This document shows, one piece after another, positions 1-64,000 of a stretch of 64,000 nt of DNA. The first letter of the stretch is position 1. Each line of letters starts with the position of its first letter. Source of the stretch: Cohaesibacter marisflavi (GTDB lineage Bacteria; Pseudomonadota; Alphaproteobacteria; Rhizobiales; Cohaesibacteraceae); NCBI RefSeq assembly GCF_900115225.1, contig NZ_FOVR01000008.1:1-64000 (forward strand), read 5' to 3'. Under the pieces are notes generated by a model that saw only the letters and a list, made by a program, of their open reading frames with translations, was not told the DNA's origin and made no database searches. The translations under genes were made by a program, and so were the position numbers.

Positions 1-276
1 AACAGAGGCTTCCGATAAAAAATCTCGTTCCACAACCAATTGGCCGATCTTGGCATGCAGCCGGGCAATCTCGGCATCATTACCCTGATGCTCGGTTTCC
101 TTGCCCTTTGAAAAGCCTGACGCCATATTCTCAATCGCAGTTCGCTTCCAAGCGCTGATCATGTTGGGATGGACATCATACTTCTTCGACAGCTCTGAAA
201 GCGTCAATTCTTCGCGGATTGCTTCAAGCGTAACCTTGGCCTTGAAGTCGGCAGAGTAGCGTTTTCTCTTCGTCAT
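1..276 (-). CDS. IS3-family transposase OrfA (partial at window edge)
   Basis: The minus-strand frame starts at ATG 276 (MTKRKRYSADFKAKV) and runs off the left edge of the window. The N-terminus is the helix-turn-helix of IS3-family OrfA proteins (KAKVTLEAIREELTLSELSKK, then HPNMISAWKR). It is followed by a region with spaced hydrophobic residues (IARLHAKIGQLVVERDFL) that fits the OrfA leucine zipper. OrfA binds the IS ends and is fused by frameshifting to the OrfB integrase, which would lie beyond the edge. The gene reads toward the edge and sits directly beside a truncated recombinase gene, so it probably belongs to an intact IS copy. Family assignment is firm; completeness cannot be judged. 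Confidence 0.85.
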   Translation of the reverse strand, partial: MTKRKRYSADFKAKVTLEAIREELTLSELSKKYDVHPNMISAWKRTAIENMASGFSKGKETEHQGNDAEIARLHAKIGQLVVERDFLSEASV

Positions 277-345
277 TTCGGATCGTCTTTCTGTTCAGGC
301 GATCCACCTTAACACATGGTCCAAATGCCTGGGACCAGCTCTGGT
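1..345 (-). mobile_element. IS3-family insertion sequence, left end
   Basis: The element carries OrfA and its upstream end. Reading on the minus strand, the segment upstream of the OrfA ATG contains TGGACCATGTGTTAAGG at 307-323, which resembles IS3-group terminal repeats. A second TGGTCCCAGG lies at 327-336, so the exact boundary is uncertain between about 323 and 345. The other end and any target duplication are outside the window. Confidence 0.55.
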
Positions 346-840
346 CGGATCCCACAGTTGCACGGCCTCCAGTTGATTGTTTATTGGAGAAGGCTTCATG
401 TTTTCGAGATAGTGGTAAGCTTCTTCAGTGAGAAGTTTAGCTTCGAATGTCTTGGCAACATTGGTAAAAATGTGGAGCTGTGCAATGTAATTCCTGTTAT
501 TGCCGGCCGTCACCCAAGCAACTAGACTCTCACAGTCGATAACATCAATGTTTGATGAATGTGCTTGTGATGTAGCCAATGACAAATTTAGGAATTGCCT
601 CAAAGCTGATTTTGCGCTGTGCGAGTTTCCAGTTTCAACAAGGATTTTGGCGATAGATTTAGTCTTCTGGAAGAAGCGCGGTGAACAAGTGCCTATGAGC
701 TTCTTGAAATTGATCGTGGCAGTGCCGTCCAGTTTCCAGAAATCTTTGTTTGGGTCAAATTCGATGCCAGAGGCAGACAGGGCAGGGGTTTCAAACAGGG
801 GGAGCTGGAGGTCATTGGAGACGGGGAAATTAGATGTCAT
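295..840 (-). pseudogene. Second integrase-like gene, 3' end replaced by IS3 element
   Basis: The 181-residue frame starts inside the end of the upstream tyrosine recombinase gene (11-bp overlap), a sign of translational coupling. The sequence up to about residue 165 resembles the helical core-binding (SAM-like) N-terminal domain of recombinases in paired or triple integrase operons. It ends with an interdomain linker (EAVQLWDPT). No catalytic Arg, HxxR or Tyr is present. The last residues are read from the adjacent IS end, so the catalytic half was probably cut away by the IS insertion. What is visible is an N-terminal domain without a catalytic domain. The truncation by the IS is inferred from position. 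Confidence 0.6.
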
Positions 841-2062
841 TATTGCGCTCCTGTTCTACCATCAGGCCTTTTTTATATGCATATTTTGTGAGTTGATCGC
901 CACGATATTGGGTTGCCATATTTGAAAGGAGTGACCATCCTCCCAACATGTTGGCAAAACGATCAAACTCGGCAGGTTCGATATTTTCTCGAATTGACCA
1001 ATCCGCTAAATTTTGGATCCATTGATGACGAAAATGGTGTGGTGTCAGATTCAAAATTTCAAGGTGAAGACCTATATCTGTAGCAATTCTATTTACAGTA
1101 TCGTTTGCTATTGGCTGGCCGAAGTTTCGGTTGCTGTGAGATAGAAAGAAAAAGGGAGAACCAGATCGGTCTGCAGCATTACCGCCATGTGACAGAAGGT
1201 ATTTTTCCAAGGACATGCAGAGGCGGTCCGAGATTGGATAGACTTTCTCATAGGTCTTGACGTTTGGCTCACGCAATCGAGGATCATCTGGGTCATCGGG
1301 TCTTCTAAAAACACGGATTTCCATGAGTTCAAAATTGACATCTTTGACCCGCAAAGCGCGCAGCTCAGAGTTTCTGAAGCCTGTTTCGAAGAGGGTTTGA
1401 GCAATTGCCCAGTTTCTTTCGTTCAGGGCGGGGTTTTGCCATATTACACCTTCACAATCATGCGGGCCGTGATCCAACATAAATCGGGTTAGACGTCCCA
1501 ATTGATGGTGTGTTGGACCTTTGGAGATGCGGTTTAGATCCCGGACTTTGGGGCGCAAAGCGAGAAGTTTTTCAAGAAAGCGTTCGCGCTGATTAGCCAA
1601 ACCGAAGAAGATTTCTTTTGACTGCCGACTTTCATAGGCTCGGCAAACCAGATCAATGAGAGCGGCAAACACTGTGATGCGTTGGGCTTTGGTTTGATTG
1701 TTAACCATCTCGGCTCTTGACCATTTTTTACCATTGATGCGAGAGACATTTGGTGAGATCGCATTTGCAAGAGCTTTGCTGTTAACTGAGGCTGTTTGTG
1801 CAAGAAACGTTGCATCAGCGGCGGTTGGGTATTTGCCGGCTTCGATATTCCGGATGATGTCGACGGAATTGTAGATGCAACAGCGCTCAAAATGAGCAAC
1901 ATGCTTCATATATGAAAGGAGCGTGCTTGATGCCAGGTTCAGAGATCGATATTCCAAAGCAAGGGCTGTCGGGTAATATGCAGGAATTCCATTTTTGTCA
2001 AAACATGTTGCGAAGCGTTCACCGTCACGAAACTTGATGAGCCGAGGAGTCCAAAAATACAT
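830..2062 (-). CDS. Tyrosine recombinase / phage-type integrase
   Basis: This 410-residue site-specific recombinase would cut and rejoin DNA through a Tyr nucleophile. The N-terminal half is a helical core-binding domain. The catalytic half shows the first Arg in ETGFRNSELRAL (about residue 230), the HxxR box in PHHFRHQW (about 345), a Trp at the second-His position (LGGWS) and the nucleophile in ATQYRG (about 390). All catalytic positions are therefore present. It is first in a two-gene operon with the truncated integrase-like gene downstream. Paired or triple recombinases of this sort are typical of Tn554-like or RIT-type elements. With its partner broken the element is probably immobile. 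No attachment sites were identified. Confidence 0.82.
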   Translation of the reverse strand: MYFWTPRLIKFRDGERFATCFDKNGIPAYYPTALALEYRSLNLASSTLLSYMKHVAHFERCCIYNSVDIIRNIEAGKYPTAADATFLAQTASVNSKALANAISPNVSRINGKKWSRAEMVNNQTKAQRITVFAALIDLVCRAYESRQSKEIFFGLANQRERFLEKLLALRPKVRDLNRISKGPTHHQLGRLTRFMLDHGPHDCEGVIWQNPALNERNWAIAQTLFETGFRNSELRALRVKDVNFELMEIRVFRRPDDPDDPRLREPNVKTYEKVYPISDRLCMSLEKYLLSHGGNAADRSGSPFFFLSHSNRNFGQPIANDTVNRIATDIGLHLEILNLTPHHFRHQWIQNLADWSIRENIEPAEFDRFANMLGGWSLLSNMATQYRGDQLTKYAYKKGLMVEQERNNDI

Positions 2063-2708
2063 ATATCACCAAAATTACAGTTACGTTTTTCATGAATAGG
2101 ATGGGCGTATTTGTAGGAAAATGCAAGAAGGTAGACTTTTCAGAGTGTTGGAGTTGAAAGCTACACGATCGATCTAAATGACGCGTAATCAATATTATGG
2201 AACTAAAAATATTTAGGTGGCGATTGAACGGGCGTACTCATGTTTGATGTCATGGTCTAAAGAGTCTTTAGAGTCAGGATGATATCCATAAAAATTGAAG
2301 CAATCAATCCTTTGCTTTCATCCCTTTAAGTGACAGATGCCACAATGGCTTCTGTGCGTTCTATTGCTCCTGAGGTGAAAGTTATACGGACAAAATCTAT
2401 CTCTATTTCTTTGCAGAAGCTTAGAGATTGTCCGGTCATATGCGTGTTCCTGTGTGAAAGGCGCTCGCCAATGACGGCGGCGGCGTCTCTCTGTCAGGAG
2501 CAATCGCTGGGAGCGATAGAGATGTGTGCGGCTATGGATGAAAGAGAGTTTTGAAGCGCCTGCTTCTCAACGCATGACCATGGTTTGTCTGTGCCGCTTC
2601 ATATGCCTCACTGTATAATATGGATACAGAGGACTATGAGCGCGCGCCTAGTTCGTCTAATGGCAAGCGTTTATGCGATACCTGCTTCAAGGCTCTAGCA
2701 GAAGATCT
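2063..2708. other. Gene-free stretch between mobile region and housekeeping run
   Basis: About 650 bases hold only short frames with no recognisable product. There is a small dyad CTAAAG-AGT-CTTTAG near 2257-2271 and AT-rich sequence upstream of the recombinase gene that may hold its promoter. I see no convincing RNA gene or terminator. Confidence 0.4.
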
Positions 2709-3515
2709 TCAGAAGGAAATGGTCAGGCCGTCATAGGCTGGAATGACATTGTCTGGCAGCGTGCGGCGCAGCGTTTCATAATCCATATCGATATGCATAT
2801 GGGTTAGAATAGTCTTCTTGGGCTTGAGACGCTCCGACCATGCCAACACCTCATCCAGTGAGAAATGACTTGGATGTGGCGCATAGCGCAAGGCGTCGAC
2901 GATCCAGACGTCCAGATCCTGCATCATGGCTATGGTATCTGGTTCCAGATCACTGACGTCGGATGAATAAGCCAGATTGCCGATGCGGAAGCCGAGTGAA
3001 TGGATATCGCCATGTACCTGATTATAAGGATGCGCCTCAATCGTGCCTGCCGGTCCATCGATACATACCGTGTCGCCATGAGCGATCAAGGATGGATCAA
3101 GGATCGGAGGATATTTGCTGCCTTCTGGCGTCTTAAAGCAATAGCCAAAGCCCTCTTGCAGACGCTTGAGTGTCATATCGTTGGCGTAGACCTTGACCCG
3201 TTCGCGCCGATTGAAAACAAAGGCGCGCAGGTCGTCGATGCCGTGGGTATGGTCTGCATGGGGATGGGTATAAAGAACACCGTCGACCCAGTCGATATGT
3301 TCACGCAGCATCTGCTCGCGAAAATCCGGGCCGGAATCAATCAGCGCACGGGTGACCTGCCCGTCTTGCCATTTTTCAACGAGCGCTGAACAACGGGTCC
3401 GCCGGTTCTTCGGGTTGCTCGGATCGCACTTGCCCCAGTCGTTGCCCACACGGGGCACGCCGGGCGATGATCCGCAGCCCAGAATACGCAGCTTAAATCC
3501 GTTGTCCTTTGTCAT
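2709..3515 (-). CDS. MBL-fold metal-dependent hydrolase (PhnP-like)
   Basis: A 268-residue metallo-beta-lactamase-fold protein. The metal motif HPHADHTHGIDDLR (HxHxDH) lies at about residue 84. Further ligands are suggested by HGDIHSLGF, YSSDVSDLEP and the late THMHIDMDY segment. The N-terminus LRILGCGSSPGVPR is typical of the PhnP/YcbJ branch, whose characterised members hydrolyse cyclic phosphodiesters; the substrate here is unknown. It is the last gene of a minus-strand run, 28 bp after tatD, an arrangement repeated in many Rhizobiales. The start ATG 3515 is preceded by AGGAA at somewhat long spacing. Confidence 0.85.
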   Translation of the reverse strand: MTKDNGFKLRILGCGSSPGVPRVGNDWGKCDPSNPKNRRTRCSALVEKWQDGQVTRALIDSGPDFREQMLREHIDWVDGVLYTHPHADHTHGIDDLRAFVFNRRERVKVYANDMTLKRLQEGFGYCFKTPEGSKYPPILDPSLIAHGDTVCIDGPAGTIEAHPYNQVHGDIHSLGFRIGNLAYSSDVSDLEPDTIAMMQDLDVWIVDALRYAPHPSHFSLDEVLAWSERLKPKKTILTHMHIDMDYETLRRTLPDNVIPAYDGLTISF

Positions 3516-3543
3516 TGTTCATTGGTTCCTGCTACCTGTTGCC

Positions 3544-4320
3544 TTATCGCGTTGCTTTGCTGAACAGGCGGAAGAAATTGTCCGTCGTGATCTTCGTGAT
3601 TTCTTCCAGCGACACGCCCTTTACGTCAGCCAAGACCTGAGCGGTATTGACCACATAGGAAGGCTCATTGCGTTTGCCGCGATATGGCATTGGCGCAAGA
3701 TATGGCGCATCGGTTTCCACCAGCAATCGATCCAGAGGTACGTCTTTGATGGTATCGCGGATTTCCTGACTGCGCTTGAAAGTCAGAATGCCGGAGAGGG
3801 AGACATATAGCCCCATTTCCAGCGAGCGCATGGCCAACTCGCGATTGGAGGAATAGCAATGCAAAAGGGCCGGGAAGGCCCCCTCCTCCATGCCTTCCTT
3901 CAGGATGGCGATGGTATCGTCTTCGGCGTCTCGGGTGTGAATGGATAAAGGCAGCCCAGTCATCCGCGCTGCCTTGATATGACGGCGAAAACCTTCGGCC
4001 TGCGCTTCACGCGGGGCATTGTCATAGAAATAGTCAAGACCGACTTCGCCGATGGCCACGCATTTGGGATGCTCGGCCAGTTTGGCGATGTCTTCGGCAC
4101 TATAGTCCAGCTCTTCATCCGCATTATGCGGATGGGAGCCGACGGAACAGAAGACATTGTCATAGCGCTCGGCGATGGCCTTGATTTCATCGAATTTCTT
4201 GATGCGTGTGCATATGGTGACCATATGCCCGACGCCAGCCAATTCGGCGCGGCGTACGACATCGTCCAGTTCTTCCTTGAAATCAGGAAAATCCAGATGA
4301 CAATGGCTATCAACCAGCAT
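3544..4320 (-). CDS. tatD: TatD-family metal-dependent hydrolase
   Basis: A 258-residue TIM-barrel hydrolase of the TatD/YcfH family, cytoplasmic and usually linked to 3'-5' DNA exonuclease or D-aminoacyl-tRNA deacylase-type activities. Visible motifs are the N-terminal metal site DSHCHLDF, GEVGLDYFYDNAP (about 92), SIHTRDAEDD (about 127), HCYSS (about 155) and LVETDAPYLAPMPYRGKRNEP near the end. Length matches the family. It sits 8 bp downstream of metG and is almost certainly co-transcribed with it. The metG-tatD-MBL order supports a housekeeping role. Confidence 0.92.
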   Translation of the reverse strand: MLVDSHCHLDFPDFKEELDDVVRRAELAGVGHMVTICTRIKKFDEIKAIAERYDNVFCSVGSHPHNADEELDYSAEDIAKLAEHPKCVAIGEVGLDYFYDNAPREAQAEGFRRHIKAARMTGLPLSIHTRDAEDDTIAILKEGMEEGAFPALLHCYSSNRELAMRSLEMGLYVSLSGILTFKRSQEIRDTIKDVPLDRLLVETDAPYLAPMPYRGKRNEPSYVVNTAQVLADVKGVSLEEITKITTDNFFRLFSKATR

Positions 4321-4328
4321 GATTTAGT

Positions 4329-5891
4329 CTATGCCTCGTTTTCTTCGGTTTTTTCGACATAGCGCGGGAATACAGGGCTTGGCTTGTCAATCGGTGTGCC
4401 TGCAGCCAGGCGACCGACCGGACCAAGAGACGCGAAATCGCGCTTGTCAGATGGAAGAGCAAAGAGATCGAGCAGCTTTTCTGCCGATTCCGGAATATAA
4501 GGCTGAGCGAGAATGCCGACCTGACGAATGATCTCGGCCGTAACGTAAAGCACGGTGTTCATCCGGGCTGGATCAGTCTTGCGCAGTGCCCAAGGTTCCT
4601 GGCTTGCGAAATAGCGGTTCGCTTCGCCCACTACATCCCATATGGTTTCAAGCGCCTTGTGAATCAACTGCTTGTCCATGAATTCACGACATTTTTCGAG
4701 CATTGCATCGGTCTGATCGAGCATTGCCTGATCTTCAGTGCTGAATGCGCCCGGCTCTGGCAGAGCCTTGTCGCAGTTCTTTGCGATCATGGAAAGCGAG
4801 CGGCTGGCAAGGTTGCCAAGATCGTTGGCAAGGTCCGCGTTGGTGCGGTTGACGATCGCTTCGTGGCTGTAGTTGCCATCCTGACCGAATGGCACTTCAC
4901 GCAGGAAGAAGAAGCGGGTCTGGTCCAGACCATATTCCTCGATGAGGCCGAACGGATCGATCACGTTGCCGACGGATTTGGACATCTTTTCGCCGCGGTT
5001 GAACAGAAAGCCGTGGGCAAAGACGCGTCCGGGGATATCAAGGCCCGCAGACATCAGGAATGCTGGCCAGTAAACCGTATGAAAGCGGATGATATCCTTA
5101 CCAATGATGTGGGTCGCGTTGCCCCAGAAGGTCTTGAACTTGTCTGCATCGATATTGGGATAGCCCAGCGCGGTGATATAGTTGGTCAACGCATCGACCC
5201 ACACATACATGACATGTTTGTCATTACCCGGAACCGGAATGCCCCAATCGAAGGTCGTGCGGGAAATGGACAGATCGCGCAAGCCGCCTTTCACAAAGCT
5301 GATGACTTCGTTGCGGCGCTCGGATGGCCCCATGAAATCGGGCTGAGCCTCATAAAGGGCGAGCAGCTTGTCTTCATAAGCAGACAGGCGAAAGAAGTAG
5401 CTTTCCTCTTCAGTCCATTCAACCGGAGAGCCTTGCGGGCCATAACGCACGCCATCTTCGCGAACTTCTGTTTCGCTTTCAGCATAGTAAGCTTCATCGC
5501 GCACCGAATACCAGCCAGCATAGCTATCCAGATAGATATCACCATTGGCTTCCATGGCCTTCCAAATGGCCTTGGAGGCTTCGTAATGGCGCGGCTGCGT
5601 GGTGCGAATGAAATCATCGTTGGACAGGTTGAGAACCTTGGCCATCTTTTCAAACACTGGGGCGTTCTGGTCTGCCAACTGAGCCGCTGTCATGCCGAAT
5701 TTCTCGGCCGTCTGCTGCATTTTCTGGCCATGCTCATCGGTGCCGGTGATGAAAAAGACCGGATGTCCATCAAGACGTTTGAAGCGTGCCATCGAGTCCG
5801 TTGCCATCATTTCATAGGCGTGGCCGATATGCGGTGCGCCATTGGGATAAGAGATAGCAGTGGAGATGAAAAACGGAGATTTGTCAGTCAT
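4329..5891 (-). CDS. metG: Methionyl-tRNA synthetase
   Basis: This enzyme charges tRNA-Met with methionine. The 520-residue class I synthetase has the HIGH motif in PHIGHAYEM (residues 21-24) and KMSKS in [12 protein letters not shown] (about 300). The insert domain [14 protein letters not shown] lacks the paired Cys knuckles of the long E. coli form, so this is the short, zinc-poor type common in alphaproteobacteria. A C-terminal anticodon-binding helical domain follows, with no extra dimerisation domain. It is preceded by holB with a gap of about 180 bp and followed closely by tatD. A long open frame on the opposite strand over this gene is a composition shadow. Confidence 0.97.
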
Positions 5892-6073
5892 GCCGATGGT
5901 TGTCTTCTATCGTTGAGTGGATTTTCGCTCATATTGCGACGGTGCAGATGTTTTTGCCAAGAACGGTCACAATCGGAGCATGGAGTTCTTTCAAGAGGTT
6001 TGTGGGCGAAGGGGCGCGTATCGTCAAGGATTTTTGTGCAAATGACGGTGGACAGAGCGCAAACTTGTGCGAA

Positions 6074-7162
6074 TTAGCGCTCACCGCGCGATGCTTTGGC
6101 CAACATGCGCATGACTTCTATGACGGTTTGCTTTTTGTCCAGATTGAAAATGCGGGTCTGCTGGATCTGTTCGCGCGCGTCATCCCAGACGCGGGCAAGC
6201 GGATAGAGATCCGCGCCTCTCGTGCCCTCAATGCCGCTTTTTTCATGCAATTGACGGCTGAGATAGCGGTGCACTAAATCGGAAAAGCCGTCGAAGCGTT
6301 CGTCCTTGCCACGTTGGGCTACGGTTTCAGCGAAAGCATTGAGCGTTTCATAATCGGGATTATAGGGGGGCGCCAGCATGCGCTCGAAGGCGTGAATGAG
6401 CACCAGCCCTTCATCCGATTGCAGCTCTGCGGCCTTGCGAATGGACCCATCGCAGCTCTGGCTAAGCTGTTCTATCGTGTCGGCTCCTTCCGCAATGCCT
6501 AGCCCCGCTATTGCCTCACTGAGAGCCGGATTTTCCAGCGGCGAAAAGCCAAGGCGTCGACAGCGCGAGCGGATGGTTGGCAGCAAACGGCCGGGAGCAT
6601 GGGAGATCAGAAAGAAGAGCGTGCGGACGGGCGGTTCTTCAAGGATTTTCAAGAGCGCATTGGCGGCATTGTTGTTGAGGTCATCCGCCGGATCGACGAT
6701 ACAGACACGCCAGGTTTTCTCGCCGGCTGTGGAGCCGAAAAAGCGCACGGTCCTTCTTACTTCATCGACGGTGATTTCCGTTTTAAACCGCTTTGACTTC
6801 TGGTCGTAGGGCCTGTCGATCACCAGAAGGTTCGGGTGGGCCAGATTGGTAACAAGATGCACGGCCTGACAGTCATCCGGACTGTCCAGACGCGTTGGGG
6901 CAGCCATGTCGCCCAAGAGCCCGCCACCTTGAGGTGCCATCCCCTCATTGAAAATGAAACGGGCTGCGCGGAATGCAAATGTTGCTTTGCCAATGCCCTT
7001 GGGCCCAGTCAGAAGCCACGCATGATGCATCTTGCCTGATTGCCAGGAGGACAGGAATTTTTGTTCTTCTTCCGTATGGCCAAAGAAGAGCCGCTGCCGA
7101 TGCGGAGGCTCCAGATCGGGCAAGATATCATAAATCGGAAAATCCAGATCTGCTTCCGCCAT
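6074..7162 (-). CDS. holB: DNA polymerase III subunit delta prime
   Basis: This is the clamp-loader subunit that helps load the beta sliding clamp. The 362-residue AAA+ protein has a Walker A-like loop GPKGIGKATFAFRAARF (about residue 52). It continues with the family segment ALLKILEEPPVRTLFFLISHAPGRLLPTIRSRCR (about 170), ending in the SRC-type sensor motif (SRCR). The zinc-module cysteines of the E. coli homologue are not evident, as in many alphaproteobacterial versions. The ATG at 7162 lies one base after the tmk stop codon, indicating tight coupling. The tmk-holB pairing is standard in this group. Confidence 0.95.
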   Translation of the reverse strand: MAEADLDFPIYDILPDLEPPHRQRLFFGHTEEEQKFLSSWQSGKMHHAWLLTGPKGIGKATFAFRAARFIFNEGMAPQGGGLLGDMAAPTRLDSPDDCQAVHLVTNLAHPNLLVIDRPYDQKSKRFKTEITVDEVRRTVRFFGSTAGEKTWRVCIVDPADDLNNNAANALLKILEEPPVRTLFFLISHAPGRLLPTIRSRCRRLGFSPLENPALSEAIAGLGIAEGADTIEQLSQSCDGSIRKAAELQSDEGLVLIHAFERMLAPPYNPDYETLNAFAETVAQRGKDERFDGFSDLVHRYLSRQLHEKSGIEGTRGADLYPLARVWDDAREQIQQTRIFNLDKKQTVIEVMRMLAKASRGER

Positions 7163-7879
7163 TTAACTCTCTTCTGAAGTATCAGCCGTCTGATCAGATG
7201 AAGAAGTTTGAGAGCCCGTCGCGGCCCCCTGCTCTTTTGACAGCAATTCATGGTCAACAACCTGCCAGATATCCTGTGCGATTTCATCGATTGACTGGGA
7301 GGCATCAATCACCTTACATCGCTTCGGATCCTTATAGGCAAGGGACAGGAATGCATTGCGTCGGTTCTCATGTACAGCCAAGGCTTCGCGCTCGAACCGG
7401 TCAGCGGCTTCGCCTTCTGACCTGCGGCTATTGGCGCGCGCCATGCCGATTTCCGCCCGGAGATCAAGGATAAAGGTGATGTCTGGCTTTGCGCCATCAA
7501 TGGCGAGGCGCTCGAGCATATTTACCAGCTCTTCGGAGACCTCTTTGTTTTCACCCTGATAGATGCGGGTGGAATCCATGAAGCGGTCGCACAGAACCCA
7601 TTGGCCCTCTTCCAGTGCTGGTTTTATTTTGGTGTCGACATGGTCGGCGCGGGCTGCGGCAAAAAGAACAGCTTCGCCGCTTGGCGGAATGCCCATGTCT
7701 GCAATTGTGCCAGAGAGAAGCAATTCCCGCATGGCTTCGGCCTTGCTTGAGCCGCCGGGCTCGCGGGTCTGAATGCAATCAATGCCGTTTTGAGCAAGCC
7801 GTTCGGCAAGAAGGCGGATTTGCGTTGACTTGCCAACGCCCTCGCCGCCCTCAAAGGTGATAAATTTTCCAAGCGCCAT
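7163..7879 (-). CDS. tmk: Thymidylate kinase
   Basis: It phosphorylates dTMP to dTDP for DNA synthesis. The 238-residue protein begins MALGKFITFEGGEGVGKST, with the P-loop at residues 10-17. The DR[FY] motif of the LID/substrate region appears as LCDRFMDST (about 98), and TREPGGS (about 40) is the family signature. The last 25 residues are a polar Ser/Thr/Gln tail beyond the normal fold. It is followed without a gap by holB and preceded by the dac gene 113 bp upstream. Confidence 0.96.
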   Translation of the reverse strand: MALGKFITFEGGEGVGKSTQIRLLAERLAQNGIDCIQTREPGGSSKAEAMRELLLSGTIADMGIPPSGEAVLFAAARADHVDTKIKPALEEGQWVLCDRFMDSTRIYQGENKEVSEELVNMLERLAIDGAKPDITFILDLRAEIGMARANSRRSEGEAADRFEREALAVHENRRNAFLSLAYKDPKRCKVIDASQSIDEIAQDIWQVVDHELLSKEQGAATGSQTSSSDQTADTSEES

Positions 7880-7935
7880 TGCTGAGCTCGCTCCCGATCG
7901 GCAAACACCGTGCCATTCTATCTGGCATGGTCGAG

Positions 7936-7955
7936 TGAGGGAATCGCTTCCCTCA
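7936..7955 (-). other. Intergenic hairpin between dac and tmk
   Basis: An 8-bp perfect inverted repeat, TGAGGGAA-tcgc-TTCCCTCA, lies between dac and tmk. No T-run follows on the minus strand, so it is not a standard terminator. It may be an mRNA processing or stability element. Confidence 0.35.
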
Positions 7956-7992
7956 TGCTGGTTTCGAGCTTAGCTTGTAGCAGGAAGTCGGC

Positions 7993-9162
7993 TCAGAACC
8001 AACCAAGCACAAGTTCTTTCAACGCTCCGACTGCACGTTGGGTCGTTGTTCCGCGTCCAACGCTCTCTCCTGTGATCAAGGGAGCCTCATAGATCAGCTT
8101 GTCATCGTTCCAGACCTTGAGTGTTGCGACCTCGACACCCTCTTCAATCGGAGCCTTGATCGGGCCATCATAATAGACACGAGCCTTGAGGCGGCCTTGC
8201 TGTGCCCGTGGCATAAAGAGGCTGACGGGACGTTCGCTGACCAAGAGGACTTCGGACTTGTCTCCGCCAAAGACGCTTGCATAGGCCACTTCTTCATCCG
8301 GATCGAAAATGCGTTGAGAGGTGAAGGCCCTGAAGCCCCAATTCATGATCTTGCGCGCTTCTTCGCGGCGCTCTTTTTTGGATTTCATGCCGGTCAATAC
8401 GGCAATCAGGCGTTCGTCACCGCGTTTGGCCGAAGCGACAAGGCCGTAGCCAGCCGCTTCTGTGTGGCCGGTTTTGAGCCCATCGGCCCCTTCGGTGAAG
8501 CCGAGGATCGGGTTGCGGTTATGTTGTGTGATGCCGTTCCAGGTAAATTCTGGAATGGCGAAATAGTGGTAATATTCAGGATAGTCATCGATAAGGTGGC
8601 GGGCGAGTTTGGCCAGATCCTTTGCGGTCACCATCTGCCCCTCTGCAGGCAGACCCGTGGAGTTCATGAAATGAGAATGCGTAAGGCCGATGTCCTCGGC
8701 ACGCTTGTTCATCAATTGCGCAAAGGTTTCTTCGTTTCCGGCCATGCCCTCGGCAACCGCGATGCATGCGTCATTGCCGGACTGCACGATGATGCCGTGG
8801 AGCAGCGCATCAAGCGGCACCATGGAGCCCAGCTTTGCGAACATGGTCGAGCCGCCGGAATTGGCTCCACCATCGCGCCAGGCATGCTCGGAAATGTAGA
8901 ATTCTGACTCAAGGGTCAGCTCGCCGGTTTTCAAAGCATGGAACACCACCTCAAGCGTCATCAATTTGGCCAGAGATGCGGGGGGAACCTGTTCATCCTC
9001 GTCCTTGGAAAAGAGTACCGAGCCGGAATTCCAGTCTATCAGATAGGCGTGTTTCGCCGCTGTCTGATAGACCTGTGCCTGCACAGCGGTTTGAGCCGAA
9101 AAAGTGGCCGCTATGAGCAGAAGCATAAGACGGGAAAATCTTTTAAACATTTCGTTGAGCAT
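7993..9162 (-). CDS. D-alanyl-D-alanine carboxypeptidase (PBP5/6 type)
   Basis: A periplasmic DD-carboxypeptidase that trims peptidoglycan pentapeptides. The serine-protease-like motifs are complete: SxxK in PPASLAKLMT, SxN in VQSGNDACIAVAEG, and KTG in DGLKTGHTEAAG. A C-terminal PBP5-type beta domain follows and the protein ends in a short hydrophobic segment (ALKELVLGWF) that may anchor it to the membrane. I chose the ATG at 9162 because GAGGGGGGAAGG lies directly upstream and a signal peptide then follows (FKRFSRLMLLLIAATFSAQ, cleavage near VQA). An ATG at 9228 would add 22 residues in front of that signal. The rlpA-dac-tmk order is conserved in Rhizobiales. Confidence 0.93.
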   Translation of the reverse strand: MLNEMFKRFSRLMLLLIAATFSAQTAVQAQVYQTAAKHAYLIDWNSGSVLFSKDEDEQVPPASLAKLMTLEVVFHALKTGELTLESEFYISEHAWRDGGANSGGSTMFAKLGSMVPLDALLHGIIVQSGNDACIAVAEGMAGNEETFAQLMNKRAEDIGLTHSHFMNSTGLPAEGQMVTAKDLAKLARHLIDDYPEYYHYFAIPEFTWNGITQHNRNPILGFTEGADGLKTGHTEAAGYGLVASAKRGDERLIAVLTGMKSKKERREEARKIMNWGFRAFTSQRIFDPDEEVAYASVFGGDKSEVLLVSERPVSLFMPRAQQGRLKARVYYDGPIKAPIEEGVEVATLKVWNDDKLIYEAPLITGESVGRGTTTQRAVGALKELVLGWF

Positions 9163-9299
9163 CCTTCCCCCCTCAACGTTAGGTATGAAGCCAGCGCGGT
9201 ATAGGCGCTGACAGGCATGCTTGAACAATACGTCGAGGCTGACAAGTCACCTTTGCGTGTACCATCCAGTTGGCGCGATAGTAGCTTAAGTGGGCGCAA

Positions 9300-9328
9300 A
9301 GAAAAAGGAGAGCATCGCTACTCTCCTT
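9300..9328 (-). terminator. Rho-independent terminator after rlpA
   Basis: On the minus strand AAGGAGAG, an 8-nt loop and CTCTCCTT are followed by TTTTTC. This is the classic stem plus U-tract, located 41 bp past the rlpA stop. It separates rlpA from dac transcription. Confidence 0.75.
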
Positions 9329-9368
9329 GAAAAATCTCGATATTTTTGCGAAACGCAACGCTTGGCTG

Positions 9369-10637
9369 TCAGCTGAGCCCTAATCGATGTCTCAAAGCGG
9401 CAATGTCATTCCATTTTACACCGGGCTTGAGTTTGCTGATCTCAAGAGAGACGGAACCATCGGGCTGATCACTGATATCAACGGCGGCAAGCAGGGCAAA
9501 TTCCTCGGCGAGTCGCATGCCATAGGATTGCGTGAAGGTGCCAAGATGCTTCATTGATTTCTGAGAGGCGATATCAGGTGTCTGCGCGATGGCTTGCGCT
9601 TTTCTCTTTAATGCCGCGCTCAGGTTGGACTGTTTGTCGCCCGTCATGAGACTGTCGATGGCCTGATACCCTGCTTCAACACGCCGGGAGGTGTCTGGCG
9701 CATAGTTCAGCTGCACCGGAGCCATGCTCGCCAGTTCCAGAGGCGCGGCAACATTGCCCATGCCTTCGGGCGGGAAATAGCCATCTCCTACGAGATCCAC
9801 CGGAGCCCAGCCAGACGTTGGTGCCTGGGCAAGATCAACCGGGCTTGGGCTCGGCGCAAAGGCTGTTGCGTCCGGCGCCCCCAATTGTGGCAGGTGAGCC
9901 AACAGGAAGTTGGAAGACTGCCTTTGCGGCTTCGATTTGGGAACAGACGCAGACGCCATCATTACAGGTGCCTCAGAGCCAGTAGTGCCACCACCGGTTG
10001 GCAGGTTTTTGCGGTCGTTGCCGATTGGTTGGCCCTTGTCCCTGAAGGAATCCTCCAAGAATGCTGTGTCGTGACCATCCATGCGCGCCCTGCCCACATA
10101 TTGAACGCGAACATTGGTGATGCCATCATTGATGAAATCAAGCTTCTGAGCCACGCGTTTGGACAAATCGATGATGCGGTTATGCGCATAAGGGCCGCGA
10201 TCGTTGACGCGGACCAGAGTCGACTTGCCATTTTTGAGGTTGGTGACCCGCACATAAGAAGGAAGTGGTAACGTCGGATGTGCCCCTGTCAGCGAGTTCA
10301 TATCAAAAATTTCGCCATTGGCCGTCAACCGGCCATGGAAATCGTCACCATACCAAGAGGCCTTCCCTGTCTTGTTATAAGACGGTTGATGCTTGGGCAC
10401 ATAGGTTCTGCCGGCTACCTTGTAAGGTTTGCCGATTTTGTAAGAGCCACCACCCTTGCGGAAATCACCCTTCTTCGTCGCGACGCGCGCACTGGCAGAA
10501 ACGCCGTATTTGGGATCAACTTTGCTTTTACTCGATCCTGAGCAGCCCGAGAGCGCGATGCCTGCTACGCCAAGAAGCGTCAGAACCATGCCCGTGCGGC
10601 AATTTTTTCGATTTGAAAACAGCACTTCAAACCCCAT
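9369..10637 (-). CDS. rlpA: RlpA-family septal ring lytic transglycosylase (lipoprotein)
   Basis: An outer-membrane lipoprotein with a double-psi beta-barrel. Family members cleave naked glycan at septa. The catalytic domain is clear: KASWYGDDFHGRLTANGEIFD, then HPTLPLPSYVRVTNLKNGKS and VRVNDRGPYAHNRIIDLS, holding the Glu, Asp and His positions of the active site. The N-terminus has a lipobox, ALSGC. I prefer ATG 10637 because AAAGAAG lies 6 bases upstream; upstream in-frame ATGs at 10691 and 10775 are possible. The long Pro/Ala-rich middle is low complexity. The C-terminus (about 70 residues) is not a recognisable SPOR domain. Confidence 0.88.
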   Translation of the reverse strand: MGFEVLFSNRKNCRTGMVLTLLGVAGIALSGCSGSSKSKVDPKYGVSASARVATKKGDFRKGGGSYKIGKPYKVAGRTYVPKHQPSYNKTGKASWYGDDFHGRLTANGEIFDMNSLTGAHPTLPLPSYVRVTNLKNGKSTLVRVNDRGPYAHNRIIDLSKRVAQKLDFINDGITNVRVQYVGRARMDGHDTAFLEDSFRDKGQPIGNDRKNLPTGGGTTGSEAPVMMASASVPKSKPQRQSSNFLLAHLPQLGAPDATAFAPSPSPVDLAQAPTSGWAPVDLVGDGYFPPEGMGNVAAPLELASMAPVQLNYAPDTSRRVEAGYQAIDSLMTGDKQSNLSAALKRKAQAIAQTPDIASQKSMKHLGTFTQSYGMRLAEEFALLAAVDISDQPDGSVSLEISKLKPGVKWNDIAALRHRLGLS

Positions 10638-11025
10638 TGATGGCTTCTTTAAAAGCGGGATCCGCTTGTCTTTATGGAATGTCGACTTCATTTTGGCATG
10701 TCGACAAAACTCATCATGTTGACGCCGGCTTTCACTCGAAGTTGTTTTACCCCTAATCATCAAGGTTAACAACACAAGCTGTGCCTATTTCTACGACGAT
10801 AGCTCGCAAAAGTTCAATATTTACGAAAATGGCTGATATTGCCAGAGAAAATAGACTATTCCGTCTATCGTGGTAAAGGGAGTGTAAAGCGATGGTGGCA
10901 AAAATGTGGTCGCGATTAAGATAATGCACTTAACTCGTGCATTTTGCTTGCCGATCAGGTGTTGTACCCAGATAGATATACGCAATGACGGGGCTTGATC
11001 GTCTATTTTTCAACAGCATGGCACG

Positions 11026-11053
11026 AACAATTGCAAGAAGGCTTGCAATTGTT
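11026..11053. other. Perfect 12-bp hairpin upstream of tRNA-Ser
   Basis: AACAATTGCAAG and CTTGCAATTGTT flank a 4-base loop (AAGG), 40 bp before the tRNA. No U-tract follows on either strand. It could be a processing signal, a small-RNA end or a protein site. Confidence 0.4.
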
Positions 11054-11092
11054 TGAAAATAGCGGCAAAAGGGCTCCCAACCACATGACGCC

Positions 11093-11180
11093 GGAGGGGT
11101 GGCAGAGTGGTCGATTGCGGCGGTCTTGAAAACCGTTGGGCTTCACGGTCCCGGGGGTTCGAATCCCTCCCCCTCCGCCA
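11093..11180 (+). tRNA. tRNA-Ser (anticodon UGA)
   Basis: A class II tRNA of 88 bases including an encoded CCA. The acceptor GGAGGGG (11093-11099) pairs with CCCCTCC (11170-11176), followed by discriminator G and CCA. The anticodon loop CTTGAAA gives TGA, which reads UCA and related Ser codons. A long variable arm (around GGGCTTCACGGTCCC) and the T loop GGTTCGAATCC are present. An AT-rich accessory patch starts directly after the 3' end, so the tRNA may have served as an integration target. No duplicated 3' end was found. Confidence 0.97.
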
Positions 11181-11229
11181 TTTTCTTTTCAGTAATTGAA
11201 ATATTATTCTTTCTAGAAAATTTGGCATT

Positions 11230-11829
11230 TTATTCACCTATATTACATTTTTTTATTGTTCTGTTTAAGTAATTGACTATTTTTCTGTTTTTTTTATTGT
11301 TGATATTTTTTAGCGCAATAAAGTTGTATGATTGATAGTATTCATTTTCATTTGAGCAGTATACTATTTCACTTATACTTATTTTTTTGTTTGTATTTAG
11401 TGAATTTATTTCTTCTAGGTCAAATTTCTCATTATTTATTTTGTAATTATGTATTATATTTTTTCTTTTTGTTTTGTAATCTTTTACTATTTTTGAAATA
11501 GTTTTATTGTATTCATTGCTGAATTTGATAAAAATAGTGTCTTTAATTATATTTAACGCTTCTATATCTGTAAAGTAGAAGGTTTCATTAATTTCTTTTT
11601 TCTCTCCGTTGAAATTACAATTTATTTTTCTTGATCTTTTTATTCTGAGAGCGCATTTGCTTATTTCTAATTCGCATATATAGTTTTTTGGGCATCTTAG
11701 CGAATTTTGAATTTCAAATATTGTACTATTATTTATATTTTCTTGAGAAAATGAATTGCTCGAGAATATAATTTTCGAGATTAAAGAGAAAATAAATAAA
11801 ATATATTTGGTGCACACTTTACTTTGCAT
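11230..11829 (-). CDS. AT-rich secreted orphan protein
   Basis: A 199-residue protein I do not recognise. It starts with a Sec-type signal peptide (KYILFIFSLISKIIFSS, likely cleavage at SFS-QE). The mature part is rich in Asn, Lys, Ile and Glu and has five Cys (RCPKNYICELEISKCALR, later YCSNEN and KKCNIG) that could form disulfides. Base composition is extremely AT-rich, quite unlike both neighbours, so recent acquisition is likely. The frame is clean over 600 bases in AT-rich DNA, and GGAGGAAA lies just upstream of the ATG, so it is probably a real gene. Function unknown. Confidence 0.6.
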   Translation of the reverse strand: MQSKVCTKYILFIFSLISKIIFSSNSFSQENINNSTIFEIQNSLRCPKNYICELEISKCALRIKRSRKINCNFNGEKKEINETFYFTDIEALNIIKDTIFIKFSNEYNKTISKIVKDYKTKRKNIIHNYKINNEKFDLEEINSLNTNKKISISEIVYCSNENEYYQSYNFIALKNINNKKNRKIVNYLNRTIKKCNIGE

Positions 11830-11941
11830 AGTTTCCTCCGAGCGTTCTAAATCCCATTTTGCGCATAAAGCGGTCGTTTTGGGCTGGGCGGATATCTGAA
11901 GTTATATGGAATAGCAGATGTTTGGCGCCGATTTGATCTGA

Positions 11942-12240
11942 CTATTGCTTAATCCCCCTCACTAAACGAATGGCTACTTTCCCGCCGAGAAGGCTACGTC
12001 TGATGGATTGGGTGACATGGATGACGTGGACTGTGGTGAGTAAGATTTCTGTACCGACATAATACTCCCCTGCCGCAGCGTAGAGATATCCAACGGGTTT
12101 TTCATTTGCTTCTGCCAAAATCGAAATAAGATTGGGATGCTCTTCGTTTACGCCAAGTCTCTGAGCTGCTTGTCGAACGCTTAGGCAGATGCGTCCGTTG
12201 AGATTGTTGTTCGGTCCGTGCCATTCGAGCTTCAGCCAAG
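11942..12240 (-). pseudogene. Decayed chimeric fragment: HTH-protein and acetyltransferase-like pieces
   Basis: Minus-strand translation without a start gives HAWLKLEWHGPNNNLNGRI and LSVRQAAQRLGVN. These resemble the middle of a widespread HTH protein of mobile regions. The same frame continues as HPNLISILAEANEKPVGYLY and IRRSLLGGKVAIRLVRGI, which looks like the central strands of a GNAT acetyltransferase. The frame ends at 11942. Neither half is complete and no start codon fits, so I read it as an end-to-end fusion of two gene remnants. The identification rests on motif memory and is tentative. Confidence 0.4.
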
Positions 12241-12244
12241 CATG

Positions 12245-12510
12245 TGCTATGTTGATGAAACCTATATCAAGGTGTGCGGGTTCTGGAAATATCTATATCG
12301 GGCTATGGACAATTACAGGAACCCGGTTGATTTTTCTGCCTAGAGCCAAGAGAGATCTTGGTGCGTATTCAGCACGACGTTCAAGGGCGAACCGCTTCTG
12401 TCTACGGGCACATTGGTACAGACGGTGCCAACTCCTCTTCGGACTTCAAAAACTAACGCAGCATCAAAATGAAGCAGATCTCAGGACAAATAGGACCTGC
12501 TAAAAACTCT
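12245..12510 (+). pseudogene. IS6-family transposase remnant
   Basis: Plus-strand translation gives YVDETYIKVCGFWKYLYRAM, then DNYRNPVDF. These match the catalytic-core segment of IS6-family transposases, with the DE[T]YIKV box carrying the second catalytic Asp. A stop follows and the match continues in another frame (RAKRDLGA, then IGTDGANS). Frameshifts and missing ends show decay. It directly abuts the chimeric fragment on the opposite strand. Confidence 0.65.
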
Positions 12511-12534
12511 GCGACGGGCTCCTTCATCCTCTCA

Positions 12535-13290
12535 TCATGCTGAAATGTCCAACGACAGGCTTTCGCGCAGCATGTTGCGATAGCGCGACAGAGCCCCTTC
12601 GAGATGCGTCTTCATGGCACTTTCTGCGGCTTCCGCGTCGCCGTCGACGATAGCCTGCAAAATAATGGCATGTTCGCGATGAAGATGCGGATTCGGATGG
12701 ATCTTGCGTCGATCAAGCGCGCCGGTCAGATCTTTTCGCGGAATGATACCGGGGCGTATCATGGCCAAAAATTGCGGGAAACGTTTGTTCTGCGTTGCGA
12801 CCGCGATCTCATAATGAAACTGGAAGTCCGCTTCATAAGGCCATTCATCAGCAGCCATCGCCTCGCCGACAACGGCGTGAGCTTTCAGAATATTCTCCAA
12901 TTGAGCAGAAGACCGACGAGCAGCTGCAAGTCCTGCGGAACGAATTTCAAAAGCGGAGCGCATTTCCAACAGCTCGATCACTTCAGATATTCTATCCGGG
13001 GAAAGATCGGAGAATGGATGATTCTGACGCGCATTGCGAGGGTCGAGAACGAACACCCCTGCCCCTTTGCGTGCCTCCACCAGACCATCAGAACGCAAAA
13101 TGGCAATAGCCTCTCTAACGACGGTTCTGCTTACCTCAAACCGTTTCCCCAGATCTGCTTCGCTCGGCAAGCGATCGCCAGGAACAAATTTTGTCGAAGC
13201 AATTTCTTGTCGGAGAAGCTCGCTGATCCGGCTGACCAAAGTCTGTGATTTGCCACTTTTTTGCTTTTTGCCGTCTTGCTCCGCTTCCAT
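12535..13290 (-). CDS. GntR/FadR-family transcriptional regulator
   Basis: A 251-residue repressor with an N-terminal winged helix (PGDRLPSEADLGKRFEVSRT, then VVREAIAILRSDGLVEARKG, about residues 35-80). A C-terminal FCD ligand domain follows. The usual metal-binding Asp and His of FCD domains are present (DFQFHYEIA, HREHAIILQAI, AMKTHLEG). It is divergent from the enolase-superfamily gene. FadR-type sites of the form TGT-N3-ACA stand before that gene, before the binding-protein gene and before the permease operon, so it most likely controls all three. The inducer would be the transported sugar acid or related compound, which is unknown. Confidence 0.92.
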   Translation of the reverse strand: MEAEQDGKKQKSGKSQTLVSRISELLRQEIASTKFVPGDRLPSEADLGKRFEVSRTVVREAIAILRSDGLVEARKGAGVFVLDPRNARQNHPFSDLSPDRISEVIELLEMRSAFEIRSAGLAAARRSSAQLENILKAHAVVGEAMAADEWPYEADFQFHYEIAVATQNKRFPQFLAMIRPGIIPRKDLTGALDRRKIHPNPHLHREHAIILQAIVDGDAEAAESAMKTHLEGALSRYRNMLRESLSLDISA

Positions 13291-13525
13291 CTTTCACCTT
13301 TCACAAAACCAAATCTGTATGCCTGATTTTCAATCAATATGACTATTTATCATATTTTTCAGCACATTCAATTTCTCTTCTGGTGAAGTGTCTCTGAAAT
13401 TTTTAGATTCCTGTCATTTTTCGTGTCAAAAGCGACAGAAGCCCATCAGGCAGGCCTGAAAATCTGCTGTTTGAACAGCTTAATGCGAAATCTATCGAAA
13501 ATCTATATGAAAGATATTAATAATC

Positions 13526-13534
13526 TGTATGACA
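13526..13534. promoter_or_regulatory. Candidate GntR operator, enolase-superfamily gene
   Basis: TGTATGACA inside AATCTGTATGACAAAT, 84 bp before the ATG at 13618. It fits the FadR-subfamily core GT-N3-AC. The wider ATCTGTATGACA recurs inverted at 20635-20646. A weaker variant, ATCTGTATGCC, sits at 13313 near the regulator's own start. Confidence 0.6.
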
Positions 13535-13617
13535 AATATTGACGTACTTTGAAAATTCCCTTAACAATGAAAAATACAGAATGATAGCCACCAGAAGGCT
13601 ACGGGAAGGTCTTGCTC

Positions 13618-14766
13618 ATGATTATTACTGATGTCTCAGTCTCGGTCTTTTCAACCACCACACGCCGCCATTCGGACAGCGCAGGTCATGGGCACCCCGG
13701 ACCGGCTCACAAAGTGCAGCAAGCGATGTTGACGATCAACACGGAAGATGGTCATCAGGGTTACTCTTTCTGCCCTCCAGAAATCGTGCGGCCCCATATT
13801 CTCGAGAAATTTGTCAAGAAGGTGCTGATAGGCCAGGACTACCGGGATCGCGAGCGTCTGTGGCAGGACTTGGCCCACTGGCAACGCGGCTCTGCTGCAC
13901 AGCTTACTGACAGAACGCTGGCTGTGGTTGATTGCGCGCTCTGGGACTTGGCTGGCCGCACACTCAATCAGCCGGTTTATAAACTCCTCGGCGGCTATCG
14001 CGACAAGATGCCTGCTTATGGGTCGATTATGTGTGGTGATGAGCTGGAAGGCGGACTGGCGACGCCGGAAGATTATGCCCGATTTGCTGAGAAACTCGTG
14101 AAGCGCGGCTACAAGGGCATCAAGCTTCACACCTGGATGCCACCAGTTAGCTGGGCTCCAAACGTCAAGATGGATCTCAAAGCCTGCGCAGCGGTTCGTG
14201 AAGCCGTAGGCCCTGATTTCAGCTTGATGATTGACGCGTTTCATTGGTATTCGCGCGCGGATGCATTGGCGTTGGGGCGTGGCCTCGAGCAACTTGGCTT
14301 TGACTGGATAGAAGAGCCACTCGACGAGCAATCTCTCTCTTCCTATAAATGGCTGGCAGACAACCTCGAGATTCCCGTTCTGGGGCCGGAAAGTGCGGCT
14401 GGCAAGCACTGGCACCGAGCGGAATGGGTGCGCTTCGGCGCATGTGATATTCTGCGCACTGGCGTTAATGATGTTGGCGGCATAACACCAGCCATCAAAA
14501 CGATGCGCATGGCCGAGTGTTTCGGCATGAATTGCGAAGTGCATGGCAATACGGCGATGAACCTGCATGTCGTAGCAGCTTCAAAAAACTGTCGTTGGTA
14601 TGAACGTGGCCTATTGCATCCATTCCTCGAATATGACGACGGGTTTGACTATCTGAAATCCCTGTCCGATCCAATGGATGAGGATGGATTTGTGCAGGTA
14701 CCAGACCGTCCTGGTTTGGGCGAAGACATCGACTTCGACTTTATCGAAAACAATCGCGTTCAATGA
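13618..14766 (+). CDS. Enolase-superfamily enzyme (mandelate racemase/acid-sugar dehydratase type)
   Basis: A cytoplasmic enzyme expected to remove an alpha proton from a sugar acid or related carboxylate. The 382-residue protein has an N-terminal capping domain and a C-terminal barrel. The barrel carries Mg ligands in LMIDAFHWY (Asp), DWIEEPLDE (Glu) and LGPESAAG (Glu), and a His-Asp dyad in GVNDVGG and CEVHGNT. The usual KxK catalytic segment reads KGIKLHTW, so the second Lys is replaced by His, as in some dehydratase subgroups. ATG 13618 is the start, with GGGAAGG upstream; a TTG two codons earlier is less likely. It sits with a peptide/sugar ABC transporter and a GntR regulator. The substrate is not determined. 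Confidence 0.88.
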   Translation: MIITDVSVSVFSTTTRRHSDSAGHGHPGPAHKVQQAMLTINTEDGHQGYSFCPPEIVRPHILEKFVKKVLIGQDYRDRERLWQDLAHWQRGSAAQLTDRTLAVVDCALWDLAGRTLNQPVYKLLGGYRDKMPAYGSIMCGDELEGGLATPEDYARFAEKLVKRGYKGIKLHTWMPPVSWAPNVKMDLKACAAVREAVGPDFSLMIDAFHWYSRADALALGRGLEQLGFDWIEEPLDEQSLSSYKWLADNLEIPVLGPESAAGKHWHRAEWVRFGACDILRTGVNDVGGITPAIKTMRMAECFGMNCEVHGNTAMNLHVVAASKNCRWYERGLLHPFLEYDDGFDYLKSLSDPMDEDGFVQVPDRPGLGEDIDFDFIENNRVQ

Positions 14767-14915
14767 GCTTTGAGAGGGCGCTCACTTACTCCCCTCTCTG
14801 TTTGTGCAAGTTGAAGTTTAAGAAGAGGCAGAAGCTTGGAGAGAAATCTCTCTCAATGAGGAGTATCGAGTTTCTGTCCAAATCCAGGGTGCGACGCTAT
14901 GAGTGTTGACTAAAT

Positions 14916-14924
14916 TGTCAGACA
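14916..14924. promoter_or_regulatory. Candidate GntR operator, binding-protein gene
   Basis: TGTCAGACA, a TGT-N3-ACA site 57 bp upstream of the substrate-binding protein ATG. It matches the sites at 13526 and 20635. Confidence 0.5.
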
Positions 14925-14980
14925 TATTTTTAATCCGTCGTACATAGCAAGAGTATTCATGGTTACTATTGGGAGGAAAC

Positions 14981-16591
14981 ATGAAAAAACTACTCGCTAC
15001 TGTTGCTTTCAGTGCCGTTCTGTTGGCTGGCACTGCAAGCTTCAACTCTGCCGCAATGGCAGAAACACCGAAGGATCAACTCATCGTTGCGTTCAACATG
15101 AACAACGTGTTGACGATGGACCCGGCCGCCATTACAGGCGGCGAAGCGGTTCAGATTTTGAACAACGTCTATGACGCCCTTGCTCAGCTTGATCCTGAAA
15201 CGCGGCAGCTCCAACCACGCATTGCGGAAAGTTGGGATATCGCTCCTGACAATATGTCTGTGACGTTCCACCTGCGCAAGGATGCCAAATTTGCATCAGG
15301 CAATCCGGTAACGGCAGACGATGTTGCTTTTAGCTTTAAGCGCTTGCTTACACTCAATCTGGCTCAGGCATCTTATCTCAAATCCCGAGGCTTCAAATCT
15401 GAAGATGTTGACAAGTATTTCGTTGCCAAAGATGAGCATACTTTTGTCCTGAACCTGCCTAAGCTGGACGACCCGAAGCTCATCATCATGATATTGACGC
15501 AGGCTGGTCCTGGCTCCATTCTTGATTCCGAGCTCGTCAAAAGCCATGAGAAAAACGGCGACATGGGCAAAGAATGGCTAGCGAACAATTCCGCTGGCTC
15601 AGGCGCGTTTTCTCTGACCAAATGGCGCGCAAACGAGTATGTCATTCTCGGCCGGAACGATGATTTCTGGGGTGGCGCTCCGGAAATGAAACGCGTGCTC
15701 ATGCGCCATCTGCCTGAGTCTCAAACTCAGCGGCTAGGCCTTGAACAGGGCGATCTTGATATCGGCTTCTCGCTTGCCGCAGCAGACCTTAAGGCGCTCA
15801 AGGAAAAATCAGCTCTGACCATCAACTCAGTACCCAGCGTGGGGTTCTACTATCTCGCCGTGTCCATGAAGGATGAACGGTTTGCCAAACCGAAAGTTCG
15901 AGAAGCCCTGCGTTATCTGATTGACTACAAAGGCATCAACGAGACGATCATGTCATTCTTCGGTGTTCAGCGTCAGCGCCCGATCAACTCCGGTGCTTTC
16001 TCGGCGATGGAGGACCCGGGGTATACATTGGATGTCGCAAAGGCCAAGAGCTTGCTTGCTGACGCTGGTTATCCGGACGGATTTGATACAACCATTCGTG
16101 TAATCTCAACCCAGCAGTTCCTCGATTCAGCGACGGCCATTCAGTCCACGTTGGCACAGGCTGGTATCAATGCTGAAATCATTACTGGCGGTGGCAGCCA
16201 GATCTATGGTGCCATGCGCAACCGTGATTTTGAATTGCTCGTTGGGCGCGGCGGCGGTGGCCAGTTCCCGCATCCAGATAGCAACCTCCGCGCATTGGTC
16301 TACAATCCGAATAATGCTGACGAGGCTAAGCTGACCAATTATCAGGGCTGGCGTACCAGCTTCTTCAGTGAAGAACTCAACAGCATAATTGAGAAAGCTT
16401 TGGTTGAACCCGATCAGGCCAAACAGACCGAGCTATACAAGGACGTTCAGATTAAAATGGACAAGGAAATCATTCCGTCTATCCAACCATTCTCGGAACG
16501 CGTCGTGACCGCAGCATATCAGGCCAATGTCAAGAATGTGATCGTTGACCCATGGGTTTGCCGCTTTGAAAACGTCACGAAGACTCAATAA
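14981..16591 (+). CDS. Family 5 ABC transporter substrate-binding protein
   Basis: A periplasmic binding protein of the Dpp/Opp/Nik class, 536 residues. The start is ATG 14981 with GGGAGGAA five bases upstream. It carries a clear signal peptide (MKKLLATVAFSAVLLAGTA, cleavage near AMA-ETPKD). The family signature region appears as IAESWDIAPDNMSVTFHLRK, DAKFASGNPVTADDVAFSFK, and later VREALRYLIDY. It feeds the permease/ATPase set encoded convergently at 17024-20559. Despite the peptide-transporter family name, members next to sugar-acid enzymes often carry sugars or their oligomers. Confidence 0.93.
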   Translation: MKKLLATVAFSAVLLAGTASFNSAAMAETPKDQLIVAFNMNNVLTMDPAAITGGEAVQILNNVYDALAQLDPETRQLQPRIAESWDIAPDNMSVTFHLRKDAKFASGNPVTADDVAFSFKRLLTLNLAQASYLKSRGFKSEDVDKYFVAKDEHTFVLNLPKLDDPKLIIMILTQAGPGSILDSELVKSHEKNGDMGKEWLANNSAGSGAFSLTKWRANEYVILGRNDDFWGGAPEMKRVLMRHLPESQTQRLGLEQGDLDIGFSLAAADLKALKEKSALTINSVPSVGFYYLAVSMKDERFAKPKVREALRYLIDYKGINETIMSFFGVQRQRPINSGAFSAMEDPGYTLDVAKAKSLLADAGYPDGFDTTIRVISTQQFLDSATAIQSTLAQAGINAEIITGGGSQIYGAMRNRDFELLVGRGGGGQFPHPDSNLRALVYNPNNADEAKLTNYQGWRTSFFSEELNSIIEKALVEPDQAKQTELYKDVQIKMDKEIIPSIQPFSERVVTAAYQANVKNVIVDPWVCRFENVTKTQ

Positions 16592-16624
16592 ACCTCCAAG
16601 ACGTACAAAATAGCAACCACACTG

Positions 16625-16656
16625 AAAGAGCGTATCTTACGGTACGCTCTTTTTTT
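16625..16656 (+). terminator. Rho-independent terminator after binding-protein gene
   Basis: AAAGAGCGTA, an 8-nt loop and TACGCTCTTT followed by a run of T, 34 bp after the stop codon. A textbook intrinsic terminator. Confidence 0.9.
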
Positions 16657-16934
16657 GTCTCGCTTGAGGATTTCCAGCCGGTTGCTGAATGGTCGGCGCC
16701 CAACACCTCCTGATGACGACGGAGCCATCGAAAAAGAAGCAACGGGTGTGTGTCTCTTAGTGGCTGGCGAGGATGTGGGGTGCTAGAAAGTGGGGAGCTG
16801 GCCATCGCTTCGTTCGTGCGGATGCAATTATTGTCCAGAAGGTGATGCCGGAGAGGACGCTACTGCACTGATGACTATGGATGATTTTGAAAAGAAATGG
16901 TGCAAGTGTCATTGATCATTTCCGAGACATTTTC

Positions 16935-16965
16935 GATAGGGCAAGTGCAGCGCCCTTGCCCTATC
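16935..16965. terminator. Possible terminator downstream of ABC operon
   Basis: GATAGGGCAAG, a 9-nt loop and CTTGCCCTATC form an 11-bp perfect stem 59 bp past the end of the ABC operon. The U-tract is weak on both strands. The roughly 280 bases between this and the upstream terminator hold no recognisable gene. Confidence 0.5.
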
Positions 16966-17023
16966 TTTGATCTTGATCCTTATCGAAGAAGCCGCCGGTG
17001 GCCATGAACCGGGATTGCGTTCT

Positions 17024-17776
17024 TTATTCTACAGTACGCTCATATTTGAGGCTTGCTGCAATCAACTCCTTGGCATAGGGCATCGCCGCTTGATTGTCCG
17101 GGATAGCTTCTCGCGGCAGAATCTCGACGATTTTTCCGCCCTGCATGACCGCGAAGCGATCACACATATGATCGACCACAGCCAGGTCATGACTGACGAT
17201 CAGATAGGTGAAGCCTTTTTCTTCCCTGAGCCGCACAAGCAAATTCAGGATTTCAGCCTGAACAGAAACATCTAGAGCGGAGGTCGGTTCATCCAACAGC
17301 AGAATATCCGGCTCAAGAATAAGGGCTCTCGCAATAGCGACACGTTGTCTTTGCCCCCCTGAGAGCTGGTGAGGATAGCGATCCAGAAAATCAACGGGTA
17401 ACCCAACATCGGTCAAAGCAGATTCCATGCGCTGCTGGTGATTGTCCAGCTTGTGGATTTTGAGAGGCTCAGACAGCGTCGTTCGCACAGAATGGCGCGG
17501 ATGAAGCGACCCGTAAGGATCCTGAAACACCATCTGGAACGTACGGCACCGTTCAAAAGCACTCATCTCTCGTACAGATGTTCCATCAATTCGGATGTCT
17601 CCGCTCCAGGAGTTGAAGAGCAACGACATGCAACGCAGTACGGTCGATTTGCCAGATCCACTTTCGCCAATCAAGCCAAAGCACTCACCCCCATTCACTT
17701 CGAAGCTTACGTCAGGCAGAATGACCGCGGAACCGAGCTGTATCCTAAGTTTATCTATTGAAACAGGTTTCATCAC
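17024..17776 (-). CDS. ABC transporter ATP-binding protein (DppF/OppF type)
   Basis: One of two nucleotide-binding subunits of the peptide/sugar importer, 250 residues. Walker A is IGESGSGKSTVLRC (about 35-48), the signature is LSGGQRQRVAIARAL (about 138) and Walker B is ILLLDEPTSALD (about 158). The switch His is in IVSHDLAVV. It overlaps the upstream DppD-like gene by 4 bp. It lacks the usual C-terminal oligopeptide extension with Cys motif and is therefore shorter than classic DppF. Confidence 0.94.
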   Translation of the reverse strand: MMKPVSIDKLRIQLGSAVILPDVSFEVNGGECFGLIGESGSGKSTVLRCMSLLFNSWSGDIRIDGTSVREMSAFERCRTFQMVFQDPYGSLHPRHSVRTTLSEPLKIHKLDNHQQRMESALTDVGLPVDFLDRYPHQLSGGQRQRVAIARALILEPDILLLDEPTSALDVSVQAEILNLLVRLREEKGFTYLIVSHDLAVVDHMCDRFAVMQGGKIVEILPREAIPDNQAAMPYAKELIAASLKYERTVE

Positions 17777-18627
17777 ACCACCTTCACATCTTCAAGCCAT
17801 TCAGGACGACGCTCCAGCACAGGCAAAGGCGCTCGCGGCCCGCCAATATGCGGTTGAGCAGCAAGAAGCCCTTTCGTGTAAGGATGCCGGGCATTATGCA
17901 TTTCAGATGCATTGAGGGCCTCAACTACCTGCCCCGCATACATGATGAGCACTCGATCACAGAAATTGCGCACCAGATTGAGGTCGTGCGAAATCATGAT
18001 AAGGCCGATACCCTTATCGCGAACCAACGCATCCAGAATATCAAGCACCTGAAGCCGCACGGTCACATCAAGTGCCGAAGTTGGTTCATCCGCGATAACG
18101 ACATCGGGGTCGGTGAGCAGCATCATGGCGATCATAATGCGCTGCCCCATACCGCCGGAAACTTCGTGCGGATAAAGGCCGTAAACGCGCTCTGGATCTC
18201 GAATCTGCACCGATTCAAGCATCGCGAGTGTTCGCTGCCTGGCTTCCTTTTTGCTGCACCGGATGTGATTACGATACGCTTCGTCCACTTGTGGGCCGCA
18301 TTTCTGTATCGGGTTGAGCGAGAATTTAGGATCTTGCAAAATCATCGAGATGCGCTGGCCACGGACCTTTAGCATTTGCTTTTCGGGCGTATTCAGAAGG
18401 TCGATATCACGGAATTGCATGCAATCCGCCTTGATCTCCGCTGTCGGGAGCAGTTTCAGCAGTGCGCGTCCTACCGTTGATTTGCCAGATCCGCTTTCGC
18501 CGACAATGCCGAGGCGCTCTTTGCCCAAATTGAAGGACACATTCCGAACCGCGTCCGTTGGGGTGCCTCGGTAGCGGATAGAAAGATTCTCGACCGAGAG
18601 AATGGTATCAGAGTTCAGCTCTTTCAT
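17773..18627 (-). CDS. ABC transporter ATP-binding protein (DppD/OppD type)
   Basis: The second ATPase subunit of the importer, 284 residues. Walker A is VGESGSGKSTVGRA (about 39), the signature is VSGGMGQRIMIAMML (about 153) and Walker B is VVIADEPTSALD. The tail contains the start of the oligopeptide-transporter C-terminal region (NARHPYTKGLLAAQP). It lies 4 bp after the permease gene upstream and overlaps the next ATPase gene, as expected for one operon. Confidence 0.94.
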   Translation of the reverse strand: MKELNSDTILSVENLSIRYRGTPTDAVRNVSFNLGKERLGIVGESGSGKSTVGRALLKLLPTAEIKADCMQFRDIDLLNTPEKQMLKVRGQRISMILQDPKFSLNPIQKCGPQVDEAYRNHIRCSKKEARQRTLAMLESVQIRDPERVYGLYPHEVSGGMGQRIMIAMMLLTDPDVVIADEPTSALDVTVRLQVLDILDALVRDKGIGLIMISHDLNLVRNFCDRVLIMYAGQVVEALNASEMHNARHPYTKGLLAAQPHIGGPRAPLPVLERRPEWLEDVKVV

Positions 18628-18631
18628 CCTG

Positions 18632-19534
18632 TTATCTCCGGTTCAGCTGTTTGGGATCTAGCGCATCTCGCAAGCCATCACCCAAGAGGTTGAAGCCAAG
18701 TGAGACGCAGAAAATTGCAATGCCAGGGAAGGTAACCACCCACCAGCTATCGATCATGTAACGACGACCCGTTGCGATCATCGCACCCCATTCAGGCAAA
18801 GGCGGTTGAGCTCCGAGACCCAAAAAGCCGAGCCCTGCTGCAGTGAGGATCACGACTGCCATATTGAGAGTGAGGCGAATGATCACCGATGGCAGACACA
18901 TCGGAACAATCGAGCGCCAGATGATACGGAAACTTGATGCCCCCTGAAGGCGCGCCGCGGCAATGTAATCGGTTTGCCGAAAAGTCAGGGTTTCCGCTCG
19001 TGCCAAGCGCGCAATTGGTGGCCACGCAGTCAAGGAAATGGCAATGATCGCATTGTAAAGGCTCGGGCCCAAGGCTGCCACGAATGCCAGCGATAGGATG
19101 AGGGAGGGAAACGACAGGAAGATATCGGTGATCCGCATCAATACCGTATCTACCTTGCCTCCAAGATAGCCTGCGACCGTCCCGATCGTCAGGCCAATCG
19201 GACCAACGACGACGGAGACAATTCCGATGATTGTTAGAGAAATGCGCGTTCCGTAAAGAAGACGGCTATATATATCGCGCCCCAATTCGTCTGTGCCAAA
19301 ATAGTGCTCCGCGCTTGGAGCCTGTAAAGCATTGCGTAAATCCTGAATATAGGGATCGTGTGTTGCAAGCAACGGCCCGATAATTGCCAGTATGATCAAC
19401 AGTGCCAGCACAAACAGACCGTAGGCTGACGTGGGATTTTTCAAGAGGAACAGAACAAGATTCTGAGTGGAAACAAGCCATTGAGGCTTGCTTGCTTTTT
19501 GTGTGACGTTCGGTGTCAGGTTGAGATCTGTCAT
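18632..19534 (-). CDS. ABC transporter permease (DppC/OppC type)
   Basis: An inner-membrane subunit of 300 residues. A cytoplasmic N-terminus precedes the first membrane helix (AYGLFVLALLIILAIIGPLL). The DppC hallmark YFGTDELGRDIYSRLLYGTR follows (about 80-100), then further helices. The ATPase-coupling loop reads IAAARLQGASSFRIIWRSI. It is 2 bp downstream of the partner permease gene. Confidence 0.94.
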   Translation of the reverse strand: MTDLNLTPNVTQKASKPQWLVSTQNLVLFLLKNPTSAYGLFVLALLIILAIIGPLLATHDPYIQDLRNALQAPSAEHYFGTDELGRDIYSRLLYGTRISLTIIGIVSVVVGPIGLTIGTVAGYLGGKVDTVLMRITDIFLSFPSLILSLAFVAALGPSLYNAIIAISLTAWPPIARLARAETLTFRQTDYIAAARLQGASSFRIIWRSIVPMCLPSVIIRLTLNMAVVILTAAGLGFLGLGAQPPLPEWGAMIATGRRYMIDSWWVVTFPGIAIFCVSLGFNLLGDGLRDALDPKQLNRR

Positions 19535-19536
19535 GA

Positions 19537-20559
19537 TTAGCGAGTCCTCGGGTCGAACACACGGTAAAGAATGTCGGAAATCAGGTTGAGCGCTGTGAAT
19601 ATAAGGCCGACGATCAATACGCAGGTCATAAGAGAATTCATGTCGCCAATCATCAAGTTGCCGACCAGATAGGACCCAAAGCCGGGCCAGGCAAAAACGG
19701 TCTCGATCAGGATTGACCCCTCAAGCAAGGTACCGAAAGCCAAGGCGACAATCGTAATCAACTGCACCCGGATATTGATGAAGGCATGAAACCAGATGGT
19801 CTTGCACTGACTGAGCCCTTTCACGCGGGCTGTTGTGATATATTCCTGGTTGATCTGGTCGAGCATGAAGCTGCGCGTCATACGCGTGATGAAGGCTGCC
19901 GAAGAATAGCCCAACAAGGACGCAGGCAAAATGATGTGTTGCAGAGCACTCTTGAAGACATCCCATTCACCCGCCATGGCGCTGTCGAGCAAGAGAAAGC
20001 CAGTCGTGTTCGGCTCTAGTCCGATGTAAAACTGGCTCATGCGACCAGATCCTCCTACCCAGCCGAGTTTGGCGTAAAATATGATCAGAGCTATCATTCC
20101 GGTCCAAAAGATTGGCATGGAATGGCCCATCAGGCTGAATACACGAATAAGATGATCGGGCCAGCGATCTTTGTTTACCGCGGCCACCATACCCAAGGTC
20201 ACTCCCAGCGTTGCGCTGATGATGATTGCGAAAAGTGCCAGTTCGATGGTTGCTGGCATAACGTGGAGAATATCTTCCAGCACGGGCATGCCAGTTCTTA
20301 CTGATTTACCCAGATCTAATGTGACCACGTCATGCAAATACATGTAGAATTGCTCCCACATGGGGCGATCTAGCCCGAGTTGCCGATACACATTTTCATA
20401 GACTTCTCGTGTGGCCTCCTCTCCCACGATTGCTCGTACGGGATCGTTGGGCATGACCCTGCCGATTATGAAAGTGAGAGTAAGTAGACCCAATAAGGTA
20501 ACAGCGATCGTGCCCACTTTGGACAAAATGGCTTGTACCTGGCTCCTGTACGCAATCAT
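19537..20559 (-). CDS. ABC transporter permease (DppB/OppB type)
   Basis: An inner-membrane subunit, first gene of the operon. From ATG 20559 it is 340 residues, chosen because GGGAGGAGGAG lies four bases upstream; an ATG at 20583 would add eight residues. It shows the N-terminal helix TIAVTLLGLLTLTFIIGRVM, the DppB loop PVRAIVGEEATREVYENVYR, and the coupling segment EYITTARVKGLSQ. A TGT-N3-ACA operator lies 76 bp upstream, placing the operon under the GntR regulator at 12535. Confidence 0.94.
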   Translation of the reverse strand: MIAYRSQVQAILSKVGTIAVTLLGLLTLTFIIGRVMPNDPVRAIVGEEATREVYENVYRQLGLDRPMWEQFYMYLHDVVTLDLGKSVRTGMPVLEDILHVMPATIELALFAIIISATLGVTLGMVAAVNKDRWPDHLIRVFSLMGHSMPIFWTGMIALIIFYAKLGWVGGSGRMSQFYIGLEPNTTGFLLLDSAMAGEWDVFKSALQHIILPASLLGYSSAAFITRMTRSFMLDQINQEYITTARVKGLSQCKTIWFHAFINIRVQLITIVALAFGTLLEGSILIETVFAWPGFGSYLVGNLMIGDMNSLMTCVLIVGLIFTALNLISDILYRVFDPRTR

Positions 20560-20634
20560 GTGGCTCCTCCTCCCATGATGCAAACCGCCGAGCGTTAGGC
20601 GCAGGCTTGCTTTCTGTCATATTAATTTAATTTC

Positions 20635-20643
20635 TGTCATACA
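20635..20643. promoter_or_regulatory. Candidate GntR operator, permease operon
   Basis: TGTCATACA within TTTCTGTCATACAGATAA. The longer TGTCATACAGAT is the exact reverse complement of ATCTGTATGACA at 13523. A partial second copy (CTGTCATATT) lies 20 bp away at 20614, suggesting cooperative binding. Confidence 0.6.
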
Positions 20644-20646
20644 GAT

Positions 20647-21369
20647 AATTGATTGTCAAGATGGAAGGCTGACATCTGGCGTCTATCAAAGCTCCCGCTC
20701 AACGAGATCCCTGTCCACCTTTCCCGAGGACAAAACTTATGGTCTCTATGGCTGGGAGTGTGGAGGAATAACCTGTGCTACAATCTTGCCAGCTGCCCTG
20801 ATCGAAAGGCAGAAACTCACAAATTGACAAAATAAGGATATTTTTACAGACCCTTAGTGGAAGTTCATACTCCTCATTGTGCGCTTTATCTCGCACGTAT
20901 GAAGCTATTCGGCTATAGGCCATCCGGCCGCTTCTGCAGTTCACAGTAAAGCCTCGAACAAGTCTTCAACAGCCCTATCACCCACGACACGATAACCTGT
21001 CCGATAGATGCGATCGCCCTAAACATACCCCAGGTCCTTCAATTACCCTCGTTGGTGGGAGAAGGTTTATTACTCAGGGCCCAGTTCGGGCTCAGGTAGT
21101 GTCTTTGAACGCAGAGTTCCAAAAGAGGATGATCCGGACAATATGACTTGGCCAACTGATCACAACCCATATATCAATTATTGGAGATATTCTGCATCCG
21201 CCCCAATTCGGGCATTTGTTGTCGGGTATATGTCGCAAAGCAGGTTCGTTATTCGGGCCATTCAAATGAAGCAGCAACCAAACAGAGGGTGCTCCCCTGC
21301 ATATCCCTTCAGCTTTTAGCGCTGCTATTCGACATCTTTGGATCGATTGGCTTCGTCAATAGGCCTCAT
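20647..21369. other. Gene-free stretch between transporter and sulfatase-maturase gene
   Basis: About 720 bases with only short unrelated frames. I see no signal peptide, RNA fold or transposase motif. It may be decayed DNA between two acquired catabolic modules. Confidence 0.4.
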
Positions 21370-22719
21370 TTAACGATTGACGCTATGCGCCCCGCAACAA
21401 TGCTTGTACTTTCTTCCGCTACCACAAGGGCACGGAGCATTGCGGCCAATGGACTGTGCTTGCAAGCCGGAATGTGACCGGTTTTCCGCTTGGCCTTGCC
21501 GGATTATTTTCATGATATCGGTGGCGGGGCGTCCTGCACGAATAAGATTGGCCATCACTTGCAAAGTCGGCCCGGCATGTTTGACAAAATGCGTGGTGGA
21601 GCGGCAGAAATAATTATGTCCCGGTTCTCCATCCTTGCTCTTGAGAAAACGATGCTTGGGGCATCCGCCATTGCAGGCAAAGCGAATATCACAGCCGAGG
21701 CACTGTTGAGTAAGAGTGTCTCTCTTGGCATTGCCAAACTCTTTCTGCTCAGGCGAGTTTGCCAATATATCAATCGGTTTTTGCGTGATATTGCCAAGCT
21801 TGAATTGCGGATAGACATAGTGATCACAAGCATAAAGATCGCCGTTATGCTCCAAAGCGAGCCCCTGCCCGCACGTTTCGGCAAAGACACACAGAGATGC
21901 AGGTTGCCCCATAAAAAGGCCCAGTTGCATGTCAAAGAACTGAACAAAAACCTGACCAACATCCCGCTGAACCCACTCATCGAAGATCGTGGTTAGAAAA
22001 CGGCCATAGGTGCGCGGCAAGACACTCCATGGAGTTACTTTATATTCAACGCGATCCTCATCAATCTGTGGTGCTGGTGCGAGCTTTTGCGCGCCGGATG
22101 AGCGTTCCACTATCGGTATAAACTGGATAAATTGCGCTCCAATCTCTCTCAAGAAACGATAGACTTCAAGCGGGCGTGTCGCACTGTCGCGATGAACAAC
22201 CGTCAGAATATTATGCTCGACCCCATATTTGTTCAGAAGCTCATAGCCGGCCATGACCTTGGCAAAACTGGCGCGCCCTGCCCGGTCATAGCGATAGAGA
22301 TCATGGATCTCTTCCGGGCCATCAATACTGATACCGACTAGAAAATTGTTCTCTTTTAAGAAACGAGCCCAGCGATTATCAATTAATGTGCCATTGGTCT
22401 GCAAGGCGTTGCGGATTTTCTTTCCCTTGGGAGCATAGTGTGCCTGCAAGTCGACAATTTTTTGAAAGTAGTCAACGCCCAATATGGTCGGCTCGCCTCC
22501 TTGCCAATTGAACCAGATATCCGTTCCTTTGAGGTTTGCTTGAGAGGTGATAAAGTCGCGGATATATGTTTCGAGAATCTCTGCAGGCATTTCGAACCGC
22601 TTGGTCTGCGAATAGAGGTCCTCTTTCTCCAGATAATAACAATATTTGCAATCAAGGTTACATCTTGGACCAATCGGTTTGGCCATGACCTGAAAGGGAC
22701 TTTCAGTATGTATTGTCAT
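21370..22719 (-). CDS. Anaerobic sulfatase-maturating enzyme (radical SAM, SPASM)
   Basis: It converts the active-site Cys or Ser of a sulfatase to formylglycine without oxygen. The radical-SAM cluster motif RCNLDCKYCYY lies at residues 19-29. The middle Cys-rich SPASM region supplies ligands for auxiliary clusters (CVFAETCGQGL, YACDHYVYP, QQCLGCDIRFACNGGCPKHR). A short SEC-C metal motif, APCPCGSGRKYKHCCG, ends the protein, a common extra in this family. It closes the operon containing the sulfatase. Length (449) is a little above the usual size of about 400 because of the SEC-C tail. Confidence 0.93.
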   Translation of the reverse strand: MTIHTESPFQVMAKPIGPRCNLDCKYCYYLEKEDLYSQTKRFEMPAEILETYIRDFITSQANLKGTDIWFNWQGGEPTILGVDYFQKIVDLQAHYAPKGKKIRNALQTNGTLIDNRWARFLKENNFLVGISIDGPEEIHDLYRYDRAGRASFAKVMAGYELLNKYGVEHNILTVVHRDSATRPLEVYRFLREIGAQFIQFIPIVERSSGAQKLAPAPQIDEDRVEYKVTPWSVLPRTYGRFLTTIFDEWVQRDVGQVFVQFFDMQLGLFMGQPASLCVFAETCGQGLALEHNGDLYACDHYVYPQFKLGNITQKPIDILANSPEQKEFGNAKRDTLTQQCLGCDIRFACNGGCPKHRFLKSKDGEPGHNYFCRSTTHFVKHAGPTLQVMANLIRAGRPATDIMKIIRQGQAENRSHSGLQAQSIGRNAPCPCGSGRKYKHCCGAHSVNR

Positions 22720-23021
22720 AAAATCAAATCCTTTTCAGATTGAAACTTGAACGCAAAGAGAGCGGAGATCTCTTCGCAAGCTCTTAATCAGATCTGGGGC
22801 CTTTGGTAGACTTACACGCTGGGCCGGGACCTCGCATATAATGCTTCTCTGGTTGATAGTGCTTTTTATAAAGGGCAATCAAGTGCCGGATAAAGGAACC
22901 CAAACGCATGGGATTGATTCCTTGCTTGCTATGTTTGGTATCGGGCGTCGTCCCTTCGCCAGACTTGACTGAGCCAAGACCAGCAAAGGAATGCACCAGG
23001 GGGACAACAATCGGTCTCTTC
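22720..23021. other. Gap between sulfatase and maturase genes
   Basis: About 300 bases with no clear gene. Both flanking genes read leftward, so the leader of the maturase probably starts here. AAAAGG lies just before its ATG. No intrinsic terminator is evident. Confidence 0.4.
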
Positions 23022-24566
23022 TCAAAGAGAGGACAAGGCAGCGCGAACCTCCTCGCTGCAATGCTCGGGAACATCGCCGATATCGGCCATCTTGTGATCC
23101 AGCTTCGATAGCATCGTGCTGAATATTTCTGCATAGGCAGGGTCATCGGCAAGATTGGTGAGCTCGAACGGGTCTTTTTCGCAATCAAACAGCTCCCATT
23201 CAGGTGGCGCATCATTTGGGCGTGCCCCAATCTGTCCAAGATCCTTGTTGTACCAATAAATCAGCTTGTAACGGGGATCACGGATACCATAATGGGCGTA
23301 GGCATGATGGATCTCGTCATTGTGCATCCAATAGCGATGATAGGCCAACTGATCCCAGTTATCCGGCGTTTTGCCTTCCAAAACAGGGCGCATCGAGGTC
23401 CCTTGCATATAGCTGGGCACCGGAAGGCCCGCAAAATCAAGGAAGGTTGGAGCAAAATCTACATTGCTGGCAATATCAGAACTGACGCTGCCCGGTTTGA
23501 TGGCTGCCGGATAGCGAACAAGGAACGGCATCTGGAGAGATTCTTCATACATGAAGCGTTTGTCGAACCAGCCGTGCTCGCCAAGAAAGAAGCCCTGATC
23601 GGACGTGTAGATCACGATCGTGTTTTCTGCCTTGCCGGTCTTATCGAGATAGTCAAGCAATCGCCCGACATTGTCATCAATAGCCTGGATTGTGCGCAGA
23701 TATCGTTTCATATAACGCTGATATCTGAATTCGGCGAATGCCTGCGGATCATCAAAGGTGATATTTTCACCCGTCTTCTGGTCGATGACGGTAATGGTTT
23801 CGCCTTGAGCCAATTCAGGGATCTTTCGCTGTGGCCAATAGTCCGTCACCAACTCCCCAACCTGCTCTGCCGGTCCTTCCGGCTGCACCAGACCGAGATC
23901 TTCGTAGGTCATGTCTGATTTGATGCGCATTTGCGCCGCCTCGGCTGCGGCTGCGCGATTGGCATAGTCATCATTGAATGTTTCCGGCAGCGGCAGGTCT
24001 TCGTCCGCCCAAAGATGATCATAACGCGGATGAGGCTGGAAGTTCCGATGTGGCGCCTTGTTGTGACACATCAGGAAAAATGGCTCATCACCGCAGCGCT
24101 CGATGAAGTCGAGTGACATGTCCATGATAAGATCTGTTGCATAGCCCGGATGGCGCCGCTCCCCTTCGGGATGGATGAACATCGGGTCCCAATAGTCCCC
24201 CTGGCCAGGCACAACTGCCCACTCGTCAAACCCCGTTGGCTCATGTTCTTTACCTTCGCCCAAATGCCATTTGCCAAACATGCCTGTGCGATAGCCGCTG
24301 CTACGCAGATGCTTGGCTACATTGGGGAGGCGATTGTCTATGTGCGTGTCCAGCGTTGTAACGCAGTTGACGTGATTATAGGTGCCCGTCAATATGGCTG
24401 CGCGACTAGGGGTGCAAATGGAATTCGTGACATACACTGCATCGTGGCGCATACCCTCATTGGCCAACCGGTCAAGATGCGGCGTATGGTTCAGACCGCC
24501 ACCATAGGCTGATATCGCTCGGCTGGCATGGTCATCGGACATGACAAATATAATGTTGGGGCGCAT
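23022..24566 (-). CDS. Cys-type sulfatase
   Basis: It hydrolyses sulfate esters. The 514-residue alkaline-phosphatase-fold enzyme begins with the metal site NIIFVMSDDHAS. The maturation motif is SICTPSRAAILTG, with Cys51 to be turned into formylglycine, followed by GYRTGMFGKWHLG. Later metal ligands sit in VIYTSDQGFFLGEHGWFDKR. No signal peptide is seen, so it is probably cytoplasmic and acts on imported substrate. The neighbouring binding-protein transporter and maturase support sulfate-ester scavenging. The exact ester is unknown; the ROK regulator upstream hints at a sugar or amino-sugar sulfate. Confidence 0.93.
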   Translation of the reverse strand: MRPNIIFVMSDDHASRAISAYGGGLNHTPHLDRLANEGMRHDAVYVTNSICTPSRAAILTGTYNHVNCVTTLDTHIDNRLPNVAKHLRSSGYRTGMFGKWHLGEGKEHEPTGFDEWAVVPGQGDYWDPMFIHPEGERRHPGYATDLIMDMSLDFIERCGDEPFFLMCHNKAPHRNFQPHPRYDHLWADEDLPLPETFNDDYANRAAAAEAAQMRIKSDMTYEDLGLVQPEGPAEQVGELVTDYWPQRKIPELAQGETITVIDQKTGENITFDDPQAFAEFRYQRYMKRYLRTIQAIDDNVGRLLDYLDKTGKAENTIVIYTSDQGFFLGEHGWFDKRFMYEESLQMPFLVRYPAAIKPGSVSSDIASNVDFAPTFLDFAGLPVPSYMQGTSMRPVLEGKTPDNWDQLAYHRYWMHNDEIHHAYAHYGIRDPRYKLIYWYNKDLGQIGARPNDAPPEWELFDCEKDPFELTNLADDPAYAEIFSTMLSKLDHKMADIGDVPEHCSEEVRAALSSL

Positions 24567-24639
24567 TGTTTTGTTCCTTTTCTTTCAACGGGCATAGCAG
24601 AGGGCTGCCCGCCCCGATGGTGTAATCAGGTTCACCAAG

Positions 24640-24667
24640 GGCCGCACCGGCGAAAGCCGGTGCGGCC
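24640..24667 (-). other. Strong intercistronic hairpin in sulfatase operon
   Basis: A perfect 12-bp stem, GGCCGCACCGGC and GCCGGTGCGGCC around a 4-base loop, between the binding-protein and sulfatase genes. No U-tract follows. Such stems often protect the upstream mRNA, which would raise the binding protein relative to the enzymes. Confidence 0.7.
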
Positions 24668-24679
24668 GGTCATGAAAGA

Positions 24680-25660
24680 TTATTCAGCGTAGAGATCCGA
24701 CAAATAGAAGTCCTTTGCCGGTAGAGGATCTTTGATCTTGCCGAAATCGGCATATAGCCGGGCCAGCGTATCAAACCAGGCATCCACCTTGCCGTCTCTG
24801 GTCAGGTCTTCCAGTTCCTTGCTGCTTGGTAGCTTGGCTAGCTTGGCTTCCTTGGCAAGCGGACCTTCGGGCACATTCAGGAACTTGGCTGTAATCGCCA
24901 CAGCTTCATTCATATTGTCGCGACGAAAATCCAATGCCTCTTTGATAACCGCATTGACCTTCTTGACCACAGCGGCATTGCCGCTCATGGCGTCGCTGAC
25001 GATAAAGCTGGACGGGAATGCCACATCAGGGAAAAAGTCTTCGTTGGAGGTGAGTTCATTCATGTCTGGAATACGGTTCCGAATGACCTCTACAAAGGGA
25101 TACCAGATACCGGCTGCATCTACCTGACCGGAGCCAAAGGCGGTTACTATGGTGCTGGGATCCATTCTGACTACTTCGATGTCGTCAAGCGTCAGGCCCG
25201 CCCGCTCAAGCGCGAGACGCAGCAGCATGTCGCCAGATGTGCCTTCTGGCACGCCTACTTTCTTACCTTTTAGGTCGGCAATCGTTTCAATTCCCGGCTG
25301 GGCAATTACACGGTCTGTGTAGCCGAGCGCATTGACTGCGATGATTTTGGCTTTGCCTGAAGCGGGAAGCCAAAGCGCTCCTGGTCCGATATAGGCAAAA
25401 TCCAGTGATCCGGCTCCAAGAGCCTGAACCTGTATCGGTCCGTTGGTGAAGACTTTCAAGTCTGCCTTGAGACCATGCTTCTCCCACAGGCCCTTTTCGG
25501 TTGCTATTGCAGCCATGCTGGTTCCGAAATAGTCTGCAATATAGCCCATGCGAATATTGTCGGCATCGGCGCTGGACGCAGCGCCGGTCATGATCCCCAG
25601 CGAGACCCCGAATATTCCTGTTCCCAAAGCTTTGACCAGTGTCCGTTTGGTAATAGCCAT
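24680..25660 (-). CDS. Sulfonate/sulfate-ester ABC transporter substrate-binding protein (SsuA/TauA-like)
   Basis: A periplasmic binding protein of 326 residues in the NMT1/SsuA family. The signal peptide is KALGTGIFGVSLGIMTGAAS, cleaved near SSADADN; the leading TKRTLV could be a weak Tat-like start. Family motifs are EKGLWEKHGLKADLKVF, ALGAGSLDFAYIGPG, DLKGKKVGVPEGTSGD and GSGQVDAAGIWYP. An AAGGAGGAG ribosome site precedes the ATG. Co-transcription with a sulfatase makes a sulfate ester, not taurine, the likely ligand. Confidence 0.92.
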   Translation of the reverse strand: MAITKRTLVKALGTGIFGVSLGIMTGAASSADADNIRMGYIADYFGTSMAAIATEKGLWEKHGLKADLKVFTNGPIQVQALGAGSLDFAYIGPGALWLPASGKAKIIAVNALGYTDRVIAQPGIETIADLKGKKVGVPEGTSGDMLLRLALERAGLTLDDIEVVRMDPSTIVTAFGSGQVDAAGIWYPFVEVIRNRIPDMNELTSNEDFFPDVAFPSSFIVSDAMSGNAAVVKKVNAVIKEALDFRRDNMNEAVAITAKFLNVPEGPLAKEAKLAKLPSSKELEDLTRDGKVDAWFDTLARLYADFGKIKDPLPAKDFYLSDLYAE

Positions 25661-25678
25661 CTGTTTTCTCCTCCTTGG

Positions 25679-26464
25679 TTAAGCTGCATCTGCCCCGCGG
25701 CTATAGACACCTCGCCAGACTTCGTTCCGGATTCTTATAAACTCCTCCGAAAGCCGGATTTCATCTGTGCGGGGATAGGGCAGATTCACTTTAATTATCT
25801 TGCTCAGCCGTCCGGGCCGGGCGGCCATGACAATGACGCGATTGGCCAAATAGACCGCTTCATCCACATCGTGGGTGATGAACATGATTGTGCGTTTGTC
25901 CTGGGACCAGGTTTCAAGCAATTGTTCTTGAAGGCGCACTCTCGTCAGAGCATCCAGTGCGCCAAATGGTTCGTCCATTAGCAAGACTTCAGGATCAACA
26001 GCGTAAGCGCGAGCAATTGCACAGCGCTGCTTCATGCCGCCCGAGAGCATTTTGGGCAGAGAGTCCGCGAAGTCGGACAGGCCAACCATCTCGATATAGT
26101 GTTCGGCCAACGTCCGCCTTTCTTCCGGCTTGATGCCTTTCAGCTTCAAGCCGAACTCCACATTCTTGCGCACAGTCAACCACGGGAAGAGAGCATATTG
26201 CTGGAAGATAACACCTCGATCAGGTCCCGGTCCTTTCACTTCACGCCCATGCACAAGGCATTCACCATCGGTGAGCGGAATAAGCCCTGCGGCGATATTC
26301 ATCACTGTCGACTTGCCGCACCCGGAGGGGCCTACTACGGTCACGATTTCGCCTTCGGCAATGTCCAGACTGAAGTCTTTCACTGCCTGAAAAGCTCCCG
26401 GCCCTTCTCCAAAGATCTTGTTGACATGCCTGAATATAATCTTGGGTTCTGGCTGGGCCATCAT
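25679..26464 (-). CDS. SsuB/TauB-like ABC transporter ATP-binding protein
   Basis: The ATPase of the sulfate-ester importer, about 261 residues. Walker A is [13 protein letters not shown], the signature is [15 protein letters not shown] and Walker B is [12 protein letters not shown]; the switch His is in [13 protein letters not shown] 26464 overlaps the permease stop as ATGA, with AAAAGGGGA upstream. A longer frame from 26485 is possible but would add only seven unconserved residues. Confidence 0.94.
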
Positions 26465-27258
26465 GCGGTCCCCTTTTCTTGCCACCGGGTTAGATATTCA
26501 TCGGCTCGCCCAACCAGACGATCCATGATGAGGCCCAATATGCCAATGGCAACAAGGCTGACAAAAATGGTGGGAAGGTCGTAGTAGAGCTGCGCCTGCT
26601 GCATCCGGAACCCCAGCCCTGATTGTGCGGCGATCAATTCGGCTGCCACAACGGTAGCCCATGCAGAACCAAGCCCGATTCTAAATCCTACGAGAATGAA
26701 CGGCGTTGAGGCAGGAACGACAACAGAGCGGAAGATTACCCAGTCGGACGCTCCCAACACGCGGGCCGCATTTATATAGGTCCGGTCAACGTTGACGACA
26801 CCCTGAAAGGTAGCCACAACTGAGGAAAGAAAAGCCGCCAGAAAGATAACGAAGATTTTCGGAGTTTCATCGATCCCCATCGTTACGATTGCCAGAGGAA
26901 TGATCGCAAGCGGCGGAATCACTCGAAAAAACTGGATCCAGGGTTCTATGAGTCCCCTTGCCAATCGATACCACCCCATCAAAAAGCCGATGGGAACCGC
27001 AATCGAAACCCCTAGCAAGAAGCCAATGAGCACGCGGCGCATCGAGGCAAAAATGTCAACGAACAACTGGCCATTTCCCGCCAGCTCAAAGCAACGGATG
27101 ACAACATCGATAGGACTGGGAAGGTTGGTTGACCCGACATATGTGGCAAACCACCACAAGCCAATGCCGAGAATGAATGAGATAATACCAAGGCCGATTG
27201 TTGCGAGTTTGTCCATCCTCACAAAGATTGACCTCTTGTTCTTGTCCGTTTTCGTCAC
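26461..27258 (-). CDS. SsuC/TauC-like ABC transporter permease
   Basis: An inner-membrane subunit of 265 residues with about six helices. The coupling loop reads [20 protein letters not shown], and the family tail motif is [19 protein letters not shown]. The start codon is GTG at 27258 with GGGAGGAA upstream. It follows the ROK regulator by 40 bp on the same strand, so regulator and transporter probably share one transcript. Confidence 0.93.
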
Positions 27259-27298
27259 CTGTTCCTCCCTATGTGACTAATTACAGTGCGCCGCGCTC

Positions 27299-28465
27299 CT
27301 ACCCCCCGCGGCTCTCTCGGCCCTGCCGTGATCGGCCATGTGCCAAAAGCGGATCCCCATAGATAAATTGCTCCAGTCCGGCACAAGCCGCCCCCACGGC
27401 TCCTGCTTCGTCCAGGTAAGACGTGCGCACGACACTTAATTGGGCACGATGTTGGGGTACGGTCACACGCGGTGTAAGATCCCGTTCCAACTTTTTGAAA
27501 AACGCGTCCGGAGCCGTGCCAAAATGCCCTCCAAGAACGATCATGTCTGGAAGCAGAAGAATGCTTGATGTTGCCAGAATTTGAAGAAAGTGCTCATACC
27601 GCGCCAACCAGATGTCCGTTTGCATCAAAGCTTTGATCAAGCCTTCTTCTGGAACCGACGGGCACCCTAGTGACTTCAGCAATGGCCCTTCAGAAAACAG
27701 GGTTTCAAGGCATCCGTCTTTACCACAACGGCAGTGAGCCCCGTGTGGGTTTACAACGATATGTCCAAGTTCAACTTGGCGACAGCGCCTCAAGCTATTG
27801 CTTCTTTCTCGGGAATAGGTGATCCCCGCACCGATGCCACCACCCATATAGACATACAGTACGCGCTCTTTGTCCCGTCCCGCTCCAAAGCGGGACTCTG
27901 CAAGCGCAATGGCTGCGGCATTATGCTCCAATGTCACAGGTAAGTTCAGTTGTTCTTCAAGAAGATCGGCAAAGGCGATGTTGCTCCATTGAGAAAAGAC
28001 GGAAAATAGATTGACGCGGCCATCGTCATCAACGGCGCCGGGGACTGTAAGGCCTACCCCCCGAAAGCGGCTCCGCTGAAACCCGCTTTTCGCGATCAAT
28101 GCATCAATCTTTCCAGCCAGGTTCGCGATGAGATCATCGACTTTGATTTCCAGATCAAATTCGAAATGGTCGCTCTCAAATATTGTCATCAAGCTGTCGG
28201 TCAAAACGATTTCGACACGGCCGATGGTAATATGAGCGCCGATCATCAAAAAGGTTCCCGGGTTTAGCGCCAGATCGATGGAAGGGCGCCCTACGGCTTG
28301 CCTGCCCGTCGCATCGATCTCGCGCACGATATCTGCATTCAGCAATTCTGCTGCAAATTTCGACATCGCTGCCGTTGATAAACCGATCGTTCGAGCCAAA
28401 TCAGCCCTTGAACAAGGCCCCTGGTCACGCAAAACAGTAAGAATTTTTCCGGCTGTTGTTTGCAA
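27299..28465 (-). CDS. ROK-family transcriptional repressor (NagC/XylR type)
   Basis: A 388-residue regulator with a winged-helix N-terminus (GPCSRADLARTIGLSTAAMS, about 16-35) and a sugar-kinase-like sensor domain. The sensor contains a glycine-rich YMGGGIGAGI segment and the zinc motif CRCGKDGCLE (about 245), both hallmarks of ROK proteins. The start codon appears to be TTG 28465 with GAGAGTGGG upstream, since an in-frame stop precedes it. It heads the sulfate-ester operon, and two TTAGTTwACTAA dyads overlap its promoter, so autoregulation and operon control by a sugar ligand are likely. Confidence 0.9.
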   Translation of the reverse strand: MQTTAGKILTVLRDQGPCSRADLARTIGLSTAAMSKFAAELLNADIVREIDATGRQAVGRPSIDLALNPGTFLMIGAHITIGRVEIVLTDSLMTIFESDHFEFDLEIKVDDLIANLAGKIDALIAKSGFQRSRFRGVGLTVPGAVDDDGRVNLFSVFSQWSNIAFADLLEEQLNLPVTLEHNAAAIALAESRFGAGRDKERVLYVYMGGGIGAGITYSRERSNSLRRCRQVELGHIVVNPHGAHCRCGKDGCLETLFSEGPLLKSLGCPSVPEEGLIKALMQTDIWLARYEHFLQILATSSILLLPDMIVLGGHFGTAPDAFFKKLERDLTPRVTVPQHRAQLSVVRTSYLDEAGAVGAACAGLEQFIYGDPLLAHGRSRQGRESRGG

Positions 28466-28483
28466 GATAGTCCCACTCTCTAA

Positions 28484-28508
28484 TTAGTTTACTAAGTTAG
28501 TTAACTAA
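28484..28508. promoter_or_regulatory. Tandem ROK operator
   Basis: Two 12-bp dyads separated by one base: TTAGTTTACTAA (28484-28495) and the perfect palindrome TTAGTTAACTAA (28497-28508). They lie 19-43 bp before the TTG start of the ROK gene. The AT-rich symmetric form matches the style of NagC/XylR sites. The 13-bp centre spacing would place two dimers on nearly the same face. Confidence 0.65.
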
Positions 28509-29223
28509 TTAAGTTGAGATTGTCAAGTTGTTCAACCAGTACATGCTCTGATAACAGCGAATAACTGCCTGACAAAAGCAAAGTGGATTGTCCTTGGAAT
28601 TGAAGACACCATGTATCCAGAAAATGAGGCAAGGAGTCTGCGACGCCTAGTTTCCATTTCTCAAAAGAATTCAAGATTGAAGCTGTCAAGTCCATCACTC
28701 AACGCGGCTATTGTGCTGCCGTGGTGTCTGAGCACCTCGATGATGCAGGCGTTGCCTGTCGGTCAAATCTTCCAACGTGAAGGAAGAAGCTGTGCCGGAT
28801 TTGTCGTCGCATTTTCCGGATATGTCGATATTGCGGAATAAAATCGCAGAAACGTTTGAATGAAGACTGGTTTGCTTCAGGTTCATCGATCAGATTTGCG
28901 ATGTCTGAATTCTCGTTCTGACATTTTGCCTTGGGCTACCACGACGGTTCTGTCTATACGTGCCCTAAATTCATTTCCTGATTTTTGATTTCCGCATTGA
29001 GATGCTGAATAAGCTAGTCTCTTGATAAAATTACCAATTTCGCCTGACCGTGCTTGCACAAAATTAGATTTGAAAAATAACGTATCTATGGCGTGTGCAG
29101 TTTGCTCTAGTTCGAAAATTAACCAGTACATCACATTTGTTTACAATATATTTAATATTTTAAACAATTTGTTGACGTTGCGAGTTAATGAAAGGTAAAT
29201 ACTGCAACGGGGCCGTGTATTTT
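28509..29223. other. Gene-free stretch upstream of curlin gene
   Basis: About 700 bases holding only short broken frames. A possible -35 element, TTGACG near 29171, lies before the curlin gene. Otherwise I see nothing recognisable. Confidence 0.35.
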
Positions 29224-29241
29224 TTAGGTGTTTATACCTAA
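29224..29241. promoter_or_regulatory. Dyad in curlin leader
   Basis: TTAGGT-gtttat-ACCTAA, about 70 bp before the curlin ATG. It may be an operator or a small leader hairpin. Confidence 0.4.
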
Positions 29242-29310
29242 GCGGTGTGTTGTGCTGCCTGGATGTAATGACTGGTGGCAATTTTTGAGTATTCTATTTG
29301 GAGAATTAAA

Positions 29311-31116
29311 ATGAACAAAATTCGTTTTGGTCTTCTAGCTGCGACTGCCATGGGACTGCTGTCAGTTGGTTATGCTTATGCTGCGGGTGGAAATGAGGCT
29401 TTTGTTGAACAAACAGGCGATGCAAACAGCGTTTCACTCGATCAATCGAGTGGAGAAAACAATACGCTTGGCAGTTCTGCCGATGCAGCTTCGCAAGTTG
29501 GAAACAAAAATACTTTAACAGTTACGCAAAGCGGCGATAGCAACGAAATCGGGCTTGTCGGTAGCGGCTTTGATCAGGTTGGTAGCAATAACACCGCGCA
29601 GATTGAGCAAACCTCCAATGGCAACAGTGTTGGTTCTATTCTGCAGGATGAAAACACAGCGTCAGGCGCGTATGGCAAGAACTTTCTGAAAATCGAGCAA
29701 GGCGTCGGTGATGGAAACAAAGTGAACACTGTTGCTCAGACGACGACCGTTAGCGGCAAAAATGTTGCCAAGCTGGTTATGAAAGGTGCTGGTAACACGA
29801 TTGACACTGTTAGCCAGACCAATGACGCGAATGTGCAGACCGATGTAAATACTGTCAATGTATATATTGATGGCAACAGCAACGGCACTGCTGGCAGTCT
29901 GAGCGGCTATGCTCTGGGGGCCGGTGCGATCTCGAGCGAAATTTCCCAGTCAGGTAGCAACAATGAAGCAAAGCTGACCATCAACGGGAATGACAACCAG
30001 TTTGGTGTCACTCAGGAAAATGTAAATGGTGGCTCTAACTCGCTGCAAGCGTTGCAGCTTCAGGGCGATCGCAACGAGCTTGGTGTTGTGCAGACCACTG
30101 GGGATCCGAACGACGCCAACAGCCTGACTATCAATAAGATCAAAGGCGACGACAACAATGTGGGCGTCAGCCAGACCGGCTGGGGCAACAATGTCGGTAC
30201 CATCTCATTGGGTGAGACATCTAACAGCAGCAATGGCAACCTGATCTCTCTTAGCCAGAAGGACGGAGCGGACGCGGACATCGTGGTTTATGCCGGTGAC
30301 TATAACGATGTATATGTTTCTCAGAGCGGTGCATCCACCATTCGGCACAATGCAAAAGTGAGCATTACATCCAGTGCGATCGGCGCCGGGCCGAACAACG
30401 AAGTCATTGTTTTACAAGGTGGCAATGGTCTGGAAGCGGAAACAACGATATTGGGCGATCTCAACTACAGTCGCACCTATCAGGCATCTGTTGCGAACAC
30501 CGCTTCGACCTATATTGATGGTGATGCCAACTATGTGAACACTGTGCAGAAAAACAGTGCGCAGCATAACAATCTGGTGGTGGATGTTGACGGCGGAAGA
30601 AATACGGTCAACGCTTCTCAGGCAAACGGCCACACCAGATACAGCGATACCAAAATATCCATTGAGGGTGATAGCAACGAGATTGTGTCTCTTCAGAGCA
30701 ACAGCTCGTACAGCACAGCAACTGTTAATGTAACTGGTAGCTTTAACGATTTCGATGTTAAGCAAATCGGGAATAGTGCTTTCAGCTTTCCGGACAATAA
30801 CTCCCTCACCTTGACTGTCACAGGCGATAGCAACGGAGACACCGGGATCTTCTCGGGTGTTGCAAGCTCGGTAGCAGGGGCTGCCTCTTTGTCCTCCGGT
30901 CAGCTTACGCAGCATGGTATAAACAACATTGCCAGCTTTACTATCGATAGCAACAACAGTCTGGTTGCTATGCTCCAAGAGGGTGATGACAACAACTCGA
31001 CGGTTGATATCTCCGGTGGGGATTATAACGAAGTCGCCATCTACCAAAATGGCGCTGGCAATACATCTATTGTCACCCAGAGCGGGTCGAACAACAATGT
31101 TGGCATTTCTCAGTAA
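29311..31116 (+). CDS. Large curlin-repeat protein (candidate secreted amyloid)
   Basis: A secreted protein of 601 residues. A signal peptide (MNKIRFGLLAATAMGLLSVG, cleaved after AYA) is followed almost entirely by imperfect curlin-type repeats with the pattern N-x-hydrophobic-x-Q-x-G-x-x-N. Examples are NTLTVTQSGDSNEIG, NTAQIEQTSNGNSVG and the C-terminal TSIVTQSGSNNNVGISQ. Alternating Gln, Asn and Gly ladders are the signature of CsgA/CsgB amyloid subunits, but CsgA is only about 150 residues. ATG 29311 has GGAG upstream. No csgG, csgE or csgF is nearby, so any curli-type secretion genes lie elsewhere. A strong terminator follows. Confidence 0.8.
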   Translation: MNKIRFGLLAATAMGLLSVGYAYAAGGNEAFVEQTGDANSVSLDQSSGENNTLGSSADAASQVGNKNTLTVTQSGDSNEIGLVGSGFDQVGSNNTAQIEQTSNGNSVGSILQDENTASGAYGKNFLKIEQGVGDGNKVNTVAQTTTVSGKNVAKLVMKGAGNTIDTVSQTNDANVQTDVNTVNVYIDGNSNGTAGSLSGYALGAGAISSEISQSGSNNEAKLTINGNDNQFGVTQENVNGGSNSLQALQLQGDRNELGVVQTTGDPNDANSLTINKIKGDDNNVGVSQTGWGNNVGTISLGETSNSSNGNLISLSQKDGADADIVVYAGDYNDVYVSQSGASTIRHNAKVSITSSAIGAGPNNEVIVLQGGNGLEAETTILGDLNYSRTYQASVANTASTYIDGDANYVNTVQKNSAQHNNLVVDVDGGRNTVNASQANGHTRYSDTKISIEGDSNEIVSLQSNSSYSTATVNVTGSFNDFDVKQIGNSAFSFPDNNSLTLTVTGDSNGDTGIFSGVASSVAGAASLSSGQLTQHGINNIASFTIDSNNSLVAMLQEGDDNNSTVDISGGDYNEVAIYQNGAGNTSIVTQSGSNNNVGISQ

Positions 31117-31148
31117 TTTCTACTGAGCGCTTATCAGAAAACAGAAGT

Positions 31149-31177
31149 GAGCTGGGCCAATTGGCCCAGCTCTTTTT
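31149..31177 (+). terminator. Rho-independent terminator after curlin gene
   Basis: GAGCTGGGCC-AATT-GGCCCAGCTC followed by TTTTT: a 10-bp stem 32 bp after the stop codon. It may also stop the convergent minus-strand gene's antisense transcription. Confidence 0.92.
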
Positions 31178-31310
31178 GTGTCTGTATGCTTGATTGTTGC
31201 CTTTAGGTGCCTTTGTGCAAGACCTCTTGGCCAAACGAAAAAGAGATGCGCAATGAGCGCACCTCCCCTCTTCACAGTTTGCTTGTATGCTGGGAGCGAC
31301 TTGCAGCCGC

Positions 31311-32903
31311 TCAGATATCGCCGCAATGGCAGACTTTGATGCCAAGGTCATGGGCAAGAGCCGAGCGCAGTGCGATGACGCGGCGTGCTGCATCTTCGTC
31401 ATCGACATAGGCTACCTGAATATGGTTGGCCTTGTGCCGTCCCATCATCAGATCGCGATCAATGCCGCTAAGGGTCGCATTCATGATCGGCCATGGATAG
31501 TCGGTTGCCTTGCTGCGCCGTTCGCATTCGCTTTCGGGCAATTCATGCGCCGTGCCACGTCCGATATCCATATGCAGGGCACCCCCTTCAACGAATACGC
31601 GGCTCCAGACAATGTCGCCCGGTTTGGCGTAGCCTTTGAGCGTTCCGCCCCCAGCCGGGAAGAACATGGCTGGCTGGCGATAGCTCTCTGATCCGGCCCA
31701 TCCGCCAGGATGATGCGCAGCTGGAGCTGCTCCGGAAATCTCGAAGACCCAGACGAAATCATTGACGGTGCCGGATTCATCAACGTCACCCCAGCGAATA
31801 TCGTGTAAGGTGGTCTCGACCGGTTGGTTCAGCTCTGCGTGAGCCCGGTTGATCATCAGGGCGTCGAGCGCGGCACATTCGTCCACTTCGTTGAAATGTA
31901 CGATTGGCTGTCCGTCACGGATGATGCTGCCGTCTGCGCGCGCGACGGGCGGACGTTCGGAGTTGTTGAGCATGCCTTCAACAAGGTCGGAAGCCGGCCA
32001 GAGATCCTTGAGGCCCTGCTGATATTGAATGCCAATGGCCGAGCAGCCGAACTGGTCGGCAAGGCGGACTGCTGCAATATACATCCGGCACTGGTCAATC
32101 ACCTGCCCTTCAGTTAACTCGGTTTTGGGATCTGAGCCGAAATGGAAGGTCATGCCTTTCTCGACCATCCATTGGTAGGCCGCACGGCCTTCTTCCAGAG
32201 GAACCTGAGTTGCAGCATAATAGAGCGCGGATTGCGATAGGCGCTCTTTGAAAATGCCCATGGGCATCAGCAGTTCATCAGGGATGATCGCATTATACAT
32301 GCCCATGCATCCCTCATCGAACACACCCATGATCAGTTTCTTCTGGCGCCATTCATTGGCGATCTGCTGGGCGAGACTGGAAGTCTTGGCATCGATTGCT
32401 GCCGGATCAAAATCCTTCACATGAGATTGGTCATGGTCGATCTTGCCAGTATTCAACCAGCTCTTGAGGCCTTCAAGGAAGAAGCTATCGTCAAAATCAC
32501 GGCTCCAGAGCGTGGAATAGGCAACGCCGGCCTTTGTGAGCGATCCATTGAGATTCAGCAAGCCGACAAGGCCCGGATATTGCCCTGACCAGTTGGCAAG
32601 GGTGAGGATCGGCCCGCGATGGGACAGCAAACCGGGCAGCACATGATGACTATATTGCCAAACGGATTCTGCAACGATCAAAGGCATGTCGGGGTCGATC
32701 CCGGCAAAGACATCCATGCCCTCGCGCTGGGATGAAATGAAGCCGTGCCCTTCGGGTTTTATCGGGTGGGCGCGCCAGACTTCATGGCCCATCTTGGCCA
32801 GAACTGCGGTCAGCGTCTCCTCCATTGCTTTCTGGGCAGGCCAGCAGGTGGTATTCGCGCTTTCGCGCAGATCACCGCTTACAACCAGTGCAATACGCGT
32901 CAT
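31311..32903 (-). CDS. L-fucose/L-arabinose isomerase-family protein
   Basis: A 530-residue protein resembling the FucI/AraA-like isomerase fold: an N-terminal Rossmann-like part (RIALVVSGDLRESANTT) and a C-terminal segment with FWV-type strands (EISGAAPAAHHPGGWAGSES, FPAGGGTLKGYAKPGD). Acidic and His residues suited to a divalent metal are present (MGVFDEGCMGMYNAIIPDE, HDIRWGD). It would interconvert an aldose and a ketose, or act on a related sugar acid; the substrate is unclear. It is last in the minus-strand operon with an SDR and a TTT transporter. Confidence 0.7.
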   Translation of the reverse strand: MTRIALVVSGDLRESANTTCWPAQKAMEETLTAVLAKMGHEVWRAHPIKPEGHGFISSQREGMDVFAGIDPDMPLIVAESVWQYSHHVLPGLLSHRGPILTLANWSGQYPGLVGLLNLNGSLTKAGVAYSTLWSRDFDDSFFLEGLKSWLNTGKIDHDQSHVKDFDPAAIDAKTSSLAQQIANEWRQKKLIMGVFDEGCMGMYNAIIPDELLMPMGIFKERLSQSALYYAATQVPLEEGRAAYQWMVEKGMTFHFGSDPKTELTEGQVIDQCRMYIAAVRLADQFGCSAIGIQYQQGLKDLWPASDLVEGMLNNSERPPVARADGSIIRDGQPIVHFNEVDECAALDALMINRAHAELNQPVETTLHDIRWGDVDESGTVNDFVWVFEISGAAPAAHHPGGWAGSESYRQPAMFFPAGGGTLKGYAKPGDIVWSRVFVEGGALHMDIGRGTAHELPESECERRSKATDYPWPIMNATLSGIDRDLMMGRHKANHIQVAYVDDEDAARRVIALRSALAHDLGIKVCHCGDI

Positions 32904-33025
32904 GTTTCAATTCTCCTCTCAAAAGAACTCGGGCTACCGGCGAGATGACCCCGTCGATAGCCTGTTTCACAGATCCAAGTTTAATAGATCAGGGAAGATC
33001 TCTTGGTCTCGACTGGGTCGAGAAA

Positions 33026-33844
33026 TTACCAACTGGTGAAACCGCCATCCAGCACGAGGTTAGCGCCAGTCATATAGGACGAAGCCTCCGAGCCAAGGAA
33101 ATGGATGATCGGGCTGAATTCGCCGATATCGGCCTGACGGCCCATCGGAACGCGTTCGAGGAAGGCATCGATGAATTCCTTGTCGAAGGAACCGGTCTTT
33201 ACGCCGCCATAAGTGACCAGATTGACGCGCACGCCTTTCTTAGCCCAGTAGGTGGCAAGATAGCGTGTCATGTTGATGAGGCCCGACTTGGAAGCAGCAT
33301 AGGAGATGGCCTTGATGAAAGGTTTGCCATCGCGTTCTTCACGATAGGCATAGAGTGCCTGATTGGGAGACACCATGCCATACATCGAACCGATGTTGAT
33401 GATGGACCCCTTCCCTGCTTCGGCCATCTTGGAGCCGACGACCTGTGAGGTCAGCATGACGCCGGTCAGGTTGGTCTCGATGATGTCGTCCCAGTATTTC
33501 TTTGGATAGACTTCAAATGGCGCGTTCTGGTCTGCATCGCCATCTGGTTTGGAATCGATGCCAGCATTGTTGACGAGGATATCAGGGACACCCCAATCCT
33601 TGATCAATTGGTCGGTGGCAGCTTCCAGAGCATCCTTGTCGGTGACGCTGGCTTCATAGACCTTGATGTTGTCTTCAAGGCCGGGGAATTTTTCGGCGAT
33701 CTGCTCAGCGGAGAAAGGACGACGGGAATAGATCGCCACTTTTGCCCCAGCCTGTGCGAGCGTGGTTGAAATCTGGGTGCCAATCTGGCCCAGACCACCT
33801 GTGACGATTGCGATGCGTCCTTCAACGGAAAACGGATTATACAT
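33026..33844 (-). CDS. SDR-family oxidoreductase
   Basis: An NAD(P)-dependent dehydrogenase of 272 residues, classical short-chain type. The cofactor motif is VTGGLGQIGTQ (about 14-24), NNAG follows in ILVNNAGIDS, and the catalytic residues are Ser in NIGSMYGMV and Tyr/Lys in SYAASKSGLINM. It lies between the TctA transporter gene and the isomerase-like gene, so it probably oxidises a hydroxyl of an imported sugar acid. An arginine after strand 2 (IYSRRPF) hints at NADP preference. Confidence 0.92.
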   Translation of the reverse strand: MYNPFSVEGRIAIVTGGLGQIGTQISTTLAQAGAKVAIYSRRPFSAEQIAEKFPGLEDNIKVYEASVTDKDALEAATDQLIKDWGVPDILVNNAGIDSKPDGDADQNAPFEVYPKKYWDDIIETNLTGVMLTSQVVGSKMAEAGKGSIINIGSMYGMVSPNQALYAYREERDGKPFIKAISYAASKSGLINMTRYLATYWAKKGVRVNLVTYGGVKTGSFDKEFIDAFLERVPMGRQADIGEFSPIIHFLGSEASSYMTGANLVLDGGFTSW

Positions 33845-33914
33845 AGTGTGTTCCTTTCATATTCTGTGTCCGAACAGCCGCCTGTTGAGGCGTTGTTCGA
33901 TGTGTCTGGTCTGA

Positions 33915-35480
33915 TCAGTGATCGCCGCTGCGGCTCTTGGCCACATTTTCGGCATTTGTCAGAAGATCCTCTCGTCTGCGGGCTGACGCTCCGGTCAACC
34001 AACTGCGGATCGATTTGAGCAAGACGAAAATAAAGATGGTGCAGATAACGACCCCGAGCCCGCAGGCAATGGGGCGTTGGAAAAAGCCGAGCAGGTTGCC
34101 ACCTGAAATCTGCATTGACATGATGAAATTGCGTTCCAGCACAGGGCCCAGCACGAGGCCCAGAATGACCGGAGCAATTGGAAAGCCGTTGCGCTCCATC
34201 AGATAGCCCACGATCCCCGCAATGAGCATGATCCAGACCCCGAACAGGGTGTTGTTAACGGCATAAGAGCCAAGGAAACAACAGATCAGGATGATTGGCA
34301 CGATGACCGAGCGAGGGATGGAAAGCACGTGACGCGCAACCTTGATCGCAATGAAACCAAGCGGGAAAAGCAGCAGGTTCGAGGCGAAGAAGGTCATGAT
34401 GATGGCCGTTGGCATGGTCGGGTTTTCAACGAACAAGCGGGGACCGGGGGCAACCCCCTTCATGAACAGCACGCCCACAGCAATGGCTGTCACCGCATCT
34501 CCGGGAATGCCGAACACAAGGGCCGGAATCCAGGCACTTGAAAGGCCTGCATTGTTGGATGAAGTTGCTTCGATCAGACCTTCGGGGTGGCCTGTGCCAT
34601 ATTTCTCCGGTGTGCGGGAAAAGCGACGGCTCATGCCATAGGCGATCCAGGCTGCCAAATCGCCACCAACGCCGGGCAGAGCCCCGACCGTGGTGCCAAG
34701 CGTAGCGCCGCGAATGGCCGAGAACGGATATTTGCGCAACAACTCGCCAATGCCTTTAAACGGCACGATACGGCCAAGCTGAGGCATCGTGCCCTCGCCT
34801 ATCTTGTTGGTGGTAAAGCCTCGCAAGATTTCGGAGAAGGCGAACATGCCGATCATCACGGGAATGAAGGAAACGCCGCCCATCAGTTCGATCTGGCCAA
34901 AGGTAAAGCGCGGGGCCCCTGTCGTCACATCAAGGCCGACAGTGGCAATGAGCAGGCCGAGCATCAGGGATACAAAGCCGCGTGCGACATTACTGCCGCT
35001 CACAAGAGCGCATGTGAGAAGGCCAAGAACTGCAAGCCAGAAAAACTCGAAGCTTGAGAAATTGAGGGAGATTCGCGCCAACAGCGGGCCGGTCAACAGC
35101 AGAACGGTCGCACCGAACAAACCGCCAATTGCAGAAAAGAAGAAGCCCAGCGACAGAGCCTGACTGGCCTTGCCTTTCACGGTCATCTGGTAGGATTCAT
35201 CGGTGTAGGCTGCTGAGGCCGGCGTGCCGGGAATGCGTAACAAGGTGCCGGGAATGTCGCCCGCAGAAATAGCCATCGCTGTGCTTGCCACGATCAAGGC
35301 AATGGCTGGCAACGGATCCATGTAGAAGGTGATCGGCACCAGAAGCGCAGTCGACATAGTGGCCGTCAGTCCCGGCAGTGCGCCGATGAACAAGCCATAT
35401 ACAGCCCCCAGAAGAATGGACAAGAGCACGACAGGGTCGAGGATCATGCCAAGAGAGTGATAGAGGATGTCTGCCGTCAT
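33915..35480 (-). CDS. Tripartite tricarboxylate transporter, large permease TctA
   Basis: The large membrane subunit of a TTT carrier, about 521 residues with many helices. The family signature GALPGLTATMSTALLVP is near the start and a second TVGALPGVGGDLAAWIAYG lies around 280. ATG 35480 is chosen because GGGAGGG lies 8 bases upstream and the family starts here. The open frame extends 85 codons further left without homology. The ATG overlaps the tctB stop as ATGA. Confidence 0.93.
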   Translation of the reverse strand: MTADILYHSLGMILDPVVLLSILLGAVYGLFIGALPGLTATMSTALLVPITFYMDPLPAIALIVASTAMAISAGDIPGTLLRIPGTPASAAYTDESYQMTVKGKASQALSLGFFFSAIGGLFGATVLLLTGPLLARISLNFSSFEFFWLAVLGLLTCALVSGSNVARGFVSLMLGLLIATVGLDVTTGAPRFTFGQIELMGGVSFIPVMIGMFAFSEILRGFTTNKIGEGTMPQLGRIVPFKGIGELLRKYPFSAIRGATLGTTVGALPGVGGDLAAWIAYGMSRRFSRTPEKYGTGHPEGLIEATSSNNAGLSSAWIPALVFGIPGDAVTAIAVGVLFMKGVAPGPRLFVENPTMPTAIIMTFFASNLLLFPLGFIAIKVARHVLSIPRSVIVPIILICCFLGSYAVNNTLFGVWIMLIAGIVGYLMERNGFPIAPVILGLVLGPVLERNFIMSMQISGGNLLGFFQRPIACGLGVVICTIFIFVLLKSIRSWLTGASARRREDLLTNAENVAKSRSGDH

Positions 35481-35950
35481 GGAAGAAGCCCTCCCAAAAG
35501 GCCGATCGGCAAGGGAACAAGAAGCCCCTTGGAGAAACCGATATATAGAGCGCCGACCACGAGGATCGAAACAAGCGCCGTTACCTTTGGCTTTGTTCCC
35601 ATTAGCGTCATGAGCACCGCCATATAGATGATCCCCATGAGCGGAAAGCCGACTTGCTCGAAAAGCAAACCGCCAATCACAAGGCCAGCGAGACTCCAGA
35701 TGGCTGCCAACTTGTTGCGCAAGGGAACGTCCCATTCGGACAGATCAAGGATCCGGACAGGCACCTTGACGGAGAGACTGCCGATGAAAATCGACAGCCC
35801 CAGGCAGATGAGGCCGACCCCGATCAGGGTCGGCATGAGATCGGCACCAAACCTTACGCCGGGAACAGAGGGGAGCTTGGTAGCCCCCCAAATTACCGCC
35901 GCTCCGAAGAGCAGGATCGCAGGGCCGGATACCCGGTCAGAAATTCGCAT
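35477..35950 (-). CDS. Tripartite tricarboxylate transporter, small permease TctB
   Basis: A 157-residue membrane protein with four predicted helices (GPAILLFGAAVIWGA, LIGVGLICLGLSIFIG, AAIWSLAGLVIGGLLFEQ, and a C-terminal pair). This is the usual TctB layout. It overlaps tctA by 4 bp and lies 21 bp after tctC. Confidence 0.88.
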   Translation of the reverse strand: MRISDRVSGPAILLFGAAVIWGATKLPSVPGVRFGADLMPTLIGVGLICLGLSIFIGSLSVKVPVRILDLSEWDVPLRNKLAAIWSLAGLVIGGLLFEQVGFPLMGIIYMAVLMTLMGTKPKVTALVSILVVGALYIGFSKGLLVPLPIGLLGGLLP

Positions 35951-35971
35951 GAGTATCTCTCCGCCGCAGCT

Positions 35972-36949
35972 TTATTTGGCGAGGCCGACAGCTTTCATGG
36001 TTTCGGCAAGGCCGGTACGGGCAGCCATAACGGTGTCTTTGAAGGTTGCAGCATCCTGATAGGCCACAGAGAAACCACGAGACTTCATGAAGTCCCTGAA
36101 TTCCTTGTCTTCAGTGATGTCCTTCAGAGCAGCAGAAAGCTGTTCAACCACTTCCTTGGGCATGCCGTCAGGTCCGGCAAGGCCGCGGAAAGGCATTGGA
36201 GACCATTTGATGCCAAAAGCTTCGTCAGTGGTTGGCAGGTCAGGGAAAAGCTCGCTCTTCTCGCCCGAAATCAGGGCAAGGGTTTTCACTTCGCCAGCTT
36301 CAACCAGAGAACGGGCTTCGGCCGGAGATGTGGAAACGACATCAATGGCACCGGCTGCAAGCTGCTGCATGGCTGGTGCGGAGCCTGCGGATGCGACCCA
36401 GTTGCTGGCCTCTGGGCTGATGTCAAGCGTGTTGAGCAAACCTGCCCAGGCTAGGTGAGACAGACCACCACGGTTGGCACCCGAAGCCGTAATCTTGCCC
36501 GGATTTGCCTTGACCGCTTCGATCAGATCCTGAACAGACCCATAATCGGCTTTGGTAGAGACGTTGATGCCAATGGCATCAGCATTGTAGCGACCGATAT
36601 AGTCGAAATCATCAGGTGTGACGCCCGGCAGACCCTGGCTTTCATACATGGTGCTCTCAATGGTGATAACGCCCAGCGTATAGCCATCAGCCTTTGCATT
36701 GCCAATAGCTGCATGCCCGACAAGACCACCACCACCGGTGCGGTTTACCACGTTGAACGGCTGTCCGAAATGCTCCTGCAGGTCAGCGGCAACCATGCGT
36801 GCCGTTGCGTCGGTGCCACCACCGGCGGACCAGGGAACGATGATTGTAACAGCGCGTTCCGGCCAAGCTGCCTGGGCTCCTCCCACGGCAGCAAAAACTG
36901 CCAGTGTGGCAACAGAGGCACGGAAAATCTGTTTGATTGAATGTTTCAT
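35972..36949 (-). CDS. Tripartite tricarboxylate transporter binding protein TctC
   Basis: A periplasmic binding protein of 325 residues. The signal peptide is FRASVATLAVFAAVGGAQA with cleavage before AWPERAV. The family start motif WPERAVTIIVPWSAGGGTDATAR is followed by NRTGGGGLVG and the usual inter-lobe segments. It is first in the operon tctC-tctB-tctA-SDR-isomerase and divergent from a GntR gene. Confidence 0.94.
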   Translation of the reverse strand: MKHSIKQIFRASVATLAVFAAVGGAQAAWPERAVTIIVPWSAGGGTDATARMVAADLQEHFGQPFNVVNRTGGGGLVGHAAIGNAKADGYTLGVITIESTMYESQGLPGVTPDDFDYIGRYNADAIGINVSTKADYGSVQDLIEAVKANPGKITASGANRGGLSHLAWAGLLNTLDISPEASNWVASAGSAPAMQQLAAGAIDVVSTSPAEARSLVEAGEVKTLALISGEKSELFPDLPTTDEAFGIKWSPMPFRGLAGPDGMPKEVVEQLSAALKDITEDKEFRDFMKSRGFSVAYQDAATFKDTVMAARTGLAETMKAVGLAK

Positions 36950-37030
36950 GATCTTTCCTCCCTTAGATCTAATGCTATGTCCGTATTTTCCCTATAGATA
37001 GGGGAAACGGGTAGTGCAGATAACACTTGA

Positions 37031-37050
37031 CTTATGACTCATGACATAAG
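37031..37050. promoter_or_regulatory. Divergent-promoter dyad, TTT/GntR
   Basis: CTTATG-actcatga-CATAAG in the 139-bp gap between tctC and the GntR gene. Its central position suits control of both promoters by the regulator. Confidence 0.55.
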
Positions 37051-37088
37051 TATTGTCAATATACCATAGACAGGATGGTGGTGAATAA

Positions 37089-37874
37089 ATGGTTATGGAA
37101 CCAGCAACAGACGAAGACCTTCGAATGCCCCTGCGCAGGCGTGGACGGCTGCATTCTGCGGTTTCCTCGGTGATCGAGAGCCGCATTCTGAATGGCGAAC
37201 TCAAGGTGGGAGACCGACTGGAGTCGGAAAGCGCCATTGCGCGTGAATTCGGCGTCTCTACCCGTGCGGTGCGCGAAGCCATACAGGAATTAGAAGTAAA
37301 GGGGTTGGTTCAACGCCGCCATGGCGAACGAACCGAGGTGGTGCGCGACGATGTGAACAATTATCTGGACGCGCTCGCGGTGACTGTCAGACAGCAGTTC
37401 TATTCCGATCCCGACTATCTGCTTCAGTTGATGAGTGTGCGTCGCATGATCGAGTCGGAGGTGTTGGAAATCCTCACCGACGGTGAATTGCCCAAGATGC
37501 CCAAGGTCGAAGCGGCGCTCGAGGCCATGCGCAAGGCCGTCAAGCAGAAGGACTTCAACGGGTTTGTTGATGCCGATGCGTCTTTTCACCTTGAACTGGT
37601 GCATGCCACCGGCAACCAGATCCTGATGCATATCTATGACAATTTTTCTGGCCTGATCAATGACGTGATCCACGTGACCAGCCGTGTTCCCATCAAGTCT
37701 CTCAGCGAAGCCTACAAGGAACATGCAGAGATTTATGATCAGATCTATCGGCGGGACAAGGCTGGTGCCAAGGAGCGCATTCGTGCGCAAATTGACACGA
37801 GTGCGGATTATCTGCGTCAGGCCATAGAGCAATCGAACTTGAAACAATCCAAGAATGAGGATGAAAATGGATAA
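37089..37874 (+). CDS. GntR/FadR-family transcriptional regulator
   Basis: A 261-residue regulator. The winged helix is at about 35-75 (VGDRLESESAIAREFGVSTR, then AVREAIQELEVKGLVQRR), and an FCD sensor domain follows. FCD metal ligands are partly kept (ADASFHLELVHATGN, YKEHAEIYD), but the last His of the usual set is Gln in RIRAQIDT, so metal use may differ. It overlaps the RraA-family gene downstream and is divergent from the TTT operon, which it most likely controls. Confidence 0.9.
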   Translation: MVMEPATDEDLRMPLRRRGRLHSAVSSVIESRILNGELKVGDRLESESAIAREFGVSTRAVREAIQELEVKGLVQRRHGERTEVVRDDVNNYLDALAVTVRQQFYSDPDYLLQLMSVRRMIESEVLEILTDGELPKMPKVEAALEAMRKAVKQKDFNGFVDADASFHLELVHATGNQILMHIYDNFSGLINDVIHVTSRVPIKSLSEAYKEHAEIYDQIYRRDKAGAKERIRAQIDTSADYLRQAIEQSNLKQSKNEDENG

Positions 37875-38526
37875 ATTCGATTATTCGGACACCGATTGGG
37901 AGGCTATCGAGCGTCTGAAAAAATGGTACTCAGGCGATATCCATGACAGCATGGAAGCACTGGGGCTTTGGGGATGTCTGGAAGGGATCTCCCTGCTCGG
38001 CGCTCTGGAGGCTGGTGATGTGGTTTGCGGCCCCGCCGTAACGGTGCTGTTTGCTCCTTCTGATCGCAAGGGTGAGCCACAGGATGTCTACCATAATGCC
38101 ATTGATAATGCGCCCAAAGGGGCTGTGATGGTGTGTGATGCCTCTTGTGCTCCGGGTTCCTGCTCAGGGGAGCTGATGAGCACAGGCGCGAAAACCTCCG
38201 GCGCAGTTGCGACCGTGGTCAACGGTACCGTGCGCGATCTTGCTCAGGTACGCACCCTTGGCTATCCGCTCTTTGGCACAGCACCAAGCCCGATTGGTGT
38301 GACAGGCAAGAAAGAGCCGGTAGAAAGTCAGGTTGCCCTGCAGATCGGCAAGGCTACCGTGAAACCCGGAGATATCATCTTTGGTGATATCGATGGTCTG
38401 GTGGTTATTCCCAAGGAACATGTCAAGGCTGTTGCCGATCAGGCTGATGCTTTGGGTGAGCAGGAAGCCAAGGCTCGCGATCGTATTCTTGCTGGAGAAA
38501 AGCTTCAGCAGATCTGGCCCGTTTAA
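37867..38526 (+). CDS. RraA-family protein (HMG aldolase / decarboxylase type)
   Basis: A 219-residue protein of the RraA / 4-hydroxy-4-methyl-2-oxoglutarate aldolase family, which splits pyruvate from 2-oxo-4-hydroxy acids or decarboxylates oxaloacetate. The key Arg-Asp pair is in NGTVRDLAQV, and the loop GDIIFGDIDGLVVIP is the family signature. I chose ATG 37867, preceded by GAGGA, over ATGs at 37855 and 37861. It overlaps the GntR stop by 8 bp. Beside a catabolic TTT cluster an aldolase role is more likely than RNase E regulation. Confidence 0.85.
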   Translation: MDKFDYSDTDWEAIERLKKWYSGDIHDSMEALGLWGCLEGISLLGALEAGDVVCGPAVTVLFAPSDRKGEPQDVYHNAIDNAPKGAVMVCDASCAPGSCSGELMSTGAKTSGAVATVVNGTVRDLAQVRTLGYPLFGTAPSPIGVTGKKEPVESQVALQIGKATVKPGDIIFGDIDGLVVIPKEHVKAVADQADALGEQEAKARDRILAGEKLQQIWPV

Positions 38527-38584
38527 GGCTAACCTCCCTAAAAATCTAGAAAATGTCCCCGCAAACAAACTGCAGGATCTTCAT

Positions 38585-38612
38585 GCCGGACCATAACAGG
38601 CCCGGCTTTTTT
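38585..38612 (+). terminator. Rho-independent terminator after RraA-family gene
   Basis: GCCGG, a 12-nt loop and CCGGC followed by TTTTTT, about 60 bp past the stop. The stem is short but the U-tract is good. Confidence 0.6.
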
Positions 38613-38644
38613 GTTTCCCCTTTCGGTTTTACGCTGTTGGACAT

Positions 38645-39961
38645 CTAGGATTTAAACGAGCGTTGCATGCTTTTTGTGACTGGCTCGAACACCATCTGGA
38701 AGAATGTGCGGGTGCCTGTTTCCAGAAAGGCTTCCACCGGCATGCCAGGAACAAGATCGGGCAGCTCCGTGTCCTGTTCGGGCAAAAGCTCCAGACGCAC
38801 GACAAAATAGGGCCGTTGGGTCCTCTGGTTTATGCGTCTGTCCGGTGAAATGAAAACCACCCGTCCGTTAGCTGCTGGAAATTCGGCTGGATCAAAGGCG
38901 CTCAGGGACAATCTGGCATTCTGCCCTACCCTGACCTGATCGATATCTGCCGGGCGCACCTCGACTTCGATTTGCAGGCGCTTCTGATCCGGCACGATCT
39001 CCACCAACGGCTGATAGGCTGCGATGGCGCTGCCAATGGTGTTGACATGCAATTTGTCTATGGTCCCGCTTGCGGGGGATTGCAGAGCGACCCGATCGAC
39101 CGCCTTGCGCGCGGCTTGCAGTTCGTTGGCCAGTGCCAGCTTTTCAGAGCGCAGCTCTGCCAATTCACGCGAGACTGCTTCATTGAACTGGTCGACGAGC
39201 TGCTTGAGCCGCTGGTCGATTTCGGACATCTGGATGGGCAAGGATTCCGTTTGTGTTTTCAGCTTCTGATAGTCGGTTTCGACTTCGGCGAATTCCTTCA
39301 AGGTGTTCTGGTAGGCTACTTTACTGACGACGCCCTTTTTCATCAGGATTTCGCGCATTTCCACCTGCTCTTGCAGAATTTTGCGCCAGTCGTCCAATGC
39401 CTTGAGTTCGGCCTGAGAGCCCGTCAGCTGTTGTTCAAGAATTGCCTTTTGTTCCTGTAGTACGGATCGTTCTCGATTTTTCAGGCGCTGCCGTGTGGTG
39501 AACTGCTTTTCCTGATCTTGCACCAAACGATCGAACGCCGCCAGATTCGCATATTGCTCCAGCTTTGCCGGAAGGGTATCTGTGTCGAATGTGCCTCGCT
39601 GCTCTTCTGCTTCAAGCCGCAGTTCCTTGATGGCGCTATAGGCCATGCGTGTTTCCAGCTTTGCCAACTCGGCCTTTTTCTCGCTGTCTTCGATGGACAG
39701 CAGCAACTGCCCCTCTTCCACATGCTGGCCTTCGTCAACAGCAATGCTCTGCACCACGCCGCCGCGTTCATGGGCCACCACCTGCGTGCGCCCTTCTTTG
39801 GTTATGGTGCCACGGGCGATAATTGCTCCTTCAAGGGGGGCATATCCGGCCCAGACGCAGAATACGCCGAAGAAGAGAAAAATGACCACGCCGCCAAACA
39901 CCTTCAGAGCCCTGAAAGTGCTTAGGGATTGGATCTCTTTCTCATAGTCGATCATATTCAT
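38645..39961 (-). CDS. Type I secretion membrane-fusion (adaptor) protein, HlyD/PrsE type
   Basis: A periplasmic adaptor linking the inner-membrane ABC protein to a TolC channel, 438 residues. It has one membrane helix near the N-terminus (VFGGVVIFLFFGVFCVWAG), a lipoyl-like half (AHERGGVVQSIAVDEGQHVE), a long coiled-coil hairpin (about 95-270) and the second lipoyl half and beta barrel (SPASGTIDKLHVNTIG, and VGQNARLSLSAFDPAEFPAA). It ends the operon that contains the RTX lyase and the ABC exporter. The outer-membrane TolC partner is not in the window. Confidence 0.93.
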   Translation of the reverse strand: MNMIDYEKEIQSLSTFRALKVFGGVVIFLFFGVFCVWAGYAPLEGAIIARGTITKEGRTQVVAHERGGVVQSIAVDEGQHVEEGQLLLSIEDSEKKAELAKLETRMAYSAIKELRLEAEEQRGTFDTDTLPAKLEQYANLAAFDRLVQDQEKQFTTRQRLKNRERSVLQEQKAILEQQLTGSQAELKALDDWRKILQEQVEMREILMKKGVVSKVAYQNTLKEFAEVETDYQKLKTQTESLPIQMSEIDQRLKQLVDQFNEAVSRELAELRSEKLALANELQAARKAVDRVALQSPASGTIDKLHVNTIGSAIAAYQPLVEIVPDQKRLQIEVEVRPADIDQVRVGQNARLSLSAFDPAEFPAANGRVVFISPDRRINQRTQRPYFVVRLELLPEQDTELPDLVPGMPVEAFLETGTRTFFQMVFEPVTKSMQRSFKS

Positions 39962-39999
39962 GCTTCAGCCCCGTTCCTTTCCAAAGCGGGTAACCCTTT

Positions 40000-41757
40000 C
40001 TAGTGGTCCGTGTTTTCGAGCGTTTTCTGGCTGGATTTGTCCTCTATGGCTTCCGTTTTCCTGTTTGTATCGCGCGGTGCCATCAAGGCTTCTCGCGGAC
40101 CGAATTTAACGACCATGCCATTATCAACAATCAGCACCTTGTTGGCTGAGTTGACCAGATGCATGCGTTGGGTCACGAACAAAACTGTTTTGCCACGGGC
40201 GCGGGCATTTGCGATGGCGGCGACCAACGCCCGTTCGCCTTCCTTGTCCAGGTGCGCATCGGGTTCATCGAGTAGAAGAATTTGCGGATCGCCAAAAAAG
40301 GCGCGAGCCAAATTGATGCGCTGTTTTTGTCCGCCCGACAGGTTGAAGGATACGGTATCGAGATTGGTGTTGTAGCCCTGCGGCAAACTGCCGATAAATT
40401 CGTGCGCACCGGCATTCAGAGCGGCGTTGACGATAGCCTCATCGCTGGCATCGGGATTGAAGCGAGCGATATTCTCGGCCACTGTGCCGTGAAAAAAGTC
40501 GCTTTCCTGTCCGGCATAGCCGATCTCAGCACCCAATTGTTCGGGATCCCATTGCTCCAGTTCGAAGCCATCAATGGAGACTTTTCCCATGCTGGGGCGA
40601 ATAACCGAGGCCAGAACGCGCATTAAGGTGCTTTTGCCTGCCCCGCTGGAGCCGACAATGGCGATGACCTCGCCCGGCTCCACTTCAAAGGAAATACCTC
40701 TCAGCAGTGCCTTGTCTGATGTCGCACCGGGCGGCACGAGGCTGACATTGTCACTGCGAAGATAGCCCTTGATCTCTGGCAGGGTCAGCGGTGCGGGCAT
40801 GTTGCTTGCATCTTGTGTGCCGTTAAACCAGTGCTTGAGGCGATTGTTAGCCACGCTCGCGGCGGTCAATTGTTTGTAGCTGCCGACAAATTGTTCGATC
40901 GGCATCAGCGCGCGGCCCGAGATGATGCTGGACGCAAAGATCAGGCCCGCCGAGAGATGCTCGGACATGACCAGATAGGCCGAACATCCCAGAATCATGA
41001 TCTGAATGGCCTGTCTGGCAAAGCGGACAAGACCGAAAAAGACGCCGTTGACTGCGGAGAGCTCATTGGAGGAATAGACAGCATCGACAATAGTTCGCTG
41101 CCATCTATTCAGTTGGGCCTTGCCCATGCCCATGGCGCAAACATCATCCAGATGCCGCAGAATTTCCGAGCTTTTCGCCGTGGATTGCTGGTATAGGCGG
41201 GATGTGTTGTGTTGATGCCGAGAGGCCATCAATTCGTTGCCAAGCGCCAAAAAGAGCAGAATTAAGGCGCCCAGGCTTGCGACGGCTCCGATCCAAGGAT
41301 GGACAAAAAAGAGAATGGCGAGAAAAATCGGGACAAAGGGCAAGTCGAAGATGCTGAAGAGGCCGCGCCCCGAAAGGAACTGACGCACCGTGGTGACGTC
41401 ATTGAGCAGGGAAGCAAGGCGCGTGCGATCTATCTCCCGATTCTTCACTCCATGCTCAAGTAGCGCCGATTTGGTGCGCAATTCATAATGGACGCTGAGC
41501 TTCTGGGCCACCGTGCGGCGCAGAATTTCGAAAATGCTGAAAAGCCCGATACAAAACAGGATCAACAGGGTGAGATAGAGCAGTGTATCCAGCCCGTCAC
41601 TTGGCAAAACCCGATCATAGATCTGGGAAAGATAGATAGGCATGGCCAGCAAGAGAAGATTGGCTGAGATCGAGAAGACCAACAGCCAAACTCCGAAGCG
41701 AAGGACAATACCAACCCCGACCGGATTGTTTTGTGAAGCTGATATCGTCACATTCAC
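40000..41757 (-). CDS. Type I secretion ABC transporter (permease-ATPase, PrsD type)
   Basis: A fused exporter of 585 residues that drives secretion of C-terminally signalled proteins. The N-terminal half has about six helices. The ATPase half has Walker A IVGSSGAGKSTLM (about 370), signature LSGGQKQRINLARAF (about 475) and Walker B ILLLDEPDAHLD. There is no N-terminal C39 peptidase domain, as expected for RTX-protein exporters of the PrtD/PrsD branch. It lies between the lyase gene and the adaptor gene, so the lyase is the obvious cargo. Confidence 0.94.
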   Translation of the reverse strand: MNVTISASQNNPVGVGIVLRFGVWLLVFSISANLLLLAMPIYLSQIYDRVLPSDGLDTLLYLTLLILFCIGLFSIFEILRRTVAQKLSVHYELRTKSALLEHGVKNREIDRTRLASLLNDVTTVRQFLSGRGLFSIFDLPFVPIFLAILFFVHPWIGAVASLGALILLFLALGNELMASRHQHNTSRLYQQSTAKSSEILRHLDDVCAMGMGKAQLNRWQRTIVDAVYSSNELSAVNGVFFGLVRFARQAIQIMILGCSAYLVMSEHLSAGLIFASSIISGRALMPIEQFVGSYKQLTAASVANNRLKHWFNGTQDASNMPAPLTLPEIKGYLRSDNVSLVPPGATSDKALLRGISFEVEPGEVIAIVGSSGAGKSTLMRVLASVIRPSMGKVSIDGFELEQWDPEQLGAEIGYAGQESDFFHGTVAENIARFNPDASDEAIVNAALNAGAHEFIGSLPQGYNTNLDTVSFNLSGGQKQRINLARAFFGDPQILLLDEPDAHLDKEGERALVAAIANARARGKTVLFVTQRMHLVNSANKVLIVDNGMVVKFGPREALMAPRDTNRKTEAIEDKSSQKTLENTDH

Positions 41758-41784
41758 CTGCTTTTTCGTGTTGGTTGTTCTGCC

Positions 41785-43533
41785 CTAAAGGCTGAAATCC
41801 CCAGACAACAAATGGTCTGATGTTCTGATGTCGACAGCAAAGTCTGCGTCTCCATCGCCATCAACGTCTCCCAGAATGGTCTGGATGCTGCCATCAACTT
41901 CGGTGCGTAATTCACCAGCTACGCCGGAAAATGCGTTTTCACCGATAAAGGAGAAGGCCTGATCACCCGAAACCGTGCTGTTGGCATCAATCGTGCTGAG
42001 ATCAATGATATCGCCTTCGGTGAGGTCAAAATCCTTGAACAGGTCGCGACCACCCACATCAACCGTGCTGTCGTCAATGGATTCCAGCACGAATTTGTCA
42101 GCGCCAGACGAGCCTATGAGCGTGTCAGCACCTTCTCTGCCGACCAGGACATCATCGCCACTATGGCCGAAGAGCTTGTCATCGCCATCGCCACCATAGA
42201 GAGTGTCGTCGCCCTGCCCGCCTCTCAGGTCATCTTTGCCAGCACCACCGTAAAGGGTATCGTCACCCTCACCGGCATTGATCCGGTCATTGCCGGAGCC
42301 GCCATGCAGGATGTCATCACCATCCTCGCCATAGAGCTTGTCATTGCCACCGTCACCGTAGATCGTGTCGTTGCCGTCTTCGCCAAGCAAGCGGTCTTTG
42401 TCAGCCCCGCCATAAATGGTGTCGGCACCGTCACCGCCAAAGATCTTGTCTTTGCCATCGCCACCAGAGAGCGTGTCATCTCCATCACCGCCCAGAATGC
42501 GATCGCGTCCTTCTAGGCCGGTGATCATGTCATCATCGCCGGTGCCATAGAGGCGATCATTGGAGTCGTCACCGGTGATTTCGTTCATGTCATCATGGTT
42601 TCCACCGTTGCCGGTTTCTCCGCCGTCAGTGCCGCCGGTCTCGCCACTTCCGGTTTCTCCGCCGTCAGTGCCGCCGGTCTCGCCACTTCCGGTTTCTCCG
42701 CCGTCAGTGCCGCCGGTCTCGCCACTTCCGGTTTCTCCACCGTCAGTGCCGCCAGGTTCGCCTTCTCCGGTATTTCCATTATCGACGGGTTGTTCTACAT
42801 CAACCAGCCCGCCATATCCCTCACCTTCCGTGTGGGAATAGTCCAAACCGTAAAAGGAAACCTGCCCTGTGCCGGTTCCCATGGATTCGTTAAGCTGGAG
42901 ATAGCAGCCAGCCTTGAAGTTGAGAGGCTCGTTTGTCCAGTGGTCTGTGATGGAGGTTTCGGAGGTATAAACCTCTCCATCAGCATAGATCACCACTTTG
43001 ATTTCATCCCCTCGCACTTCCATCTGATAGGAGAAATTGTCGCCTATACTGATAGAAGGTTCATCTCCGTCTTCATTCGTAAAGCGGAATTTGAGGGTCT
43101 TGTCGTCGGGTCCGCTATGCTCACTGTAATAGTAGACAGAGCCATTGTCCCAATAGAGACGAACAAGCTCGTCTACCTTGCCGCGCACCTGACCAATAAC
43201 GATCTTGCCGTCTTGGCCATTGTCCCAGGTCGGGGCTTCATCGATGCGCAAGGTCGCGGTCATTGTGCCGCCCTCGCTTAGATACCAGGCGGCACTCTCG
43301 TCGCCGTCTTTCTCTCTTAGCTCTGTGCGAGCATAGCGGGCATTGCCGGTTGTTGCGCCGTCAACGCTTGCCGTCATTACCATGGCGCCATCTGCTGCGT
43401 CATAGAAGAACTCGCTTTCATACCCATCCAGCTTGCTTATGGTTCGGGCGCGACCATCGGTTCCACCATCGAAATCAATAGGCAAGTTGAGTTTCCAGGC
43501 GGATAAGTCAAAATTGTCGGAATTCGTTGTCAT
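41785..43533 (-). CDS. Secreted PL7-type polysaccharide lyase with RTX repeats
   Basis: A 582-residue extracellular enzyme without a signal peptide, as expected for a type I substrate. Residues 1-230 form a PL7 (alginate lyase 2) jelly roll: LSAWKLNLP, RYARTELRE and FKAGCYLQLNESMG are the family motifs. The usual QIH/QVH triplet reads GQVRG, so the catalytic His is Arg. A Gly/Thr/Glu linker of four 13-residue repeats follows. Next come about a dozen RTX nonapeptides (GGDGDDTLSGG-like, about 330-480) that bind Ca2+, and a C-terminal secretion domain. It probably trims the polymer made by the adjacent operon. Confidence 0.88.
   Translation of the reverse strand: MTTNSDNFDLSAWKLNLPIDFDGGTDGRARTISKLDGYESEFFYDAADGAMVMTASVDGATTGNARYARTELREKDGDESAAWYLSEGGTMTATLRIDEAPTWDNGQDGKIVIGQVRGKVDELVRLYWDNGSVYYYSEHSGPDDKTLKFRFTNEDGDEPSISIGDNFSYQMEVRGDEIKVVIYADGEVYTSETSITDHWTNEPLNFKAGCYLQLNESMGTGTGQVSFYGLDYSHTEGEGYGGLVDVEQPVDNGNTGEGEPGGTDGGETGSGETGGTDGGETGSGETGGTDGGETGSGETGGTDGGETGNGGNHDDMNEITGDDSNDRLYGTGDDDMITGLEGRDRILGGDGDDTLSGGDGKDKIFGGDGADTIYGGADKDRLLGEDGNDTIYGDGGNDKLYGEDGDDILHGGSGNDRINAGEGDDTLYGGAGKDDLRGGQGDDTLYGGDGDDKLFGHSGDDVLVGREGADTLIGSSGADKFVLESIDDSTVDVGGRDLFKDFDLTEGDIIDLSTIDANSTVSGDQAFSFIGENAFSGVAGELRTEVDGSIQTILGDVDGDGDADFAVDIRTSDHLLSGDFSL
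42611..42766 (-). repeat. Four tandem 39-bp repeats in lyase linker
   Basis: Units begin at 42611, 42650, 42689 and 42728. Copies 1-3 are nearly identical and the last is diverged. Each encodes 13 residues rich in Gly, Thr and Glu (GGTDGGETGSGET). The copy number could vary by slippage, changing linker length. Confidence 0.9.
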
Positions 43534-43636
43534 CGTTTTTCCTCAGCTCTTTCGCCTTTGACAGGCTCACTACATGTCAAAGACCCAAGTTTTGGTCTGA
43601 AAAGCGATCTGGAATTCTTGGTATTCCCTTGGGGGA

Positions 43637-43672
43637 TTTAGACTGTCTTGTATAAAAACAGGATAGTCTAAA
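43637..43672. promoter_or_regulatory. Long dyad upstream of lyase gene
   Basis: TTTAGACTGTCTTGT and ACAGGATAGTCTAAA flank a 6-base spacer about 100 bp upstream of the lyase start. The arms are 15 bp with two mismatches. It lies in the leader or promoter of the lyase-secretion operon. Confidence 0.6.
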
Positions 43673-43720
43673 GAGACTCGCAATTCACTCACCAACTTGG
43701 ACGAAAGTATCGAAAGAATA

Positions 43721-43741
43721 TGGTTAAAAAATTGTTAACCA
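43721..43741. promoter_or_regulatory. AT-rich dyad in the algL-lyase gap
   Basis: TGGTTAA-aaaattg-TTAACCA lies about 110 bp past the algL stop and 190 bp before the lyase start. It may be an operator or a weak terminator of the alginate operon. Confidence 0.4.
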
Positions 43742-43848
43742 TGAATATTGATCCATTTAATCCCCATGATTTAAATCAATAAATACATGATTAAAAATTA
43801 GTCAGTATGTTTATTATTTGTTTTGTTTAATTTTTACTCATTGAATAC

Positions 43849-45138
43849 TTATTGATCATTCTCTCCGAAATCTTGCTTGTCATTTTTGCTATCATGAAAT
43901 CTAAAGGTCATGTTGCCCCCCAATTTGGAATTTCGAAGTGGCCGCAAATCGTTGATTGTGGCATCCAGTTGAGGGTTTTCTTCAAGTGCCAGCAAAGGTT
44001 CAAGCCAGGCAATCTGGTATTTCTTCTGTTCCAGAAGGCCAGATTTGACGGTTTGTGGCTTATCTGTCTTTTCTTCGACAAGTTCGGGCTTTTCGATTGC
44101 CCGTAAGGAGAATTTTGCCGCCATCATCAGGCGATCCATATAAATCTGCGAGTTGCGTTTGTCTGCTTCTTGCAACATGGCTGTTGCCGTGACCATCGGG
44201 GCGACAGCATGCAACTGGTAATGCAGGGCATATCTGCCGCGTCTCATTTCCATGGGGAGACTGCCGTCGGGTTCTATGGTATCCAGAATCACCCGGTGGC
44301 TCTCCAGGCCCCATTCGATGAAATCCTCATTTTCAACGGTCAGGCCGATCTGGATGATAGCCAGCGCGGCCCATGCCCTGAGATTGTTCTTGCTGGCCAT
44401 CGGTGGCCCGTCTGTTTCCCAGAAATGGATGATAGAGTCACCCAAACCAGCCAACCAATGCTCGATGGTCTTTGTGTCTTCGCGATACTCTTCCGGTAGC
44501 TGGACCGTGTTCTTTTTTGCCTGGCTTTCAGACTCATTGAGATCGTCAGAAGCCTCCGCGCTGGCTTTCTTTGTTTCCTCTTCGGTGTCCTGCGGGTCGG
44601 TTTCTTCAAGCAGCTGTAATTGGCCAACCGATGTCACCTCATCTGTTGGCTCCTCTTGTTCTTGCGGGATGAGCGCTTTGAATTGCGCATAGGCAATGGC
44701 GATGCCGCCAACACGTGATGCATAGGAAAGATTGGCTGTCAGACTGTCGATTTCGCTGAAGGAATCCGCTTCCGCCCAGTGATGGATCGCGCCGATGGCG
44801 CAGCGGACGATATCCTCTCTTTGCGATGTCTTCTTTTGTGCCTTGTCGGCCAGTCTTGCCAGAATCTGGATGAATTTGTCCGATGGGCCAAGCGCCTTGT
44901 TAACCGCCGCATTGGCTTCTTTATCAAGCTCCGAGCGCGACTTGCTATCGTCTTTGTAGCGACTGCCATAGCTTAGGGAAATGGTAGCTTCGGGAAAGTC
45001 TGGGCATTGGAAGCCCTCCGCCTCATTGTTAGAAGAGGTCGTTGCAGCCTGAGAAACAAGGCTTGCAAACAGAAGCGGAGTGGCGAGCAAAGTTGCTCGC
45101 CCTCCTTTTCTGATCCATTCTTCGATTTTATAAATCAT
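43849..45138 (-). CDS. algL: AlgL-like periplasmic alginate lyase (PL5), altered active site
   Basis: In alginate producers AlgL is a periplasmic lyase that clears mislocalised polymer. From ATG 45138 (7 bp after the upstream stop) the protein is 429 residues, with signal peptide ATLLATPLLFASLVSQA. PL5 features are MASKNNLRAWAALAI and SLPMEMRRGRYALHYQLHAV, which keep the Arg and Tyr of the active site. The family NNH[SR]YW motif reads NNLRAW (His to Leu), and the early Lys (SKY) reads SRYKDD. About 60 acidic residues are inserted near 160-220. Activity may be lost or changed, although the fold assignment is good. Confidence 0.8.
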   Translation of the reverse strand: MIYKIEEWIRKGGRATLLATPLLFASLVSQAATTSSNNEAEGFQCPDFPEATISLSYGSRYKDDSKSRSELDKEANAAVNKALGPSDKFIQILARLADKAQKKTSQREDIVRCAIGAIHHWAEADSFSEIDSLTANLSYASRVGGIAIAYAQFKALIPQEQEEPTDEVTSVGQLQLLEETDPQDTEEETKKASAEASDDLNESESQAKKNTVQLPEEYREDTKTIEHWLAGLGDSIIHFWETDGPPMASKNNLRAWAALAIIQIGLTVENEDFIEWGLESHRVILDTIEPDGSLPMEMRRGRYALHYQLHAVAPMVTATAMLQEADKRNSQIYMDRLMMAAKFSLRAIEKPELVEEKTDKPQTVKSGLLEQKKYQIAWLEPLLALEENPQLDATINDLRPLRNSKLGGNMTFRFHDSKNDKQDFGENDQ

Positions 45139-45145
45139 GCCGGGT

Positions 45146-47950
45146 TCACTGTGCCTCAGTTTGATTTTCAGAAAGTGCCAGCAAAGTTGCCGACGTCTTG
45201 TCTCCGGCTTCCGCTGCCGCACGGAGCCATTTTTGTGCGAGCTCTGCGGACGGGTTCACCCCAATGCCGAAGGCGTAGTTCTGAGCCAGAATTGCCATGG
45301 CTTCCACATCATCCTTTTCAGCTGCCAACTGCAACCAGCTGCTGGCTTCCTTCAGGCGACTGTCATTGGGTTCGCCGCTTCTGAGGATTTTCGCCAGTTC
45401 GCGCATGGCGACCGGATTTCTTGCCTCAGCTGAAGAGCGATAAAGATTCTCCAGACTGTTATTCTCCAGAACAGCAACCCTGATGGGTTCAGGTGCCCGC
45501 TTTACGCGGTTCGCTATGCCAAAGGACAAGCTTGGTCTTGCGGTTTCGATGGCCTGATTGAAGAGATCGACGGCCAGTGCGGTATCGTAAAACTCGCTTT
45601 TCGGGTCTGCGACCCAATCGAGCAGACGAATGGCTGCGACATTGTTCTTTGCTCTGGCTGCTTCCATGTAAAGATTGAAAGCTTTGGCGCGCGCTTCCTG
45701 CGTTTCCTGCTCGGCATAGATATCGCCCAGTTTTACGCTTTGCCAGTCTTGCGTATGCAGGCGGTCAGCGACATTTAGCCAGTGATTGAATATGTCTGTA
45801 TGGCCGTATGTCTTGCGTAAGAACTCGACCATCTTGAACGACGTGTCGAAATCGCAGCCCATCTGGACGACGGATTTGTTGAACAGATCGCGTTGGCGCT
45901 CTTCATCAGACTGTATAGACGCCAATATCAACAGAGACTGCGCACTGGCGCGTTTTGTCAGATTGTCGAGATGTTTGTTGGTAAAGGCAACCGTTTCCAT
46001 GCCATGAGCCATGCGAGCATTGAGCAGCGCCTGCAATAGATCTTCGGAGATTTTGCCTTCGCTCTTCAGGATCAGATCTTCGGCCGCTTTCACCTTGTCC
46101 ACACTGCCAGCCTCATCTGCAAGATAGATGTTGGCAACGCGCAACATGGCGTTATCGTCTTTTTGATCTGCAAGGGCTTGCAATTCTTCAAGGTAACGAG
46201 CCTTGCCTTCTGGCGTTCTTGCGGCGTTATAGAGGCCGGTAACGAAAGAGGCTTCTCCGCCATCATATTGCTTGGAGAAATCTTGCCAGAAGCTGATTTG
46301 CTGCAGCAATTCTTGCCGTTTTGTTTCATCCTCGGCTATGGCGAGTTTGTCTAACATCAGAGTGGCAAAATTCTGCAGGGCCTTGGTGCGGCCAAACAGA
46401 GCCGTATTCTGGGTGCGGCTCTGGATTTCCCAGTTTCTGTTGCTCTCACCGACTGACGCAAGGCGTAGGCTCTCAGGTGTGACCCTCAAACTGCTGTTGC
46501 CAGCGCCGCGTTCGGCACGTTGCCAGAATCGAGCAATTTTGGTGTCATTCTGACGACGCGAGAAGCAGCTGTGGGCGCGTGAAAGGGCGGACAGAGATGC
46601 CACCTTGCCATCTGCTGAAATGGTTTCATTGAAGAGGTCTATGGCCTTTTCATAGTTGGACGGATCATCATTGTCATGCATCAGCAATTTACCAAGCTGA
46701 TACTGCGATTCCGCGTCCCCCTTGCTCGCCCCTTTTTCAAAATAGGTCTTGGCCATGGGGGTGCCGAGCCACTTGCCCTTTTCTTCCAGTTCAACCTGCC
46801 CCAGTTTGGCAAAAACCCAGCCGGGCGCTTCATCCTGCTCGGACAGGTTCACGAGAGCCTGTTTGAACGCTTTGGCCGCCTTGGGGCTTGTTTTGCGGTC
46901 GGCATCAAGCAATTGCACAATGCGTAAATAGCCCAGACGCGGGTTTTTCTTGACGATCTTGCGATAGATCGCCAGAGCTTCTTGCCTGTTTTCATCAACC
47001 AGCGCGCCGATTTCCAGCGCTCGGGCATATTCAAGCTGAGCTGAAAGGATGTCACCGTCAGAAGCCTGCTTGAGATATTTCACCAGATAGTCGTTATTCT
47101 TGGTCAAATACTCGCTAGTGAGATGATATTCGGCCGACTTCCATGCGGAAAAGTCGTCGCCCAGATCTGCTCCAAATCGATACCATGCATCGCTCAATTC
47201 GTGATCCTGCTGAACCACATCGCCATTGGCATATTCACGAGCGAGCCGAACTGTTCGCTCGCATATGGACGAATTGAGCTTGCCCAGAATGGCGCCAAAA
47301 GCCAGCGTAACCGCGATATCAGGCGCGACATCCCACCCTGCAATCTCTTCGCCGCCAGCTGTGCGCTGGGCAAGATAGAGCATGGCGTTGGGCTCGCCGT
47401 CATAGGCCGCCTGAATTTTCAGCTCGATTGCTTTTTGCGGATCGCTATCGGGATGGAAGCCTTGCAGATGCAGGTCTGCCAGATAGTTCTGGGCCTTGGG
47501 TGAGGTTCCACTCACCTTTTCCAGCTGTTCAACCAGTTGCTTGTCGCGGATCTCCTGAAATTTGCCCGCGCGCATATGGAGCTGGATGAGGTCTACCAGA
47601 TAACGTGCATCGTCGTAATAGGGATCTGCAGCCTTTTGCAGCTTTAAGCCAGCGAGGATCTTGTCGTAGAAGCTGCTCGCATCAATATATTGCAGGCGCA
47701 CCAACTCACGGAAGGATTCTTCGGTCGAGCGGCCCTTGGGCAGCACCTTGCCATCCCAGTCCTGCCAACTGGCAATGATCTGGGCGTCCGGGCGCCGTGC
47801 TTCGCAAATTTTGCCAAGTTCGATCTTCGGAGGGGCGAATTTCACCGCAACAGGCGCTGCCTGAATGCTGGTGCTGGTCAGCAGTCCCACCGCGATCCCG
47901 ATAATGCTTCCGGGCAGCAGTCTGCCCAAACCATATCTGGAGTTTCTCAT
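45146..47950 (-). CDS. Giant Sel1/TPR repeat protein at the algK position
   Basis: A periplasmic repeat protein of about 934 residues. ATG 47950 is preferred because GAGGAG lies upstream. The signal peptide ends STSIQA-APV and lacks a lipobox Cys. The body is built of Sel1-like helical pairs throughout, for example AKTYFEKGASKGDAESQYQLGKLL and the C-terminal NYAFGIGVNPSAELAQKWLR. AlgK of Pseudomonas is a Sel1-type lipoprotein of about 475 residues that scaffolds the AlgE export channel. By position and fold this is its counterpart, but it is twice as long and not lipidated. It could have absorbed other scaffold roles. Confidence 0.72.
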   Translation of the reverse strand: MRNSRYGLGRLLPGSIIGIAVGLLTSTSIQAAPVAVKFAPPKIELGKICEARRPDAQIIASWQDWDGKVLPKGRSTEESFRELVRLQYIDASSFYDKILAGLKLQKAADPYYDDARYLVDLIQLHMRAGKFQEIRDKQLVEQLEKVSGTSPKAQNYLADLHLQGFHPDSDPQKAIELKIQAAYDGEPNAMLYLAQRTAGGEEIAGWDVAPDIAVTLAFGAILGKLNSSICERTVRLAREYANGDVVQQDHELSDAWYRFGADLGDDFSAWKSAEYHLTSEYLTKNNDYLVKYLKQASDGDILSAQLEYARALEIGALVDENRQEALAIYRKIVKKNPRLGYLRIVQLLDADRKTSPKAAKAFKQALVNLSEQDEAPGWVFAKLGQVELEEKGKWLGTPMAKTYFEKGASKGDAESQYQLGKLLMHDNDDPSNYEKAIDLFNETISADGKVASLSALSRAHSCFSRRQNDTKIARFWQRAERGAGNSSLRVTPESLRLASVGESNRNWEIQSRTQNTALFGRTKALQNFATLMLDKLAIAEDETKRQELLQQISFWQDFSKQYDGGEASFVTGLYNAARTPEGKARYLEELQALADQKDDNAMLRVANIYLADEAGSVDKVKAAEDLILKSEGKISEDLLQALLNARMAHGMETVAFTNKHLDNLTKRASAQSLLILASIQSDEERQRDLFNKSVVQMGCDFDTSFKMVEFLRKTYGHTDIFNHWLNVADRLHTQDWQSVKLGDIYAEQETQEARAKAFNLYMEAARAKNNVAAIRLLDWVADPKSEFYDTALAVDLFNQAIETARPSLSFGIANRVKRAPEPIRVAVLENNSLENLYRSSAEARNPVAMRELAKILRSGEPNDSRLKEASSWLQLAAEKDDVEAMAILAQNYAFGIGVNPSAELAQKWLRAAAEAGDKTSATLLALSENQTEAQ

Positions 47951-47973
47951 AGTGATGTTTCTCCTCATTCTGG

Positions 47974-48606
47974 TTAGTGGGCTATTTCGTTGCGAACCGA
48001 GCGCAGATGGAAGGTGCCATCCCGGTTTTCCGCAATAATGGATGTTCCGCTGCCGCGTTCCAGAAGCACCTCGTGTACAGTCGCTTGCGATGCTCCATCT
48101 GCCATGGCGGAAAAATCAAGCGTCAGAGGGGCCTTCAACTGCACGGTTTTGGCTTGGCCGGCAGCAAGAGCGGACACGGCGTTGGCCTTTGCCTGTGGTA
48201 CATAGAAATCCAATGCAGATATATCCGTCAGATTGTAAAAGCTGAGGCTCGCTTTGGCCGGGTTGACGGCGATCTGATCGTCGATCACCTTCAGTTCGCC
48301 GGACTTGTTCTGAACAATGGTATAGAATTTTCCAGGTTTTGCCTGCACGGTTCCGGATTGGTCTCCAATGACGACTTCAACGCTGCTGGGAGAGACAACG
48401 ACATATGGCGAAATGCCTGTTTCCAGTTGCGGATAGATCTTGCTGTCAATTCTCACAGCTGTCTTGCCGCTCACCAGAACCCGCACAAAGGAAGAATTCG
48501 GATCGAGGGCCTTTGCGTAAAGGCCGGAGTCGTTTGCACTGGCTGCTACCGCAGAAAGCAGAACAGAAGCAATGAGGAAGAATGCGAAATGAAATGTCTT
48601 AAACAT
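47974..48606 (-). CDS. algF: Alginate O-acetylation protein AlgF
   Basis: A periplasmic protein of 210 residues needed for O-acetylation of alginate with AlgI, AlgJ and AlgX. The signal peptide is FHFAFFLIASVLLSAVAASA. The AlgF-like start of the mature chain is GLYAKALDPNSSFVRVLVSG, followed by two small beta domains. It lies 16 bp after algX. Confidence 0.85.
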   Translation of the reverse strand: MFKTFHFAFFLIASVLLSAVAASANDSGLYAKALDPNSSFVRVLVSGKTAVRIDSKIYPQLETGISPYVVVSPSSVEVVIGDQSGTVQAKPGKFYTIVQNKSGELKVIDDQIAVNPAKASLSFYNLTDISALDFYVPQAKANAVSALAAGQAKTVQLKAPLTLDFSAMADGASQATVHEVLLERGSGTSIIAENRDGTFHLRSVRNEIAH

Positions 48607-48621
48607 GGTCGTCGTCCGTTA

Positions 48622-49941
48622 TCAGTATGAACAAAGTTGGAGTTCGCTCCCACCTTCGGGAGGCCGGTTGAAAGTCAACTTCAAGCTCTTGATTGGAGCC
48701 TGCTCAAGCGGCAGCAAGGGGAAATAAAATCGGCCTGTGGCGCGTAGGCGGTCGCCCCGATGCATGGCAATGCTGCGATGCTGTCCATTGGCCAACGCAG
48801 CTTCAACTGTGAGATTGCGAATGGTCTGGTCCTGGGTTTCCACCATCACAGCCTGATTGGAGGCGACTTTCACAGAGGCAAGATCAACGAAAAATTCATC
48901 TTGCTGCTCGCCGATATTCTGCACCTCAAGCGCGGGCTGGCAGGTCTGCGATGCCGCGGCCAGCAATTCCACCCATGGGGCGGGCCCATATTGTCCCAGA
49001 TTGTTGTAGATCGGGTTTTCCCATATGAGAAAGCGTGGGCGGTTTTCCTGAAATTCGCGTGAGGTCATGTAAGAGAGGATCGAGCCAAACTGGTTGCCGC
49101 CGGATATGGCATAGTTGGTCAGCGTCAGGGAGCTGTATTGGCTGATAAAGCCGCCAAAATTGCCAGCCTCAGCGTTTGACATACTGGTGCCGACCAATGC
49201 AATCGGGTCTGCGGCCTCGGCACCGAAAAGGTCAACCGTGCCCGAGGATTGATCAACCTTGGTGGTCTCGTAGGCCATGCTTTCGACCACAGGAAGGGCA
49301 TCCTTGCAGAAGCGCTGTAGATTGTTGCGCAATGTCGAGAAGGACACCATACGGTCGAGTTCGCGGGTCTTGAATTTGGTTTTCTTTATAGAGGCATATC
49401 CCGGCTGCGCCTTGATGACATCGGCGATGGCCTTGGCCGCAAGGCGTGACCCCTGAGCTGTCCAGTGGAAATCGGAGCGAAAGAACAGTCCGTCTTCGGA
49501 TTTTGCCGCCAGCATGGGGCTTTGAAGATCGACAGCCAGAATATTGGCTGCTTTCAGACGATCAATAACGGTCTGATAGCTTTGCGCCGCGAGCTTACGA
49601 TCATAGCCATAGAGCTTGGCTCTTTCGGGCAAGAAATCCGGCATGGCCTGACTTTTGGTCGGTACGGGCGCATAGATCAGCGTTGTGCCCTTTTCCTTCA
49701 GGACTTCAGACAGTTTTGCAAGATTCTGGATCGATTCATCGGAGAAGCTGAAATGCAGTCTCATATCCGTGAAGATCCGGTAGAAATATCCGGATTTTCC
49801 TTCCAGTGAACGCGGGTCGGCCACATCTTCAAGATGCTTGCAGCCAAAGGCCGAAGATGAAAGATCGCCTTTCGCTTCGGCGTCCCCCGAGAATATGGTG
49901 GCGCATAATAGAGCGGCAAATAGAGGTTTCAAATCGGTCAT
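48622..49941 (-). CDS. algX: Alginate O-acetyltransferase AlgX
   Basis: A periplasmic SGNH-like acetyltransferase of 439 residues that transfers acetyl to the polymer. The catalytic set is visible: Asp-x-His in FFRSDFHWTAQG (about 153) and Ser in LVGTSMSNAE (about 255). After about residue 340 a carbohydrate-binding module follows, distinguishing AlgX from AlgJ. Signal peptide: LFAALLCATIFSGDAEA. Two Cys near the C-terminus and one early could form disulfides. The active site looks intact. Confidence 0.88.
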   Translation of the reverse strand: MTDLKPLFAALLCATIFSGDAEAKGDLSSSAFGCKHLEDVADPRSLEGKSGYFYRIFTDMRLHFSFSDESIQNLAKLSEVLKEKGTTLIYAPVPTKSQAMPDFLPERAKLYGYDRKLAAQSYQTVIDRLKAANILAVDLQSPMLAAKSEDGLFFRSDFHWTAQGSRLAAKAIADVIKAQPGYASIKKTKFKTRELDRMVSFSTLRNNLQRFCKDALPVVESMAYETTKVDQSSGTVDLFGAEAADPIALVGTSMSNAEAGNFGGFISQYSSLTLTNYAISGGNQFGSILSYMTSREFQENRPRFLIWENPIYNNLGQYGPAPWVELLAAASQTCQPALEVQNIGEQQDEFFVDLASVKVASNQAVMVETQDQTIRNLTVEAALANGQHRSIAMHRGDRLRATGRFYFPLLPLEQAPIKSLKLTFNRPPEGGSELQLCSY

Positions 49942-49956
49942 GACAAATACTCGTTT

Positions 49957-50769
49957 TTAGGTTTCCTCGCCCACAGGCTGAGGCAAATTAATAAGTTTTC
50001 TCAAATTCTTCGCGGCTGCCCGAATGCCAAAATCATCGCTGCGATCCGCAACATCCAGATAGCGCTTCACTTCCTCTTTTTCCTTGGGCATCAAAGGCTG
50101 GTGAGAGGCTATGGAGGCCGCCAGACGCAGGGCAATCTTGTCGTCATAGGCTGACGTATCCACCCGTTTCATCAGCTCCATGGCCAGATCCGGTTTGGCT
50201 CCGAATGGCGAGCCCTGTTCATAAAATTGAGCGAGGGCCAACAGCGCCTTCTGATCGCCACTTCTGGCCTGCCGCAGAAGTGCCTGTTCCAGATGTTCCA
50301 ATCTGCTGTCAGTGAATTCGACATTCTGGTTTTTCAGGATCTTGACCAGTGGCCGGACGGCATAACTGCGCCCGTCATAAGCTGCGATGGACAGATAATG
50401 CGCGACATCGGAGAGAATATCGTTGCGGCCCATTCCCATAAGGCGCTTGGCGAAGCGATAGGCGGCCAGACCATCGCCCGTATCGGCAAGCTCACGCAGA
50501 TCCTTGTAGGAAACATGCTGCTTTCTGACCAAACGTTTGCGGATTTGCTTCAAGCGATAGGTATCGAGATTGAAGGCCGAAGACACCTTGACGACAGGGC
50601 GCTGTGGCTGCCCATTATTGGCAGACTGGATCTGCGGCAGGTTTAGCGGACTGTTGACCTCAACACCGATGACATGCTGGCGCTGGCTATTGGCTGCAGC
50701 ATTGACGTTGCCAGTTGCAAGAGCAAGGCAGGATGCAAGCATCAGGGATTTGATGTTACGAATGCTCAT
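49957..50769 (-). CDS. Extra Sel1-like periplasmic protein of alginate operon
   Basis: A 270-residue protein with a signal peptide (SLMLASCLALATGNVNA) and helical repeats (DLRELADTGDGLAAYRFAKR, DQKALLALAQFYEQGSPFG) resembling Sel1/TPR units. ATG 50769 has AAGGAG seven bases upstream and overlaps the algJ end. It has no counterpart in the Pseudomonas alginate operon. Its place between algJ and algX suggests a scaffold for the acetylation or export complex. Function not established. Confidence 0.7.
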   Translation of the reverse strand: MSIRNIKSLMLASCLALATGNVNAAANSQRQHVIGVEVNSPLNLPQIQSANNGQPQRPVVKVSSAFNLDTYRLKQIRKRLVRKQHVSYKDLRELADTGDGLAAYRFAKRLMGMGRNDILSDVAHYLSIAAYDGRSYAVRPLVKILKNQNVEFTDSRLEHLEQALLRQARSGDQKALLALAQFYEQGSPFGAKPDLAMELMKRVDTSAYDDKIALRLAASIASHQPLMPKEKEEVKRYLDVADRSDDFGIRAAAKNLRKLINLPQPVGEET

Positions 50770-51925
50770 CACTCTGCTCCTTCAACAAGAGGTTCAAATC
50801 GACGGTTTCAGCGCCGGCCGATGTGTCGTCCTTTGGCTGTGGTTTCTCATCCCAGATGCCCTTCTGCGCCAGATAGCGCGTCGGGAATTCCCAGATGACG
50901 ACCCGAGGGGGCGTGTCTTTGAGGATGTCGCCATGAAGAAAGGCATACATCGGCGCGCCCGGGCCCTTGGCCTTTTCGGCCAGGTTCAGGACATCGGCTT
51001 TCAAATCTTTCTTGAGAAATTCAGCGAAGGACCAACGCGTATCTGCACTGTAACTGGTACCAACCAGTACGACCGGGAAGCTGTCTTCGGAGCCGAACAG
51101 ATCCAGCGTAGCATTGTCCGATACCTCTTCTTCTGCGCGCCAGATATTGGTGTGCTCCTGATCAATGCCCGCCAGTTTGCCGTAATCCTGTCCAGTCACG
51201 AAATTGACCAGATCGCCCCAGAAGGTCTCCTCTTCTGCGCTGAAGAGCTTGAAGGATTTGCTGTCGAGATCATCGGGCAACGACATGTCCTGCTCGATTG
51301 CTGCCGCGACTTTCTGCGCACCCAGAGGCGTCCAGTGCGTATCGGTTTTGAAAAAGACATTCCCTTCCGATTTGGCAGACATCATGGTGTCGCGCGTGTC
51401 GACTACCTCGATACCCTGGGATTGCAGACGTGAAACGAACTGGTGATATTGGCTAATCGCATTGGAGGTGTCTGAAACAGTTTCCAGATGCTCCGAATAG
51501 ATGTCGGATTTTTGCGGCAGAGGCACCAGCACAAGTTTGATGTTGCGGCTGCCAAGTTCGTTTTTGACAGCGGCAATCTCTGCGACGGATCGCTCGATCA
51601 GTGGTTCGGAATCGATGTCTGGACCGAATTCCTCTTCGGTGAAGAACCATTCGTCATCCCCCACGACGACGCCCTTTTTACCAACACCGAGCGTGAGGTA
51701 ACGAGCCGCGCCCAACAGGCCCACAGCCGGTTCGCGGTGCGGCAGGCTGGTCTTGTAGATCTCTTCGAATTCACGGGTCAGCCCACCTTCCAGAAGGCTC
51801 CGTTCACTGGTGCTCTGAAGCTTGGTTTCATCGCTCAGAAACAGGCTTGCATTGGCATAAACGGCATAGCCGATAAAGAGAGCCGGAGTCAGAAGACGAA
51901 AAGCATTTGCGATCTTAACAATCAT
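50756..51925 (-). CDS. algJ: Alginate O-acetyltransferase AlgJ
   Basis: A periplasmic, membrane-anchored acetyltransferase of 389 residues related to AlgX. It has one N-terminal membrane helix or uncleaved signal (LLTPALFIGYAVYANASLF). The catalytic Asp-x-His is in FFKTDTHWTPLG (about 198) and Ser in VLVGTSYSADTRW (about 285). There is no carbohydrate module, unlike AlgX. It lies 10 bp after algI. Confidence 0.9.
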   Translation of the reverse strand: MIVKIANAFRLLTPALFIGYAVYANASLFLSDETKLQSTSERSLLEGGLTREFEEIYKTSLPHREPAVGLLGAARYLTLGVGKKGVVVGDDEWFFTEEEFGPDIDSEPLIERSVAEIAAVKNELGSRNIKLVLVPLPQKSDIYSEHLETVSDTSNAISQYHQFVSRLQSQGIEVVDTRDTMMSAKSEGNVFFKTDTHWTPLGAQKVAAAIEQDMSLPDDLDSKSFKLFSAEEETFWGDLVNFVTGQDYGKLAGIDQEHTNIWRAEEEVSDNATLDLFGSEDSFPVVLVGTSYSADTRWSFAEFLKKDLKADVLNLAEKAKGPGAPMYAFLHGDILKDTPPRVVIWEFPTRYLAQKGIWDEKPQPKDDTSAGAETVDLNLLLKEQSDEHS

Positions 51926-51934
51926 ATCTTTCTC

Positions 51935-53407
51935 CTAGAACTGGAAGTAGAGGAAGGGTGAAAAGCTTTGTTCAGCCAGCTTGGCAACGGCCAACACCAG
52001 AAGTGCGCTTGTGGCCAGTGTCAGCGACATAGAGCGTACAGCCGGGAGCATGGCGGCGGCCGATAAGCCCCCTTGGCCATTCTTGACCAGCAATCCGCTG
52101 TCTTCTTGCTCTGTTTTGGAAGAGCCGAACCATGTTTGCAATTTGCCTTCAAGAGCGGCGATCAGGGCGCTGATGCAAAGGAAGACGAACGCATCCTGCG
52201 GTAGGCCAATGAGGAAATCCGGGCGGATTACAACGCCGTTGGCGCCAACAAGTCCGGCATACATATCCATCGCCACACCGACATTTTCTGCACGGAAGAC
52301 AACCCAACCGATCATGACGATGACAAATGTGATTGGCAGCGAGAACCAGACGCTGTCTGCCCGCTTGACCCAGCCCGTCATGCGCTCAAGGGCAAGCCAT
52401 CCGCCATGCCAGGCACCCCAGATGACGAAGGTCCAGCTGGCTCCGTGCCACAAGCCGCCCAGCACCATGACCGTGCAGAGATTGAGGTAGGTTCTGTAAA
52501 CGGAGCCACGGTTCCCCCCGAGCGGAATATATAGATAATCGCGTAGCCAGACAGACAGGGAAATATGCCAGCGTCTCCAGAACTCGGTAATGGAGCGAGA
52601 GATATAGGGACGGTTGAAATTCTCGATGAAGCGGAAGCCGATCATCATGCCAAGGCCGATGGCCATATCGGAATAGCCGGAGAAGTCGAAATAGAGCTGA
52701 AGCGTATAGGCAACCGTGCCCAGCAGCGCCTCGCCGAATGTCGGATCGCTAGAGGCAAAAGCCGCATCGGCAATGGGCGCGATGCTGTCAGCAAGAAGGA
52801 TTTTCTTGGCCAGACCAATGGTGAACCGTGTCATGCCGTCAGTGAAGAGCTTGACGCTATGCTCGCGGTGATCGATCTGGTCTGCAAGATCCTTGAAGCG
52901 CAGGATGGGACCGGCGATCAATTGCGGGAACAGGGCAATAAAGGCTGCGAAATCGATAAAGCTTTTCGTTGCAGGTGCATCGCCGCGGCGGATGTCGATC
53001 AGATAGCTGATCGACTGGAAAATATAGAAGGAAATGCCGATCGGCAGGATAAGGCGCCAATGCACGCCCATCTCCTGTGCCGTCATGCCAGCAAGAGCGG
53101 CAAAGCTGTCGACAAAGAAATTGAGATATTTGAAGACGCCCAGCACCAACAGGCAACCGATCACGCCGATCGCGCAGAAAAGCTGCTTTCTGGCTTCGCT
53201 GGTCGCAAGCTGGATCTTCAGGCCCAAGCCGTAGGTCCACAGCGTCACCAGAAAGAGCAACATGAGAAAATCAACGCGCCACCAGGCGTAAAAGATATAG
53301 GACCCCAGAACGAGCGTCCATGAGCGGAGTCTGACTGGCGTGAGGTAATAGAAAGCCAGAAACAGCGGCAAATATAAAAATAGGAATTGTTCTGATGAAA
53401 ATACCAT
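51935..53407 (-). CDS. algI: MBOAT acyltransferase AlgI
   Basis: A membrane-bound O-acyltransferase of 490 residues that moves acetyl groups across the inner membrane to AlgJ/AlgX. It has about ten or more helices. The conserved MBOAT segment is FWRRWHISLSVWLRDYLYIP, and the catalytic His is in VLGGLWHGASWTFVIWG (about 320). The gene order algI-algJ is kept from Pseudomonas. Confidence 0.93.
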   Translation of the reverse strand: MVFSSEQFLFLYLPLFLAFYYLTPVRLRSWTLVLGSYIFYAWWRVDFLMLLFLVTLWTYGLGLKIQLATSEARKQLFCAIGVIGCLLVLGVFKYLNFFVDSFAALAGMTAQEMGVHWRLILPIGISFYIFQSISYLIDIRRGDAPATKSFIDFAAFIALFPQLIAGPILRFKDLADQIDHREHSVKLFTDGMTRFTIGLAKKILLADSIAPIADAAFASSDPTFGEALLGTVAYTLQLYFDFSGYSDMAIGLGMMIGFRFIENFNRPYISRSITEFWRRWHISLSVWLRDYLYIPLGGNRGSVYRTYLNLCTVMVLGGLWHGASWTFVIWGAWHGGWLALERMTGWVKRADSVWFSLPITFVIVMIGWVVFRAENVGVAMDMYAGLVGANGVVIRPDFLIGLPQDAFVFLCISALIAALEGKLQTWFGSSKTEQEDSGLLVKNGQGGLSAAAMLPAVRSMSLTLATSALLVLAVAKLAEQSFSPFLYFQF

Positions 53408-53415
53408 TTTGACAC

Positions 53416-55011
53416 CTAGAGCTTACAGCTTTCCAGATTGAGAAGAACAAATTGACGAGCGCCACCATTGCCAACCGCGGCTGCTGTTGAGTTGGTGGTC
53501 GTAAAGATGCCGGAAACCCCGTTGTCGAGCTTTCCTGCACGGGCTAAATATTGAGGTAAATTGCGTTTCAGCTCGCCGGAGAAAAGAACCGGCAGCTGTC
53601 TGGAAAAATCATTGCCAGTCAGTTCCAACTTGGGAGAGTGACGGGCCAGAACACCAATTTCATTGTCAATAAAACGGTTGTGATTCAGTTGATGGCGGTC
53701 TTCGGTGGCGATGCCGCCGATGATGGCAATGGCAGCCCCGCTATTGCCCGCGATAATATTCTTCTGAAAATGCATGGCTAGGCTGTTGGTTGTTGCAATG
53801 CCGCCTTTGCCATTCTGATAGATCGAATTGCCGGAGATCTCGGAACAGGCTGCCCCTTCCAGAGCGATGCCGTCCTGTGCGTTGTCCAGAAGAAGATTGT
53901 TCAGAATATGCGCTTTGGAAACGCCGCCGGAAGCATAGATTCCAGCCCCCTGCCCGCTGGAAATGACATTACCACTGATCATTAGGTTTTTCGGATTCTG
54001 GGTCAGATGGATGCCGTGATGTTGGCTGCCGACAATGATATTGTTCTGAACCTGACCGTTTTCGACATTTCTGATGCGAAGCGCGGAATCTTTGCTGTTT
54101 AAGATCAGATTGTTTCGAATATCAATCTGCTTCATGCCGATCATCTCAATGGATCCAACATCGACAATGCGGTTGGATAGCAGACGCATTTGTGTCTGGA
54201 TCGGAAAGAGCAGATTGGAGACAACATCGATGCCGCGCATATAGGTACGGTCGCCAAAACCCAGATTGGAAAGCTTGCTGCCAACGATATCCGTTCCGCC
54301 ACCAAGAGCTGTCAGGATAAAGGGTTTGAAATCCTTGACCTTATTGCGCTGCTCGCTCCCCTTAAGCTCTGCCTTGTGCATGGAGAAATTGCCGATATTG
54401 ACGACAAATACGCCTTCAGCTGTCGAAAGGGTCAGGGTTTCTCCAGCTTCAATTTGCAATTTGGCCGCCGACATGATGAACAGCGGATAATGCAGGCTGT
54501 AGACACTGTCGCTTTTGGTCAGAGCTTCGCTATTGCCCGCTTTTTCAAGGGCTGCATGGATATCGGCCAGTGTGAAGGCTCCGCTCTGTAAGGTCAGTAC
54601 AGGTTGGCCCGCTCTCGGGTTTGCCAAGCGCAAATCGGCATGATGCTTGCTGCCCATCTGCTTTCTGACCTGCCCGAGCACCAGATCCATCGGCAGAAAA
54701 TCGAGCCGTTGTTTCCGAGCGGTTTTCTTTACGCCTTCAAGGGGAGAGGCTGTTACATCATCACCGTCCTGTCCCCAAGCTTCAGGGGTCAGGCTTGGCA
54801 TGATTTGCGACACAGAATTTGACAACGCATAGATATCCAGATCCGGCGCCAGAGCCAATTGCTGCTTGAGCTCTGTTACATCGCCCAAAGGGTCGGGCAG
54901 TGCGCGCAAGAGCCCCTGTTCTGCACGCGCACTGATCCCTTCCCCGGGCAACAGAGCCGGAGCCATCGCAGCCAATATGAATGCTGTTGTCCGGATCAGG
55001 CCAATCATCAT
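53416..55011 (-). CDS. AlgG-like parallel beta-helix protein lacking the DPHD motif
   Basis: A periplasmic right-handed beta-helix protein of 531 residues in the place of the C5-epimerase AlgG. Signal peptide: TAFILAAMAPALLPG, cleavage near ARA-EQG. Repeated coils carry NNIIVGSQHHGIHLTQ and GNVISSGQGAGIYASGG style turns from about 270 to 450. The AlgG catalytic motif DPHDRS is absent; the aligned segment reads ALRIRNVENG. It may be a non-epimerising scaffold, leaving the product as polymannuronate, or it may use another site. Its start overlaps the algA stop. Confidence 0.72.
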   Translation of the reverse strand: MMIGLIRTTAFILAAMAPALLPGEGISARAEQGLLRALPDPLGDVTELKQQLALAPDLDIYALSNSVSQIMPSLTPEAWGQDGDDVTASPLEGVKKTARKQRLDFLPMDLVLGQVRKQMGSKHHADLRLANPRAGQPVLTLQSGAFTLADIHAALEKAGNSEALTKSDSVYSLHYPLFIMSAAKLQIEAGETLTLSTAEGVFVVNIGNFSMHKAELKGSEQRNKVKDFKPFILTALGGGTDIVGSKLSNLGFGDRTYMRGIDVVSNLLFPIQTQMRLLSNRIVDVGSIEMIGMKQIDIRNNLILNSKDSALRIRNVENGQVQNNIIVGSQHHGIHLTQNPKNLMISGNVISSGQGAGIYASGGVSKAHILNNLLLDNAQDGIALEGAACSEISGNSIYQNGKGGIATTNSLAMHFQKNIIAGNSGAAIAIIGGIATEDRHQLNHNRFIDNEIGVLARHSPKLELTGNDFSRQLPVLFSGELKRNLPQYLARAGKLDNGVSGIFTTTNSTAAAVGNGGARQFVLLNLESCKL

Positions 55012-56447
55012 GCCACCTCTTCGGCGCGGACTTCGACACCAAGTACGGCGGACTTCTGGTAGTCGAGAACTTCTTCGCCTTCGACCTTATATTGGATCTC
55101 AACGATGACAGCGGTTTCGTTGCCTGTATTGCGGAAGGTTGCGGCTTCCCCTTCCTTCACTTCAACCACATCGCCGGGCGTGAACTGGCTGATGCCTGCC
55201 TTGTTGGTAAAGACGCCCTGCCCTTCGGAGAAAGTGAGAAGGCGATGATAGTGTGCCATTTCATCAAACAGCAGCGTGCGGCCCGGTTCGATGCGAAGCA
55301 TGGTGAGATTGAAGCTCTTGCCAGACTGCATCTTGATTGCCTGTCCCCAAGGCAGGGTTTTGGATGCGTGGGCGACCACTTCATTGCGGCCATCTTCCTC
55401 CAGAGTGGAAATGATGGATTTCACTTTTTGACTATGGTCATGGGTGGTCACCAGCAAAGCGTCGTCGGTGTCCACGATCACGAGATCCTCAATGCCCAAT
55501 ACGGCGATCAGGCGGTTCTGTGAGCCACGGATGTAAGAATCCTTGGAGTCGATGCAAACGACGTCACCGGAGACATAGTTGCCCTGATCATCCTTTTCAC
55601 TCACAGCATGGAATGCCTTCCAGGCGCCGACATCATTCCAGTCGATATCGGTTGGAGCGAGAATGGTGCGGTCGGTTTTCTCAAATACGATGGCTTCGGT
55701 CGGGCCACTCACGGCGCGGGCGAAGTCTTCGCCAGCCAGCTCTAGTCGATCCGGGAAATATTCAGCGTTTGAATAGGCCGCCATGACCTGTTCAAAGGAA
55801 TCCGGATCAAGTCTGCGATATTCCTCCATGATCACGTCTGCGCGGAACATGCTGATGCCGGATGCCCAGAAGGCATTGCGGTCGATCATCATCTGTTCGG
55901 CGATTTCAAACGGTGGTTTCTCGACAAAGCGCGAGACCTTTTGTGCAAAGGCCACTTCGTCATGTGGGCCACCATCGACAATGTAACCATACCCGGTTTC
56001 CGGATAGCGTGGCTCGATGCCAAACAGGGCAATCTTGCCTGCGTGGGCAGCGGGGACCATGCGTTTGAGCGCCTTGTTGAGGTCGCCCTTGATGATATGG
56101 TCTGAGGGCAGAACCGCCATGACCGCATCGGGATCCCGAAGGGAAAGGTGGATAGCGGCAGCTAATACGGCCGGCCCCGTGTTTCTGCCAAGCGGCTCTG
56201 CGATAATCGTCGCATTGGTGTCGATATCATTGAGCTGCTGTTTGACGACCCCCAGATGTGACCTGTTCACACTGATTATGGGTTCTTCGAAGCCGTCTGC
56301 AACATGTCTGGAGACGGTCGCCTGGAAGAATGTCGTGTCCTCAGACCCGTTGATGGCCTGAAACTGTTTGGGGTTATTCGAGCGCGAAAGAGGCCAAAGG
56401 CGTGTCCCCACCCCTCCACACAATACCAATGGATAGATGCCAACCAT
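55008..56447 (-). CDS. algA: Mannose-1-phosphate guanylyltransferase (AlgA type) with degenerate isomerase domain
   Basis: It makes GDP-mannose from mannose-1-phosphate and GTP. The nucleotidyltransferase half has GGVGTRLWPLSR (about residue 10) and FVEKPPFEIA. The C-terminal cupin normally carries the type II phosphomannose isomerase motif QxHxHRAEHW; here it reads AHYHRLLTF, losing the Glu and the last His. Isomerase activity may therefore be weak or supplied by another enzyme. I chose ATG 56447 with AAGGATGAG upstream; the frame is open to 56516. Confidence 0.87.
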   Translation of the reverse strand: MVGIYPLVLCGGVGTRLWPLSRSNNPKQFQAINGSEDTTFFQATVSRHVADGFEEPIISVNRSHLGVVKQQLNDIDTNATIIAEPLGRNTGPAVLAAAIHLSLRDPDAVMAVLPSDHIIKGDLNKALKRMVPAAHAGKIALFGIEPRYPETGYGYIVDGGPHDEVAFAQKVSRFVEKPPFEIAEQMMIDRNAFWASGISMFRADVIMEEYRRLDPDSFEQVMAAYSNAEYFPDRLELAGEDFARAVSGPTEAIVFEKTDRTILAPTDIDWNDVGAWKAFHAVSEKDDQGNYVSGDVVCIDSKDSYIRGSQNRLIAVLGIEDLVIVDTDDALLVTTHDHSQKVKSIISTLEEDGRNEVVAHASKTLPWGQAIKMQSGKSFNLTMLRIEPGRTLLFDEMAHYHRLLTFSEGQGVFTNKAGISQFTPGDVVEVKEGEAATFRNTGNETAVIVEIQYKVEGEEVLDYQKSAVLGVEVRAEEVA

Positions 56448-56530
56448 TTTTCTCATCCTTGTCATTTTAATGCACAATGTTCGGTCTTTTGCCCCGGCTT
56501 GCGACTGATGGGGCATTCCTTCACACAGGA

Positions 56531-57640
56531 TCAGAGAACCTGTTGTTTGTACTCATTAAATAAACTCATAAAAGAGACGTATCTGCCGTCCTTGATACGA
56601 AGTTTGGCAGGGCTTCCCGTATCAGCCAGCGTCAATAATCCTTCCGGCGCGGTGAAAGTGACGCGCGTCACTGACTGGCCGGAAACGGGAGGCTTGATGT
56701 CTTTGGTTTGCAGATTAACTGTTCTGCCGTCAGCCAGCGTTGCTTCTGCAACACCGCCAAAGACGAGCATTTCGGCTTCCTTGTCTGGCAGAATGGCCGA
56801 AACCAAAATGCCGCTGTCATTGCCCGGAATGAAGGCAAGATTATCGTCTGTCGCCACCACGTTGCCCACCACGCTTGACTTGGCGATGGTCAGCGTGCAG
56901 TCGCAGGGGTTAACGACGGTCAGTTGACGACCATCGGCCCCCTGAATGGCGACGAGCGGTTCTTCCAGTCCTGCTTGCGGATTGACATAGACGATTTGTC
57001 CATCAACGCCGGACTTGATAACGGCACCGCTTGGCATGACGGTTGCCAGTTTTGGCACATCTCTGATGAGCAGTCGGTTCTGGATCAGGGAACCGGCCAG
57101 CACGACGAGGCCAAGTGTGGCCGCGCCGACAAAGGCGGTCCCCACCATCGACTTGAAGCGCTGGACGAAAGAGCGTTCGCTATCAGCAGCTCCGGCAGGT
57201 GTTTTCTTGGCCTTGTCTGCGGTGACGCTCAGCAGGTCGTTGATATCGACGACTTCGCCTGCGATATAGGCATTGAGAATGTAGCGCAAACGCGGCAGGT
57301 GTGGCCCGGTCGGGTTGAGGAAATCAAGCCGGTAGAGCCCGGTCACCTCGTCCACACAGACCATTACGACCTCAATGGCCATGGTCACCTGAAAGCCTTC
57401 AAAAGGTACCCGGAACGTGGCTGGCTTGATGACCTGCCCATAGTCGCGCGAGGCGAGCCCTTTTACATAGGCGTTGACCAGCGAAATCCCATCGCCCTCA
57501 TATTGCCGTCCTTCAATAACGACCGAGAAAGGCATCTGCAGCATGGCCTGCTCGCTTGTATGATCATCAGAGAGCGAAACGGCATCCAGAGTTTCATAAG
57601 GCTCATGGTCAGGTAGTTTGTTGTGATCGTCGATATGCAT
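56531..57640 (-). CDS. alg44: Alginate co-polymerase Alg44 with degenerate PilZ domain
   Basis: An inner-membrane protein of about 369 residues that works with Alg8. Layout: N-terminal PilZ-like barrel (about 30-130), a membrane helix (GTAFVGAATLGLVVLAGSLI) and a periplasmic adaptor-like domain with the conserved PCDC motif (about 247). The c-di-GMP ligands of PilZ are missing: the RxxxR position reads SEQAM and the DxSxxG position reads SLVNAY. ATG 57640 is preferred since upstream residues are unconserved. Polymer synthesis may not need c-di-GMP here. Confidence 0.85.
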   Translation of the reverse strand: MHIDDHNKLPDHEPYETLDAVSLSDDHTSEQAMLQMPFSVVIEGRQYEGDGISLVNAYVKGLASRDYGQVIKPATFRVPFEGFQVTMAIEVVMVCVDEVTGLYRLDFLNPTGPHLPRLRYILNAYIAGEVVDINDLLSVTADKAKKTPAGAADSERSFVQRFKSMVGTAFVGAATLGLVVLAGSLIQNRLLIRDVPKLATVMPSGAVIKSGVDGQIVYVNPQAGLEEPLVAIQGADGRQLTVVNPCDCTLTIAKSSVVGNVVATDDNLAFIPGNDSGILVSAILPDKEAEMLVFGGVAEATLADGRTVNLQTKDIKPPVSGQSVTRVTFTAPEGLLTLADTGSPAKLRIKDGRYVSFMSLFNEYKQQVL

Positions 57641-57657
57641 GGCAATTAATTCCCAAT

Positions 57658-59121
57658 TCAAACAAGTCCGGTGATCCAGGAAACGCCCAGAGCCAACCAA
57701 CAGAAGGTCAGCCCCTGGAGAAACCAGGAAAATGAGTTTGATTTCATAAAATTAGTGCGAACGGCTTTTGCTTTGTTGGTGGTGTTCTGGCGCGTCCATT
57801 TCTGCTTATCGAGCCGAAACAGGATGTAGCTTTTGACCAACGCACCAAAGGTCTGGCTAAAATAGAGAAGGAAGGGATAGGTAATCGGGAAACGCCCTTC
57901 CCGGAACGAAGAGATAAGCAGGCAAAACAGGTATCTGGTCAGCATCACCCATGCGAGGTAAAGCAGCAGGACAAGTGGATCGACCAGAATGGCGGCCAAT
58001 AGCAAGCCGATGGGGCCTGCAAGGGTCGTCCACATTGACAGGCGCTGGTCAAGAATGGACCACCAGGTAAAGAACCCGATGCGTCCCGGACCGAGCGATA
58101 GGGCTCGTCCGTTGGTTCTGAGCATGTTGCCGAACCAGCGCGTCATCAGGGTAATGGCGGAGTCAAAGAAGCCTGCACGTGGTTGGGTTTCAATGGAAAG
58201 CGTTTTGACATCGGGCAAATAGCCCATCTTGTAGCCATTGCGCAGCAACCAGTACCAGGTCGATTTGTCGTCTCCGGTGAGGAAGTTCACCCGACCCAGC
58301 CGCCAGTGATCGATATGGTCACTCTGTACCGCCTCGATAAACTCGGCGTTGGTGGCAAGGTCAGCCCGGAAGACTGACATCCGGCCAGTCAGCGTCAGGA
58401 CACGCTCACTGATGCCCATGGAACACATCATCATCTGACGCTGGGCAAAGCGAAGGTTGAACCAGTCGCGGAACAGGCGCCCACCCGTGGATTCAGAGGT
58501 TTCGTCCGTTGTCATGGCCCCATAGCTTGGATCAAGGAAATATGGTGCCGAGCGATCGACCACATCCTTGGGGACGCAGCTGTCCCCATCCACGAAGATG
58601 ACGATGTCATTGCGTGAAGGATAATGCTTGGCGATGGTCCTCAATGAGGTTGCCAGCGCATCACGTTTGCCTGTGCCTTCGATCCGGTCAAAGACCAGCT
58701 GCACGCGGCTCATATCCATCGGCATGGAAGCAAATGCGCTTTTGATGAGGCGCACATCGGAGGCATCAACCACGGAGGCTACGATCGTTGCGCCACCTTT
58801 TGAATTGGCCGCCGCCTCGAAGATCGAGCGATAGACGCGGGCTGAAATTTCTGGCGCAATCTTGAAAGTTGTCGTCAGAAAGAAGGCATGCGCCCGGGTT
58901 GGCTTGGCGAAATAGCGTTCCTCGGCAGCATTACGCCGCCGGGGAAACACAACCCGCTTGTACCAGAAGGCACGAAGGAAGTTCGTCGCGGCCCAACTGT
59001 ACCGCCATGCTCCGACAATGCCCAGAACAACGATCGCACCGGAAGCATTGGTGCTGACCTCGACCGGCACGGACAAAGCAAGGATCAGCATCACCATTAT
59101 ATATGCAATGTGAGCCACCAT
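57658..59121 (-). CDS. alg8: Alginate polymerase glycosyltransferase Alg8
   Basis: An inner-membrane family 2 glycosyltransferase of 487 residues that polymerises mannuronate from GDP-mannuronate. Membrane helices lie at the N-terminus and C-terminal third. The catalytic region has DxD in IFVDGDSCVPK (about 170), followed by LTGDDKSTWYWLLRNGY (about 265). All key acidic residues look intact. It is the second gene of the operon, 10 bp after algD. Confidence 0.93.
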   Translation of the reverse strand: MVAHIAYIMVMLILALSVPVEVSTNASGAIVVLGIVGAWRYSWAATNFLRAFWYKRVVFPRRRNAAEERYFAKPTRAHAFFLTTTFKIAPEISARVYRSIFEAAANSKGGATIVASVVDASDVRLIKSAFASMPMDMSRVQLVFDRIEGTGKRDALATSLRTIAKHYPSRNDIVIFVDGDSCVPKDVVDRSAPYFLDPSYGAMTTDETSESTGGRLFRDWFNLRFAQRQMMMCSMGISERVLTLTGRMSVFRADLATNAEFIEAVQSDHIDHWRLGRVNFLTGDDKSTWYWLLRNGYKMGYLPDVKTLSIETQPRAGFFDSAITLMTRWFGNMLRTNGRALSLGPGRIGFFTWWSILDQRLSMWTTLAGPIGLLLAAILVDPLVLLLYLAWVMLTRYLFCLLISSFREGRFPITYPFLLYFSQTFGALVKSYILFRLDKQKWTRQNTTNKAKAVRTNFMKSNSFSWFLQGLTFCWLALGVSWITGLV

Positions 59122-59131
59122 CGTCTCGTCC

Positions 59132-60451
59132 TCACCAACAGATGCCTTCGTAATTGCCGTTGGACGTCACCTTGTTATTGAGGCGAGCCAGATCGACCAT
59201 CGGCAATGTTGAAGCGGCCTTGGAGAGAGGTTCGACAACTTCGGAATATTTGTTTCCGACGAGCAGGATGTCGGATTGCTCGATCAGTGCATCGATAGAG
59301 CTGACAAGGCGTTGTTCCAGATTTTCGACATAGTCGTTGCCACGACCTGCGCCACTCATTGCTTCGTCATAGGCTTCCTGCACGAAGGGATCATAGATCT
59401 TGAGATCGTAACCCTTCTTGATCAAGCGGTCTGCCAGCGCAGCCAAGGGGCTTTCGCGCAGGTCATCGGTACCAGCCTTGAAGCTGATGCCCACCATGCC
59501 AATCGAACGGCCCACCAGATTGTCGACGAGATGTTCTGCGCGGCGGATTTGCGCCTCGTTCGCAGAAAGAGCCACGTCCAGCATCGGAGATGGGACATTG
59601 TTGGACCTTGCCAGGAAGCGCAAAGCGCGCAGATCTTTCGGCAGACACGAGCCGCCAAAGGCGAAGCCAGGGCGCATGAAGTAAGGCGACATGTTGACCT
59701 TCATGTCTGAACAGAGGACGCGCATCACCTCTTGTCCATCAAGGCCGACGGCCTTGGCGATGTTGCCGATTTCATTGGCGAAGGTGATCTTGACGGCACG
59801 CCAGCAGTTGCTGGTGTATTTGATCATTTCCGCGGTGCGCAGATTGACCGAGCTGATTTCGCAATTTAGCTGGCCATTGATCTCGGTCAGAATATCGTCA
59901 GTCTTTTGATCAAGAGCGCCAAAGACGATAAGACCCGGATCATAATAATCTTCAATGGCGGTGCTCTCGCGCAGGAATTCAGGGAAATATCCCACCCCAA
60001 ATTCTTCGCCCGCTGTCATGCCGGAGGATGCTTCCAGAGCCGGGATGCAGGACTTTTCCATGGAGCCTGGTACAATCGTCGAGCGGACGATGACGGAATG
60101 GAACGTGTCCTTGAGGGAAAGCGCACTGCCGATGGCGGTACAAACGCTCAACACATAGTCCAGACCGACAGATCCGTCTGGAGCACTGGGGGTGCCAACG
60201 CATACGAATGACGCATCTGTTTCCAACACCGCTTTACGGGCATCTGTCGTGGCGGTCAATCGACCACTTGCGACGCCGGTTTCAATAAGCTCTTCCAGCC
60301 CATTCTCTACAATGGGGGTTTTCCCGGCGTTGATCGAATCGACTTTGCTCTGATCAACATCCGCAGCAATGACAGTATGGCCGTCTCTTGCAAGACAAGC
60401 TGCGGCTACCGTTCCAACATATCCAATACCAAAAATGCTAATTCTGGCCAC
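59132..60451 (-). CDS. algD: GDP-mannose 6-dehydrogenase AlgD
   Basis: It oxidises GDP-mannose to GDP-mannuronate, the committed step. The 439-residue protein has an N-terminal Rossmann motif ISIFGIGYVGTVAAACLARDG and the catalytic Cys in FGGSCLPKDLRALRF (about 268). I prefer GTG 60451: it has GAGGT five bases upstream and gives the family start VARISIFG. ATG 60463 adds four residues. It is first in the operon, with a 680-bp leader region upstream. Confidence 0.94.
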   Translation of the reverse strand: MARISIFGIGYVGTVAAACLARDGHTVIAADVDQSKVDSINAGKTPIVENGLEELIETGVASGRLTATTDARKAVLETDASFVCVGTPSAPDGSVGLDYVLSVCTAIGSALSLKDTFHSVIVRSTIVPGSMEKSCIPALEASSGMTAGEEFGVGYFPEFLRESTAIEDYYDPGLIVFGALDQKTDDILTEINGQLNCEISSVNLRTAEMIKYTSNCWRAVKITFANEIGNIAKAVGLDGQEVMRVLCSDMKVNMSPYFMRPGFAFGGSCLPKDLRALRFLARSNNVPSPMLDVALSANEAQIRRAEHLVDNLVGRSIGMVGISFKAGTDDLRESPLAALADRLIKKGYDLKIYDPFVQEAYDEAMSGAGRGNDYVENLEQRLVSSIDALIEQSDILLVGNKYSEVVEPLSKAASTLPMVDLARLNNKVTSNGNYEGICW

Positions 60452-60463
60452 GACAAACCTCAT

Positions 60464-61145
60464 GTTCTCATAGTATTAATTTTTGTTCGATGAATTCGAT
60501 GCACCCCCGGAAAGTCTTGTTCATTTCCCGAGGGGCTGAGCTTCGGCCCGTAAATGGGCAAATTTTATGCAAATATTAATCTTGTCTTAACGATTAGCGT
60601 GGCTACCAAAAAATACCTAGTCAGAATAAATGGAACCCTTGTAAGGAAAATCCTTTCTCATGATTTTTCAATTAGTTAATGGTTTTGGTTTACATGCGTG
60701 TAGTTAAGGTTGCGCGCAACCGACAGCTCGAGGAACTGTGTGCGCCTAATTTTTGAGCAACTATTTTGAGGGAATTTGTATGCCGAACAATGAGAGTGGA
60801 ACTAAGCCGCATAATTCAGTGACTTAGAATGATTTTTCATGAATCAAAGTATTTCACATGCCGTTTTTGATTTGCATCACAATTGCTGATAATAAAGTCT
60901 TGACAGTCCAATATTTAGATCTTGAAATCGCCAAATTTATCTCTTATTTTCCGTTTCAATCTTCGGGAAACCGATATCGAGCCTTAAACAGAAGAAATAA
61001 AATTTATCCCGCTTTCGTCTTTTCCGGACGTACTTTTCAATCCTATTGCTTGCCAGACCTTATTTTCGTCGGTCTTCTTATTTATTTTTCTTAAATGTTA
61101 TTTCTGTACAAGGGTGCTGAGTAGCAACACGAGAGGAATCTGGCC
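60464..61145. other. Long promoter/leader region upstream of algD
   Basis: About 680 bases without a gene, AT-rich. It contains a perfect 14-bp palindrome, GGTTGCGCGCAACC, at 60708-60721, about 260 bp before algD. Nearby AGCTCGAGGAACTGTG is weakly symmetrical. Control of the polysaccharide operon very likely sits here. Confidence 0.5.
60708..60721. promoter_or_regulatory. Perfect palindrome upstream of algD
   Basis: GGTTGCGCGCAACC, a 14-bp perfect palindrome and GC-rich island in AT-rich sequence. A candidate operator of algD. Confidence 0.45.
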
Positions 61146-61328
61146 ATGGATTCGATAGCTTTGGTGGAAAGACTGGCTAATACGCTGAGTGACCTTGATG
61201 GTAAGTCCATCAATCCTGATACTCTGAAGGAGTTGGTCAAGCAGGATGCGCAAGAGACGCTGTTTGAGGATCGCCCTTCCAACGTGATCTCTCTGTCCGA
61301 TATTCGCGGCAAGCTTCAGAGCGCCTGA
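61146..61328 (+). CDS. Small 60-residue protein of unknown function
   Basis: A short acidic-helical protein (MDSIALVERLANTLSDLDGK, then VISLSDIRGKLQSA). It has no membrane helix or signal peptide. An AGAGGAA ribosome site lies before the ATG, and codon use resembles that of neighbouring genes, so I think it is real. It reads away from algD. No family recognised. Confidence 0.55.
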   Translation: MDSIALVERLANTLSDLDGKSINPDTLKELVKQDAQETLFEDRPSNVISLSDIRGKLQSA

Positions 61329-61601
61329 TATGCGCTCGCTTTAAACTCGCCGGGAATCTATCGTATAGGAGCCATTGGGCGCGGTGGCTCCAGCCACAAT
61401 TTTGGTGCTTCTTTAAAGGTCTTTTTGCCTCGCATGGGCTCGCGTCGAGCTCAATCTCTGGTGTATTTCGGCAATTCCTGCCCTCAAATCTCATTCCCAG
61501 TGTATTTTCGGAAGTTGGTCATCTCCGCTTGGAGAGCATGTTCGCGCATTTGGTGACCATGCCAAGGCTCATGGAGCGCCTTTAAAGAAATGGCTCTTTA
61601 A

Positions 61602-62288
61602 TCAGGTATCAAACCAGCCGTTTGTCACGGCATAGCGCACGATCGATGCCCGGTCGGCGAGCTGCAATTTGTTCATCGCGCGGTTCTTGTAGGTTTCGAT
61701 GGTCTTGATACTCAGATTGAGATTGGCGGCGATTTCTTTTGAGTAATGCCCCAGTGCAACTTGATGCAAGACTGTCTTTTCTCTTTCGCTCAGAATGCTG
61801 ATTTCAATCTGGTCGTCTTGCGCGTTGTCTGTTTCACTGTTTATGGAGCGGTGCCCGTTGTGCTTGTTGAGTAAAATGTTTGGGTCGATATAGTTTCCGC
61901 CATTGGCTACGATGGATACAGCATTCATGAAATTTTGCGAGGTCACCGTCCTGCTTAAAAATGCATAATTGGAGCCGCGTTCCTTGAACAGCTCGGACAG
62001 CTTTTCATCGGCATCCAGAAAGACAAAGGGCACATTAATGCCACGGCTGCCCAATTGATCGATGAGCACTTCCCCTTCTTCTATATTCTGAACGCGTATC
62101 ATGACAATATCTGGATGTAGGCTCAGGGCTTGTTCGACCGACGTCTGCTCGAAGTCATCCATGGCTCTAACCACGACAAAGTCAGAGCCATTCAGAAGAG
62201 CCTTGGCACCCTCAAATATCAGCGGTTCGGCATCAATATAGGCCAAACGCTTTTTCCGATTTGCAATAGTATTTGAATTCTCAATCAT
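61602..62288 (-). CDS. LuxR/NarL-type regulator with non-phosphorylatable receiver
   Basis: A 228-residue response-regulator-like protein. The receiver-like domain (1-130) begins RLAYIDAEPLIFEGAKALL. The phospho-acceptor Asp expected after HPDIVMI is Arg65 (HPDIVMIRVQN), so classical phosphorylation is unlikely. The C-terminal HTH (LSEREKTVLHQVALGHYSKE, then SIKTIETYKNRAMNKL, about 165-215) is intact. It may act constitutively or sense a ligand, and it lies 1.1 kb from algD. It is a plausible regulator of the polysaccharide locus, but only by proximity. Confidence 0.87.
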   Translation of the reverse strand: MIENSNTIANRKKRLAYIDAEPLIFEGAKALLNGSDFVVVRAMDDFEQTSVEQALSLHPDIVMIRVQNIEEGEVLIDQLGSRGINVPFVFLDADEKLSELFKERGSNYAFLSRTVTSQNFMNAVSIVANGGNYIDPNILLNKHNGHRSINSETDNAQDDQIEISILSEREKTVLHQVALGHYSKEIAANLNLSIKTIETYKNRAMNKLQLADRASIVRYAVTNGWFDT

Positions 62289-62475
62289 AACCGCAGCTCT
62301 ACTTATGGCACAATTCTAGAGATCATCTTCACAACACTCGTTGAGAAAACGTCATCTCAGAAATACAGTCCTGATTTTCAAGAGTCCGAATCTTCTAGCA
62401 AAACCTTTGTCCCCCGACAAAAAATCATCACAAAATAATATAACCCGGGAGGCATTGTAGTATTATTATTTCTGT

Positions 62476-62495
62476 TTGTATAGACGTGGATACAA
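62476..62495. promoter_or_regulatory. Dyad upstream of LuxR-type gene
   Basis: TTGTAT-agacgtgg-ATACAA, about 190 bp before the LuxR-type start. A possible operator. Confidence 0.3.
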
Positions 62496-62598
62496 TTGCA
62501 CTAGACAATATTAGGCGCTTTAAATTCCTGTTTGAATAGTCGCTTTTTACCTGCGGGTTTTTACGAATAAAACTATGGCGCTGTTTGCCCTTCGTCTT

Positions 62599-63822
62599 TT
62601 AGCTCTTGACCAAAGCGGAATGGCGCGGCGAAAAACTGTTGCTGATGGGTTCGGATGCTGCCCCTATTGCGACAGCCCATTGATCTGCGGTTCCTGCCAT
62701 CATGAATGGCGCGCCGGACGGATTGATCATTTTGCGCATGTCTTCGTTGATCATGCATACTAGGCGATCAATCAATGGCTTTGGGGCTGTGGCACACAGA
62801 ATGGTCGCTTCCGGAGCAAACATCAGATTCATGCCTTGCGCTGCCCATCTGAGATAGGAGGCTGCCTGCTCAAGCCAGCGCTCCATAACAAAGTTGTTCT
62901 CTTCCAGCGCCGTTGTTATGTGCGCAAACAAATTGTCATCTGAGGGGTTCCAGCCCATGGCGTGGCACAAGGAGGCTAACGAGGCCATATGCTCAAGGCT
63001 TTCGGTTTCCGCGCTACTGATGACTGGCTTGAGAAGCCCGATCTCGCCCGCGTTGCCATCTACACCTGTATAGAGCTCGCCATTGATGATCAAACCAGCG
63101 CCGAGGCCGAAGCCGAAATAGAAGCAAACGACGTTGCGGAAGCTGTCGGCGTTGCCCATAAGCTTTTCAGCAATGGTCGCCGCTGCGGCGTCATTTTGCA
63201 GGCTCACGTCCAGACCGGTTCTTTCCTTGAGGCGTTCGACAAGGGGGAACCTTTGCCAGACTGCCATGGAATAGGCATCGTCGTTGGCCCCATTGGCTTC
63301 ATTGGCCATTGCTGCCAGCTTGCCAAACGGACCCGGCATGGCGACGCCAAGGCCGGCCGTGCGTCCCGAAGCACCACAGCACATCTGCTCAAGCTCTGCT
63401 CTGGCCGCGTTGATCAGATCGACAAGGGTTTCGAACCCCTCCTCCGGATTAACGGAATCAAGTTTCACAGAGTGCCGTATCATGATGTCTCCGGTGAGAT
63501 TCACCACAATCAGGCGCGCAACATCGCGGTCGATTTGCAGGCCTATGGCGAAGGCACCATTGGATGCCAGTGTATAAGGCTTAGCCGGTTTGCCGCGGCC
63601 TTCGCGGATCGTCTTCAAAGGCATGACCAGCCCGTCCTGCTCCAATTCATCAATGATATTGGAGACGGTCTGCTTGGTCAGCTTTGTGGCGCGCGCAAGC
63701 TCTGCCCGGGACAGAGCCTTGTTTACGCGGATCGCATCTATGATCACGCGACGGTTATGGGCTCCGGCGCTTCCGGCATTGCTTCCAAACACTGCGCGAA
63801 TGGTCGCTTTTCTGTTTTTCAT
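62599..63822 (-). CDS. ROK-family transcriptional repressor
   Basis: A 407-residue regulator with a winged-helix start (LSRAELARATKLTKQTVSNI, about 37-57) and a ROK sensor domain (FYFGFGLGAGLIINGELYTG, about 225). Unlike the ROK protein at 27299 it lacks the CxCGxxGCxE zinc motif; the region reads AETESLEHMASLASL. Its sensor may therefore be structured differently. The start ATG 63822 has no strong ribosome site. Target genes are not evident in the window; they may lie to the right. Confidence 0.87.
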   Translation of the reverse strand: MKNRKATIRAVFGSNAGSAGAHNRRVIIDAIRVNKALSRAELARATKLTKQTVSNIIDELEQDGLVMPLKTIREGRGKPAKPYTLASNGAFAIGLQIDRDVARLIVVNLTGDIMIRHSVKLDSVNPEEGFETLVDLINAARAELEQMCCGASGRTAGLGVAMPGPFGKLAAMANEANGANDDAYSMAVWQRFPLVERLKERTGLDVSLQNDAAAATIAEKLMGNADSFRNVVCFYFGFGLGAGLIINGELYTGVDGNAGEIGLLKPVISSAETESLEHMASLASLCHAMGWNPSDDNLFAHITTALEENNFVMERWLEQAASYLRWAAQGMNLMFAPEATILCATAPKPLIDRLVCMINEDMRKMINPSGAPFMMAGTADQWAVAIGAASEPISNSFSPRHSALVKS

Positions 63823-63860
63823 AAAAAGACATTGACATGCTTGCGAAAGTTACGCAATCA

Positions 63861-63878
63861 TTAAGTCCAATTACTTGA
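63861..63878. promoter_or_regulatory. Possible operator upstream of ROK gene
   Basis: TTAAGT-ccaatt-ACTTGA, one mismatch, about 40 bp before the start. A plausible autoregulatory site. Confidence 0.35.
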
Positions 63879-64000
63879 CTAAATAGCCAACCAAGAGCTA
63901 TCGGCCATTTCCCAAGACGGCCTAATCACCCCCTACGTGACGCTACTCAAGCTTTTTCATGGCGTTATCAGAACCCTCGGCACAGATGTGTCGAGTTTCA

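Follow-up and report, generated by a model that had tools for sequence, protein, structure and literature searches.

A conserved alphaproteobacterial variant of the alginate-type operon with altered c-di-GMP, epimerase, isomerase and lyase motifs

The alginate-type operon of Cohaesibacter marisflavi is probably a functional variant that retains AlgG as a scaffold, has no c-di-GMP coupling at Alg44 and makes a polymannuronate that is O-acetylated but not epimerised. Judged by sequence comparison, the pattern of altered motifs is a property of an old clade and not of one strain; this clade would be an old and still working group of alginate-type synthase systems within the Alphaproteobacteria. 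A literature search, with subscription journals mostly outside its coverage, found no paper on it. If confirmed, the clade would provide natural pure-mannuronan producers and an unexplained outer-membrane route, and mechanistic work would gain an Alg8-Alg44 pair that is free of c-di-GMP.

Operon anatomy and clade assignment

We analysed the first 64,000 nucleotides of contig NZ_FOVR01000008.1 (the window). Coordinates and gene order were checked for a 15-gene operon on the minus strand, from 60463 to 38645 (Table 1), with the order algD-8-44-A-G-I-J-(271 aa)-X-F-(940 aa Sel1)-L-PL7/RTX-T1SS ABC-HlyD. Family matches and coordinates thus agree with the original prediction, in which algD-8-44-A-G-I-J, X, F and L were followed by a lyase and its exporter. 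That prediction also labelled the protein between AlgJ and AlgX as Sel1, a label left unconfirmed because this 271 aa protein has no Pfam match even at E 0.1. A PADLOC scan of seven window proteins gave no match. The motifs predicted to be kept (Alg8, AlgD, the pyrophosphorylase (GMP) half of AlgA, and the acetylation motifs of AlgI, AlgJ and AlgX) and those predicted to be altered (c-di-GMP sensor, epimerase, isomerase (PMI) and lyase) were both recovered in the sequence.

Table 1. Genes and altered sites of the operon in the window
Feature	Coordinates	Strand	Remark
algD, GDP-mannose 6-dehydrogenase type	59132..60463	-	UDPG_MGDP_dh, 457 bits to 1mfz
alg8, GT2 polymannuronate synthase type	57658..59121	-	DGDS, TGDDKS, RWFGNMLR kept
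alg44, co-polymerase	56531..57700	-	likely ATG start 57640; PilZ-like N-terminus without RxxxR or Asp
Altered PilZ signature (alg44 aa 49-81)	57458..57556	-	(E/D)HP..PF...G..(I/L)S(L/V)..A replaces RQHxR...DxSxGG
algA	55008..56516	-	intact GDP-mannose pyrophosphorylase half; motif of the PMI half indicates inactivity
Site of lost PMI motif QxHxxRxEHW (algA aa 416-432)	55221..55271	-	
algG-like beta-helix protein without epimerase centre	53416..55011	-	
Site aligned to lost D-x-H-D centre (algG aa 312-315, RIRN)	54067..54078	-	
algI, MBOAT O-acyltransferase	51935..53407	-	sole PF03062 match in genome
algJ, SGNH-like acetyltransferase	50756..51925	-	ALGX family; DTHW and GTS kept
271 aa secreted or lipoprotein-like protein	49957..50772	-	no Pfam family
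algX, acetyltransferase	48622..49941	-	ALGX family; triad DFHW and GTS kept
algF	47974..48606	-	PF11182, 54.7 bits
940 aa Sel1-repeat protein, in AlgK's place	45146..47968	-	weak NCBIfam AlgK match, 23.8 bits
algL-like PL5 protein	43849..45222	-	likely ATG start 45138
AlgL NNLRAW, active-site His to Leu	44371..44388	-	
AlgL RRGRYALHYQ, still with its catalytic Arg and Tyr	44215..44244	-	
PL7 alginate-lyase-like domain with RTX repeats	41785..43533	-	QIH to QVR
Q-V-R replacing PL7 Q-I-H motif	43183..43191	-	
Type I secretion ABC transporter, PrtD type	40000..41757	-	TIGR01842, 540.8 bits over cut-off
Type I secretion adaptor, HlyD type	38645..39961	-	TIGR01843, 318.4 bits over cut-off

Sixty-five named alphaproteobacterial loci fall in the clade of the window's Alg8 (clade B; SH-aLRT 100), which forms one side of a branch in the Alg8, AlgD and Alg44 trees (support 100 each). 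The 271 aa protein is present in 57 of these 65 loci. Environmental carriers of the operon include Yoonia maritima and Tabrizicola soli. Motifs were scored in clade B genes that were long enough (66 rows for Alg44, 63 for AlgG, 61 for AlgA and 23 for AlgL). By Alg8 and AlgD, the nearest relatives of clade B are the clade A loci (L140, L142-L151, L153-L156 and L185), from Microvirga, Rhizobium nepotum, Rhizobium sp. R711, Devosia psychrophila, Chthonobacter and one additional genome. The reference set comprised seven canonical operons from 7 of 11 AlgG matches over the cut-off, all from one family, presumably Pseudomonadaceae.

Precursor supply, polymerisation and the lyases

The best PDB match of AlgD is GDP-mannose dehydrogenase 1mfz, followed by a UDP-glucose dehydrogenase at 248 bits, and the core GMP residues of AlgA, together with E-K-P, occur in all 61 clade B rows. 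These observations make GDP-mannuronate the most likely precursor, which the GMP half of AlgA and AlgD would provide and Alg8 would polymerise; UDP-GlcA, considered as a different precursor, is disfavoured by the AlgD match. The GMP part of AlgA matches its family strongly, and the PMI part scores 21.7 and 24.4 bits, around the cut-off of 23.6. The PMI motif is found in 0 of 61 clade B rows, as against 12 of 13 clade A AlgA rows and all seven reference operons. With a sequence that varies across clade B, the PMI half looks like a case of plain loss of function. In 15 of 16 clade B genomes, a separate frame elsewhere encodes a strong match to the PMI domain PF01050.

Alg44 of the window has no Pfam match at E 0.001, matches Alg44 PilZ structures weakly (E 0.3) and lacks the canonical PilZ c-di-GMP residues (RxxxR, D/NxSxxG). 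Neither the arginine pair nor the Asp occurs in any of the 66 clade B rows, whereas clade A keeps both within RQHxR/DxSxGG (15/15 by alignment plus L185, hence 16/16), as do the reference operons (7/7). The different control originally predicted is consistent with this loss, by motif, of the c-di-GMP switch: Alg44 is probably uncoupled from c-di-GMP, and the activity of the window operon under other control. Since c-di-GMP binding to Alg44 is essential in P. aeruginosa, according to the accessible text of PMC8461298, a c-di-GMP-free Alg44 would need other activation; we found no alternative. Alg44 would still be needed as co-polymerase and, being predicted not to bind c-di-GMP in the PilZ manner, would leave polymerisation constitutive or under another signal. 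Neither clade A nor clade B has the His that counts as residue 322 in locus L180 (compare the P. aeruginosa Alg8 c-di-GMP-activation residues H323, T457 and E460).

In AlgL, the active-site His is replaced by Leu, with Tyr, Arg, Asn and Trp each kept, in 23 of 23 clade B rows; NLRxW is found in these 23 and also in every one of another 18 distinct copies that we read. Clade A AlgL, by comparison, keeps the His in 12 of 13. The lyase motif is therefore altered, as predicted, but the site is not erased, because the other four residues remain, and AlgL looks re-tooled rather than simply degenerate. Its fold matches 4ozv, and the first fold match is a multifunctional PL5 enzyme. A potentially compensating His stands beside the Tyr in all 23 rows, yet 4 of the 18 further copies have K, Q, N or Y there, and hence we do not claim it as a new catalytic residue. 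The accessible part of PMC8829089 describes an AlgL H202A mutant with no activity detected in vitro and wild-type behaviour in cells, and that of PMC5099689, a P. aeruginosa study, reports that producing alginate does not require AlgL. With its fold and Tyr/Arg pair, AlgL of clade B may retain a reduced or altered activity in periplasmic housekeeping.

PL7 alginate lyases have the motifs R(S/T)E(L/V)R, Q(I/V)H and YFKAGxYxQ. The PL7 protein of the window has RTELRE, QVR for QIH and NFKAGCYLQ, short of the full set, and the His to Arg change is common to all six copies in the genus. It matches the glucuronan lyase structure 7nde with 43 bits and alginate lyases with up to 84; our literature searches brought up nothing on a glucuronan-lyase reading of QVR, which we keep as a lead. 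Six Alg8 positions, moreover, carry a residue that is nearly fixed in clade B (66-68 of 68), where clade A and the reference operons differ. These features, with the fixed and specific AlgL substitution, which fits altered specificity, and its multifunctional PL5 match, could mean that the clade makes a different acetylated uronan, glucuronan-like or mixed, for which AlgG, AlgL and PL7 have been re-tuned and not lost. However, the Alg8 core motifs are common to clade B, clade A and the reference operons, AlgG has no conserved replacement centre, and AlgD and the invariant GMP residues point to GDP-mannuronate. We consider a different uronan unlikely, and favour polymannuronate.

Epimerisation, acetylation and exit from the cell

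AlgG of the window is a beta-helix protein that scores only 34 bits against NCBIfam AlgG. D-x-H-D at the aligned site is found in 0 of 63 clade B rows, as against 16 of 16 in clade A (exact DPHD in 6; D-x-H-D plus SR in 16 of 16) and 7 of 7 reference operons. This agrees with the earlier suggestion of a possibly non-epimerised polymer. AlgG would be kept as a periplasmic, epimerase-free beta-helix scaffold; in the accessible text of PMC3815931, AlgG catalytic mutants still give high-mass polymer, and loss of AlgG, AlgX, AlgK or AlgE leaves fragments. Its dN/dS is 0.10-0.15 at dS below 1, with 38% identity to the G392 copy, and such rapid evolution also fits a fading scaffold.

Ordinary alginate would result if an extracellular or unrelated epimerase restored guluronate, as the Azotobacter enzymes AlgE1-7, described as extracellular epimerases in the same part of PMC3815931, do outside the cell. 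A type I exporter is part of the operon, and the RTX part of its PL7 protein matches solved AlgE4 and AlgE6 fragments; the exporter nevertheless adjoins the PL7/RTX protein and not an epimerase. PF12708 proteins are missing from the window genome and from all of the four genomes of the genus examined, and the window genome has no second AlgG homologue (E up to 1). AlgE-type centres may read otherwise than DPHD, which makes a search for DPHD sites incomplete; the window genome has 29 such coding sites, and none of them resembles an epimerase when the flanking residues are judged by eye. An epimerase of another kind, acting outside the cell, could have been missed in this draft genome (98.5% complete). 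Overall, we regard restored guluronate as improbable. Separately, PF12708 matches are present in genomes G444, G446 and G451.

Catalytic residues for acetylation by AlgI, AlgJ, AlgF and AlgX are present in the window and in the B1 rows, in keeping with the acetylation originally predicted, and these proteins would O-acetylate the chain. The Asp-His-Ser triad of AlgX tracks AlgI exactly (40 of 40 rows with AlgI, 0 of 21 without), having been lost together with AlgI/J/F twice independently, too few events for a sign test. In the part of PMC9734138 available, deletion of AlgI/J/F leaves secretion intact and deletion of AlgX does not. Given an AlgG lacking its epimerase centre alongside retained AlgI/J/F/X, we infer that the product is O-acetylated, non-epimerised polymannuronate, which would be non-acetylated in clade members without AlgI/J/F, such as Marinovum algicola. 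In P. aeruginosa, what AlgG and AlgX do structurally is entangled with what they catalyse; the clade would offer a natural experiment in which the proteins are kept without their chemistry.

The AlgE porin is absent from the operon, and the AlgK cut-off that the 940 aa Sel1 protein falls below is 700 bits. A hidden AlgE porin was sought by PF13372, with no match in the window genome up to E 1; 14 control genomes, among them no alginate producer as positive control, gave only Bacteroides ihuae. A PF13372 match occurs in 2 of 18 clade A and B genomes and is absent from 16; in clade A it is missing from 4 of 5 genomes searched. It is possible, and we propose it tentatively, that this widespread lineage has a co-polymerase sensing a signal other than c-di-GMP, an epimerase and, twice independently, a terminal acetyltransferase reduced to pure scaffolds, a new lyase site, and a polymer that exits without an AlgE-type porin and is either a pure (acetyl)mannuronan of natural origin or a uronan not described before.

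Conservation and comparison with known systems

The operon is found in 5 of 17 congeners, with the same substitutions in each (one copy at 38-81% identity); the altered motifs are therefore not the decay of one strain. The comparison across Alphaproteobacteria proposed with the original prediction gave substitutions conserved clade-wide, recurring across Rhizobiaceae and Rhodobacterales, and dN/dS was 0.007-0.167 for all 15 genes against congeners G386, G397 and G391 (dS 0.14-1.88). The pattern named as contrary to the prediction, in which close relatives would have the canonical motifs and this copy would be under relaxed selection, was not what we found. Gene-by-gene loss of function with drifting motifs is already disfavoured and very improbable: the PMI half is variable, algG, algL and the 271 aa gene are among the fastest-evolving operon genes, G397 has both algJ and algL broken into two frames, and a close version of the operon is missing in 12 of 17 congeners, but all 15 frames are open in the other four operon-bearing congeners, dN/dS is low, the substitutions recur in Rhizobiaceae and Rhodobacterales, and residues of the synthase core, of the GMP half and for acetylation persist. 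The prediction of a variant and not simple decay thus stands on the conserved substitutions and low dN/dS, except for the PMI half of AlgA, which looks decayed.

In clade A, unlike clade B, AlgG is extended at the N-terminus and its frames measure 1035-1348 aa; PL7 frames adjoin 8 of 15 named clade A loci, and the loci scanned (L140, L153) also encode large Sel1 proteins, as in clade B. The engineered epimerase-negative P. fluorescens producers described in the accessible portion of PMC3815931 need the AlgG protein but not its epimerase activity, and make polymannuronate; those mutants are laboratory strains, whereas the clade B state is natural and clade-wide. Gene order differs from the Pseudomonas/Azotobacter operon (algD-8-44-K-E-G-X-L-I-J-F-A), with which this operon shares AlgD, Alg8, the AlgA GMP half and AlgI/J/F/X with their motifs, and homologous Alg44, AlgG and AlgL. 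Compared with that system, it lacks the PilZ ligand residues, the epimerase centre, the PMI centre and AlgE, has AlgL with Leu for His and a large Sel1 protein for AlgK, and adds the 271 aa gene and a PL7/RTX protein with a type I exporter.

Operon organization and neighbouring features

Family scans of the operon, a single run of 15 frames, assigned AlgD, Alg8, AlgA, a beta-helix AlgG, AlgI, AlgJ, AlgX and AlgF, together with a Sel1-repeat protein, a PL5-family AlgL, a PL7 lyase domain with RTX repeats and an exporter pair of the PrtD/HlyD type. Alg44 had no Pfam match in the scan and aligned weakly along Alg44 PilZ structures; AlgX and AlgJ aligned well to their solved structures, and the same kind of comparison placed AlgD with the GDP-mannose type. 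The altered motifs listed in the original prediction were confirmed against solved structures: Alg44 lacks RxxxR, AlgG lacks DPHD, NNL replaces NNH in AlgL, and QVR replaces QIH in PL7.

Coordinates of the operon and other features in the window
Feature	Coordinates	Strand	Remarks
Alginate-type operon	38645-60463	minus	15 frames
271 aa protein	49957-50772		between algJ and algX; secreted or lipoprotein-like
LuxR-type regulator	61602-62288	as operon	upstream of operon; ~1.1 kb to algD
613 aa protein	29275-31116		curlin-type repeats; adjoins 530 aa protein
Sulfatase and radical SAM protein	21370-24566		adjoining

The 271 aa protein matched no Pfam family; it is present in 57 of the 65 named clade B loci (defined below) among the best 80 listed, with some copies truncated. 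The LuxR-type protein is a candidate regulator of the operon. Elsewhere, the curlin-repeat protein is a possible amyloid matrix component, its 530 aa neighbour has no Pfam match, and the radical SAM protein and sulfatase may form a sulfatase/maturase pair.

Conservation and ancestry

A close Alg8 (74-99%) was found in five of 17 congeners searched, all with identical 15-gene order and all sharing the Alg44, AlgA, AlgG, AlgL and PL7 substitutions, including G392, whose operon proteins have only 38-81% identity. Nei-Gojobori dN/dS over the 15 genes, for the window against the congeners G386, G397 and G391 (G392 values were near saturation and were left out), was 0.007-0.167, lowest for algD, 0.10-0.15 for algG, ~0.14 for algL and 0.04-0.17 for the 271 aa gene. 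In G397 (locus L041), algJ and algL are each in two frames, possibly through frameshift or assembly error. The prediction of a functional variant, not simple decay, is borne out as to conservation by these dN/dS values and by the same substitutions in the five congeners and clade B; the operon represents a genuine variant of the alginate system that has been conserved.

At other loci, a distant Alg8 (36-38%) occurs in one more congener, the sixth, and in two members from different genera of the family; PilZ and AlgA isomerase-half (PMI) patterns were found at the distant-Alg8 loci L047, L049 and L076. Four Alg8-like loci (L047, L049, L051 and L075), which come from one congener, one member of the family and two genomes within the order, encode AlgI and frames with the PilZ pattern; their PMI motif is intact, and they are apparently a separate system.

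The variant looks rare in the class, since, in a class-wide draw of 385 genomes, Alg8-like matches turned up in 22 other genomes, with identities of 35-47%. In a scan of named genomes, the best 80 loci were kept, so clade counts are lower bounds: at least 65 named loci grouped with the window (clade B; 68 tree rows once the window, G391 and G392 are counted), and at least 15, 11 of these Microvirga, fell in a sister clade with canonical motifs (clade A). SH-aLRT support was 100 for clade B and 97 for clade A. We added seven canonical reference operons, which are seven of 11 matches above the AlgG cut-off, all from one family, presumably Pseudomonadaceae. A branch with support of 100 then set clade B apart in each of the Alg8, AlgD and Alg44 trees; clade A with locus L185 had support of 97 for AlgD and 77 for Alg44, and needed two changes on the Alg8 tree. 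Without the references, clades A and B join in one group (support 99) that excludes locus L055, in which PilZ and DPHD patterns occur; hence, we infer that the canonical motif state is most likely ancestral.

Active sites across clade B

Neither both PilZ arginines together nor the PilZ Asp occurs in any of 66 clade B Alg44 rows; Ser73 and Gly69 are invariant, and (E/D)HP and PF are conserved. Clade A has the canonical PilZ residues in 15/15 aligned rows, as does L185. Six Alg8 positions (aa 47, 288, 309, 313, 321 and 400) are near-fixed in clade B (66-68/68) and differ in clade A and the reference operons; four of the six surround TGDDKS and the following loop. In AlgA, the core guanylyltransferase residues and E-K-P are invariant in clade B (61/61), whereas the PMI motif is found in 0/61 rows, against 12/13 in clade A. 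A strong PF01050 match lies elsewhere, in a 478-553 aa frame, in 15 of 16 clade B genomes examined; G447 has none.

The aligned D-x-H-D of AlgG is absent from 63/63 clade B rows (one has an unrelated DLHD at another place), the aligned segment is variable, and conserved positions are mainly of structural types (Gly, Asn, Cys, Phe, Leu, Pro). Clade A has D-x-H-D then SR in 16/16 rows, exactly DPHD in six, and the reference operons have DPHD in 7/7. In AlgL, Leu replaces the active-site His in 23/23 clade B rows, in which Arg328, Tyr335, Asn280 and Trp284 are invariant; NLRxW occurs in 18/18 additional distinct copies, each from a different clade B genome, and the His is present in 12/13 clade A rows. 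AlphaFold models of AlgG (mean pLDDT 84, 31 rows; 4ozz fold, target TM 0.73) and AlgL (mean pLDDT 84, 17 rows; 4ozv fold, target TM 0.84) indicate that the folds are preserved and the centres changed. AlgG catalytic mutants are reported to have normal yield, which is lost without the protein (PMC3815931). For P. aeruginosa AlgL, H202A is reported to show no activity in vitro with growth like wild type, and R249A, R249E and Y256F strains to grow unlike wild type (PMC8829089); another study describes AlgL as dispensable (PMC5099689). PL7 has QVR or QLR in all six genus copies, and in PL7 frames adjoining eight clade A loci the motif reads QIH or QVH.

A subset of clade B loci lacks algI, algJ and algF, a state that arose twice on the tree, in Martelella and in a Rhodobacterales group. 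These losses serve as a natural test: AlgX retains Asp, His and Ser in 40/40 rows from loci with AlgI versus 0/21 from loci without. Two loss events do not suffice for a formal test. The pattern fits published results in which polymer is secreted yet unacetylated without AlgI/J/F, and secretion is compromised without AlgX (PMC9734138).

A probable scheme for clade B and comparison with P. aeruginosa

The clade B machinery probably works as follows. AlgA and AlgD would supply GDP-mannuronate, which Alg8-Alg44 would polymerise without PilZ-type c-di-GMP control; AlgI/J/F/X would acetylate the polymer, AlgG and the large Sel1 protein would guard it, and it would be exported through a putative pore, with AlgL possibly still clearing the periplasm. 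The AlgE-type porin family PF13372 had no match in the operon or the draft window genome. The lack of such a porin is not peculiar to clade B, since 16 of 18 clade A and B genomes examined had no match either. In P. aeruginosa, c-di-GMP binding to Alg44 is reported to be required (PMC8461298); hence, clade B Alg44 is expected to differ from that of P. aeruginosa in its c-di-GMP requirement.
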